In this document: piece by piece, positions 1 to 35,924 of the stretch
Position numbering within the stretch: the first letter of the stretch is position 1
Layout: every line of letters begins with the position of its first letter
NCBI GenBank assembly: GCA_002010305.1
Contig: MTND01000021.1
Span: 1-35,924, forward strand
Length of the DNA stretch: 35,924 bases
Origin: Archaeoglobi archaeon JdFR-42
GTDB taxonomy: Archaea > Halobacteriota > Archaeoglobi > Archaeoglobales > JdFR-42
Reading direction: 5' to 3'
Position numbers and translations under genes: made by a program
The notes under the pieces: generated by a model
Told to the model about the DNA's origin: nothing
Database searches by the model: none
Seen by the model: only the letters and a program-made list of their open reading frames with translations

Positions 1-96
1 CGGTGTGGTATCTACCTTTACCCTCACAATGCTCTTTTCACCAGAGAATAATCCATCTGTAAATGTTCCACCTGTATCTACATCGACAGTATACAT
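1..96 (-). CDS. Hydantoinase/oxoprolinase (HyuA-type) N-terminus, partial
   Basis: The first 32 codons of a minus-strand gene that runs out of the window. The translation begins MYTVDVDTGGTFTD, the nucleotide-binding opening of the hydantoinase A / 5-oxoprolinase / acetone carboxylase family (ASKHA fold). The ATG lies at 96-94 and is preceded on the minus strand by a G-rich ribosome-binding site (AGGGGG) about 6 bases upstream, which supports the start. Family members cleave ATP to open cyclic amides such as hydantoins or 5-oxoproline, or carboxylate ketones. The substrate cannot be told from 32 residues. A Mhp1-like permease at 7083-8540 could supply a hydantoin or related compound, but it is 7 kb away and in another operon. 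Confidence 0.75.
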   Translation of the reverse strand, partial: MYTVDVDTGGTFTDGLFSGEKSIVRVKVDTTP

Positions 97-285
97 ACAA
101 ACCCCCTGTTTTGTTAGATAATAATCATTTGATTTCAGGAGCTTACTTAAAGTTTGTTACGAAAAATTGTTATAAATCAATGCAGGTGGTTACAATATAT
201 GAAAAGTTCATACAAATGAATAAGAGATCTGTTCATGTATCAAAAATGGGTCCAATAAAAAATCTTTGACTAGATGTTATTATAC

Positions 286-822
286 TTAAAAACTTTTCAT
301 CTCTATAAACAGTTTATTTCCAGATTCTCTTATTATGTAATCTTTTAGCTCCAGTTCGCTCATGACAATCTCTAATATAATTTTGATTGTCTCTCTCATC
401 CGTGGGATGTTCAAAATGAGAACGTACCCTTTCTCAATAGGCACAACTTTCAACCAATTCAATGACTCAAAAAATTTTAACAGTCCATGGAGATCCTTTT
501 TATATCTGGAATAAAAATATTTTCCATGCTCTTTGCTTATTCTTTTTAGTTCACCATAGTATTCATCGGAAAATGTATTAATCTCTCTCCAAAGAATTTG
601 CATATATTCTTCATCTATAATCAAGTGGTCTCCTGGTGTAAGAAGATCGATATATATCCTTAGTTTCTCTGGTTCCACTTTGTAATACTGGTTGTAAAAA
701 TTAATTGCTCTTCTTACAACTTCTCCCATACTCTGAATTCCTAGTTCTTTGGAAAGAGTTTCAAGAGTTTTATAGGTATTAAGATCTAAAGATACAGTTA
801 ACCTCTTGCTTTTAGATCTCAC
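286..822 (-). CDS. Ribbon-helix-helix DNA-binding protein with unknown C-terminal domain
   Basis: A 178-residue protein. Residues 1-45 (KRLTVSLDLNTYKTLETLSKELGIQSMGEVVRRAINFY) fit a ribbon-helix-helix fold: a basic beta strand, then two helices joined by a short turn. Such proteins bind operators as dimers. Residues about 55-178 form an alpha/beta domain that I do not recognise. It is rich in charged and aromatic residues, has no membrane segment, and may sense a ligand or mediate oligomerisation. The start is a GTG at 822 with no clear Shine-Dalgarno, so the mRNA may be leaderless. The gene stands alone next to a 780-bp AT-rich gap. Its target is unknown; autoregulation is the usual habit of such proteins but nothing here proves it. 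Confidence 0.7.
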   Translation of the reverse strand: MRSKSKRLTVSLDLNTYKTLETLSKELGIQSMGEVVRRAINFYNQYYKVEPEKLRIYIDLLTPGDHLIIDEEYMQILWREINTFSDEYYGELKRISKEHGKYFYSRYKKDLHGLLKFFESLNWLKVVPIEKGYVLILNIPRMRETIKIILEIVMSELELKDYIIRESGNKLFIEMKSF

Positions 823-1544
823 GTAATGTAATTTGGGCTATCTATACTTAATATTTTTCACTAAAAATGGTGCTCAATAATTTATCCAATAGCTCATTCA
901 TATGTGATTTACAGAAAACATGCCTTTCTTTGAATTATTTATCATATATCTCCATATATCGTTTATTATTCTTGTCTAAACATATATCCAATTAATTTCT
1001 TTTACAAACTTGAAATATCGAATAGAATAGCCGAAAAAGACCTTTAAGAGGGGGGTATTTGGGATTTTTTAACAAAAAAGGATATTCCATTTAAACCTTC
1101 ATCAGCATTAATACATTTTTCAAACTTCCATATACTAATCAATAGAATTTGTATCTTTTGTTCTGATCCTCTTTGAGTGTTGATTTTAGGATATATCATG
1201 AGAAATTCCTAGCCTTTCTCAGGGTTATATATTATTTTATTTAAGATGAGACTAATTCAATTGTTAGTAGTCACTTACTCAAATTTAGATTACTTCAACC
1301 TTCAGCCCTAATCAGTAATCTCCAGATGATACCATCCGTATACGTATATCCCCCTTGACAATAAACAAAAAAGTTTACCAAAAGAGGATAATGGAAAATC
1401 AGCTCTAAAAATCGATAAAAAGGCAAAATAAATGGTTAAATAACATTTAATACCATTATAGTCCCTAAAATCTCTTCGTTGATAGTTTGTTTAGAGGAGC
1501 ATATATTTAGGACATTAACTCCAAATACCATCCTTGTGAAGGAG
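823..1544. other. AT-rich intergenic stretch without a recognisable gene
   Basis: About 720 bp with no convincing ORF, tRNA or other RNA gene. It contains many A/T runs, a G-run (AGGGGGGTA near 1050) and several TATA-like stretches, for example around 1231-1241. The TATA-like CATATATTTAG at about 1500-1510 could drive the mini-ORFs and the SHOCT gene downstream. I see no inverted repeats like those found after 14.6 kb. Confidence 0.5.
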
Positions 1545-1612
1545 ATGAAATTTGAATTCAGAAAAAAAGCTGAATGAGGATGACCTTATACAGAACCCCA
1601 GGAGGTGAGTGA
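1536..1612 (+). other. Two overlapping mini-ORFs ahead of the SHOCT gene
   Basis: Two very short ORFs lie just upstream of the SHOCT gene. The first runs GTG 1536 (or ATG 1545 right after AAGGAG) to TGA 1577 and would encode about 10-13 residues (MKFEFRKKAE). The second runs ATG 1574 to TGA 1612 and would encode MRMTLYRTPGGE. The stop of the first overlaps the ATG of the second, and the second ends inside the leader of the SHOCT gene. This could be a translationally coupled leader, the remnant of a decayed gene, or chance. No homology is recognisable. Confidence 0.25.
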
Positions 1613-1616
1613 TAGT

Positions 1617-1862
1617 ATGATGGGATATGGAATAGGATACGGAATGTTTGGAGGTCTATGGATGATATTCTGGCTCATAGTTTTAGTGGTAGTCATCCTC
1701 CTCATATGGAAGATGTTCGAAAAAGAGTCCGGCACAACAGCAACAGGAGGTTATACTAGACAGACTTCCAGTGATGCCATCCGGATTCTGGATGAGAGAC
1801 TTGCATCAGGAGAGATTACCATTGAAGAGTACGAGCGATTAAAGGATGCTTTGAGAAAATAA
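1617..1862 (+). CDS. Small membrane protein with SHOCT domain
   Basis: An 81-residue protein with one strong transmembrane segment (residues about 13-32, WLIVLVVVILLIW) after a Gly/Met/Tyr-rich N-terminus. A short linker leads to a C-terminal SHOCT motif (AIRILDERLASGEITIEEYERLKDALRK). SHOCT domains are about 30 residues, common in small prokaryotic membrane proteins, and thought to mediate oligomerisation. I start at ATG 1617 because GGAGGTGA at 1601-1608 sits about 8 bases upstream; a GTG at 1605 would lie inside that ribosome-binding site. ATG 1620 is also possible. The gene converges with the acyl-CoA operon that follows. No specific role can be assigned. Confidence 0.8.
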   Translation: MMGYGIGYGMFGGLWMIFWLIVLVVVILLIWKMFEKESGTTATGGYTRQTSSDAIRILDERLASGEITIEEYERLKDALRK

Positions 1863-1905
1863 GCCAACAATAGTTCAATCCAACAAATGAAAATGAAGGT
1901 AAATG

Positions 1906-2235
1906 CTATAATGGTTTGAATTTGTAGCCAAATAGCTCTTTTCCATTCACTTCTCTAATTTTTGAATATACAGCCTTTACTCTCATGCCTATATTGAGGT
2001 TATCACTTCTTGTTATCTGACCTGTTACTCTCACTCCATCAAATTCTGCTATTCCTATTGGTAGTGGTTTCTCTTCGAAACCCTCTGGTAATGCATATAG
2101 AAGGGTGTATGTAAGAAGAGTGCCCTCATCTGATATCTCAACTCTCTTTATATTTCTATCATTGCATGATGGGCAAACTGAATGTTTTGGATACATCAAA
2201 ATACCACAGCTTTCACACTTAAATGCTCTGATCAT
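1906..2235 (-). CDS. DUF35 OB-fold / zinc-ribbon acyl-CoA-associated protein
   Basis: A 109-residue protein with an N-terminal rubredoxin-like zinc ribbon (CESCGILMYPKHSVCPSC, two CxxC pairs) followed by an OB-fold domain (GTLLTYTLLYALPEGFEEKPLPIGIAEF). This is the DUF35 (ChsH2-type) architecture. In archaea DUF35 partners thiolases and can channel acyl-CoA between thiolase and HMG-CoA synthase; in bacterial steroid degradation it partners Ltp2-type aldolases. It is the last gene of the mcm operon, 7 bases after the thiolase stop. I choose ATG 2235, with GAGGT about 8 bases upstream, over the longer TTG start at 2256, which would overlap the thiolase. It probably forms a complex with the thiolase-like protein upstream. 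Confidence 0.88.
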   Translation of the reverse strand: MIRAFKCESCGILMYPKHSVCPSCNDRNIKRVEISDEGTLLTYTLLYALPEGFEEKPLPIGIAEFDGVRVTGQITRSDNLNIGMRVKAVYSKIREVNGKELFGYKFKPL

Positions 2236-2242
2236 GATAGAT

Positions 2243-3388
2243 CTACCTCTCCACAATAAACACTATACTGTTGTTTCCAAATCCAGCAAAATTACAGCTT
2301 AAACCCACTTCTGCCCCATCAACCTGCCTTTTTCCGGCTTCTCCTCTTAACTGCCAAGTCAGCTCAACGAGTTGAGCAACTCCAGTTGCAGATACAGGAT
2401 GACCTCTGGCCTTTAAGCCTCCCGAAGGGCTTATGGGTAGATCGCCATCGATTTCTGTAACACCTTCTTGGACTGCTCTCCATCCCTCTCCTTTTTTGAA
2501 AAATCCAATATCTTCACTTTGAATTATCTCAAGAACTGTAAAAGCATCATGTAGTTCAGCCACGTCTATATCTCCTCTATCTTTTCTGGCCATCTTAAAA
2601 GCCTGCTCAGCTGCAATTTTGAGACCCTCAACAGTGGTCGGATCAGGCCTCTCATGGATTGCATGGGTATCAGTGGCCTGACCAAACCCTGAAATATAGA
2701 CGGGGTCTTCAACTTTTTTTATTAGATCTTTTCCGACAAGTACAAGTCCAGCGGCCCCATCACTTATCGGACATATATCATACAACCGCAGTGGATCTGC
2801 AATAATAGGGGATTGTAAAGCTTTTTCAAGACTTATGACTTTCTGAAAGTGAGCATATGGATTGTTAGCTCCATTTTTATGATTTTTCACACCAATCATG
2901 GCAAAACACTCATAGGGAGCTCCGTATTTATGCATGTACAGTCTAGCTCCAAATCCGGCAAAAGTTGTCAACGTAACTCCGTAAGGATATTCAGCTTCAG
3001 GATGTGTTAGGGAGGCTATTATGCTGGTGGCCTTTGATCCAGGAATTCCTGTCATTTTTTCGACTCCTACAACCAAGACTGATTTATACAATCCAGATAG
3101 AATACCCGCCAGACCAACCTTTACAGCTGATGCACCACTGGCTGATGTATTTTCTACTTTTTCTGCATGACAGGGAATGAGATTTAGGTCAGCAGCAAGT
3201 CCATTGGCTATTCCTGAAATGCCGGTAAACTCTCCAGAAGCAAAATTTCCAACCACTATGGCATCAACTCTATCCATTTCAGCATCATCCATTGCATTTA
3301 GAGCAGCTTCTGTAGCCAATTCATAAATCCCTTCTTCCCTTTTTCCAAAACGGGTCATTCCACATCCAGCAATGGCCACATTCCTCAT
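2243..3388 (-). CDS. Thiolase-superfamily protein (acetyl-CoA acetyltransferase-like) with Ser for the catalytic Cys
   Basis: A 381-residue SCP2/archaeal-type thiolase fold covering the whole family length. The GHPVSATG motif (His330), AELHDAF (His280) and the C-terminal SCNFAGFGN loop (Cys365) are present. The nucleophile region, normally A-C-A-S-G, reads T-S-A-S-G here: codon TCA puts Ser82 where the acyl-accepting cysteine belongs. The usual reaction (acetyl-CoA condensation or beta-ketoacyl-CoA cleavage) therefore may not occur by the standard covalent route. With DUF35 directly downstream, an aldolase-like (Ltp2-type) or purely structural role is possible. The gene overlaps meaB by 4 bases (ATGA), so the two are translationally coupled and likely act on the same acyl-CoA pool as the mutase. 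Confidence 0.85.
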   Translation of the reverse strand: MRNVAIAGCGMTRFGKREEGIYELATEAALNAMDDAEMDRVDAIVVGNFASGEFTGISGIANGLAADLNLIPCHAEKVENTSASGASAVKVGLAGILSGLYKSVLVVGVEKMTGIPGSKATSIIASLTHPEAEYPYGVTLTTFAGFGARLYMHKYGAPYECFAMIGVKNHKNGANNPYAHFQKVISLEKALQSPIIADPLRLYDICPISDGAAGLVLVGKDLIKKVEDPVYISGFGQATDTHAIHERPDPTTVEGLKIAAEQAFKMARKDRGDIDVAELHDAFTVLEIIQSEDIGFFKKGEGWRAVQEGVTEIDGDLPISPSGGLKARGHPVSATGVAQLVELTWQLRGEAGKRQVDGAEVGLSCNFAGFGNNSIVFIVER

Positions 3389-4305
3389 AGACCCTCCTCC
3401 TTTTCAATCAATTCTGCGGCTGTGAAAGGGTCAAGCTCTTTATCTAGAACCTGTTCGAAAATATCGCTATATCTGGCGTTGCTGAATTTCTCATAAAATC
3501 GCATTTTCAATTTCTCAACCAGAATTTCCACAACTTCACTTTTAACTGCTTCAAGTCTTCCTTTCCTTAAATTACTGCTATCCTCTAAATGCTTCTTGTG
3601 AGCAAAAATAGCGTCAACCAGTTTTTCTACACCTTCCCCTGATGTAGCAATTGTCATAACTATTTCAGGAATCCAACCATCCCTTTCTTTTATAGCCAGA
3701 GAGAGCTGACTTTTTGTTCTTGCTGCATTTTCCAGATCAGCTTTATTTATCACATATACATCCCCAATTTCCAGCAATCCCGCCTTTATCATCTGAATTT
3801 CATCACCTGACTCGGGCATAAGAACAATTACCTTTGTATCTGCTACATTCAACACATCCAGATCCACCTGTCCAGCCCCAATAGTTTCTATCACAATAAC
3901 ATCTTTACCTGCAGCATCCAGCACTCTTATGATGTTCTTGGTAGTTCTTCCTACTGTTCCAGCAGATGATGAAACGCTTCTAATAAAGACCTCAGGATCA
4001 CATGCCAGTTCCTGCATGCGTATTCTATCCCCCAGAATAGCTCCTCCGGTGAAAGGGCTGGATGGATCTACTGCCACAACTCCTACAGATATCTCCCTTT
4101 TTCGCAGTTCTTTTACTATTCTCGCTACCAATGTACTCTTTCCAACCCCCGGAGACCCTGTAATCCCTACCACATGAGCATTTCCCGTATACTTGTATAA
4201 TTCCCTTAGTGCTTCTCTTCCTGTCTCAGTATCATACTCAACCTCTGTTATCAGCTTTGAAAGTGTTCGTTTATTTCCACTCCTGATTCTTTCCACCAGA
4301 TCCAT
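3385..4305 (-). CDS. meaB: Methylmalonyl-CoA mutase-associated GTPase MeaB/ArgK
   Basis: A 306-residue G3E-family P-loop GTPase. Walker A GSPGVGKST is at residues 50-58. DPSSPFTGGAILGDRIRM (about 80-97) and ETIGAGQVDLD are the MeaB switch signatures, and NKAD gives guanine specificity. MeaB proteins dimerise, bind B12-dependent mutases, gate adenosylcobalamin delivery and protect the enzyme from inactivation. The gene lies 5 bases after the B12-binding subunit and overlaps the thiolase start, so it is in the middle of a tight operon. A lysine/arginine transport kinase function, the old ArgK label, is not supported by this context. Confidence 0.95.
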   Translation of the reverse strand: MDLVERIRSGNKRTLSKLITEVEYDTETGREALRELYKYTGNAHVVGITGSPGVGKSTLVARIVKELRKREISVGVVAVDPSSPFTGGAILGDRIRMQELACDPEVFIRSVSSSAGTVGRTTKNIIRVLDAAGKDVIVIETIGAGQVDLDVLNVADTKVIVLMPESGDEIQMIKAGLLEIGDVYVINKADLENAARTKSQLSLAIKERDGWIPEIVMTIATSGEGVEKLVDAIFAHKKHLEDSSNLRKGRLEAVKSEVVEILVEKLKMRFYEKFSNARYSDIFEQVLDKELDPFTAAELIEKEEGL

Positions 4306-4310
4306 TTAAA

Positions 4311-4706
4311 TCACGTAATTGACTTTATGAATTCAACTATCTCATTCACAGAACTTCCAGGACCGAATATTGCTTTTACTCCCCTTCTTTTCAGCTCTTC
4401 TACATCATCTGGAGGTATGATTCCTCCTACGATCACAGGTATATCACCAATCCCAGATTCATTGAGTAACTCAAGAATTCGTGGTATGATACTCATATGG
4501 GCTCCAGACAATATGCTCAACCCGATAACATCAACATCTTCCTGGAGAGCTGTTTCAACTATTTGTTCAGGGCTTTGTCGTATTCCTGTATAAATTACTT
4601 CCATACCCGCATCCCTGCACGCTCTTGCGAGGACTTTTGCTCCTCTGTCATGCCCATCCAGGCCTGGCTTCGCAATCAACACACGTATGTTCTTACCTTT
4701 CTTCAT
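4311..4706 (-). CDS. mcmA2: Methylmalonyl-CoA mutase small (B12-binding) subunit
   Basis: A 131-residue cobalamin-binding domain. It shows the base-off/His-on signature DxHxxG (Asp17, His19, Gly22 in LDGHDRGAK), the SxL motif (GLSILSGAH) and the glycine-rich VGGIIPP loop. His19 would be the lower ligand of cobalt in adenosylcobalamin. As usual in archaea, the B12 domain is a separate polypeptide from the catalytic barrel, encoded just upstream with a 3-base gap. The two assemble into the active mutase, interconverting (R)-methylmalonyl-CoA and succinyl-CoA in the cytoplasm. Confidence 0.96.
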
Positions 4707-4709
4707 AAC

Positions 4710-6386
4710 TTACACCACCGTAAGTTCTCTGTATTCCCCAAATACATCCCTCAACACATCACAGATCTCACCTATGGTGGCATACTCTCTGACTGCTTCA
4801 ATTAAATATGGAATCAGGTTCTCTTCACTTCCCGCTGCATCTTTTAATCTCTCCAAAGCATCTTTTACTTTCCCTGCATCTCTTCTGGATCTTATTTCAT
4901 TCAGCCTTTCAATCTGTTTTTTCTCTATTTCCGGATCCACTTTCAGAATCTCTACTTCCACTGGTTCTTCCACTTTAAATCGATTTACACCCACTATGAT
5001 ACGTTTTTGTTCTTCAATCTCCATTTGATATCTGTAAGCGGCATCAGCAATCTCCTGCTGTACATACCCTTTTTCAATAGCCTTCATCATGCCTCCCATC
5101 TTATCAATCTTTTCTATGTATTTAAGGGCCTCTTCTTCAATTTTGCTAGTGAGATTTTCCACATAATAAGAACCTGCAAGAGGATCGATGGTTTCACCAA
5201 CATTGCTTTCATAGGCCAGAATTTGCTGAGTTCTTAATGCTACTCTCACTGCTTTTTCACTGGGCAATGCAAGAGCTTCATCCATTGAGTTGGTATGGAG
5301 AGACTGGGTTCCCCCAAGCACCGCTGCAAGAGCTTGCAGGGTAACTCTCACTATATTATTTTCAGGTTGTTGAGCAGTAAGAGTTGATCCGGCAGTCTGA
5401 GTATGAAACCTCAACCTCATGGACTCAGGTCTTTTAGCATCGAATCTTTCTTTCATTATTCTTGCCCATAACCTTCTGGCAGCTCTGAATTTTGCTATTT
5501 CTTCAAAGAAATCATTATGACAGGCAAAGAAAAAGGATAAACGCCTTGCAAAGGCATCTACATCCATCCCTCGTTCCAGACAGGCTTCTACATATGCAAT
5601 GCCATTAGCCAGTGTAAAGGCAACTTCCTGAATAGCGTTACAGCCTGCTTCTCTCATATGATATCCGCTGATACTGATGGAATTCCATCTAGGAAGGTGG
5701 TGAGAGCAATATTCTATCGCATCAACCACCAGTCTCATAGATGGCTTAAGAGGGAATATGTAGGTTCCTCGAGCGACATACTCTTTTAATATATCATTCT
5801 GGATGGTTCCTGACAGCTGTTCTTTCTTTACCCCTTGTTTCTCCCCAAGTACAATATACATGGATAGCAGGATAGAAGCAGTCGCATTGATGGTCATGGA
5901 AGTTGAGACTTTATCCAAAGGTATCTGGTCAAACAATATTTCCATATCTCTTAGAGAATCTATTGCCACTCCCACTCTTCCAACTTCCCCAAGGGACATT
6001 GAATGATCAGAGTCATATCCCATCTGCGTGGGAAGATCAAAGGCAATACTCAAGCCTGTTTGACCTTGTTCCAACAGGTACCTGTATCTTTTGTTGGTTT
6101 CCTCAGCCGTCCCAAATCCTGAATACTGCCTCATAGTCCATAATCTTCCCCGATACATAGTTGGCTGAACACCTCTGGTGAAGGGAAACTCTCCAGGAAA
6201 TCCTAAATCCTGAAGATAACTCATGTTTTGGATATCGATGGGTGTATAGATTCTCTTAATCTCTATGCCGGAAGTGGTCTCAAACCTGTCCTTTCTTTCC
6301 GGATATTTCTCAATAAGAGAGGTGACTTTACTCTCCCACTCTTTTTTTCTGCTCTCTATCTCTTTCAGGTCTTTTTCTATAAACAT
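4710..6386 (-). CDS. mcmA1: Methylmalonyl-CoA mutase large (catalytic) subunit
   Basis: A 558-residue TIM-barrel subunit, the usual length for archaeal split mutases. The substrate pocket is of the methylmalonyl type: Tyr88 in RQYSGFG, Arg206 in VARGTYIFP and His243 in SGYHMREAG correspond to Tyr89, Arg207 and His244 of the P. shermanii enzyme. Isobutyryl-CoA mutases carry Phe and Gln at the first two sites. I start at ATG 6386, preceded by GGTGGTATT; a TTG at 6401 would add five residues with no ribosome-binding site. An A/T-rich TATA-like stretch (AAAAATAAAAGTATAA, about 6404-6420) lies just upstream. It is the first gene of a five-gene operon with mcmA2, meaB, a thiolase-like gene and DUF35. 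No epimerase or propionyl-CoA carboxylase gene is in the window. Confidence 0.96.
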
Positions 6387-6480
6387 AATACCACCGTCCA
6401 AATTATACTTTTATTTTTACGCTACATCCCAAATACAGTATTATGATTCGTTTCGCGTACATACTTACATAAAGTTTTTG

Positions 6481-7047
6481 TTACATTCGCATCCTCGGTA
6501 CCATGAAAGGAGTTTTCTTTTTATATTCCAGATAATGTTCCCCAAACAAATGTTCCATAATTTTTTCTTCTGCCTTAGAGAGTATGATCACATATATATG
6601 GACAAGAACAATAAATTCTAGTACGAGTCCACGTGGAAGGGCTAGAATCAGGGAATAACTGGCTAAAAGCCATCCAAAATACATGGGATGTCTTGTTCTT
6701 GCATATATTCCTGAAACCATCAATACTTTTTTAGATCCGAGCCCATAAAACTCTCGAAGTATTCCCTTCTTCATCACATCCAGAATGGCCCTATTGGATA
6801 TATAAAGCCCGATTAAAGCTGGTATGGATATCAAAGAGCTTTTCATCTGAGGAAAGAGAAGGAGAGTCTCATCAGCAGTTTTAAATAGATACATAAACAG
6901 GAAGATTAACAAGATTCCAGAAACTGTTGATCTAATTATCAAATTTTTAAAGTTATCTCTGGAAACGGGTTTCAGGAAAGTGTAAAGATGGAAAAAGCTG
7001 AATACTTCAAAAATTACAGCTAACACAACATAATGATCCAGTGCCAT
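6481..7047 (-). CDS. Membrane methyltransferase of the isoprenylcysteine methyltransferase (ICMT/PEMT-like) family
   Basis: A 188-residue protein with about five hydrophobic segments. The C-terminal half carries the family signature: RTRHPMYFGWLLASYSLIL, the S-adenosylmethionine-binding RHP/MY motif, followed by EEKIMEHLFGEHYLEYKKKTPFMVPRM, the E..L...FG..Y..Y....P ending. Such enzymes methylate hydrophobic or lipid-linked substrates at the membrane face. The substrate here is unknown. It lies between the mcm operon and an NCS1 permease on the same strand but is separated from both by short gaps, so it may be its own unit. Confidence 0.82.
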   Translation of the reverse strand: MALDHYVVLAVIFEVFSFFHLYTFLKPVSRDNFKNLIIRSTVSGILLIFLFMYLFKTADETLLLFPQMKSSLISIPALIGLYISNRAILDVMKKGILREFYGLGSKKVLMVSGIYARTRHPMYFGWLLASYSLILALPRGLVLEFIVLVHIYVIILSKAEEKIMEHLFGEHYLEYKKKTPFMVPRMRM

Positions 7048-7082
7048 CGAAGTTACTTAAAAAATAAAGGATAAAAAATTTT

Positions 7083-8540
7083 TTATTGGTTGGCCTCGTC
7101 GTACTGGGCCTGTGTTACCACATATCCAGATCTGGGTTCTAGCCAGACCTTGAATAGAATGGTGTACACAACCAAGGCCACAATTATTCCGATGAACCAT
7201 CTCCAGTTGACCATCTGCGGAAGTAGAGCCACTGCAATTCCTATTATCAAAGCCACTATCCCTGCTGGATTCACTCCGCCATAGAATCTGTAAATTCCAT
7301 CTGACTTGTAAAGGTCGTCAAGTCTGAAGAACTGTCTTCTGCATATCCAGTAGTCTGCAATCATAACTCCTGCAATTGGGCCGAGGAATGCAGAATAGGT
7401 TCCCAGCCAAGTGAAAATGTAGGCACCATATGTCTCCAGAAGTCTCCAAGGCTGGATAGCGATTCCTATAATACCCGTCAGCAAAGCTCCCCTCTGGAAG
7501 TCGATATACTTGGGCGCAACATTAGCAAAGTCGTTTGCAGGTGCAACTACGTTTGCAGTAACGTTTGTTGTTGTGGTAGCAAGAACTATGAAGATTAACG
7601 CCACAATCTCTGCTAGAACATTGCCCGTTCTGAGAATCAAATCAATGGGATCCCATACTGCCTCTCCATAGATCAGCACAGAAGCCGATGTTGTAGCAAC
7701 ACCTAGGAAAGCAAAAGCGGTCATGGTTACCGGTAATCCAATAGATTGTCCCACTACCTGAACTCTCTGATTCTTGGCGAACCTTGTTAGATCCGGCATG
7801 TTAAGGGCTAGAGTGGACCAATATGCAACCATTCCAACCAAGAAAGCGGGCCACAATCCCCAGAAGTCAGCCACAGTAGTCTCCTGAGCAAGAATTGGTC
7901 CCCATCCTCCAGCTTCACCTACAGCCCATGCGAGTAGACCGACACCAATCAAAATCAGAACTGGCGAAGCAGTATCGTTCATTATTTTGATAGCTCTGGA
8001 TCCTTTCCATGGTGGTGCAGCCCAAGAAACCCATATGTTAATAATCCAGAATATGACGAAAGATATCCATATGTGGCCTGGAACAACTTTCCATCCTTCT
8101 GAAAGAACTCCCAGAATTCCGTCAATTGCTGATCCACCTATCCAAGTCTGAATACCGAACCATCCACAAGCTACCACTGCCCTCATAATCGCCGGTATAT
8201 TTGCACCATAAACTCCAAAACTGGAACGCAGAATAACCGGGAATGGAATTCCATATCTGGCTCCCGGAAACGAATTCAGGACCATCGGTATCAAAACAAT
8301 GATATTACCTAAGGCAATGGTTCCTATGGCGACTCTCCATGAGAAACCAGCGGCGATAAAACTGCTACCCAGCAACCAGGTTGGGACACATATACTCATT
8401 CCAACCCAGATTGCAATGTATTCATAGTATCCCCAGTTTCTGAGTTTAACCGGTGTGGGAGCAAGATCTCGGTTGGAAAGTTTTGGGTCAGTTGGCTCTT
8501 CAGTCAGCTCAAAATACCCGTCTACTTCTCTCACTTCCAT
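7083..8540 (-). CDS. NCS1-family nucleobase/hydantoin:cation symporter (Mhp1-like)
   Basis: A 485-residue LeuT-fold transporter with about 12 membrane segments. GWFGIQTWIGG (residues 126-136) contains Trp127 and Gln131, equivalent to the substrate-stacking Trp and binding Gln of Mhp1. GMVAYWSTLALNMPDLTRFAKNQ and TTTNVTANVVAPANDFANVAP match the conserved helices 6 and 8 around the substrate and Na+ sites. Substrates in the family are hydantoins, allantoin, uracil or cytosine; the sequence alone does not decide. The start is ATG 8540 with GGAGGAATAGCGAT upstream and a TATA-like ATTATATATA near 8587-8597. A HyuA-type enzyme gene at the left window edge makes a hydantoin plausible but not proven. 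Confidence 0.9.
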   Translation of the reverse strand: MEVREVDGYFELTEEPTDPKLSNRDLAPTPVKLRNWGYYEYIAIWVGMSICVPTWLLGSSFIAAGFSWRVAIGTIALGNIIVLIPMVLNSFPGARYGIPFPVILRSSFGVYGANIPAIMRAVVACGWFGIQTWIGGSAIDGILGVLSEGWKVVPGHIWISFVIFWIINIWVSWAAPPWKGSRAIKIMNDTASPVLILIGVGLLAWAVGEAGGWGPILAQETTVADFWGLWPAFLVGMVAYWSTLALNMPDLTRFAKNQRVQVVGQSIGLPVTMTAFAFLGVATTSASVLIYGEAVWDPIDLILRTGNVLAEIVALIFIVLATTTTNVTANVVAPANDFANVAPKYIDFQRGALLTGIIGIAIQPWRLLETYGAYIFTWLGTYSAFLGPIAGVMIADYWICRRQFFRLDDLYKSDGIYRFYGGVNPAGIVALIIGIAVALLPQMVNWRWFIGIIVALVVYTILFKVWLEPRSGYVVTQAQYDEANQ

Positions 8541-8582
8541 ATCGCTATTCCTCCATGAATTTTAATATTAAAAGGTAAACTT

Positions 8583-8597
8583 TCTGTATATATAATT
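8583..8597 (-). promoter_or_regulatory. TATA-like promoter of the NCS1 permease gene
   Basis: On the minus strand the sequence AAATTATATATACAG lies about 45 bp before the permease ATG, with the ribosome-binding site GGAGGA in between. The spacing would give an untranslated leader of about 20 bases. Called from sequence resemblance only. Confidence 0.45.
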
Positions 8598-8748
8598 TAT
8601 GATTAATTTGTGTGCGTATCTAAAAGTATTGTAAAAAGTTAGACAAAATCCAAATTTCGGACTAATATACAGGCTATAAGGTATAATGGGAATATGTGCA
8701 TGATTCATTTAATTTTATTGATTAATAATTTAAAAAACCATTGAACTG

Positions 8749-9033
8749 CTAAAAAAGATTCATTACATATGAAACGATGTCTATGTTGTTCATCTGAAGT
8801 ATTATATTAAAAATAGCACCAATTATCGCCCCGATTATCAGAGCCACCACAATTCGGATTTTGATAATTATTATGGCCGCAATTATCAGAAGGACGATAA
8901 GAGATGCTGTGGAACTGAATTTGGAGATCTCAGTGGCTGTTTGGGACAATATATTGAATAGGAAAGATATGGCACTCACTCCAAAGATCAAACCTACCAG
9001 TACGCCCACAGCAGTAAGAAGTCCCTCTTTCAT
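8749..9033 (-). CDS. Small multi-spanning membrane protein, unknown
   Basis: A 94-residue, very hydrophobic protein with about three transmembrane segments: residues 5-29 (LLTAVGVLVGLIFGVSAISFLF), 43-60 (ASLIVLLIIAAIIIIKI) and 62-80 (VVALIIGAIIGAIFNIIL). No motif for catalysis or binding is visible and I do not recognise the family. It starts at ATG 9033, only 16 bp from the start of the divergent UPF0282 gene, so the two share a compact promoter region and may be co-regulated. Confidence 0.6.
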   Translation of the reverse strand: MKEGLLTAVGVLVGLIFGVSAISFLFNILSQTATEISKFSSTASLIVLLIIAAIIIIKIRIVVALIIGAIIGAIFNIILQMNNIDIVSYVMNLF

Positions 9034-9049
9034 GGATACAATGATATAG

Positions 9050-9934
9050 GTGAATGATATAAAAGATTTTCCGATGGAAATCTATCCTGTGGCTTTCGAT
9101 AGTCTTGGCACAAGGAGTATGTGCACATGGGTCGAGACAGAAGATATGTCCATTTTGATAGATCCAGGAGTTGCCCTTGGTCCCAGACGATATGGCCTTC
9201 CTCCTCACAAAAGTGAGCTAGAACGTCTCGAAGAGCATATACAGGAGATAAGAAAATTTGCCATAGAGTCAGACGTGTTCATTATAACCCACTACCACTA
9301 CGACCATCACATACCGGAAATGGTGGATATCTTTAAAGACAGAGATGTGTTGATAAAACATCCTGCTGAAAAAATTAATAAAAGCCAGAGAGTGAGAGCT
9401 GCATTTTTTCTTGAGAGACTTAAGAATTTGGCAGATCATGTGAAATACGCAGATGGTGAAGAAATAAGATGTGGAAAGACGACAATTCGTTTTTCTGATC
9501 CAGTCTATCATGGAACAAATCCAAAACTGGGTTATGTAATTGAAATATCCATAACCTCCCAAGGAGAGACTTTAGTATTTACGTCAGACGTGGAAGGCCC
9601 CTCTCTAAAGCCACAAGTGAATTTCATCCTGCAAGAAAAGCCTGACTATTTGATTGTAGATGGTCCAATGACATATATGCTTGGATATCGATATTCTTCA
9701 ACAAGCCTTGAGGCATCAGTACAAAATCTAATTGAAATAATAAACACTACTGCACCAAGTGTTATGGTACTAGACCACCATCTGGTGAGAGATTTGGGAT
9801 TCGAAAAACACATATTCCCCATTAGAACAGCAGGAGAAGAGCAGGGAGTGAGAGTTTTAACGGCTGCTGAACTTGCTGGAAAAAAGCCAGATTTCCTGGA
9901 AGCCAGGAGAAAGGAGCTGTATGACAAGTCCTGA
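9050..9934 (+). CDS. UPF0282-family metallo-beta-lactamase-fold hydrolase
   Basis: A 294-residue archaeal MBL-fold protein. It has ILIDPGVALGPRRYGLPPHKSELERLEEH near the N-terminus, the metal motif THYHYDHH, DPVYHGTNPKLGYVIE, FTSDVEGP (metal-bridging Asp), DGPMTY and VLDHHLVRD. This order matches the UPF0282 family, which is conserved in Euryarchaeota with no established substrate. The reported start is GTG 9050; ATG 9074 (MEIYPVAFDSLGTRS) aligns better with the usual family N-terminus, so the true protein may be 286 residues. Neither start has a strong ribosome-binding site. It is divergent from the small membrane protein and convergent with the Lhr helicase. Confidence 0.9.
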   Translation: MNDIKDFPMEIYPVAFDSLGTRSMCTWVETEDMSILIDPGVALGPRRYGLPPHKSELERLEEHIQEIRKFAIESDVFIITHYHYDHHIPEMVDIFKDRDVLIKHPAEKINKSQRVRAAFFLERLKNLADHVKYADGEEIRCGKTTIRFSDPVYHGTNPKLGYVIEISITSQGETLVFTSDVEGPSLKPQVNFILQEKPDYLIVDGPMTYMLGYRYSSTSLEASVQNLIEIINTTAPSVMVLDHHLVRDLGFEKHIFPIRTAGEEQGVRVLTAAELAGKKPDFLEARRKELYDKS

Positions 9935-9958
9935 TTACCATCAAAAGTAATACATTAT

Positions 9959-12664
9959 TCAATCCCAGAATTTTCTTGTTTTTACGTAATGTCTTTCAGC
10001 CTTAAGGATTTCTCTATACAGGTCTATTTCATCATGTATTGGTTTCGATAATATCCGTGAGGCGGTTTCAGCACCTACACCGTAACCACAGAGAGTAATT
10101 ACAGCTCTTTTCCCATATGCGAGGACTAGATTGGCCAAACGGAACAGAAGGGCTTTATTCTGTAATACCTCTCTGTCTCTTGGATTTACTGCTGCTATAA
10201 GCCTGGAGTTGCACATAGGACAGTGAATTGGTTCTTCGATAAACTTTACCTTCTTTTTTGAACTAAAATTACAGTGAAGGCATTTGAGCAATATTTCTTC
10301 TTCCATCAACCTGCGCTTGAGAGTATTAAGGATGGCTGAAGAAGGTTTTTCAGGTATTATAAGCTCCATTATACCTGAAGTTCCCTGAGTAGCAATAGGA
10401 CTTAATCGAGAACTGGAGTGAATTGAAATTTCTTTCCCTAGAGACTCAACTATCCATTCCAGATGATCAAGATCCATCTTGTCATGAAGAATCTCTCTCA
10501 CAGCTTCTCTGTATAGAGGCGTGTCTGCAATACGCTCCATTAAATATTCCATATTTATGAGTTCCATTTCCTTCTTGAAAAATCCAAATTTCCTTCCAGA
10601 GTGGAGTATTTTCCAGGCCAGCAACTTGCTGCCTTTAAGGGCTTTTTCCAGCAGAGTCTGGAGATATTCTGGTCTAAGAGATTTCATGAGTTCAACAACT
10701 GTATCAGGAGTGATTTTTCTAGGAACAAAAAGCCGTATACGGTATGGATCGATCTCCATGCTGATAGTCGAGCCATAACGTGCCGATAAAAGCATGGATA
10801 ATATCCTTCCCAGAGCTTCATTTACTTTATGTCCGAAACACACATTCACCACAATAACCTTATTCCCCCCTTCCACTGTTATCAGGCGATCGTCTGGAAC
10901 GAGAAACCCTTCTGATATCTGCTTTTCTATAATCCTAGTAACTTCTTCACATGCTCTGATATTGGTGCAGAATTCTTTCATAAGACCTTTTACAGCCACT
11001 TCACGTCCTTCTTGAAGAATAGTAGAAGCTATTCGCCTTCGGATACGTCCCACTTCCTGTGCCACATCAAAGGGAACTGGGATTTCCTCTCCAATCCAAG
11101 ATGGGATAACACCATCCTGAGTTACTGGCTCAACCTTTACCACATCATCAATCTCAACTATCCTCCACAACTCCCCTCTCGTTACAAATACCTCATCTGA
11201 GAATTCCATAAGGAATGATTCATCCAAGCTTCCAATGTATCTTTTGGAGACTATATCGAAAACTTCCTTTCTGTTCTCATCGGGTATCATAGATATGTTG
11301 CCGTAAAAGTATTCCCTAGTTCTTCGAGTTGCGATCACATCTCCATCCAGTCTTATAACATAAATTCCCGTTAGAAACTCCAGAACATCCATAAAAGCCT
11401 CCCAGGTTAAAGATCTGAAAGGATACGATCTCCTGACTATTTTAAATATCTTTTCTGGCTTGATCCGACCATACTCCAAAGCTATTGCACATATCTGATT
11501 TGCAAGAGTGTCCAAACTAAGATTATGGGGTTTCTTGACCTCTATCATTCCTGTTTCCATCAACCGCACTATTGCCCAAGATTCAAGAGTTTCATCAAAA
11601 TTCCCAGTTATAATCACTCCTCTTGCTACTTTCCCGAGACTGTGACCACTCCTGCCCACTCTCTGAACCAATCGTTCTACTTCACGAGGTGAATTAAACT
11701 GGATGACCAAATCGACATCACCGATATCCATTCCCAGCTCCATAGATGAGGTACATATCAGAGCTTTTAAATCTCCTTTTGTAAATTTTATTTCAGCCTC
11801 TATCCTCGCTTCTCTGGAGAGGGAACCATGGTGAACATCTATCAGTGGATTAATACGCTTCAATTTTAATCCTAAAGCTTCAGCAGTCTGTCTAGTATTT
11901 ACGAAAATAAGAGTTGACGTGCTTTTATTAACCAGTTCGTTAATGTACTGTAGCTTAGATGCAACTTCCTCATCTACAAACAATATCCTTGCAAGTTCCT
12001 CATCTCCATTTTTGTCTGGCCAAATTACCTTAACCTCTATGGATCTTGGCATTTCTACTCTTACAATAGATACATCATATCCCAAGAATTCAGCAGCCTC
12101 TCTCTCATTTCCAATTGTTGCTGACAGACCGATAACTTGAAAATCCGTAATCTCTTTCAATCGTTCAAGGGCGACAGACAGCTGAGCCCCCCTCTCACTG
12201 TCCATAAGTTCGTGGACCTCATCTATAACCACCCATTTAACATTCTCAAGTGATTTTCGAAGTTTTTTCCCTAAGAAAAGGATTTGCAGGGTCTCAGGTG
12301 TTGTTACCAGAACTTCTGGGGGATTGCGAGATTGTTTTTTGCGCTCGGTTGTAGTAGTATCTCCATGTCTGACCGCTAGAGTAAAACCAAGCCTTTCGGC
12401 CCACCATTCAAACCTGGAGATCATATCTCGGTTTAAAGCTCTAAGAGGTGTGATATATAAGAGTTTTATTCCTTTCCTATCCTTTTCTTCAATTATTTTC
12501 TGAAAAATTGGTAAAACCGCGCTTTCTGTTTTTCCAGAACCAGTAGGAGCAATGATGAGCAAATTCTCTCCCTTTAAAATCCGGGGTATGGCTTCTTTTT
12601 GAATTAATGTAAGATCTTGAAACTCTTTTTGTTGCAATGCTTCTAAAATCTTAGGGTTCAACAT
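9959..12664 (-). CDS. lhr: Lhr-family superfamily 2 DNA/RNA helicase
   Basis: A 901-residue helicase at the normal length for archaeal Lhr. The motor motifs are Walker A APTGSGKT (residues 39-46), DEVH (148-151), SATIG (181-185), STLIFVNTRQTAE, SSMELGMDIGDVDLVIQ and QRVGRSGHS (motif VI). The winged-helix and Lhr core domains follow. Near residues 795-825 a CxxC/CPMC pair (CLHC...CPMC) suggests a zinc ribbon in the C-terminal region. Lhr proteins translocate 3'-5' and are implicated in DNA repair and, for some archaeal members, RNA processing. The ATG at 12664 lies inside the 3' end of the phosphoesterase gene (14-bp overlap), so the two are co-translated. Confidence 0.95.
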   Translation of the reverse strand: MLNPKILEALQQKEFQDLTLIQKEAIPRILKGENLLIIAPTGSGKTESAVLPIFQKIIEEKDRKGIKLLYITPLRALNRDMISRFEWWAERLGFTLAVRHGDTTTTERKKQSRNPPEVLVTTPETLQILFLGKKLRKSLENVKWVVIDEVHELMDSERGAQLSVALERLKEITDFQVIGLSATIGNEREAAEFLGYDVSIVRVEMPRSIEVKVIWPDKNGDEELARILFVDEEVASKLQYINELVNKSTSTLIFVNTRQTAEALGLKLKRINPLIDVHHGSLSREARIEAEIKFTKGDLKALICTSSMELGMDIGDVDLVIQFNSPREVERLVQRVGRSGHSLGKVARGVIITGNFDETLESWAIVRLMETGMIEVKKPHNLSLDTLANQICAIALEYGRIKPEKIFKIVRRSYPFRSLTWEAFMDVLEFLTGIYVIRLDGDVIATRRTREYFYGNISMIPDENRKEVFDIVSKRYIGSLDESFLMEFSDEVFVTRGELWRIVEIDDVVKVEPVTQDGVIPSWIGEEIPVPFDVAQEVGRIRRRIASTILQEGREVAVKGLMKEFCTNIRACEEVTRIIEKQISEGFLVPDDRLITVEGGNKVIVVNVCFGHKVNEALGRILSMLLSARYGSTISMEIDPYRIRLFVPRKITPDTVVELMKSLRPEYLQTLLEKALKGSKLLAWKILHSGRKFGFFKKEMELINMEYLMERIADTPLYREAVREILHDKMDLDHLEWIVESLGKEISIHSSSRLSPIATQGTSGIMELIIPEKPSSAILNTLKRRLMEEEILLKCLHCNFSSKKKVKFIEEPIHCPMCNSRLIAAVNPRDREVLQNKALLFRLANLVLAYGKRAVITLCGYGVGAETASRILSKPIHDEIDLYREILKAERHYVKTRKFWD

Positions 12665-13343
12665 GTGTCAGCAACTCCAGAGGGCCCAGATATGTTCCAT
12701 CAAGAAGGTATATATCGGCATTCCCAAGGGGGAAATACTCTTCTTTTATTATTACTCCTGGACTGAGCATGGTAGTTCCGTTCAGTACTGACCCCCTGCA
12801 CAGGGGATTGAACGCCGGAAGTATAAGGCACCTTTTATTATCTATATTCCATTCAATCCATACCCTGTCCCTTTTAACCCCAACTTCATCCCTTAGGTGG
12901 ATAGTAGGATGTGTATGAGCAGAGATTATCGTTTCCATATTCAGAATTTCTTCTCTGGGCCAAGCATGACCATGAAAATAACCCACTCCATCAAAAATGA
13001 AACCTCTGGCATCAATGACGTTATCAAATCTTTCTTCTATTTTTCCATCATGATTTCCCTTAACAATAAATATCTCGTCCACAAATTCCCTCGCCTCTCT
13101 CAGAACATTGGCAATTGTATTAAGTTCCCTCTTTCGCATTCCTATTCCGTGTTTGAGATCGCCAAGAATGATCATTTTTTGAGGGCTGACTCTGAATATA
13201 ATTTCCATCAGCTCATCTACTAGGAATTCCACTGGTAATCGGCCAAGACCTATATGTAGATCGCCAACTACCAGAGTGAAATGCCTTCTTTTCACTATTA
13301 CGGCTGGTTTTCCGGTTACTCTCCGAATCATGAGACAATCCAT
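12651..13343 (-). CDS. Archaeal ICC/SbcD-like metallophosphoesterase
   Basis: A 230-residue calcineurin-fold phosphoesterase. All signature blocks are present: GDLHIGLGR, ILGDLKHGIG, VKGNHDG, GYFHGHAWP and SAHTHPTI. This matches the archaeal SbcD-related putative phosphoesterase group. Such enzymes hydrolyse phosphodiesters with two metal ions (often Mn2+). The stop overlaps the start of the Lhr helicase, a pairing also reported for bacterial Lhr-Core operons, which points to a shared nucleic-acid repair or processing job. The start at 13343 encodes MDCLMIRRVTGKPAV. An internal ATG at 13331 (MIRRVTGK) is an alternative. Confidence 0.88.
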   Translation of the reverse strand: MDCLMIRRVTGKPAVIVKRRHFTLVVGDLHIGLGRLPVEFLVDELMEIIFRVSPQKMIILGDLKHGIGMRKRELNTIANVLREAREFVDEIFIVKGNHDGKIEERFDNVIDARGFIFDGVGYFHGHAWPREEILNMETIISAHTHPTIHLRDEVGVKRDRVWIEWNIDNKRCLILPAFNPLCRGSVLNGTTMLSPGVIIKEEYFPLGNADIYLLDGTYLGPLELLTHVEP

Positions 13344-13485
13344 GGAGATTGTGATAGGAATGTTATAAAGGTTTCTCCTGAATAAAACAGTAAGGAATTT
13401 TAAAGACCAGTTTAAATCCTTGTGTTGTAAAACATAAATATAGAAACAATTAAAGGGTTGATAGAGTCAGAGGTCAGTGAGTGTG

Positions 13486-14691
13486 ATGTATGCTCTCAAA
13501 TGCATAGAGTGCGGTCGGGAATATAATCCTGAAGAAGTAATTTACCTCTGTGAATGTGGAGGACTACTGGAAGTCCGATTCAATCTTGATCAGCTTGAGT
13601 TTTCTATACCATTGGATGGATCCAATCTGAGTGTATGGAAATACAAGGATCTTCTACCCATAGCGATAGATCCTGTTACAATAGGTGAGGGCGGGACACC
13701 TCTATATCATTGTAAAAAATTAGGTCGAATGATGGGCATTAAAAACTTATTTGTGAAGCACGAGGGGATGAACCCATCGGGTTCTTTTAAAGACAGAGGA
13801 ATGACAGTGGGAGTTACCAAAGCCATAGAACTGAATAGAACCACCGTAGCGTGTGCTTCCACAGGAAATACATCAGCTTCCATGGCCATGTATGCAGCAA
13901 AAGCTGGACTTATGGCAGTTGTGCTGCTCCCTTATGGCAAGGTTGCTTTGGGGAAGGTTGCCCAAGCTATGGTTCATGGCGCCAAAGTACTGGGTATCAA
14001 GGATAATTTTGATAAAGCCCTAATGCTTGTCAGAGAGGTGAGTGATAAACTCGGTTTCTACCTCTTGAATTCCGTTAACCCATTCAGATTAGAGGGTCAA
14101 AAAACCATCGCCTATGAAATTTATGATGTTCTTCAATCAGTTCCATCCCGTGTGATACTTCCTGTAGGGAATGCAGGCAATATATCGGCAATTTACAAAG
14201 GTTTCCGGGAATTTGAAGAACTTGGGATAATCAGTAACGTACCCCATATGATCGGAGTTCAGGCTGAGAAGGCTTCTCCAATTGCAAATGCAGTTAAGAG
14301 GGGTGATATGGAGATAATCCCGGAAAAAAATCCTGAAACCATAGCTACTGCCATACGAATTGGAGATCCTGTCAATGCAGTTAAAGCCTTAAGAGCCATA
14401 AGAGAATCAGATGGGACGGCTATCAGTGTATCTGACCAGGATATCGTTAAAGCTCAATTGGATCTGGCCAGACTGGAAGGGATAGGAGTGGAACCTGCCA
14501 GTGCCGCTTCAATAGCAGGCCTCAAAAAACTTGCCGAGGATGGGATAATAGAGAAGGACGAAGTGATTGTGTGTATTGTGACCGGACATCTGTTAAAAGA
14601 CCCAGAAGAGGTGATTGATATCTGTGGCAAACCACATATTGTCGAACCAGATATAAACGCAATACGCAGGGCTATTTCCACAGATAAGTGA
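13486..14691 (+). CDS. thrC: Threonine synthase
   Basis: A 401-residue PLP enzyme that converts O-phosphohomoserine to threonine. It opens with a zinc-ribbon-like CIECG...CECGG pair typical of archaeal threonine synthases. The PLP lysine lies in NPSGSFKDRG (Lys102), followed by ACASTGNTSASMA, the Asn-containing PLP motif, and the phosphate-binding LPVGNAGN loop. The ATG at 13486 is chosen because GAGGT at 13470-13474 lies 11 bases upstream; GTG 13477 (3 residues longer) sits almost on the ribosome-binding site. The TATA-like ACATAAATATAG at 13432-13442 is a good promoter candidate. A degenerate tandem-hairpin element begins 5 bases after the stop. Confidence 0.95.
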   Translation: MYALKCIECGREYNPEEVIYLCECGGLLEVRFNLDQLEFSIPLDGSNLSVWKYKDLLPIAIDPVTIGEGGTPLYHCKKLGRMMGIKNLFVKHEGMNPSGSFKDRGMTVGVTKAIELNRTTVACASTGNTSASMAMYAAKAGLMAVVLLPYGKVALGKVAQAMVHGAKVLGIKDNFDKALMLVREVSDKLGFYLLNSVNPFRLEGQKTIAYEIYDVLQSVPSRVILPVGNAGNISAIYKGFREFEELGIISNVPHMIGVQAEKASPIANAVKRGDMEIIPEKNPETIATAIRIGDPVNAVKALRAIRESDGTAISVSDQDIVKAQLDLARLEGIGVEPASAASIAGLKKLAEDGIIEKDEVIVCIVTGHLLKDPEEVIDICGKPHIVEPDINAIRRAISTDK

Positions 14692-14696
14692 AATTT

Positions 14697-14736
14697 TTGA
14701 CAACTTACACCGACAATTTGTAGCTATACTTGACAA
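14697..14736 (+). repeat. Tandem-hairpin element, degenerate copy after thrC
   Basis: Five bases after the thrC stop. The first unit is 20 bases (TTGACAAC, loop TTAC, ACCGACAA), followed by a single T and a second unit TTGTAGCT-ATA-CTTGACAA, then TTTC. Overall length, end motifs (TTG...CAA) and order match the other copies, but both stems have lost most pairing. It lies in the sense orientation relative to thrC. Confidence 0.6.
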
Positions 14737-14840
14737 TTTCAAAAACCTTTTTCAGCTACCGGATATAGAGTAGATTAATCCCAGAGGTTGTTTTCTCTCA
14801 CCAATCCATTTCTGTTATTGCAAAATATTAGATTTACACT

Positions 14841-14860
14841 TTGTCAACTATCGTTGACAA
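14841..14860. repeat. Isolated perfect palindrome upstream of aIF2-gamma
   Basis: A perfect 8-bp inverted repeat (TTGTCAAC, loop TATC, GTTGACAA). It is identical in its arms to the first hairpin of the copy at 29167 but has no clear second hairpin beside it. It ends 18 bp before the aIF2-gamma TATA-like box, so it could be an operator or a decayed tandem-hairpin element. Confidence 0.7.
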
Positions 14861-14878
14861 TATTGGTAGTTAAAAAGG

Positions 14879-14886
14879 TTTAAATA
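14879..14886 (+). promoter_or_regulatory. TATA box of the aIF2-gamma gene
   Basis: TTTAAATA preceded by purine-rich AAAAAGG (BRE-like). The expected transcription start about 25 bases on is near 14908, which leaves a very short leader that still contains GAGGT at 14908-14912 before ATG 14917. Confidence 0.6.
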
Positions 14887-14916
14887 GGTTATATAACAGC
14901 CAGTTATGAGGTTCTC

Positions 14917-16158
14917 ATGGGAAAAGATATACCACTACCTGAAGTAAACATTGGAATGGTAGGTCATGTAGATCACGGAAAAACCACCCTTGTCAGTGCT
15001 CTATCTGGGGTATGGACTGATAGACACAGTGAAGAGATGAAAAGAGGAATCAGTATCAGGCTCGGGTATGCCGATGCTACTTTCAGAAAGTGCCCCATGT
15101 GTGAAGGTATCAGAGCATATACTGTAAAGGAGCGATGTTCTGTTCATGATGTAGAAACAGAGATACTTCGAACCGTTTCTTTTGTGGATTCACCAGGTCA
15201 TGAGACTTTGATGGCAACAATGCTTTCAGGCGCCGCCCTAATGGATGGAGCCGTACTGGTTATCGCTGCCAATGAACCATGTCCACAACCACAAACCAAG
15301 GAGCATTTAATGGCTCTCAATATAGTGGGAATTGATAATGTGGTTATAGCCCAGAATAAAATTGATATAGTTCCCAAAGAGAGAGTTATTGAACACTATC
15401 AAGAGATCGTAGATTTTGTTCAGGGTACAACTGCTGAAGATGCCCCAATAATCCCCATATCAGCCCAGCAGAAAGTAAACATAGATGCCCTGATTCAGGC
15501 AGTTGAAGAATACATCCCAACTCCAGAAAGGGACCCTTCCAGAGATCCAATTATGCTTGTGGCCAGGTCTTTTGATGTTAATAAACCAGGAACAGCCCCC
15601 AAAGATCTGAAAGGAGGTGTACTTGGGGGAAGTCTGAGTCAGGGGAAACTGAAACTGGGGGATGAGATAGAGATTCGACCTGGACTGAAAGTAGATTCAG
15701 AAGGAAAGACATTCTGGAAACCCCTCATCACTGAGATAACTGGCATCATGGCTAGTGGGAAAATGGTGGAGGAGGCTACACCTGGAGGCTTGATCGGTCT
15801 GGGAACTAAACTGGACCCCTATCTAACAAAAAGCGATTCTCTCGTGGGGAATATGGTTGGAAAGCCAGGAAAACTCCCAGATATACTACACAGATTCCTT
15901 ATGGAAGTTCAGTTACTGGAAAGGGTAGTGGGTGCAAGGGAAGAGATTGATGTTGAAAGGATTAAGACTAATGAGCCTCTGATGCTCACCATTGGAACTG
16001 CCACGACATTGGGTGTGGTGATTAGTGCAAGAAATGATATTGCTGAAGTAAGCTTAAAAAGGCCAGTATGTGCAGAACCAGGATCGAGAGTTGCGATAAG
16101 CAGAAGGATTGGAGCACGATGGAGGCTGATAGGGTCCGGAATGATAGTAGACCAGTAA
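14917..16158 (+). CDS. eif2g: Translation initiation factor aIF2 gamma subunit
   Basis: A 413-residue GTPase that carries Met-tRNAi to the ribosome as part of aIF2. G1 GHVDHGKT (residues 16-23), DSPGHE (G3), AQNKIDI (G4) and ISAQQ (G5) are all present, followed by the two beta-barrel domains. The zinc knuckle has Cys59, Cys62 and Cys74, but the fourth position is His77 instead of Cys (C-x2-C-x11-C-x2-H). The ATG at 14917 is supported by GAGGT 5 bases upstream. The gene starts a long same-strand block of translation, transcription and KEOPS genes, and its end overlaps the PIN-domain gene by 40 bases. Confidence 0.97.
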
Positions 16159-16517
16159 TCATAGACACCAATGGCTTTCTCGCAGCTGAAGAGTTCAAGA
16201 TAGACGTATTTGAAGAGTTAAGGAACCTTGGCTTTAATCGATTTATCACACCCATGATGGTCATAGATGAACTGGCCACTCTCTCAAAACACAAAGGTAA
16301 AACTGGAATCGCAGCAAGAGTTGGGTTAAAACTAGCAGAGAAATGCGAAGTTGTCGATTTTAAGGAAAAGAGTGCCGACACTAGCGTCCTTCAATTAGCT
16401 CTTGAAAAAAATGGTGCGGTTTTTACCAATGACAGGAAACTGAGAAATGAAGCTGTAAAAAAGGGACTGCAAGTGGTATTTGTACGCAAGAACAGTCATC
16501 TTGGAATTAAGGGTTAG
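16119..16517 (+). CDS. PIN-domain ribonuclease-like protein (Fcf1/VapC9 type)
   Basis: A 132-residue PIN domain. IIDTNGFLA carries the first acidic residue, [24 protein letters not shown] the second, and [24 protein letters not shown] the C-terminal TND motif. PIN proteins of this type next to aIF2-gamma are common in Euryarchaeota and are usually annotated as rRNA-processing (Fcf1/Utp24-like). I start at ATG 16119 ([12 protein letters not shown]), with GGAGC upstream. The longer ORF from 16068 lies wholly within aIF2-gamma and is unlikely to be used. No antitoxin gene is adjacent, so a toxin role is less likely than RNA maturation. Confidence 0.88.
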
Positions 16518-16525
16518 ATTACCAA

Positions 16526-16536
16526 AATTTAAATAT
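16526..16536 (+). promoter_or_regulatory. TATA box of the rpoE' operon
   Basis: The AT-rich TTTAAATATTA follows ACCAAAA in the gap between the PIN gene and rpoE'. The predicted start near 16557 leaves a leader with GAGGGAT before ATG 16583. It may provide an internal promoter for the genes that follow. Confidence 0.5.
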
Positions 16537-16582
16537 TAGATGTTCAATTGGTGATGGTGCTTAATCCGTTAGAGGGATAAAA

Positions 16583-17146
16583 ATGTATATAAAGCTCAAG
16601 ATAAGGGATTCAGTTCGCGTTCCTCCCAGGAGATTCGAAGAAAATCTAGAAGAAGTAGTGAGGGATTTACTCTGGGAGAAATTCGAAGGTATTGTGGATA
16701 AAGAGTATGGGGTAATTATCGCTATAATTTCAATTGACGATATTGGAGATGGAAGGATCCTTGAAGGAGATGGTGCTGTATATTTTGACGTTGTGTTTAC
16801 TGCTCTCGCTTTTAAACCAGTTCTTCAGGAAATTGTAGAAGGAAAAGTGGTGGAAGTTGTAGAATTTGGAGCTTTTGTCTCCATCGGTCCTTTGGACGCT
16901 CTTCTCCATATGAGCCAAGTTACAGACGATTACCTAGTGTATGATGACAAGAACAGAAGACTGATCGGAAAAGAAAAGGGGTTGAGTATTACTGAGGGAG
17001 ATAAAGTAAGGGCCAGAATTGTAGCGATTAGCCTGAACGAAAGAGAGCCCAGAAACAGTAAAATTGGTCTTACGATGAGACAACCCGGGCTTGGAAATCT
17101 ATTGTGGCTCGAGGCTGAAAGAGAAAATAAGAAGGGAGAGAAATGA
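16583..17146 (+). CDS. rpo7: DNA-directed RNA polymerase subunit E' (Rpo7)
   Basis: A 187-residue homologue of eukaryotic Rpb7. The N-terminal RNP-like domain (MYIKLKIRDSVRVPPRRFEENLEEVVRDLLWEKFEG, shown in part here) is followed by a C-terminal S1 domain (EIVEGKVVEVVEFGAFVSIGPLDALLHMSQV). Together with Rpo4 it forms the stalk that helps open the promoter and binds emerging RNA. GAGGGATAAAA precedes ATG 16583. The stop overlaps the start of rpoE'' by 4 bases, the standard archaeal arrangement. Rpo4 itself is not encoded in the window. Confidence 0.96.
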   Translation: MYIKLKIRDSVRVPPRRFEENLEEVVRDLLWEKFEGIVDKEYGVIIAIISIDDIGDGRILEGDGAVYFDVVFTALAFKPVLQEIVEGKVVEVVEFGAFVSIGPLDALLHMSQVTDDYLVYDDKNRRLIGKEKGLSITEGDKVRARIVAISLNEREPRNSKIGLTMRQPGLGNLLWLEAERENKKGEK

Positions 17147-17328
17147 AAGAGTCTGCTTGTAAGAATTGTGGATATATAACCAGAGATAGTTCATGCAGTG
17201 TTTGTGGAGGTAAGGAATTGAGCACTGACTGGGCTGGATTCATACTCATAATCGATCCGAAAAATTCGAAGATTGCTAAAAAAATGGGAGTTTCCATGCC
17301 AGGATGGTATGCGATAAAAGTGCGATAG
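17143..17328 (+). CDS. spt4: Transcription elongation factor Spt4 (RNAP subunit E'')
   Basis: A 61-residue zinc-ribbon protein. Four cysteines in two CxxC pairs (CKNCGY, CSVCGG) bind zinc, and DWAGFILIIDPKNSKIAKKMG is the Spt4 core. Spt4 pairs with Spt5 to clamp RNA polymerase during elongation. The 4-base overlap with rpoE' (ATGA) implies translational coupling. Length is typical for archaea. Confidence 0.95.
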   Translation: MKESACKNCGYITRDSSCSVCGGKELSTDWAGFILIIDPKNSKIAKKMGVSMPGWYAIKVR

Positions 17329-17338
17329 GGTTTCCGAT

Positions 17339-17902
17339 ATGCTGCTAACAGAACAACTGAGAAAAAGGCTTAAAGACCCTCTCGGAAAACTGTATCGGGG
17401 ATCAGGAACGGAACTCATAAAATCTATTGAAGAGCTTAAAAGCAATAATTTTATGGCAAGTGTAGGGGATATAGTATGCTATTACCTGTGTCTTTCAGGC
17501 CATTCTCCTGAGATAATGGTAGTAGACGGTAAAACCATGAGGCGGCAAGTGGATGTGCAGATAACGGATATTATACAGAGTATGGATTACCGAAAAATTA
17601 AAGCTTCAAATCCTCCCGGATCAATAACAAAGGATCTAGTTCTTGCCCTTGAAGAGGCTGTGAACAACAGGAGATCCATGGTATTTGTAAATGGTGAAGA
17701 GGATTTGAGTGTTTTACCTCTTATAATGCTTTTACCTGAAGGGTCGATAGTTTTATATGGACAACCTTCCGAGGGGATAGTTGTTATCACCGTCGATCAA
17801 TCTAAAAAAACTGAGGTGTGCGAAATACTAAGAAAAATGGAAGGAAAAGACAGGAAATGGATATTGGATAAATTGTGTGGAGGTAATGCAAATGGACATT
17901 GA
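17339..17902 (+). CDS. GTP-dependent dephospho-CoA kinase (DUF359)
   Basis: A 187-residue protein of the DUF359 family, shown in Thermococcus to phosphorylate dephospho-CoA with GTP in the last step of archaeal CoA synthesis. Conserved blocks seen are PLGKLYRG, VGDIVCYYLCLSGHSPEIMVVDGKTMRR, ASNPPGSITKDLVLALEEAV, VNGEEDLSVLPLIMLLPEGSIVLYGQPSEGIVVI (quoted in part) and the C-terminal basic tail. It lies 10 bases after spt4 and overlaps S24e by 11 bases. Placement between RNA polymerase and ribosomal genes is usual in Euryarchaeota. Confidence 0.93.
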   Translation: MLLTEQLRKRLKDPLGKLYRGSGTELIKSIEELKSNNFMASVGDIVCYYLCLSGHSPEIMVVDGKTMRRQVDVQITDIIQSMDYRKIKASNPPGSITKDLVLALEEAVNNRRSMVFVNGEEDLSVLPLIMLLPEGSIVLYGQPSEGIVVITVDQSKKTEVCEILRKMEGKDRKWILDKLCGGNANGH

Positions 17903-18194
17903 AATAGTTGAAGACAAAGAGAATCCTTTACTTGGCAGAAGGGAGGTCAGATTTACTGTTACTTTTGATGGTGGAATGGTAAAAAGGGATGATGTTAGAG
18001 AGAAACTTATTGCTCTCCTCAATGCAAAACCAGAACTAACTGTTGTGGACTATCTCAAAGTAGAGTATGGAAAAGCTCAAGCGAAGGGTTATGCCAAGAT
18101 TTACTCCGATGAAGACCTTATGAGGAAGGTGGAGAGGAAACACATACTGGAGAGAAATTTTGGAAAAAAGGACGAGGGGAAAGAGAATGCATAA
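17892..18194 (+). CDS. rps24e: Ribosomal protein S24e
   Basis: A 100-residue small-subunit protein. [19 protein letters not shown] is the typical S24e start, and [20 protein letters not shown] the conserved centre. I start at ATG 17892 because GGAGGT at 17879-17884 sits 7 bases upstream; ATG 17886 is too close and a still longer start lies inside the ribosome-binding site. The C-terminal tail is lysine- and glutamate-rich. The stop overlaps the S27ae start. Confidence 0.95.
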
Positions 18195-18336
18195 GTTTTA
18201 TGAAATTAAGGGCGATAAAATTAAGAGGAAACGTATGTTCTGTCCCAGATGTGGAGAGGGTGTCTTTCTAGCAGATCATTCCGACCGACTTTCATGCGGG
18301 AAATGTGGATACACTCAGTTTAAGAAAAAAAAGTAG
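18187..18336 (+). CDS. rps27ae: Ribosomal protein S27ae
   Basis: A 49-residue zinc protein. The translation [20 protein letters not shown] opens it, followed by four cysteines in two CxxC pairs (CPRCG, CGKCGY) and a lysine-rich end. It matches archaeal S27ae, the unfused counterpart of the eukaryotic ubiquitin-S27a ribosomal domain. The ATG at 18187 overlaps the S24e stop codon, and the gene ends 8 bases before kae1. Order S24e-S27ae-kae1 is conserved in Euryarchaeota. Confidence 0.95.
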
Positions 18337-18344
18337 TATGACTC

Positions 18345-19316
18345 ATGTTGGTTCTTGGGATAGAGGGGACTGCATGGAATCTTAGCATAGCCGTCGTCAA
18401 TGAAAATTCTGTGATTAAAGAGGTACGGTACCCCTATATACCTCATAAAGGGGGAATTCATCCGCGAGAGGCTGCCCAACATCATTCTGGGCATATTGCT
18501 AAAGCCCTGAGAAATATTTTTTCCCAAATCGATCCTTCCACTCTTGATGGAGTAGCCTTTTCTATTGGTCCAGGTATGGGCCCATGTCTCAGAACCGTTG
18601 CTACTGCAGCAAGAACCCTATCTCTGGCACTGGATATCCCATTAATCGGAGTAAATCACTGTGTGGCCCATATCGAAGTAGGGTTGTGGAAAACTGATGC
18701 GAAAAATCCAGTGGTACTTTATGTGAGTGGTGGGAATTCCCAAGTGATTTCTCGACGAGGGAGATTTTACCGTGTTTTTGGAGAGACTTTGGATATTGGT
18801 ATCGGAAACGCTCTCGACAAGCTTGCAAGATATGCTGGTTTGCCCCATCCCGGTGGGCCCAAAATAGAGAAACTGGCTTTTCATGGCTCCCACTACCATT
18901 CACTCCCATATGTCATCAAAGGGATGGACTTTTCTTTCTCCGGTATGGTTACTGCAGCCCAAAACCTTCTTAATCGTGGAATTTCAGTTGAGGATGTGTG
19001 CTATAGCTTTCAGGAGACTGCTTTTGCCATGCTTGTAGAGGTAACAGAGAGGGCTATGGCATATCTGGAGCGAGATGAGGTACTGCTGGTTGGAGGAGTA
19101 GGAGTCAATGCCAGACTACAGGAAATGTTGCATATTATGTGCCAGGATAGAGGTGGAAGATTCTTTTGCCCGCCAAGAGAATTGATGGGGGATAACGGTG
19201 CTATGATCGGTTATACCGGCCTAAAGATGCTCAAAACCGGGGAGAAAACCCGAATAGAGGATTCCACTGTTAAACCCAATTATAGAGTAGATGAGGTTGA
19301 ACTTCCATGGATGTGA
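18345..19316 (+). CDS. kae1: KEOPS complex subunit Kae1 (tRNA t6A synthase)
   Basis: A 323-residue ASKHA-fold protein that transfers threonylcarbamoyl to A37 of ANN-decoding tRNAs. Metal-binding His105 and His109 lie in NHCVAHIEVG. VLYVSGGNSQVI, GETLDIGIGNALDKLAR and the C-terminal LVGGVGVNARLQE and GDNGAMIGYTG are the Kae1/TsaD signatures. In many archaea Kae1 is fused to Bud32; here the two are separate and overlap by 10 bases. It directly follows S27ae. Confidence 0.96.
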   Translation: MLVLGIEGTAWNLSIAVVNENSVIKEVRYPYIPHKGGIHPREAAQHHSGHIAKALRNIFSQIDPSTLDGVAFSIGPGMGPCLRTVATAARTLSLALDIPLIGVNHCVAHIEVGLWKTDAKNPVVLYVSGGNSQVISRRGRFYRVFGETLDIGIGNALDKLARYAGLPHPGGPKIEKLAFHGSHYHSLPYVIKGMDFSFSGMVTAAQNLLNRGISVEDVCYSFQETAFAMLVEVTERAMAYLERDEVLLVGGVGVNARLQEMLHIMCQDRGGRFFCPPRELMGDNGAMIGYTGLKMLKTGEKTRIEDSTVKPNYRVDEVELPWM

Positions 19317-19879
19317 TTCGAGGAGCTGAAGCGCTGGTAAAAATCCAAAATAATCTGGTAATAAAAAAAAGATTGCCTAAAAATTATCGCATACCTGAAA
19401 TTGACCATGATATCAGAAAAAAAAGGACCAAAACGGAAGCTCGAATAATATCTATGGCAAGACGATTTGGAGTTCCAACCCCTATAATCTATGATGTAAC
19501 AGAGGATACCATTATCATGGAGCGTATTAAAGGCAGACTCCTGAGAGATATTATGTCTCCTAAATATTCGCAAATAATGGGCAAATGTACAGCCATTTTA
19601 CATAACAATAGTATAATCCATGGAGATCTAACTCCCAGGAACGTTATTGTAAAGAATGATAGACTGTATTTCATAGATTTTGGCCTTGCCTTTTTTGATG
19701 AAAGAGTGGAACCCATGGGAATGGATATCCATGTATATTTCGAGGCCATAAAAGCAGACTTTGACAACTACGTTGAATTGAGAGAGGCTTTTATAGAAGG
19801 TTACAGGATTATGTCCAGATTTAATGAAGTGATGGAGAGGCTGGAGGACATTGAGGCGAGAGGACGATACAGAGTTTAA
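19307..19879 (+). CDS. bud32: KEOPS complex kinase/ATPase Bud32
   Basis: A 190-residue small RIO-like kinase. HGDLTPRN (105-112, catalytic Asp107) and DFG (124-126) are intact; MERIKGRLLRD is the hinge region. As in other archaea it lacks the large C-terminal lobe elements of protein kinases and probably acts as a P-loop-independent ATPase that activates Kae1. The ATG at 19307 lies within the end of kae1, so the two are coupled. The 3' end overlaps the TIM-barrel gene by 29 bases. Confidence 0.95.
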   Translation: MDVIRGAEALVKIQNNLVIKKRLPKNYRIPEIDHDIRKKRTKTEARIISMARRFGVPTPIIYDVTEDTIIMERIKGRLLRDIMSPKYSQIMGKCTAILHNNSIIHGDLTPRNVIVKNDRLYFIDFGLAFFDERVEPMGMDIHVYFEAIKADFDNYVELREAFIEGYRIMSRFNEVMERLEDIEARGRYRV

Positions 19880-20969
19880 CATAAGATTTGGGTTTAAAAC
19901 CCCTATAGCTCTGGCTCCAATGGCAGGGATAGTTGACTCTAAATTCGCTAAAAAATTCGATAGATATGCTGGTCTTGTGATTCTTGGAGGATTCAGTGCT
20001 GATACAACTACTATGGAAGCCAGCAGAAGGATGGTGGATCGAGGAAGGAGGGAATTTATTGTAGATGATCCTCTAAAAGGGATAGACAGAGAACTGAAAA
20101 GGGCAGGGAAGCTTAAGACACGGGTTGCCATTAATGTAAGAGCTTCTGAACCCTCTGTATACGAAGAAGTTGCTGCAATAGCAAAAAAACGTAATTCTAT
20201 AGTTGAAATCAATGCTCACTGTCGGCAAAAAGAGATTGTAAACGTCGGAGCTGGAGAGTATTTACTCGCTCATCCAGAGAAATTATGTGAAATTGTTGAA
20301 CGGGTTAAGGCAGAAGGGGTTATCACTTCAGTTAAAATCAGGAGTGGTGTAGTGGAAGAGGCATCTCTGGCAAGAGTTCTTCAGAGTGCTGGATTGGATA
20401 TCCTTCATGTGGATGCCATGGGCAGTGAAAAGTACGATCTCAGAGTGATAAAATCCATAAGAAATAACTCCAGTATGTTCATAATCGGAAATAATTCTAT
20501 ACGCAGTTTTGATGATGCAAAAAACATGTTCACTGCTGGAGCTGATATGATCTCCATTGCTCGTGGTGTTGTTGATAATCCAAACGTCTTTAAAGAAATA
20601 CTGGAAAAGATCATACACTATACCGCTGAGTTCGGATGGTATAATGCTCCAAAACACATTTGCAGAGGGGGAGATGTACGAGGCCTCACTTTTTGCTGCA
20701 AACCTCTTAAACCCTGTGCAATTCAGAAGGTTTTGAAGGAGTATGACATCTCTCCCTTCGAATTCATGAGATTGAAAGAGGAGTTTGCCAGAGGAACAGT
20801 ACTGGAGCTGGGAAAGCATACCTGCTTTGGTAGTCTGGTGTATTGCTGTAAAGCTACCAGACCGTGTTATATCCGGGATTCGACATTAAAATCTGCTGGA
20901 TTTACCCTGAAGGATTACATGAATCTCAAAAGAGAACTGGCAGAGTACTTGATGAATCATCTCCTTTAA
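19851..20969 (+). CDS. Dus-like TIM-barrel protein with methanogenesis marker 9-type Cys domain
   Basis: A 372-residue protein in two parts. Residues 15-255 form a flavin-type TIM barrel related to dihydrouridine synthases (PIALAPMAGIVDSKF, INAHCRQ with Cys124, DILHVDAMGSE, IIGNNSIRSFDDAKNMFTAG quoted in part, MISIARGV). Residues 265-345 carry two similar clusters: Cys271...Cys282-Cys283...Cys289 and Cys325...Cys332-Cys333...Cys339. This C-CC-C pattern matches the putative methanogenesis marker 9 domain, known chiefly from methanogens and relatives, of unknown function; it may bind an Fe-S cluster or zinc. The start is TTG 19851, with GGAGG 5 bases upstream, inside bud32. Co-translation with KEOPS genes hints at tRNA modification, but the marker domain hints at Mcr-linked metabolism. 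Confidence 0.82.
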   Translation: MRREDDTEFNIRFGFKTPIALAPMAGIVDSKFAKKFDRYAGLVILGGFSADTTTMEASRRMVDRGRREFIVDDPLKGIDRELKRAGKLKTRVAINVRASEPSVYEEVAAIAKKRNSIVEINAHCRQKEIVNVGAGEYLLAHPEKLCEIVERVKAEGVITSVKIRSGVVEEASLARVLQSAGLDILHVDAMGSEKYDLRVIKSIRNNSSMFIIGNNSIRSFDDAKNMFTAGADMISIARGVVDNPNVFKEILEKIIHYTAEFGWYNAPKHICRGGDVRGLTFCCKPLKPCAIQKVLKEYDISPFEFMRLKEEFARGTVLELGKHTCFGSLVYCCKATRPCYIRDSTLKSAGFTLKDYMNLKRELAEYLMNHLL

Positions 20970-21003
20970 TATTTCTTGTAACTACCCATAATGAACATTA
21001 AAC

Positions 21004-21432
21004 TTAGTCTTTAACATAAGGCAAGAACTCTTTGAGTTTCTCCATTGAAATATTGATAAGAACTGCTCTTGTATTTCCATCTACAATCCCTGTTACCACA
21101 ATGAGGGGCCAGTTTATATTAGAGAATATCATTGAATCTCCCACATCTATAGAACCATCTTCCTCATACCAGATTGATGGTTTGACTTTGCGGGGAAAAA
21201 AGAAAGTGATGTTGTTAATTTGCTCCATATCTCCTTTGGAAATCAGAGTTATTTTTACTGCCGTGTTATTTACCCATTCGAGGGCAAATTCAGGTCTTTC
21301 TTCCCCGTTGAGGATCTCTCCAAGACCCACAGCGGATATGGAAATAACCAAGTAAGTGAGGACGATCAAAATAAGTGCTATGATTGCCCCGTAAGTATGG
21401 GATAAACCTGCTCTACCGTGAAGAGGGGTCAT
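21004..21432 (-). CDS. Type IV pilin-like secreted/membrane-anchored protein
   Basis: A 142-residue protein. A short basic N-terminus (TPLHGRAGLSHTYG) precedes one hydrophobic stretch (AIIALILIVLTYLVISISAVGL, residues about 16-37). This resembles the archaeal class III signal peptide, with a likely cut after RAG and the hydrophobic core retained as the pilus helix. The remainder is a beta-rich soluble domain with a terminal basic segment. Archaeal pilin-like proteins assemble into adhesion pili or act as minor pilins. No prepilin peptidase or assembly ATPase lies nearby. It lies downstream of radB but is separated by 141 bp that contain a tandem-hairpin element, so it probably has its own promoter. 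Confidence 0.65.
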   Translation of the reverse strand: MTPLHGRAGLSHTYGAIIALILIVLTYLVISISAVGLGEILNGEERPEFALEWVNNTAVKITLISKGDMEQINNITFFFPRKVKPSIWYEEDGSIDVGDSMIFSNINWPLIVVTGIVDGNTRAVLINISMEKLKEFLPYVKD

Positions 21433-21527
21433 TTTACTCGTGTTTATGTTTCAATACAATATTAGCTTTTCTCTAAAAATTACAGTGTAGGTAGGAACAT
21501 AGATTAGAAACATTATTCCTATTGAAT

Positions 21528-21569
21528 TTGCAAATCAAAGATTTGCAATTTGTCAACTCATGTTGATAA
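21528..21569 (-). repeat. Tandem-hairpin element after radB
   Basis: Read on the minus strand (radB sense): hairpin 1 with 8-base arms TTATCAAC and GTTGACAA (one G-T/C-A type mismatch) and a 4-base loop, a single A, then hairpin 2 with perfect 9-base arms TTGCAAATC and GATTTGCAA and a 3-base loop, followed by ATTC. The element starts 4 bases after the radB stop. Compared with the 29167 copy, three base pairs of hairpin 2 differ and all three are compensated. Confidence 0.85.
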
Positions 21570-21573
21570 CTCT

Positions 21574-22239
21574 TCAAAAAACCCCTGACTCATCGATGGT
21601 GAACTGACATCTCTCACCCTCTTTTTTATGACGGTGTTTAATAAGTACAGCTTCTCTATGAGAGTTCTTTCTAACCAGTTTTATGACAACTTTTGAAAGA
21701 TGTTCAATACCTACTCCTCCTAATGGCCTTTCTTCATCTTTATCGATGTCTGTGAATACCTGATTTGTAATCAGAACTCCAAGATTATTCTTCCTTGCCA
21801 ACCCCAAAAGGAAAGTAAGCTGAGACGTGAGTTCTCTTCTGAGCTTTATATTTTTTTCAGAGTCTTCCAGTTCAGATCTATACAGTCCGGTAAACGAGTC
21901 AATAATTACAAGATCTATAGCCTGAGAAATCTTCTTCAGATTTTTAATGGCAGTCATTTGCTGTTTGAAATCATACGGTTCATAAAGAATAATTCTGCCG
22001 AGTATGTTTTCAACATTCCTTCCACCAATCTGCTTCACTCTTTCAGGAGATAATCCTTCAGTGTCCACATACACTACCTTATGATTACTCTCCGCTGCCC
22101 GAATGGCCGTCTGAATACATATATTCGTTTTCCCTGTAGATGGCCCTCCATAAAGCTGTGTGATAGTACCTCGTTCAATACCACCACCCAACAGTTTATC
22201 AATACACCCTACACCTGTTGGAAACTTAATCATCCTCAC
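21574..22239 (-). CDS. radB: DNA repair and recombination protein RadB
   Basis: A 221-residue RecA/Rad51 paralogue of Euryarchaeota. Walker A GGPSTGKTN is at residues 31-39, LVIIDSFTGLYR is Walker B, and ITNQVFTD follows. The N-terminal helix-hairpin-helix domain of RadA is absent, as expected for RadB. RadB acts as a recombination mediator with RadA and binds the Hjc resolvase. The start overlaps the unrecognised upstream gene by 14 bases, so the two are co-translated, together with larC. Confidence 0.95.
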   Translation of the reverse strand: MRMIKFPTGVGCIDKLLGGGIERGTITQLYGGPSTGKTNICIQTAIRAAESNHKVVYVDTEGLSPERVKQIGGRNVENILGRIILYEPYDFKQQMTAIKNLKKISQAIDLVIIDSFTGLYRSELEDSEKNIKLRRELTSQLTFLLGLARKNNLGVLITNQVFTDIDKDEERPLGGVGIEHLSKVVIKLVRKNSHREAVLIKHRHKKEGERCQFTIDESGVF

Positions 22240-23071
22240 CTTCCAGAGTTTCAGGATGTATCACATTAGCCAATTCAGAGGAGATAGAGTCTGGCGTTAT
22301 AACTGTCAGGGAATATCCTAGACCTTCAGCAATTTTTCCAAGTCCCTCTATTAGCTGTGAACTGGGTTTCTCCAAGTAAATGACTAGTTCCATATCCTCT
22401 GGACATATTAGGTCGAATTTGATAACACTCCCTGTAAGGTCGAGATAATAATAATTTTCGTAACATATATTTTTTTGTTTTCTGTAAGTTCTGACGATTT
22501 TATCTGGTTTGAGGGAGATTTTTTCAGATCTTTGTGTGATTTCCATAAATACTCTGTAGGGGTTTATCCTCACGTAATCAGAATCGGCAACAACATATAC
22601 CGCCATGTAATTCTGAGGGTTAAACGATTTTAAAGCTTTGAAAAAAGCCTGTTCATCCTCTGTATCCATTTCAGAGACAGATTTTTTTGGTATTCTAAAA
22701 ATAACAAAGGAATTTTTCATTATCACTTCTTCAACCATGGAATGAGAAGGGATCTTTCCCCTGATTTTGTTAACCATATGTTCGTCATTTACCGGATAGG
22801 GTGGAAGTATATCCAGTACAACTTCCCTCTCCAGAACCAGAGATTTGTTTCCGGACTGAAGAATGTAATAATCAGCATTCTCAACATATTTTCCAGGAAT
22901 TTTTTTGATATATTTTTTAAAATCTCCGTATATATTTTTTAGGTCAGGAATAAAAATCTTGAGGTAACATTTCCTTTCTTTGATAAAAAACTCAAACTCT
23001 TTACCCGAATGGAATATCATCGTATCTTCTTCACCTGATATTGTCTTTTTTTCCGACTGAGGGTTACTCAT
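22226..23071 (-). CDS. Unrecognised protein between larC and radB
   Basis: A 281-residue soluble protein that I do not recognise. No signal peptide or membrane segment is visible. It is rich in Lys, Ile and Tyr, with alternating beta-strand patterns such as KCYLKIFIPDLKNIYG and YMAVYVVADSDYVRI, and contains no CxxC or nucleotide-binding loop. Its start at 23071 is firm: the minus strand has AAGGAGGAG 6 bases before the ATG. It overlaps larC by 8 bases and radB by 14 bases, so it is expressed with both. Coupling to radB suggests a partner of the recombination mediator, but this rests on position only. Confidence 0.7.
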   Translation of the reverse strand: MSNPQSEKKTISGEEDTMIFHSGKEFEFFIKERKCYLKIFIPDLKNIYGDFKKYIKKIPGKYVENADYYILQSGNKSLVLEREVVLDILPPYPVNDEHMVNKIRGKIPSHSMVEEVIMKNSFVIFRIPKKSVSEMDTEDEQAFFKALKSFNPQNYMAVYVVADSDYVRINPYRVFMEITQRSEKISLKPDKIVRTYRKQKNICYENYYYLDLTGSVIKFDLICPEDMELVIYLEKPSSQLIEGLGKIAEGLGYSLTVITPDSISSELANVIHPETLEGEDD

Positions 23072-24251
23072 TCAAACTCCTCCTTGCTTCTAATTCTAGC
23101 AGGAACATAATTTCCTTAAGAGGTAATCCCGTATCCCTTGAAATACGAGCTGCATCTTCATATTCTCCAGAAACATACTTTCTTCCCTGATAATCCCAGA
23201 TTTTAATCCGGGCCTTATATTCTTTGCTTCCAATACTCAGCTTTATCGTTTTCACATCCCTTGGCACCTTAAATCTATGGTGAACTGGAAGAATCCGTAC
23301 ACCAAGGGAACCAGTTTCTTTAAAAACTGTCTCAATAATATCATGCTGCTGGTCTATGGTTGCCACCACTCTGATCAAATGACCTGGACGGTTCTTTTTG
23401 GTGACTAGAGGGATGACGGAAACATCCAGGGATTGTTCAGTTAATTTGGAGATCAAATGACCGAGAATCTCTCCATCTACATCATCCACATTAGTCTCAA
23501 TGACCCTGACATCATCATGCAACAAATCTTCCACTTCTCCCAGCATTATTCTGAGAACATTAGGAATGGGCAATTCATAGGATCCAGCCCCATATGAAAC
23601 CTCATGTACCCTGAAATTAACCTCTGGATGCATGTTTTTTGAGAAATACGTAAGTATTGCTGCTCCAGTTGGAGTAAGTAATTCAACATCAAAATCCCCC
23701 TTTTTTATTTGCAAGTCAGATGTTTTGAGTATTTCAATTACCGCTGGTGCTGGAACTGGAAAGTTACCATGAGCTGATGTTGCATATCCATGTCCAGTTA
23801 CAAGAGGTGTTGAAAAAACCATTTTATATCCTTTTTTAAAAAGCCTGTTAAAACCAACACAGGAACCCACTATATCCAGAATCGCATCATCACTCCCGAT
23901 TTCATGGAAATGCATATTCTTCAGACTTCCTCCATGAACTCTAGATTCTGCTTCCCCCAGTATCTGGAAGATGTTTATAGCATCTTTTTTTATTTTTTCA
24001 TCAAAAGTAGAAGACTCAAGCAGAGAGATGACATCCGATAAACTTCTTTCAGTCCGTTCTAACTCCTTAACATCTACTCTAGTTGCGGCAATTCCCTGTT
24101 TTACTACCTCTTTAACATTTATTTTAACATTAAGTTTCAGTTCATCTATAATTTCACTCAAGTCTTCAGATCTCAGGGCAATACCGTGTAGGGCACCAAG
24201 GACCATATCTCCAGAGGCTCCGCAAAAGGGGTCGATTATGACTATCCTCAT
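23064..24251 (-). CDS. larC: Nickel-pincer cofactor biosynthesis protein LarC
   Basis: A 395-residue protein of the LarC family, which inserts nickel into the pyridinium dithiocarboxylate mononucleotide cofactor of lactate racemase and related enzymes. DPFCGASGDM (residues 7-16), MHFHEIGSDDAILDIVG, STPLVTGHG and ELLTPTGAAIL are family motifs. In Lactiplantibacillus LarC needs a programmed frameshift; here it is one continuous frame. larB, larE and a LarA homologue are not in the window. GGTGAGTCC precedes ATG 24251. The larC and cdc48 genes diverge from a 69-bp region. Confidence 0.92.
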   Translation of the reverse strand: MRIVIIDPFCGASGDMVLGALHGIALRSEDLSEIIDELKLNVKINVKEVVKQGIAATRVDVKELERTERSLSDVISLLESSTFDEKIKKDAINIFQILGEAESRVHGGSLKNMHFHEIGSDDAILDIVGSCVGFNRLFKKGYKMVFSTPLVTGHGYATSAHGNFPVPAPAVIEILKTSDLQIKKGDFDVELLTPTGAAILTYFSKNMHPEVNFRVHEVSYGAGSYELPIPNVLRIMLGEVEDLLHDDVRVIETNVDDVDGEILGHLISKLTEQSLDVSVIPLVTKKNRPGHLIRVVATIDQQHDIIETVFKETGSLGVRILPVHHRFKVPRDVKTIKLSIGSKEYKARIKIWDYQGRKYVSGEYEDAARISRDTGLPLKEIMFLLELEARRSLNE

Positions 24252-24292
24252 GGACTCACCACAATGTTTTTATTGAAACATCTGTAAAACTG

Positions 24293-24303
24293 TTATATAT
24301 AAA
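24293..24303. promoter_or_regulatory. TATA-like element between larC and cdc48
   Basis: TTATATATAAA lies between the divergent genes, 18 bp before the cdc48 ATG and 42 bp before the larC ATG. The spacing fits a larC transcript with a short leader. For cdc48 it is too close to leave the GAGGTGA site in the message, so a further-upstream box such as TTTTTATTG near 24267 may be used. Confidence 0.35.
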
Positions 24304-24320
24304 CTCTTGAGGTGACGTTT

Positions 24321-26534
24321 ATGGAAATAAACCTGAAAGTAGCTCAAGCATATCCGAATGATTCTGGCAGAGGTATCGCCAGACTTGATCCTGATACAAT
24401 TCGAAAACTCCAGCTTTCTCCCGGAGATATTATCGAAATTGAGGGTAAGCGAGTGACTGTGGCTAAAGTATGGAGAGCCGATAAAAGAGATTGGGGGCTG
24501 GATCTAATTCGTATTGATGGGTTTACTCGCCAAAACGCAGGAGTTGGTATTGGTGATGTAGTAAAGGTGAGAAGAGCTGATTATGAACCCGCAAAAACCA
24601 TCATTCTCGCTCCCCTTCAGGACATGAATTTTCAGATCTTTGGTATGAATGTAGGTGAGTATTTAAAGAGACAGATCCTTAAAAGGCCCATAGTCCAGGG
24701 TGATGTTGTTCCTATAATGGGGGGCCCAAATCCTTTCATTGGTCGTTTTGCAACGGCTCAGGCCTTACCCCTTGTCGCAGTTAAAACCGAACCTTCAGGT
24801 GTTGTTATCGTTGATGAGTCCACCAATGTTGTGTTCAGAGAAAGACCTGTTAGAGGTTTTGAGACCCTAGGCAGGACAGGTATAACCTACGAAGATATTG
24901 GTGGCTTAAAAGAAGAATTGCAGAAAGTTAGGGAAATGATCGAGTTACCCATCAAACACCCTGAAGTATTTCAGAAATTGGGTATCGATCCTCCCAAAGG
25001 TGTTCTGCTGTATGGACCTCCAGGGACAGGGAAAACTCTAATAGCCAAAGCTGTTGCAAATGAAGCAGGAGCTTCTTTTTATTCCATTGCTGGGCCAGAG
25101 ATTATGAGTAAATATTATGGAGAGAGTGAGCAGAGGTTGCGAGAAGTGTTTGAGAACGCCAAAGAAAATGCTCCTTCTATTATATTCATTGATGAACTCG
25201 ATTCTATTGCTCCAAAAAGGCAGGATGTAACAGGAGAGGTGGAACGGAGAGTTGTTGCCCAATTACTATCCCTTATGGATGGACTGGAAGAGAGGGGGCA
25301 GGTCATTGTTATAGGAGCCACCAACCGGATAGACGCGATAGACCCAGCCTTGAGAAGACCAGGTCGGTTTGATAGAGAAATAGAGATTGGCGTACCTGAT
25401 AGAAACGATAGAAAAGAGGTACTTCAGATTCACACTCGTAATATGCCTCTTGAAGAAGTGGATCTGGATTACCTAGCTGACCATACTCATGGATTTGTTG
25501 GAGCCGACATAGCTGCCCTGTGCAAGGAAGCAGCCATGAAGGCGTTGAGGAGGTATCTCCCTAGAATCGATCTGAACAAGGAGATCCCTCAGGAAATGCT
25601 GGATGAAATGGTTGTTGTGATGGACGACTTTAGAGAAGCATTGAAAGAGATAGACCCATCAGCCCTCAGAGAAGTGTTTGTTGAAATTCCCAATGTTACG
25701 TGGGATAATGTAGGTGGAATGGAGGATGTTAAAAGAGAGATAACCGAGGCAGTTGAATGGCCCATTAAACATCCAGATAAGTTTAAAAGAATGGGAATAA
25801 AGCCACCAAAGGGCATACTGCTGTATGGACCTCCAGGGACAGGGAAAACTCTAATAGCCAAAGCTGTTGCAAATGAGAGTGATGCCAACTTTATTAGTAT
25901 TAGAGGTCCCCAACTTGTTTCCAAGTGGGTAGGAGAAACAGAAAAAGGAATTAGAGAGACATTCCGCAAAGCGAAACAAGTTGCTCCGTGTATAATTTTC
26001 TTCGATGAAATCGATGCGATTGCTCCCATGAGGGGAATGGATGAAGGTACAAGAGTGATGGAGCGAGTGGTTAACCAGCTTCTCACGGAAATGGATGGGC
26101 TGGAAGAGCTGGAAGGAGTGGTAGTGGTTGGAGCGACCAACAGGCCGGATATCTTGGATCCAGCCCTATTACGACCAGGTCGGTTTGACAGAATGGTTTA
26201 TGTCAGACCTCCAGACAAACAAACACGAGTAGATATCTTTAGAATTCACCTTAAAGATACCCCCTTGTCAGATGATGTAGATATACATGAACTCGCTGAA
26301 CTAACAGAGGGCTATGTAGGGGCAGATATCGAAGCTATATGCAGGGAAGCAGCTATGCTCGCTTTAAGAGAAGATATAAATGCTGAACTTGTGGAAATGC
26401 GCCATTTCAGGGAGGCTATCAAGAAAGTTAAACCAAGTATCACCGAGAACCTTTTGGACTTCTATGACCGTATCACCGAAAGATTCAGAGAACAGGCTGT
26501 GAGAGGCACTAAGAATTTAGTTGGATATACATGA
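24321..26534 (+). CDS. cdc48: CDC48/VCP-family AAA ATPase (VAT-like)
   Basis: A 737-residue archaeal p97/VAT homologue at full length. The N domain (double-psi barrel plus four-stranded barrel) spans about 1-180. D1 has Walker A GPPGTGKT at 232-239 and Walker [16 protein letters not shown]2 has GPPGTGKT at 503-510 and [12 protein letters not shown]. Arginine fingers lie in [10 protein letters not shown] and [10 protein letters not shown]. It forms hexamers that unfold proteins, often for the proteasome; the C-terminus (NLVGYT) has no HbYX tail. I start at ATG 24321, with GAGGTGA 5-6 bases upstream, over GTG 24312. D1 and D2 share 59 identical bases around Walker A. Confidence 0.96.
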
Positions 26535-26808
26535 GAGAGCATTTACAAAAAATAACAATTCTCTTTTTCCCCACCTCTGATGACTAAACCCGCTGAGAGG
26601 TATTTTTAACAGAAAACGTTGATAAGATAATAGATATCATTTTATATTTTTCTTTAAATACTAAATCATTTGTAGTTCCTGATGCCTATTAAAAACTAGA
26701 CTTCATTAATTTTCCTAATCCAAAAACTCTTATTTATAAGAGAGATTTTTACAGAATGATCAACTTTCAAAGAAAAGGTTTAAGTTAGAGCCTATTGAAG
26801 TTCACTCC

Positions 26809-27561
26809 ATGGCATGGTCTGCATGGGTGGAACGAAGTGGAAAGTTCAATACAGGCAGATGTCTTGTTGTTGGAGGTCTGATATTTTCTATAATTTCAAT
26901 GTTTCTACCGAAAACCATGCTAGATGCTTTTGAAAAAAATTTTGATGCGTTTCTCTCACCCATTACTCAATTAACTGGCTCATTTCCCCTTGAAATGGGA
27001 CGCCGAGCAGAGCTTGTATTTGCAGGGATGGTGTTACTGATAATCGGTCTGGCGTTGGAGACTTATGCAGTTTATACTGATATCCAGTCGTATGGAAGGG
27101 TCACTCAGGAAATGGACAATCTGAGACTGAGGATGATCATTCTCTTTATATTTCTTCTTACATTCTTTATTGCACGCTTCTATGTCGTTCTCTTTAGGCC
27201 AGATATAGACCCTGTGTATGGTCTGTGGATCCGTGGGTTCAGAATCCATCATTTTGTGATCGGGGTCTTACTGCTCATGGCCTCTGGAGGAATCGGGTTG
27301 CTTTCAAGAGATCGATGGAAAATGATTGGAGGTATGCTGTATGGAGCTGGTCTTGGACTTACCATTGACGAATTTGGTCTTTTGATAACTTCCGGAGATT
27401 ACTGGAGTAGTATATCATACACATTATTTGTATTGCTTTCACTTATTATTTCGAATGCAATTTTGCTGGAGGCTTACTCCATTAAAAGGCGAGTTGTTGT
27501 AGGGATGGCACGAGATGAAACAGACATTTCTAGCATACCAAGTTCTTCAGATGAGAGATAA
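26809..27561 (+). CDS. Conserved six-span membrane protein with HH and DE motifs
   Basis: A 250-residue protein with about six transmembrane helices (near residues 20-36, 68-86, 109-130, 148-165, 170-190 and 200-222). Between helices 3 and 4 is GLWIRGFRIHHFVIG and after helix 4 GAGLGLTIDEFGLL. A His-His pair followed by Asp-Glu in neighbouring helices recalls uncharacterised integral membrane families with possible metal-site chemistry, but I cannot name an enzyme. The short soluble tail is charged and Ser-rich. The ATG at 26809 has no ribosome-binding site; TTTAAGTTA about 30 bases upstream suggests a leaderless message. It converges with the MFS gene. Confidence 0.7.
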   Translation: MAWSAWVERSGKFNTGRCLVVGGLIFSIISMFLPKTMLDAFEKNFDAFLSPITQLTGSFPLEMGRRAELVFAGMVLLIIGLALETYAVYTDIQSYGRVTQEMDNLRLRMIILFIFLLTFFIARFYVVLFRPDIDPVYGLWIRGFRIHHFVIGVLLLMASGGIGLLSRDRWKMIGGMLYGAGLGLTIDEFGLLITSGDYWSSISYTLFVLLSLIISNAILLEAYSIKRRVVVGMARDETDISSIPSSSDER

Positions 27562-27590
27562 TTTATCGATTATCAGGGTGACCAGCTACA

Positions 27591-27607
27591 TCCTGGATGT
27601 CCCAGGA
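27591..27607. terminator. Short hairpin between convergent genes
   Basis: A perfect 6-bp stem (TCCTGG and CCAGGA) with a 5-base loop lies between the convergent membrane-protein and MFS genes, 29 bp after the first stop and 45 bp after the second. It is a plausible bidirectional transcript end, but there is no strong T-run beside it. It is unrelated to the tandem-hairpin family. Confidence 0.35.
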
Positions 27608-27652
27608 AGAAGAATATGTGGATGATATATTTCACTGAATCTCCCAATTCTT

Positions 27653-28831
27653 TCAATCTTTTGTATTGTACAGAATTGCCAGAAATCCAAAAGCCATCAT
27701 TTCCACTACCACCACGAATACAACCAGATAGCTAATCGATATCTCATAAAGCACTCCCATAGTAATACTTCCGAAAAACCAGGCGAGACCATAAGCAGTG
27801 TTGAATATTCCATAAGCTGTTCCTCTTCGACTCATCGGAGTCATATCTGGAATTGTAGCACGCATCAGTGTCTCCTGTATTCCAATAACTGCACCAAACA
27901 GTATTAACCCACTTACAACATTGAAATACTTGTACGAAAAAGATAACAGCGGAATAGGAATTGTGAGAAGAGGAATTGTTACCAGAGCAACTATACCCAC
28001 CCTGTCATATAATCTGCCAATTATCAGGGCAATAACTGCATCAACGCCCATTGCCATGGCGTAGAGTACAGGAATCTGGATATCGGGAACGATAGAATTG
28101 ATCTTAAAATGGTATGATATGAGCTGGAAATTCGCAAATCCTGCAACGCTCGTTACAATGAACAGGCAGTATATCCAGAATACCATGGGAAACTTGCTTT
28201 TACTTCTGTCTGTAATCCTGGTCTTTTCTTCTTCAAAAGTTTCTGGAGTGGGAAATCTGATTCTTGCCATTCCGAGGGTTGTCATGGCCATCAGGGCTGG
28301 AATTATCAGAACTATGAACGCTTCACTATAACTTTCTCTAATATACAGGATGGTGGATATTAACAATGGACCTGTCACCGCTCCAATCTGATCCAGAGCC
28401 TCATGGATACCAAATCCCCATCCCCTGCCAACCTGTTTCGTTGCATAAGATAAGAGGACGTCTCTTGAAGGGGTTCTGATGGCTTTTCCAAACCTTTCCA
28501 TAATGATCAACATGGCAGCTATCTCCCAGAATCCAGAAAAGGCAAGCAAGGGGATAGAGAAGAGATTAATGCCATATCCAATCAAAGTTAGCGTCCAATA
28601 ACGCTTTGTGGTGTCAGCAATATACCCAGAAAATAATCTCAGGGCATAACCAACAAATTCTCCAAAACCTGCCACAAATCCAACAATGGTGGCGTTTGCA
28701 CCAAGAAGAGATAGATAAGGGCCAGTGATGCTTCGCGCCCCTTCGTATGTCATATCTGCAAATAGGCTTACAATACCCAGCATTAAAATGAACGTAAGCA
28801 GGACTTTTTTGGTAGAGGATACATCTAGCAT
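27653..28831 (-). CDS. Major facilitator superfamily transporter
   Basis: A 392-residue protein with about 12 membrane helices. The loop between helices 2 and 3 (GYIADTTKRYWTLTLIGYG) fits the MFS GxxxDxxxR motif, and RFGKAIRTPSRDVLLSYATKQ follows between helices 4 and 5, a pattern seen in a prokaryotic MFS group without known substrate. It could export a drug or metabolite; nothing in the context decides. The start at 28831 has GAGGCTGAG just upstream. A TATA-like CTTAAAAATA lies about 50 bp before the ATG. It faces a 463-bp gap that contains a tandem-hairpin element. Confidence 0.85.
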   Translation of the reverse strand: MLDVSSTKKVLLTFILMLGIVSLFADMTYEGARSITGPYLSLLGANATIVGFVAGFGEFVGYALRLFSGYIADTTKRYWTLTLIGYGINLFSIPLLAFSGFWEIAAMLIIMERFGKAIRTPSRDVLLSYATKQVGRGWGFGIHEALDQIGAVTGPLLISTILYIRESYSEAFIVLIIPALMAMTTLGMARIRFPTPETFEEEKTRITDRSKSKFPMVFWIYCLFIVTSVAGFANFQLISYHFKINSIVPDIQIPVLYAMAMGVDAVIALIIGRLYDRVGIVALVTIPLLTIPIPLLSFSYKYFNVVSGLILFGAVIGIQETLMRATIPDMTPMSRRGTAYGIFNTAYGLAWFFGSITMGVLYEISISYLVVFVVVVEMMAFGFLAILYNTKD

Positions 28832-29166
28832 ATCTCAGCCTCTGAATATTCTAAGTGTATCGGTCATGACAGTATTTTTAAGAAATTACTTCTGACGAGT
28901 TGTTGTCATCCACTCTCTCAATATAGGTTTTGCTAAACCTTCTTCTCCTTACTTTTTTCTGAAAATTATTTAAGTTTGAGCACTATACCAGTACAACCAT
29001 GTGTTTACATCACAAAAACGAGTTCTCTTTAGAAAAATGCCAGTTCATTAGCTGAATAGACACCATCCCTTTCTATTTTCCTTTATCACCATCTTTCTCG
29101 GATTTTACAATCTTTATTGAACGACTTTTCCTATTTCCCTATTATGTTGTTTATCTAGAAAGATTC

Positions 29167-29208
29167 TTGTCAACTCCTGTTGACAATTTGTAGAGCTAAG
29201 CTCTACAA
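29167..29208 (+). repeat. Tandem-hairpin element, perfect copy
   Basis: The best-formed copy of the family. Hairpin 1 has perfect 8-base arms TTGTCAAC and GTTGACAA with loop TCCT. After a single T, hairpin 2 has perfect 9-base arms TTGTAGAGC and GCTCTACAA with loop TAA, followed by TTTCC. Unlike the others it has no annotated gene just upstream in its orientation. Confidence 0.9.
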
Positions 29209-29251
29209 TTTCCTCATGTATAACAGATTTTAACTTCTTTTTTCCGACAAA

Positions 29252-29262
29252 GTTAAATATAT
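29252..29262 (+). promoter_or_regulatory. TATA box of the PRC-barrel gene
   Basis: GTTAAATATAT preceded by CGACAAA. The predicted start near 29281 leaves a short leader holding AGAGGGGA, a good ribosome-binding site, before ATG 29295. Confidence 0.55.
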
Positions 29263-29294
29263 CCCGTTATATTTTTCGTGTTAGAGGGGATTAT

Positions 29295-29561
29295 ATGGAA
29301 GGTGTGTTTTCAAGACAGTTGGCAAAAAAAAAGGTGATGACTTCTGACGGTACTCTCATCGGTATCCTCCACAATATAATTTCAGATCTAAGGACCGGGG
29401 AACTCATGGATCTTGTTGTCAGGCCAGATATGGGAATCGACCCATCAGAATACAATACAGAGGACGGATTCATCCTGATACCATTTTCAGCAGTCCGATC
29501 TGTGAGAGATTATATCGTGATAGATCGAAAAGAGGCGGTAAGAAGTAGTGCTGAAGAATAG
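29295..29561 (+). CDS. Small PRC-barrel domain protein (possible CdpB-type)
   Basis: An 88-residue single PRC barrel. MEGVFSRQLAKKKVMTSDG, LIGILHNIISDLRTGELMDLVVRP and ILIPFSAVRSVRDYIVID show the beta strands and the typical xxGxxxGxVxDxxxDxxTGxL pattern in modified form. Stand-alone PRC barrels of this size in Euryarchaeota include CdpB proteins, which link SepF to the division machinery with CdpA; others have unrelated roles. No SepF, CdpA or FtsZ gene is in the window, so the division role is only a possibility. AGAGGGGA precedes the ATG. The 3' end overlaps the DUF1614 gene by 14 bases. Confidence 0.85.
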   Translation: MEGVFSRQLAKKKVMTSDGTLIGILHNIISDLRTGELMDLVVRPDMGIDPSEYNTEDGFILIPFSAVRSVRDYIVIDRKEAVRSSAEE

Positions 29562-30249
29562 GCTTCTATTTTTACCCCTGTTTCTTCCTCTGTTTTTAAT
29601 ACTGGTTATCCTTCCATTTCTGATACTGTTTTTCATAGTATTTACTGGATTTACTGTAGGAAACCTACTGGGTATCTCTCCTGAAAACACCATCCTCATT
29701 TTCTTACTCATAGCTATTGGTAGTTTCGTCAATATTCCCGTGGTAGAGGTCAAAACCAGAGAGACGGACTATCATCCGTTTTCCATATTTGGATGGTTAT
29801 ACAGAGTTCCAAGAGTGAGAAAAACTGTTATTGCAGTCAATTTGGGTGGGTGCGTAATTCCATCAGTATTGTCTATATATTTCTTGTCAAGCATGCCCCT
29901 CCAGATGTGGCTACCTTCCATATCACTGATATCACTGATAACGTACTTCAATGCTAAACCTGTAAAGCATGTGGGTATAGCAATACCAATGCTTCTACCT
30001 CCAGCAGTATCAGTTTTTGTTTCTTATCTCATTATTCAGGCTCTGAGCCTTTCTATGTTCTTTCTCCCGCGGTTAGCATTTTCTGCTGGAGTCCTCGGAG
30101 TTCTTATAGGGGCTGATATCCTCCACCTGAAAGATGTGACTCGAATAGGACCAGCAGTTGTCAGTATTGGAGGTGCCGGTACATTTGATGGGATATTTCT
30201 TACCGGTATATTTGCTGTGCTTTTATCTGCTTTCTTTCTTCCTATATAA
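29548..30249 (+). CDS. DUF1614 membrane protein
   Basis: A 233-residue protein with about seven membrane segments. The C-terminal blocks GVLIGADILHLKDV, VVSIGGAGTFDGIFLTGIFAVLLS (quoted in part) and the preceding VKHVGIAIPMLLPPA are characteristic of DUF1614, a conserved prokaryotic family of unknown function. The GTG start at 29548 lies inside the PRC-barrel gene, so the pair is translationally coupled. That coupling suggests a joint membrane-associated role, but no substrate is known. The gene converges with the beta-CASP nuclease. Confidence 0.87.
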   Translation: MLKNRLLFLPLFLPLFLILVILPFLILFFIVFTGFTVGNLLGISPENTILIFLLIAIGSFVNIPVVEVKTRETDYHPFSIFGWLYRVPRVRKTVIAVNLGGCVIPSVLSIYFLSSMPLQMWLPSISLISLITYFNAKPVKHVGIAIPMLLPPAVSVFVSYLIIQALSLSMFFLPRLAFSAGVLGVLIGADILHLKDVTRIGPAVVSIGGAGTFDGIFLTGIFAVLLSAFFLPI

Positions 30250-30366
30250 TCTCCAACCATAATTGCCTGATTTTAAATAATCACTGTATAGATATTCCGA
30301 ATATTTCAATGGTGAATTCCCAGAATTTTCAGACATTAACAGGCATAGATATCCGACCTATTAAAA

Positions 30367-30408
30367 TTATAAAGCTAAGCTTTACAAATTGTCAACATAC
30401 ATTGACAA
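30367..30408 (-). repeat. Tandem-hairpin element after the beta-CASP gene
   Basis: Read on the minus strand (beta-CASP sense), it starts 13 bases after the stop: arms TTGTCAAT and GTTGACAA (7 of 8 paired) with loop GTAT, a single T, then arms TTGTAAAGC and GCTTTATAA (8 of 9 paired) with loop TTA, followed by TTTTAA. Same spacing and order as the other copies. Confidence 0.85.
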
Positions 30409-30421
30409 AAGTAAGAGACTA

Positions 30422-31771
30422 TCACACTAACTCTGCCACCTGCCTCATCTCAGGCACTACTGCTGTAATACCCTGTTTTTCGAGACTTAGAGCGAGATTT
30501 CTGCTTATATCCATCTCCCCATGAACAACAAAGGCTCTCCGAGGATCACATGCCCGACTCCACTCAAGGAGAAAATCTTTTCCTGCATGGGAAGAAAAAC
30601 CATTGATGGTATATATTTTGGCACGAACCGCCACCTCTTCTCCATAGATTCTCACTTTCTCCGCTCCATCCACTATCCTCCTACCGAGAGTTCCTTTAGC
30701 CTGAAATCCTACAAAAATCACCCCACATTCTTCCCTCCACAGGTTATGCTTCAGATGGTGTTTAATCCTTCCTCCCGTGCACATACCACTTCCAGCAATG
30801 ATTATGGCCCCTCCATCAATTTCATTAATCTCTTTCGATTCTTCTACATCTCTTGTATATGTTAACCCCCGAACTCTGAAAGGATCACTGAACATGAGAG
30901 CTTCCTTACTGTACAGTTCTGGATGAGCAGAATATACGCTGGTGATATCTATAGCCAGCGGGCTGTCCAGAAAAATCTGACAATCAGGAAGATCTCCTCG
31001 CTCCTGCAGTAAACGAAGAGCATAAAGGAGTTCCTGTGTCCTTTCAAGAGCAAACGAAGGAATAAGAACATTTCCCCCTTTTTTAAAGGTTTCGTGGATT
31101 GCCGTGTTAAGTTCATCAATGGACTCTTTCATGCTCTTGTGGTTTCTATCCCCATATGTAGATTCAATTATCAAATAGTCGGTTTTCCCGGGCAATTCTG
31201 GATCCATAATGGCTAGACTCCCTGGCTCTCCCAGATCTCCTGAAACAGTAAGAGAGAGATCCGACTGGATATTAACGAAAGCTGACCCGAGAACATGTCC
31301 TGAATTATACAGAGTTATTGTGATATCACCAAGATTCATGTGTTTACCATACTCTACCTTTTTCCACTCGAGATTTAGGCAATCTTTAACGTCCTCATGG
31401 GTATAAACTGGATAGACAGGTTTTAACCCTTTCCTAAGATTCCTCCTGGTCTGGGTTTTTGCTTCTTCTTCCTGTATTTTGGCAGAATCATATAGCATGT
31501 ATTTCACCAGCTCTCGGGTAGGAGAAGTTGCATAAACAACTCCTTCAAATCCCTTTTTCACCAGTTTTGGAAGCAAGCCAGCATGGTCAAGGTGGGCATG
31601 AGTGAGTATCACAGCATCTAGAGAGGCTGGATCGAATGGGAAATTACCATGATTGTTTTTTTCCATGGAACCCTGAAACATCCCTACATCAACCGCTATT
31701 TTTATGTTATCTTCAATCATAAAACACGAACCAGTGACAGTTCGAGCAGCCCCATAAAAACCAACTTTCAT
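30422..31771 (-). CDS. Beta-CASP metallo-beta-lactamase ribonuclease
   Basis: A 449-residue protein. The MBL part has LTHAHLDHAG (metal motif 2), NSGHVLGSAF and SGDLGEPG. The beta-CASP part has IPSFALERTQELLYAL (motif A region), GSGMCTGGRIKHHL (motif B) and INGFSSHAGKDFLLEW (motif C). It is related to CPSF73-like and aRNase J-type nucleases but lacks the N-terminal KH domains of aCPSF1. The first in-frame start (31876) adds 35 residues not typical of the family. I choose ATG 31771 (MKVGFYGAARTVTGS), which has no ribosome-binding site but a TATA-like TTGTATATATC about 26-36 bases upstream, consistent with a leaderless message. A tandem-hairpin element follows the stop. Confidence 0.92.
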   Translation of the reverse strand: MKVGFYGAARTVTGSCFMIEDNIKIAVDVGMFQGSMEKNNHGNFPFDPASLDAVILTHAHLDHAGLLPKLVKKGFEGVVYATSPTRELVKYMLYDSAKIQEEEAKTQTRRNLRKGLKPVYPVYTHEDVKDCLNLEWKKVEYGKHMNLGDITITLYNSGHVLGSAFVNIQSDLSLTVSGDLGEPGSLAIMDPELPGKTDYLIIESTYGDRNHKSMKESIDELNTAIHETFKKGGNVLIPSFALERTQELLYALRLLQERGDLPDCQIFLDSPLAIDITSVYSAHPELYSKEALMFSDPFRVRGLTYTRDVEESKEINEIDGGAIIIAGSGMCTGGRIKHHLKHNLWREECGVIFVGFQAKGTLGRRIVDGAEKVRIYGEEVAVRAKIYTINGFSSHAGKDFLLEWSRACDPRRAFVVHGEMDISRNLALSLEKQGITAVVPEMRQVAELV

Positions 31772-31796
31772 AAGGGTGGAGTGGTTTTCAGAGATA

Positions 31797-31807
31797 TATA
31801 CAATTTT
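31797..31807 (-). promoter_or_regulatory. TATA-like box of the beta-CASP gene
   Basis: On the minus strand TTGTATATATC lies about 26-36 bases before ATG 31771, the expected distance for leaderless transcription in archaea. This supports the shorter start of the gene. Confidence 0.5.
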
Positions 31808-31959
31808 CTCTTCATACAACACTTTCAGAAGTTGTATTTTAAGAGAAAGATTATTGTATGTCCTCTTGGCCACCAATATAAGTTACCGTGAACATCCATC
31901 ACATACACTGATTATAAAAATTGTAATTCCTGTTTCCAGTGGAATACCAGGAGGTGAAA

Positions 31960-31970
31960 ATTTTTAATAT
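31960..31970 (+). promoter_or_regulatory. TATA box of the KaiC-like gene
   Basis: ATTTTTAATAT preceded by GGTGAAA (BRE-like). The expected transcription start near 31992 leaves a leader of about 40 bases containing GAGGTGA at 32022-32028. Confidence 0.5.
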
Positions 31971-32032
31971 GTCAGAGAGTATAATATCCGTGTCCTACCC
32001 ATACCAAAAGGTATTTGATATGAGGTGATGGG

Positions 32033-32707
32033 GTGGAACGAGCTTTAACCGGTATTGACAAGCTGGATGAAATCCTGAAGGGTGGAATTCCTGTTCCTTC
32101 TGCACTTCTAATTCTGGGAGAGGTTGGAACCGGGAAGAGTGTTATCTGTCAGCAGTTCATATACAAACAGGCAAAAATGGGGATTCCGTGTGCTTATTTC
32201 TGTATTGATCATTCTCCTGAAGACGTGAAAGATAACATGAGAAGTCTTGGATGGGATCCTGTTGAATTCGAAAACAGTGGCTTGATTAAATTTGTGGATT
32301 TATTTGTTGGAAGAGAAAAAGAGTCAAAGAAGGAGTACCAGGGAGACCCACATAATTTAGGAGAGCTAATATCTATTTTAAGAAAATTTGTTAAAGATAG
32401 TGATCGATTTGTGGTTGATTCTATCTCCTCGATAGCATTTCTACACGGTGAGAGAGAGGCCTATGACCTCGTGCAGAAAATTCATGGATGGATATGGGAC
32501 GATAAAAGTGTTGGTGTAATAAATGCTGTGAAAGGTATGCACTCTACCAGTTTTGAGATTGCCATACAGCAGGCTCTGGGGAACGTTCTCATTTTGGAAA
32601 TAGATGAAGAGAGTAGATATCTTCATGTTGCAAAAACTACCCGAACAGCCCATCTGACCGGTAGATTTGGTTTAGAAATAGATGAAGACGGAATCAGGAT
32701 TCTGTGA
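32033..32707 (+). CDS. KaiC-like RecA-superfamily ATPase, single domain
   Basis: A 224-residue protein with one KaiC/RecA domain. GIDKLDEILKGGIPVPSALLILGE leads (quoted in part) into Walker A GEVGTGKS, and DRFVVDSISSIAFL is Walker B. AYFCIDHSPEDVKDNMRSLGW is the usual KaiC segment after the P-loop. Circadian KaiC has two such domains; single-domain archaeal versions are common and have varied or unknown signalling roles. The GTG at 32033 follows GAGGTGA by 4 bases. A tandem-hairpin element lies 58 bases after the stop. It converges with the sulfur operon. Confidence 0.9.
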   Translation: MERALTGIDKLDEILKGGIPVPSALLILGEVGTGKSVICQQFIYKQAKMGIPCAYFCIDHSPEDVKDNMRSLGWDPVEFENSGLIKFVDLFVGREKESKKEYQGDPHNLGELISILRKFVKDSDRFVVDSISSIAFLHGEREAYDLVQKIHGWIWDDKSVGVINAVKGMHSTSFEIAIQQALGNVLILEIDEESRYLHVAKTTRTAHLTGRFGLEIDEDGIRIL

Positions 32708-32765
32708 TTAATAGTCGCCTATAGGTACACATTTCAGAAATTTACAAAGGACTAAAATTCCAGTT

Positions 32766-32807
32766 TTATCAACGTGAGTTGATAATTTGTCAAGATATCC
32801 TCGACAA
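32766..32807 (+). repeat. Tandem-hairpin element after the KaiC-like gene
   Basis: Hairpin 1 has perfect 8-base arms TTATCAAC and GTTGATAA with loop GTGA. Relative to the 29167 copy the third base pair has changed from G-C to A-T on both arms. After a single T, hairpin 2 has arms TTGTCAAGA and CCTCGACAA (7 of 9 paired) with loop TAT, followed by TTTTTC. It is in the sense orientation of the KaiC-like gene, between convergent transcripts. Confidence 0.88.
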
Positions 32808-32889
32808 TTTTTCAAATACTTTGATTTCTAAAGTTTTTAAGAAGATGTGTGCACTCATGAAATATTGTGATACTAGTCATCAGTCTGTT

Positions 32890-33285
32890 CTAAATAAACA
32901 GAATAGAAGCATTTTCAGCTTTATCCAAAAACTCAGCCATTCCCATAACTCCCTCTACTTCATCAACAAGATCGTCTAACTCCAAGTTAAACAAACTCAT
33001 TGAACCAGAACATGCAAAAATTTTCACACCCACCTGTTTTGAGAGATTTGCCATTTCTCCAATTGGCCTTACGAGACCCCGTTCCATAGCTGAATGAATG
33101 AACCTATCTTCCGTGTCATTACTTATATCATTCTCAATCGCATCTCTGGTAAATTTCTGCAAGGCCCCGTAAGTCAGGAAGATGATCACTTCTTCTCCCA
33201 TCACTGCAGCAGAAGACGCAATAGATAAGGCATGATAAACCTTCCACCAGTCTCCACTATGCAGTATAATAGCCAGTTTTCTCAT
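32890..33285 (-). CDS. DsrE-family small protein
   Basis: A 131-residue alpha/beta protein. MRKLAIILHSGDWWKVYHAL is the DsrE-like opening (first strand and nucleotide-fold turn), EEVIIFLTYGALQKF the second unit, and VKIFACSGSM carries a single conserved-looking Cys where sulfurtransferases of this fold bind persulfide sulfur. I start at ATG 33285 because GGAGG lies about 7 bases upstream; the longer ORF from 33300 overlaps sat. It is the last gene of the apr-like/sat operon, so a role in sulfur relay is likely, but a general peroxiredoxin-like or unknown DsrE role remains possible. Confidence 0.82.
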   Translation of the reverse strand: MRKLAIILHSGDWWKVYHALSIASSAAVMGEEVIIFLTYGALQKFTRDAIENDISNDTEDRFIHSAMERGLVRPIGEMANLSKQVGVKIFACSGSMSLFNLELDDLVDEVEGVMGMAEFLDKAENASILFI

Positions 33286-33286
33286 T

Positions 33287-34444
33287 TCATCCCTCCACAA
33301 AGGGATTGTCGAATTGAAGAATACTCTCTGCCACTTCAGGCCTCATTATCTCTCCAGGGGGTTTCTTTTTGCTCATAATCATTTCTCTGATCAGGGTTCC
33401 GCTGAATTTAAAATTCTGACTATGAGGACATACCAACTCACTTACAACCCCAAAACATTTTTTACAGTAATTGAAACTTCTGACAAACACGGGCTGGATT
33501 TCCAGATCAGGGTATTCTCTGAATATCTCATGAGCCGCATAAGGACTATAGTAATCTCCAACTCCCGCATGATCCCGACCTACGATAAAATGAGTACATC
33601 CAAAATTCTTTCTAACTATGGCATGGAAAATGGCCTCTTTCGGCCCGGCATATCGCATTTCTGTCTTCCAGATACCCAGTAAAACGAGATTCGGGGGGAA
33701 ATATTCTCTTATCAGCACTTCATATGCTTGGATTATCACATCATCTCGGAAATCACCTTTTTTCTTTTTCCCTATCACAGGGTTGATAAACAGGCCTGTC
33801 CTCTCATTGGTCTGGATTTTCAGACTCTCCAATGCTGTTTTTTGAACACACTCGTGACCAACATGAGGAGCATTTCTTGTCTGAAAGCCAACCACATATT
33901 TCCATCCATTCTTCCTAAAATACTCACGGGTTTGAGTAGGTTTGTAATCATACCGACTGAATCTTTCGTCAACACTTCTGAGAAACTTAATTTTTCCTCC
34001 GATGAAAATATCTCCTCTCTTAAATACACTGGCTACTCCAGGATGTGCCATATCATCTGTTCCAAATACACTCTTACAGTACTCTTTTTTACCATAGGAG
34101 TAAATATCTTCGATTTCGATTACTCCTGCAATAACCCCATGATGTAAGATAGCAACACTGTCACCTTCAGTAATTTCCTCATTTACAAGCTGTTCCTTGG
34201 TGGTATCGAGTACAATAGGAATGGTCCACGGGAGATCATTGGGCAATCTTCCCCTCTCTATAACTGATGTCAGCTCTTCTTCCATCATAAAGCCTTGAAG
34301 AGGGCTGTAAAGACCGTGAGCGATATTTTCGATGTCCACAGCCACCTCTCGTGAAGCTTCAATAGTGGGAAGTTCACCTGCATCTTCTCTGTCTTTTATA
34401 CTCCCTATTCTGGATACAAGCTTTCCTCCATGCGGTTTTATCAT
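33287..34444 (-). CDS. sat: Sulfate adenylyltransferase (ATP sulfurylase)
   Basis: A 385-residue homo-oligomeric ATP sulfurylase that activates sulfate to adenosine 5'-phosphosulfate. QTRNAPHVGH (188-197) and GRDHAGVG (289-296) are the two nucleotide-binding signatures. Cys327, Cys330, Cys339 and His341 form a CxxC...CxH zinc-type site known from archaeal Sat. There is no APS-kinase domain. ATG 34444 has AAGGTGGT upstream; a longer start at 34471 would overlap the ferredoxin gene. Sat lies downstream of the AprB-like ferredoxin, so APS made here is probably reduced by the AprA-like/ferredoxin pair, or the pathway runs backwards. Confidence 0.95.
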   Translation of the reverse strand: MIKPHGGKLVSRIGSIKDREDAGELPTIEASREVAVDIENIAHGLYSPLQGFMMEEELTSVIERGRLPNDLPWTIPIVLDTTKEQLVNEEITEGDSVAILHHGVIAGVIEIEDIYSYGKKEYCKSVFGTDDMAHPGVASVFKRGDIFIGGKIKFLRSVDERFSRYDYKPTQTREYFRKNGWKYVVGFQTRNAPHVGHECVQKTALESLKIQTNERTGLFINPVIGKKKKGDFRDDVIIQAYEVLIREYFPPNLVLLGIWKTEMRYAGPKEAIFHAIVRKNFGCTHFIVGRDHAGVGDYYSPYAAHEIFREYPDLEIQPVFVRSFNYCKKCFGVVSELVCPHSQNFKFSGTLIREMIMSKKKPPGEIMRPEVAESILQFDNPFVEG

Positions 34445-34463
34445 TATACCACCTTCAATCCAG

Positions 34464-34766
34464 TCATTCACAGATTACCTGAAATCTGTACTTTTCAATT
34501 TCTTTCCCATTCTCCCGGATTACAAATACCACATCTTTACCATCATGCCATGAGAGCATTTCCACTTTTCTGAGAGAAATATTAGAAGGAAGAGTCAAAG
34601 AGAGAGCATTGAAAGGACATATCTTCACACATGCCATACAGTGCCAGCATCGATCAGGATCTACTACAACTGGACGTCCATCAGTCAACCACAAAGTATT
34701 TGAAGGGCATATTTTCTGGCATTTTTTGCATGAGGTACATTTCTCTTCATCCAGAATCACAGGCAT
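34464..34766 (-). CDS. Short AprB-like ferredoxin
   Basis: A 100-residue ferredoxin with two [4Fe-4S] motifs: Cys10, 13, 16, 20 and Cys40, 43, 46, 50. The second (CWHCMACVKICP) resembles AprB. After the clusters is a small beta domain (LSWHDGKDVVFVIRENGKEIEKYRF) like the AprB beta-sheet part. Dissimilatory AprB of Archaeoglobus is about 150 residues, has an insertion in the first cluster motif, and ends in a long tail that wraps AprA. Both are missing here. One base separates the gene from the AprA-like stop. It is likely the electron-transfer subunit of that flavoprotein. Confidence 0.9.
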   Translation of the reverse strand: MPVILDEEKCTSCKKCQKICPSNTLWLTDGRPVVVDPDRCWHCMACVKICPFNALSLTLPSNISLRKVEMLSWHDGKDVVFVIRENGKEIEKYRFQVICE

Positions 34767-35924
34767 TTACTCCACCATCCTGACATAAGGGCGAGTAAAG
34801 ATTTTAATACTCTCTCTCTTTCTTGAGTTGACAAATACCTCCCACCCTTCCTTTCTATCCGGGAAATCCGTCCTGCTCTGAAAACCGGGCCATCTGGTTT
34901 CCTTTCTGAACATCATATGATGTACAGTCAGCTCTGCTACATCGAGTTTATCTCTGACTTCATAAAGCACCTGAAGTTCAAACAGATCCTGAGCTGCCAT
35001 CGTGAACTCTTTCATGCGTTGAATTTCCTTCAAGGCAGTTAAAAGACTCTTTTCGTTATACTGATAAAACCTGCTCAGACCACCAGCATATTCGTCCATA
35101 ACCCTCTGGAGCCTTGATTCCACCAAGAAGGGAGAGACTCCCTCAATATCTAAAGGTTGCATAACATCATCCATGGCCTTTTCAATTACATCATCTGATA
35201 TATTTGCTCTATCATTTTTAATCACATAATCTCTAATGGATCTTGCAGAGATAAGACCTTCAGCTAGGGCTCCCCCTACATGGCTCAAAGGAACTCCTCC
35301 TGATGCATCTCCTGCTGCGAACAGACCTTTCAGGCTTGTCTGCCTTTCTGTATTAATCCAAAATCCAGGCATTGCATGGCTTCCAGTAATATAAGGCTCC
35401 GCTCCCTGGATTTCTAGTGGTTCTTTAGCTGGGTTTATCTGTCTGGCAACGAGAAACAGGACAAAAATTGGCCATCCATTCAGGTATAGCTTTTTTAATT
35501 GATCAATCTGGTTTTCTGTCAGACCTCTTGTGTCTATGTAACAAGGAAACCTACCCTCCATTATTTCTTTCATGGGTGCATACACCCGAATAGGTATGGG
35601 GGCTGATTCTCCACCCATTTCTCGATATCGTACTTTCATAAATTCTTCATTCAGTGAATTGATCATCGGGGCATTGAAACCAACAGCAGTTACACCAATG
35701 GGAGCATTGATGTCTTTAATTCGTATTGGTGCAAAACGCATTTCAAAAGAGGTCATTTCAGCTCCTGCTCTGATACCCATGGCATATCCACTTCCAGAGT
35801 TGGAAGGTGGATACCATGGGATAGTATAGGGTCTATAAATGCCTGAGGCTCCACCAGTAGCCACCAGCACAGATTTACTCTTTATCCCATAGAGTTGTCC
35901 TGACTCGACGCTAAAGGCTAAAAC
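34767..35924 (-). CDS. AprA-like adenylylsulfate reductase flavoprotein, partial
   Basis: The C-terminal 385 residues of a fumarate-reductase/AprA-type flavoprotein; the reading frame is open to the window edge, so the N-terminal FAD domain is missing. VLVATGGASGIYRP and SGSGYAMGIRAGAEM are FAD-binding, RFAPIRIKDINAPIGV matches the AprA active-site segment, ITGSHAMPGFWI holds the conserved His and GLFAAGDASGG the final FAD loop. MFRKETRWPGFQSRTDFP is an AprA C-terminal signature. Loops near the GSH motif are shorter than in dissimilatory AprA. Order is aprA-aprB-sat-dsrE, different from sat-orf-aprB-aprA of Archaeoglobus fulgidus. Confidence 0.88.
   Translation of the reverse strand, partial: VLAFSVESGQLYGIKSKSVLVATGGASGIYRPYTIPWYPPSNSGSGYAMGIRAGAEMTSFEMRFAPIRIKDINAPIGVTAVGFNAPMINSLNEEFMKVRYREMGGESAPIPIRVYAPMKEIMEGRFPCYIDTRGLTENQIDQLKKLYLNGWPIFVLFLVARQINPAKEPLEIQGAEPYITGSHAMPGFWINTERQTSLKGLFAAGDASGGVPLSHVGGALAEGLISARSIRDYVIKNDRANISDDVIEKAMDDVMQPLDIEGVSPFLVESRLQRVMDEYAGGLSRFYQYNEKSLLTALKEIQRMKEFTMAAQDLFELQVLYEVRDKLDVAELTVHHMMFRKETRWPGFQSRTDFPDRKEGWEVFVNSRKRESIKIFTRPYVRMVE

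Follow-up and report, generated by a model that had tools for sequence, protein, structure and literature searches.

The window, by which we mean the whole stretch of 35,924 nucleotides of Archaeoglobi archaeon JdFR-42 DNA that was analyzed, contains a single packed minus-strand run of genes in which a methylmalonyl-CoA mutase is followed by a thiolase-fold protein. The run consists of the mutase large subunit McmN (4710..6401; PF01642, TIGR00641, with alignments to 4r3u and 2xij), the small, B12-binding subunit McmC (4311..4706; PF02310, TIGR00640), the GTPase MeaB (3385..4305; PF03308, TIGR00750), the thiolase-fold protein itself (2243..3388; Pfam Thiolase_N and Thiolase_C_1) and a DUF35 protein (1906..2235). 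The thiolase's start lies inside the MeaB stop codon (ATGA), behind a GGAGG, and seven bases separate its stop from the start of the DUF35 gene downstream on the same strand. The likely start of the DUF35 gene is the ATG at 2235, with GAGGT ahead of it (the listed open reading frame begins at TTG 2256), and its product is a stand-alone protein of about 110 residues, a ChsH2-type OB-fold beta subunit with a Cys4 zinc ribbon (PF01796, E 2.3e-12; PF12172; BbsA model). The original prediction, which gave no strand, had named both the DUF35 partner and the mutase operon, and both are borne out. Upstream of the mutase run, across gaps of about 80-95 bases and on the same strand, are a phospholipid/isoprenylcysteine-type (PEMT-like) methyltransferase (6481..7047, minus strand; PF04191) and an NCS1 nucleobase:cation symporter (7083..8540, minus strand; PF02133, TIGR00800). 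The mutase large subunit has MCM-type residues at the positions that differ in 2-hydroxyisobutyryl-CoA mutase (HCM: RQI, STDFD, MAQKEYI), and an HCM-type mutase in this operon is ruled out on these active-site residues.

The thiolase gene is an intact reading frame of 381 codons for amino acids, with an ATG start, a TAG stop and no internal stops. Residues 80-85 read N-T-S-A-S-G, placing Ser82 (codon TCA, 3143..3145, minus strand) in the alignment column of the thiolase nucleophile Cys, as had been read directly from the sequence before. Because TCA differs from the Cys codons TGT and TGC at two positions, one base error cannot account for the serine, and a single-base error in a Cys codon is ruled out. 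A decaying gene, already rejected in the original prediction, is likewise ruled out by the intact frame, by conservation across the clade and by the operon coupling. The other motifs are an LHDAF with His280 (2549..2551, minus strand), an RGHPV with His330 (2399..2401, minus strand) and an LSCNF with Cys365. The second thiolase Cys, that of the HDCF motif, is missing, and the protein has HDAF instead; this loss does not tell whether thiolase activity is gone, since the benzoylsuccinyl-CoA thiolase BbsB also has HDAF and keeps its nucleophile Cys. An AlphaFold model of the protein, made with eight sequences in its alignment, has a mean pLDDT of 57.8, too low to be of use.

We aligned 105 sequences, in which the nucleophile column holds 62 Ser, 14 Cys, 25 Asp, 3 Pro and 1 Asn. 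The 62 Ser-type rows comprise haloarchaea, Thermoplasmata, the JdFR-42 protein and Sulfolobus ST0096 (4YZO), which alone represents the Thermoproteota. Across these rows S82, H280 and H330 are invariant (62/62), and both histidines are also present in all 25 Asp-type sequences. The earlier statement that His280, His330 and Cys365 are all kept therefore holds for the two histidines; for Cys365 it is misleading, as this residue is present here and is Cys in 43/62 Ser-type rows, with mostly L, V or I in the remainder. Cys365 as an alternative nucleophile is ruled out as a clade feature on the same count. In a tree built without columns 80-85, the Ser, Pro and Asn rows group together with an SH-aLRT of 98, every Cys- and Asp-type row falls outside this group, and separate signature residues (L286, W303 and F370) also split the Ser-type from the other groups. 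The JdFR-42 thiolase branches beside the haloarchaeal copies, but in this quick tree the support for that placement reaches only 80 to 88. The best matches of a phylum-wide search, at about 52% identity, come from genomes that include named haloarchaea; the motif is Q-T-S-S-S-G in the best-matching haloarchaeal copies and N-T-S-G-S-G in those of Thermoplasmata. In the 60 nearest relatives, none of the best matches proved to be Ser-type, and those that were read have Cys or Asp at the site. Judged by the alignment, Ser82 is a clade signature and no oddity.

The clade contains further variation. The Asn member reads NTNASG, and the Pro members, from one family of small archaeal genomes (L087:9598-10728, L088 and L089), read NGPASG with HDAF and GHP kept, and have an adjoining DUF35 gene in L087 and L088. 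Because Pro and Asn variants lie inside the clade, a side-chain nucleophile at this position is not available to all its members. One haloarchaeal genome (L086:8497-11423) has two Ser-type thiolase genes in tandem. Gene neighborhoods also vary. Haloarchaeal Ser-type copies L078/L125, L085, L126 and L127, several of them on plasmids, adjoin SLC23 nucleobase transporters and, depending on the copy, amidohydrolases, urease genes or CaiB-type CoA transferases, and the NCS1 nucleobase transporter precedes the JdFR-42 operon. A link between Ser-type copies and nucleobase catabolism is possible; as a general role of Ser-type thiolases it is weakened by other copies that have no transporter or amidohydrolase context. 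The Thermoplasmata copies L105-L107 and L109 have a succinate-glutarate-type CaiB CoA transferase as a neighbor, accompanied in L105-L107 by ketoacyl-reductase-like SDR, enoyl-CoA hydratase-like and MFS transporter-like genes.

The position between MeaB and DUF35 is occupied by a thiolase elsewhere in the class. Eight genomes (L202-L209) of a sister family, probably Archaeoglobaceae by our own assignment of the name, have the gene order McmN-McmC-MeaB-adenosyltransferase-thiolase-DUF35, with the adenosyltransferase frame missing from the list of open reading frames in L202, and an acyl-CoA dehydrogenase gene then follows in six of the eight (L202-L206 and L209). Their thiolase is Cys-type in 8/8 (E-G-A-C-A-S-S, HDCF) and shares 36-38% identity with the Ser82 thiolase while filling the same slot, which marks this place in the operon as one for a thiolase. 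Unlike the JdFR-42 operon, these operons include the adenosyltransferase gene and, in 6/8, the acyl-CoA dehydrogenase gene. From gene order, a thiolase/DUF35 pair in the mutase operon is a habit of the class, and a Ser-type member fills the slot here.

Another replacement of the nucleophile appears in the same sister family, outside the mutase operon. In L010-L014 and L016-L035 (e.g. L011:1501-2652), a thiolase is encoded between HMG-CoA synthase and DUF35, as in the mevalonate complex, and all 25 sampled HMG-CoA-synthase-linked thiolases of the family have Asp for the catalytic Cys (xxDASG). In these proteins the HDCF Cys is replaced by Ser (24) or Val (1) and the GHP Pro by Ala (25/25), the adjacent HMG-CoA synthase keeps its Cys, and each of the 11 Asp-type genomes checked has another thiolase, either classical or Cys-type with HDCF. 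In JdFR-42's own family, the HMG-CoA-synthase-linked thiolase has a normal Cys. It may be that Cys chemistry no longer supplies acetoacetyl-CoA in the Asp-type complexes.

A precedent for a serine at this position comes from the literature. PHBV synthesis in Haloferax mediterranei relies on two beta-ketothiolases, PhaA (HFX_1023/1022) and BktB (HFX_6004/6003) (PMC11205408; PMC7137286; PMC9049629). As these papers describe them, each pairs a catalytic alpha subunit with an indispensable OB-fold beta subunit, and their catalytic set is given, in reviews of Hou et al. 2013, as Ser-His-His, versus the Cys-His-Cys of bacterial enzymes (PMC11205408; PMC7137286; PMC9049629). The evidence for these enzymes comes from knockouts, hybrids and CRISPRi: knocking out both ketothiolase pairs stops PHA synthesis (PMC6631277), and CRISPRi against bktB lowers the 3HV fraction (PMC8387396). 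A protein encoded on H. mediterranei plasmid pHME505 (L122) falls in the Ser group with 49.5% identity to the Ser82 thiolase and has the motifs QTSSSG, LHDMF and GHP. Its neighborhood runs cdc6, SagB, a small downstream gene, thiolase, where the small gene, annotated as hypothetical, sits at the beta-subunit position. Because this order fits HFX_6001 to HFX_6004, the plasmid protein is probably BktB-alpha.

The Ser82 thiolase shares the features of these enzymes: Ser82, H280 and H330, which probably correspond to the Ser-His-His set of the reviews, a co-directional DUF35 gene, and a grouping apart from Cys-type proteins. We consider it probable, with moderate confidence, that the Ser82 thiolase is the catalytic alpha subunit of a two-subunit, PhaA/BktB-like Ser-His-His beta-ketothiolase with DUF35 as its obligatory partner. 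The original prediction's option of a serine-based acyltransferase survives in this form, as such a ketothiolase would be one; otherwise the prediction is mostly overtaken by this described enzyme type, of which it was not aware. We infer the following reaction for the JdFR-42 pair. Ser82, activated by His330 or His280, would be acylated by one acyl-CoA, the remaining His would aid in forming and protonating the acetyl-CoA enolate, and CoA would bind where the thiolase and DUF35 subunits meet. The enzyme would then reversibly interconvert a short 3-ketoacyl-CoA, such as 3-ketovaleryl-CoA or 2-methylacetoacetyl-CoA, with acetyl-CoA and propionyl-CoA, and this reaction would sit beside the methylmalonyl-CoA/succinyl-CoA mutase step. 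The simplest role in the operon would be to split or build a short 3-ketoacyl-CoA that gives propionyl-CoA.

Several observations weigh on either side of a ketothiolase function. We count the tight MeaB-thiolase-DUF35 coupling and the MCM-type mutase in its favor, and ketoacyl-reductase-like genes adjoin Ser-type copies in Thermoplasmata and Natrinema, as expected if these copies are ketothiolases. Counted against it are the Pro and Asn members of the clade, the identity of only about 50% to the probable BktB-alpha, the branch support of 80 to 88, and the loss of activity in the C88S mutant of PhlC, a Cys-type relative (PMC6392133). Because that substitution is fatal in a Cys-type enzyme, the surroundings of the serine in a Ser-type enzyme must have evolved along with it, and W303, L286 and F370 are candidates for such residues.

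The rest of the genome keeps a different reading of the operon alive. The JdFR-42 assembly (99.6% complete, 42 contigs) has two McrA genes, a second methylmalonyl-CoA mutase and two epimerase-like genes just below the family cut-off, and we found in it no PHA synthase and no protein with a carboxyltransferase domain (PF01039). The absence of a PF01039 protein means that biotin-dependent enzymes for carboxylating propionyl-CoA or decarboxylating methylmalonyl-CoA are lacking, and with them the ordinary biotin-dependent path from propionyl-CoA to the mutase. This gap between propionyl-CoA and methylmalonyl-CoA leaves room for another role, in which the Cys-less thiolase fold might act as a decarboxylase or decarboxylative condensing enzyme that takes (methyl)malonyl-CoA from the mutase to propionyl-CoA or a ketoacyl-CoA. 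Its place in a mutase operon would suit this, as would a passage of PMC12329534, which cites weak decarboxylation of malonyl-CoA by the Cys-less thiolase-like TbSLP; the missing carboxyltransferase domain speaks for it too, though with the epimerase-like genes just under the cut-off. We nevertheless regard a decarboxylase as unlikely, because the clade offers no biochemical example of one, the H. mediterranei relatives act genetically as beta-ketothiolases, Cys-type thiolases occupy the same operon slot in Archaeoglobaceae, and an assembly in 42 contigs may simply miss a carboxylase gene. A bolder proposal sees the pair as a methylmalonyl-CoA decarboxylase that works without biotin, or as a decarboxylative ketoacyl-CoA synthase, joining the mutase to propionyl-CoA, and the archaeal Ser, Asp and Pro DUF35 thiolases as a family past Cys chemistry; it strikes us as quite improbable.

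The original prediction had also offered an aldolase and a scaffold. An Ltp2/Sal-like acyl-CoA (retro-)aldolase working with DUF35 would share the fold, the partner and the missing nucleophile Cys, and some Ser-type copies do have CaiB-type CoA transferases, not beta-oxidation genes, next to them. However, the base of these aldolases is the Tyr of YDHF/YDCY, and the nucleophile site of CtSal is Gly (PMC12329534). The corresponding residues here are His280, which is His in 62/62 Ser-type rows, and Ser82; moreover, no MaoC-type hydratase was found among the neighbors of the Ser82 thiolase. With its defining Tyr and its hydratase partner both lacking, the Ltp2 type is not supported, and we think an aldolase of this kind a poor prospect. 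A scaffold without catalytic function, holding DUF35 or the mutase, would fit a wider family in which the nucleophile position varies (Ser, Asp, Pro, Asn), but S82, H280 and H330 are invariant in 62 sequences from distant archaea, and relatives in H. mediterranei are needed for PHBV monomer supply. We consequently hold a purely structural role to be very unlikely.

A two-subunit Ser-type beta-ketothiolase therefore remains our preferred reading. It would extend enzymes known from haloarchaeal bioplastic synthesis to the genome of a probable alkane- or fatty-acid-oxidizing member of the Archaeoglobi. The enzyme type is already known from H. mediterranei, and what is new is the placement of a Ser-type member in a mutase operon. 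Because JdFR-42 has no PHA synthase, the known physiological role does not transfer. The protein opens two questions to testing: whether the serine itself carries the acyl group as nucleophile, and how such enzymes serve cells that make no PHA. More generally, automatic labels of 'acetyl-CoA acetyltransferase' mask nucleophile replacements by Ser, Asp, Pro and Asn in archaeal DUF35 thiolases.

The known systems differ in how closely they resemble the JdFR-42 pair. The Ltp2-ChsH2 and Sal-Shy steroid aldolases likewise combine a thiolase fold that has no nucleophile Cys with DUF35, but they have the Tyr of YDHF/YDCY and a hydratase partner where the Ser82 thiolase has His and no hydratase. The HMG-CoA-synthase-linked thiolase belongs to the same superfamily and also partners with DUF35; it differs by its Cys nucleophile (ACASG), its HDCF motif and its HMG-CoA synthase neighbor, whereas the gene next to the Ser82 thiolase is MeaB, and its role in JdFR-42 falls to a Cys-type copy on another contig (C15). 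The best match of solved structure is ST0096 of Sulfolobus tokodaii (4YZO), with 48% identity, N-T-S-G-S-G, GHP and HD, and with Leu in place of Cys365. The BktB and PhaA enzymes of H. mediterranei, a PHA maker, read QTSSSG, versus NTSASG in a mutase operon of a non-halophilic archaeon without PHA synthase; in both, a Ser-type subunit is followed by the gene of an OB-fold subunit, and the Ser, His and His are kept.

Follow-up and report, generated by a model that had tools for sequence, protein, structure and literature searches.

Duplication of a TA target is typical of MITEs such as the Correia elements of Neisseria and the RUP elements of pneumococcus. The Correia element as first described is 204 bp long (PMC10969869). 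The REP/BIME/REPIN sequences are extragenic palindromes of ~20 nt that most commonly occur as doublets, are randomly placed outside genes, and occasionally form tandem arrays (PMC3116915). One criterion for REP/RAYT sequences is a GTAG or GTGG tetranucleotide at the foot of the hairpin (PMC6006769). Here, we describe a 42-nt element of two hairpins that recurs in the window (the whole stretch of 35,924 nt that was analyzed) and throughout the 2.15-Mb genome of its Archaeoglobales host. These elements probably form a family of minimal mobile DNA that is specific to the lineage and non-autonomous (MITE- or REP-like), and which a putative enzyme would move in trans.

The 42-nt unit and its distribution

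The unit consists of hairpin A, TTGTCAAC-4-GTTGACAA (20 nt; 8/4/8), one linker base, and hairpin B, TTGTAAAGC-3-GCTTTACAA (21 nt; 9/3/9). Five clear copies, with covariance-model scores of 45–61 bits, and one degenerate copy are located in the window (Table 1), where the hairpin A pattern occurs five times with up to three mismatches, compared to 0.13 expected occurrences. The window has no match in Rfam 15 at the gathering score. The initial annotation had listed five copies of this two-hairpin plan. Four of them are clear (those at 21528, 29167, 30367, and 32766; 50–61 bits), but the one at 14697 is strongly decayed, and the clear copy at 14818–14860 had been missed.

Table 1. Positions of twin-hairpin elements and other repeats in the window, elsewhere in the host genome, and in other archaea
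Feature	Position	Strand	Context	Score and flanks
Decayed A-B copy	14697..14736	+	5 nt past thrC stop	14.6 bits, E=0.26 (window, filters off); weak, accepted on consensus resemblance
A-B copy	14818..14860	-	thrC/aIF2-gamma gap, antisense to these two + genes	45 bits, E=4.6e-8; TA/TA flanks
A-B copy	21528..21569	-	4 nt past radB stop, sense to radB	57.1 bits
A-B copy	29167..29208	+	Divergent gap, 86 nt upstream of next gene call	57.8 bits
A-B copy	30367..30408	-	13 nt past beta-CASP gene stop, sense	61 bits; identical flanks AA/AA (+ strand)
Copy with diverged B hairpin	32766..32807	+	58 nt past kaiC-like gene stop	50.2 bits; identical flanks TT/TT
Tandem array A-B-A-B-A-B	C8:40808-40940		Host genome	
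Two-hairpin insert, genus g37	L209:3415-3461		Species-specific at near-identical locus	
Two-hairpin insert, genus g37	L210:5278-5328		Species-specific at near-identical locus	
Two-hairpin insert, genus g37	L255:4640-4690		Species-specific at near-identical locus	
Two-hairpin insert, genus g37	L278 near 10633		Species-specific at near-identical locus	
~630-bp multi-copy repeat, genus g37	L205:12541-13182		Also at many G091 contig ends (L221-L240)	
Two adjoining pairs of long perfect hairpins	L056:7450-7630		Ca. Ethanoperedens thermophilum	

A covariance-model search of the genome and its relatives, which the initial annotation had suggested as a check, bore out a family confined largely to the host. 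The model, trained on 44 genome copies, returned 86 matches at E<=0.01 in the host genome, corresponding to ~80 sites, nearly all of them intergenic. At E<=1 there were 146 matches, many of which are copies found a second time on the opposite strand, and merging of matches down to E of about 0.2 gave 81 sites. More than one dimer match was found in 10 of these 81 sites, which are tandem arrays (for example, the C8 array in Table 1). Searches with the single hairpins gave a similar picture: hairpin A, with up to two mismatches, occurs 41 times in the genome (1 for the reversed-pattern control), and hairpin B occurs 36 times (0 for the control).

Among 59 relatives (one from the same family and most others from the same order), there was a single weak match (G036, E=0.0019), and a survey of 394 genomes from the phylum added one match in each of two other genomes; the searches over more than 40 genomes ran with stricter filters, under which weak matches are lost. 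For comparison, the aIF2-gamma of the host is 83 per cent identical to that of Archaeoglobaceae archaeon S009_4, the closest named record. In the nearest relative (L016), the gap upstream of aIF2-gamma has no evident thrC upstream. A generic search for arrays of adjacent perfect palindromes found 1.7 per 100 kb in the host (around its sites), 3–7 in another archaeal genus of the phylum (g37, see below), and 0.3 in other archaea; 160 kb of sequence from Archaeoglobales relatives contained no such array. The exact consensus is not in IMG/VR, and a viral carrier was therefore rejected. In the literature, mainly open-access, we found no description of a 42-nt twin-hairpin family.

Gene context and stem covariation

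The initial annotation had portrayed the repeat as an element of gene 3' ends, with copies that follow stop codons by 4, 5, 13, and 58 nt, have the same orientation as the preceding gene, and carry a T-rich tail. The distances and orientations are correct for those four copies, but the rule fails for some window copies, as the one at 29167 is placed between divergent genes and the one at 14818 is antisense. The four sense copies would suit a two-hairpin terminator or a stabilizer of mRNA 3' ends, which would be transcribed together with the gene before it and be under selection as an RNA structure. The genome-wide context, derived from simple in-house gene predictions for 544 kb surrounding the sites, does not display this pattern. 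The 70 sites that could be placed in two-gene gaps are distributed over convergent, tandem, and divergent gaps in a ratio of 18/33/19, compared to 13/37/20 expected from the available space; convergent gaps are slightly over-represented, as a terminator would predict, but divergent gaps are filled as expected. The A-to-B order is sense in 16 and antisense in 15 of the tandem-gap cases, and within 60 nt of a stop codon the numbers are 23 and 17. Sense copies in tandem gaps are followed by a T-run in 4 of 38 cases, which is no excess over the background of 12 per cent. The placement of the elements is random in position and orientation and carries no gene-end signal, and the four sense copies next to stop codons in the window are therefore unrepresentative. 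A lack of bias in position and orientation is among the outcomes that the initial annotation had named as refuting its proposal, and its 3'-end interpretation fails on this part. They also serve as a caution that random insertion can yield sense-oriented hairpins after stop codons in any one window.

The compensated changes that the initial annotation had noticed in the stems extend to the whole family. Doubly changed stem cells number 58, compared to 17.8 in shuffles, and stem positions pair in 92 per cent of cases versus 84.6 per cent when shuffled, a pairing value that is somewhat inflated because copies were collected by palindrome-type patterns. One stem pair appears as GC, UA, AU, and CG among the copies. 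Stem columns average 86 per cent identity, and the loops and linker 49 per cent. By itself, the covariation is compatible with an RNA function, a DNA-level hairpin requirement, or palindrome correction, and does not separate them. Among pairs in which a single base has changed, selection on RNA should favor G.U on the RNA's own strand. In the A-to-B orientation, we counted 29 G.U and 40 A.C pairs, and in the gene-sense orientation 23 and 19. These about equal numbers imply no preference for an RNA strand, and the pattern of half-changes fits a DNA-level requirement or palindrome correction by template switching. Although the strong covariation would be expected of a terminator or mRNA stabilizer, the random orientation, the background level of T-runs, the lack of a G.U preference on the sense strand, and the absence of the element from relatives with the same transcription machinery make such a role highly improbable.

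The same stems could instead be sites for a dimeric DNA-binding protein, either a regulator or a nucleoid protein, in which host selection would maintain palindromes about two helical turns apart. The spacing of the ~21-bp palindromes by 21–22 bp, the lack of a strand preference in the stems, and the intergenic location agree with this proposal. Such a protein, however, predicts conserved half-sites, yet the stems change in compensated pairs, and it predicts neither a 2-bp direct flanking repeat (see below) nor restriction to one genome. We consider binding sites of this kind quite unlikely.

Flanking repeats and the putative mobilizer

In the A-to-B orientation, the flanks of the elements read RRTA-element-TAYY, and TA-flanked sites have the context RRTAYY. 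Identical dinucleotides border the element on both sides at 46 of the 81 sites, compared to 26.1 with shuffled flanks. Of 25 offsets tested, only the exact model ends clearly stand out (0 of 500 shuffles reached the value); the next-best offset has P = 0.016, which is unremarkable among 25. Direct repeats of 3–5 bp show no excess at the model ends, and the 2-bp excess is unchanged after removal of weak or clustered sites. Among the 27 sites without TA on either side, 12 still have identical dinucleotides (AA, TT, CT, CA, and TC) versus 4.4 expected (0 of 20000 shuffles), and only 1 of 27 has complementary ones. Because these non-TA flanks are repeated and not complementary, an extended palindrome does not explain the repeat and was rejected as the source of the TA flanks. 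We attribute the 35 of 81 sites that have no identical dinucleotide to decay. The 2-bp direct repeat is the signature of insertion with target-site duplication, for which the evidence in this lineage is statistical; a BLAST search of 100-bp flanks against a quarter of the genome returned no usable paralogous empty sites. The 8-mers at the two ends match as inverted repeats (at a mean of 5.25 of 8 positions versus 2.24 in the control), with TTGTnAA in common, although these terminal inverted repeats are short and imperfect.

We therefore return to the proposal of a mobile element. A 42-bp unit of two different ~21-bp palindromes would insert into intergenic RRTAYY-like sites, duplicating 2 bp of the target, mostly TA, and would occasionally be built into tandem arrays. 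We infer an enzyme, supplied in trans, that would probably recognize the palindromes, either as single-stranded DNA hairpins or as paired palindromic binding sites, and only copies with intact hairpins would multiply. Such selective multiplication would explain the compensated stem variants, the variable loops, and the lack of strand preference. The host elements were apparently once mobile and spread to ~80 intergenic places. One point against mobility is that a transposable unit of 42 bp would be very small. If transposed as such, the element would be, to our knowledge, among the smallest mobile units described, and the substrate would consist almost entirely of its hairpins, making their recognition easily testable.

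Searches of the host genome found no match to Y1 (PF01797), for which 5 of 14 control genomes were positive. DDE_3 (PF13358) and DDE_Tnp_1 (PF01609), both detected in control genomes, are not found in the 99.6 per cent complete host assembly, and an IS630- or IS4/IS5-type partner was rejected on these grounds. Insertion sequences are often missing from assemblies of this kind. The mobilizing enzyme may belong to a family other than these three or may have been lost. Among the options raised in the initial annotation, a REP-like element spread by a transposase comes nearest to the evidence, but the REP-associated TnpA that it had envisaged has no counterpart among the host's genes (no Y1 match), and a GT[AG]G foot is found at only 1 of 71 sites. 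RAYT/REP membership was rejected for these two reasons.

Similar elements in other archaea and comparison with known systems

The B-like hairpin pattern has a background of 0–13 occurrences per genome in nearly all members of the phylum. It is found 73–101 times in three species of genus g37 (G082, G091, and G098) and, in other families, 80 times in G189 and 38 times in G171; in the latter (L177 and L186), the hairpins sit in arrays of several unlike palindromes. A separate observation concerns Ca. Ethanoperedens thermophilum, in which two adjoining pairs of long perfect hairpins span ~180 bp and have a TGCACAA..TTGTGCA palindrome in common.

The typical g37 unit is ATGA-(TTGCAAATC-3-GATTTGCAA)-AC-(TTGAAAATC-3-GATTTTCAA)-ATGA, with a unit length of 43–44 bp. 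Like the host element, it has two ~21-nt palindromes, placed 2 nt apart with outer TTG...CAA, and a direct flanking repeat, and it has the AAATC-3-GATTT core of the host's B variants. Unlike the host element, it has a second palindrome of the TTGAAAATC type instead of A, its flanking repeat is the 4-bp ATGA, and it also forms longer mixed arrays. The two elements may be akin, as judged by the common plan and the resemblance of their cores, in genera that are unrelated within the phylum.

The g37 units are present or absent between species at loci that are 95–96 per cent identical. One G091 copy is a clean 47-bp insertion (a 43-bp unit plus ATGA) at a locus that carries one AATGA in both G082 and G098, and further two-hairpin insertions, with less clear flanks, are specific to G082, G091, or G098 (Table 1). 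These polymorphic sites are ready natural experiments. The L278 insert appears to be placed within the loop of an older hairpin, and many units separate the TGA of a gene from the ATG of the following one. A ~630-bp multi-copy repeat of g37 was considered as an autonomous partner and rejected, as its ends resemble IS-type inverted repeats (GGCACT...) and the hairpin is internal; it contains a transposase-like ORF fragment without a significant Pfam match.

The left flank in g37 is mostly ATGA and the fourth base of the right flank varies, as would be expected of relic ends of the IS200/IS605 type. Such elements are moved by a Y1 (HUH) enzyme, and their flanks would be a required target and an element-borne end, with no target duplicated. 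Enzymes of this group recognize hairpins of 20–25 nt, with a conserved tetranucleotide next to the left end (PMC6006769). The host, however, has no Y1 gene and almost no GT[AG]G feet, and its excess of identical non-TA dinucleotides is not produced by an element-borne end, which renders such relics unlikely. More tentatively, twin-hairpin elements might represent an undescribed class of minimal, enzyme-mobilized DNA (42–44 bp, two palindromes, and a 2- or 4-bp duplication) that has undergone separate expansions in scattered lineages of archaea within the phylum.

Like the Correia and RUP MITEs, the host element is short, intergenic, and non-coding, has inverted-repeat termini and a lineage-specific expansion, and is bordered by a short direct repeat that is mostly TA. 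It is far smaller than any MITE known to us. The difference in length from the Correia element is substantial (42 bp versus 204 bp; PMC10969869). Unlike these MITEs, the host element is made of two unlike palindromes and not of one long inverted repeat, its duplication is not strictly TA, and no IS630-type (DDE_3) gene was found in the host genome. With REP/BIME/REPIN sequences, it has in common the randomly placed doublets of ~20-nt extragenic palindromes, some in tandem arrays, but its two palindromes are unlike in sequence and also in length (20 and 21 nt), whereas a REPIN doublet consists of two copies of one REP in inverted orientation. The 2-bp direct repeat and the lack of a Y1 gene distinguish it from REP/RAYT. 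Since the tested REP features are lacking and the MITEs that we know of are far larger, we assign the element to neither family. By analogy, it may be viewed as a variant of miniature non-autonomous elements that would work like both MITEs and REPINs.
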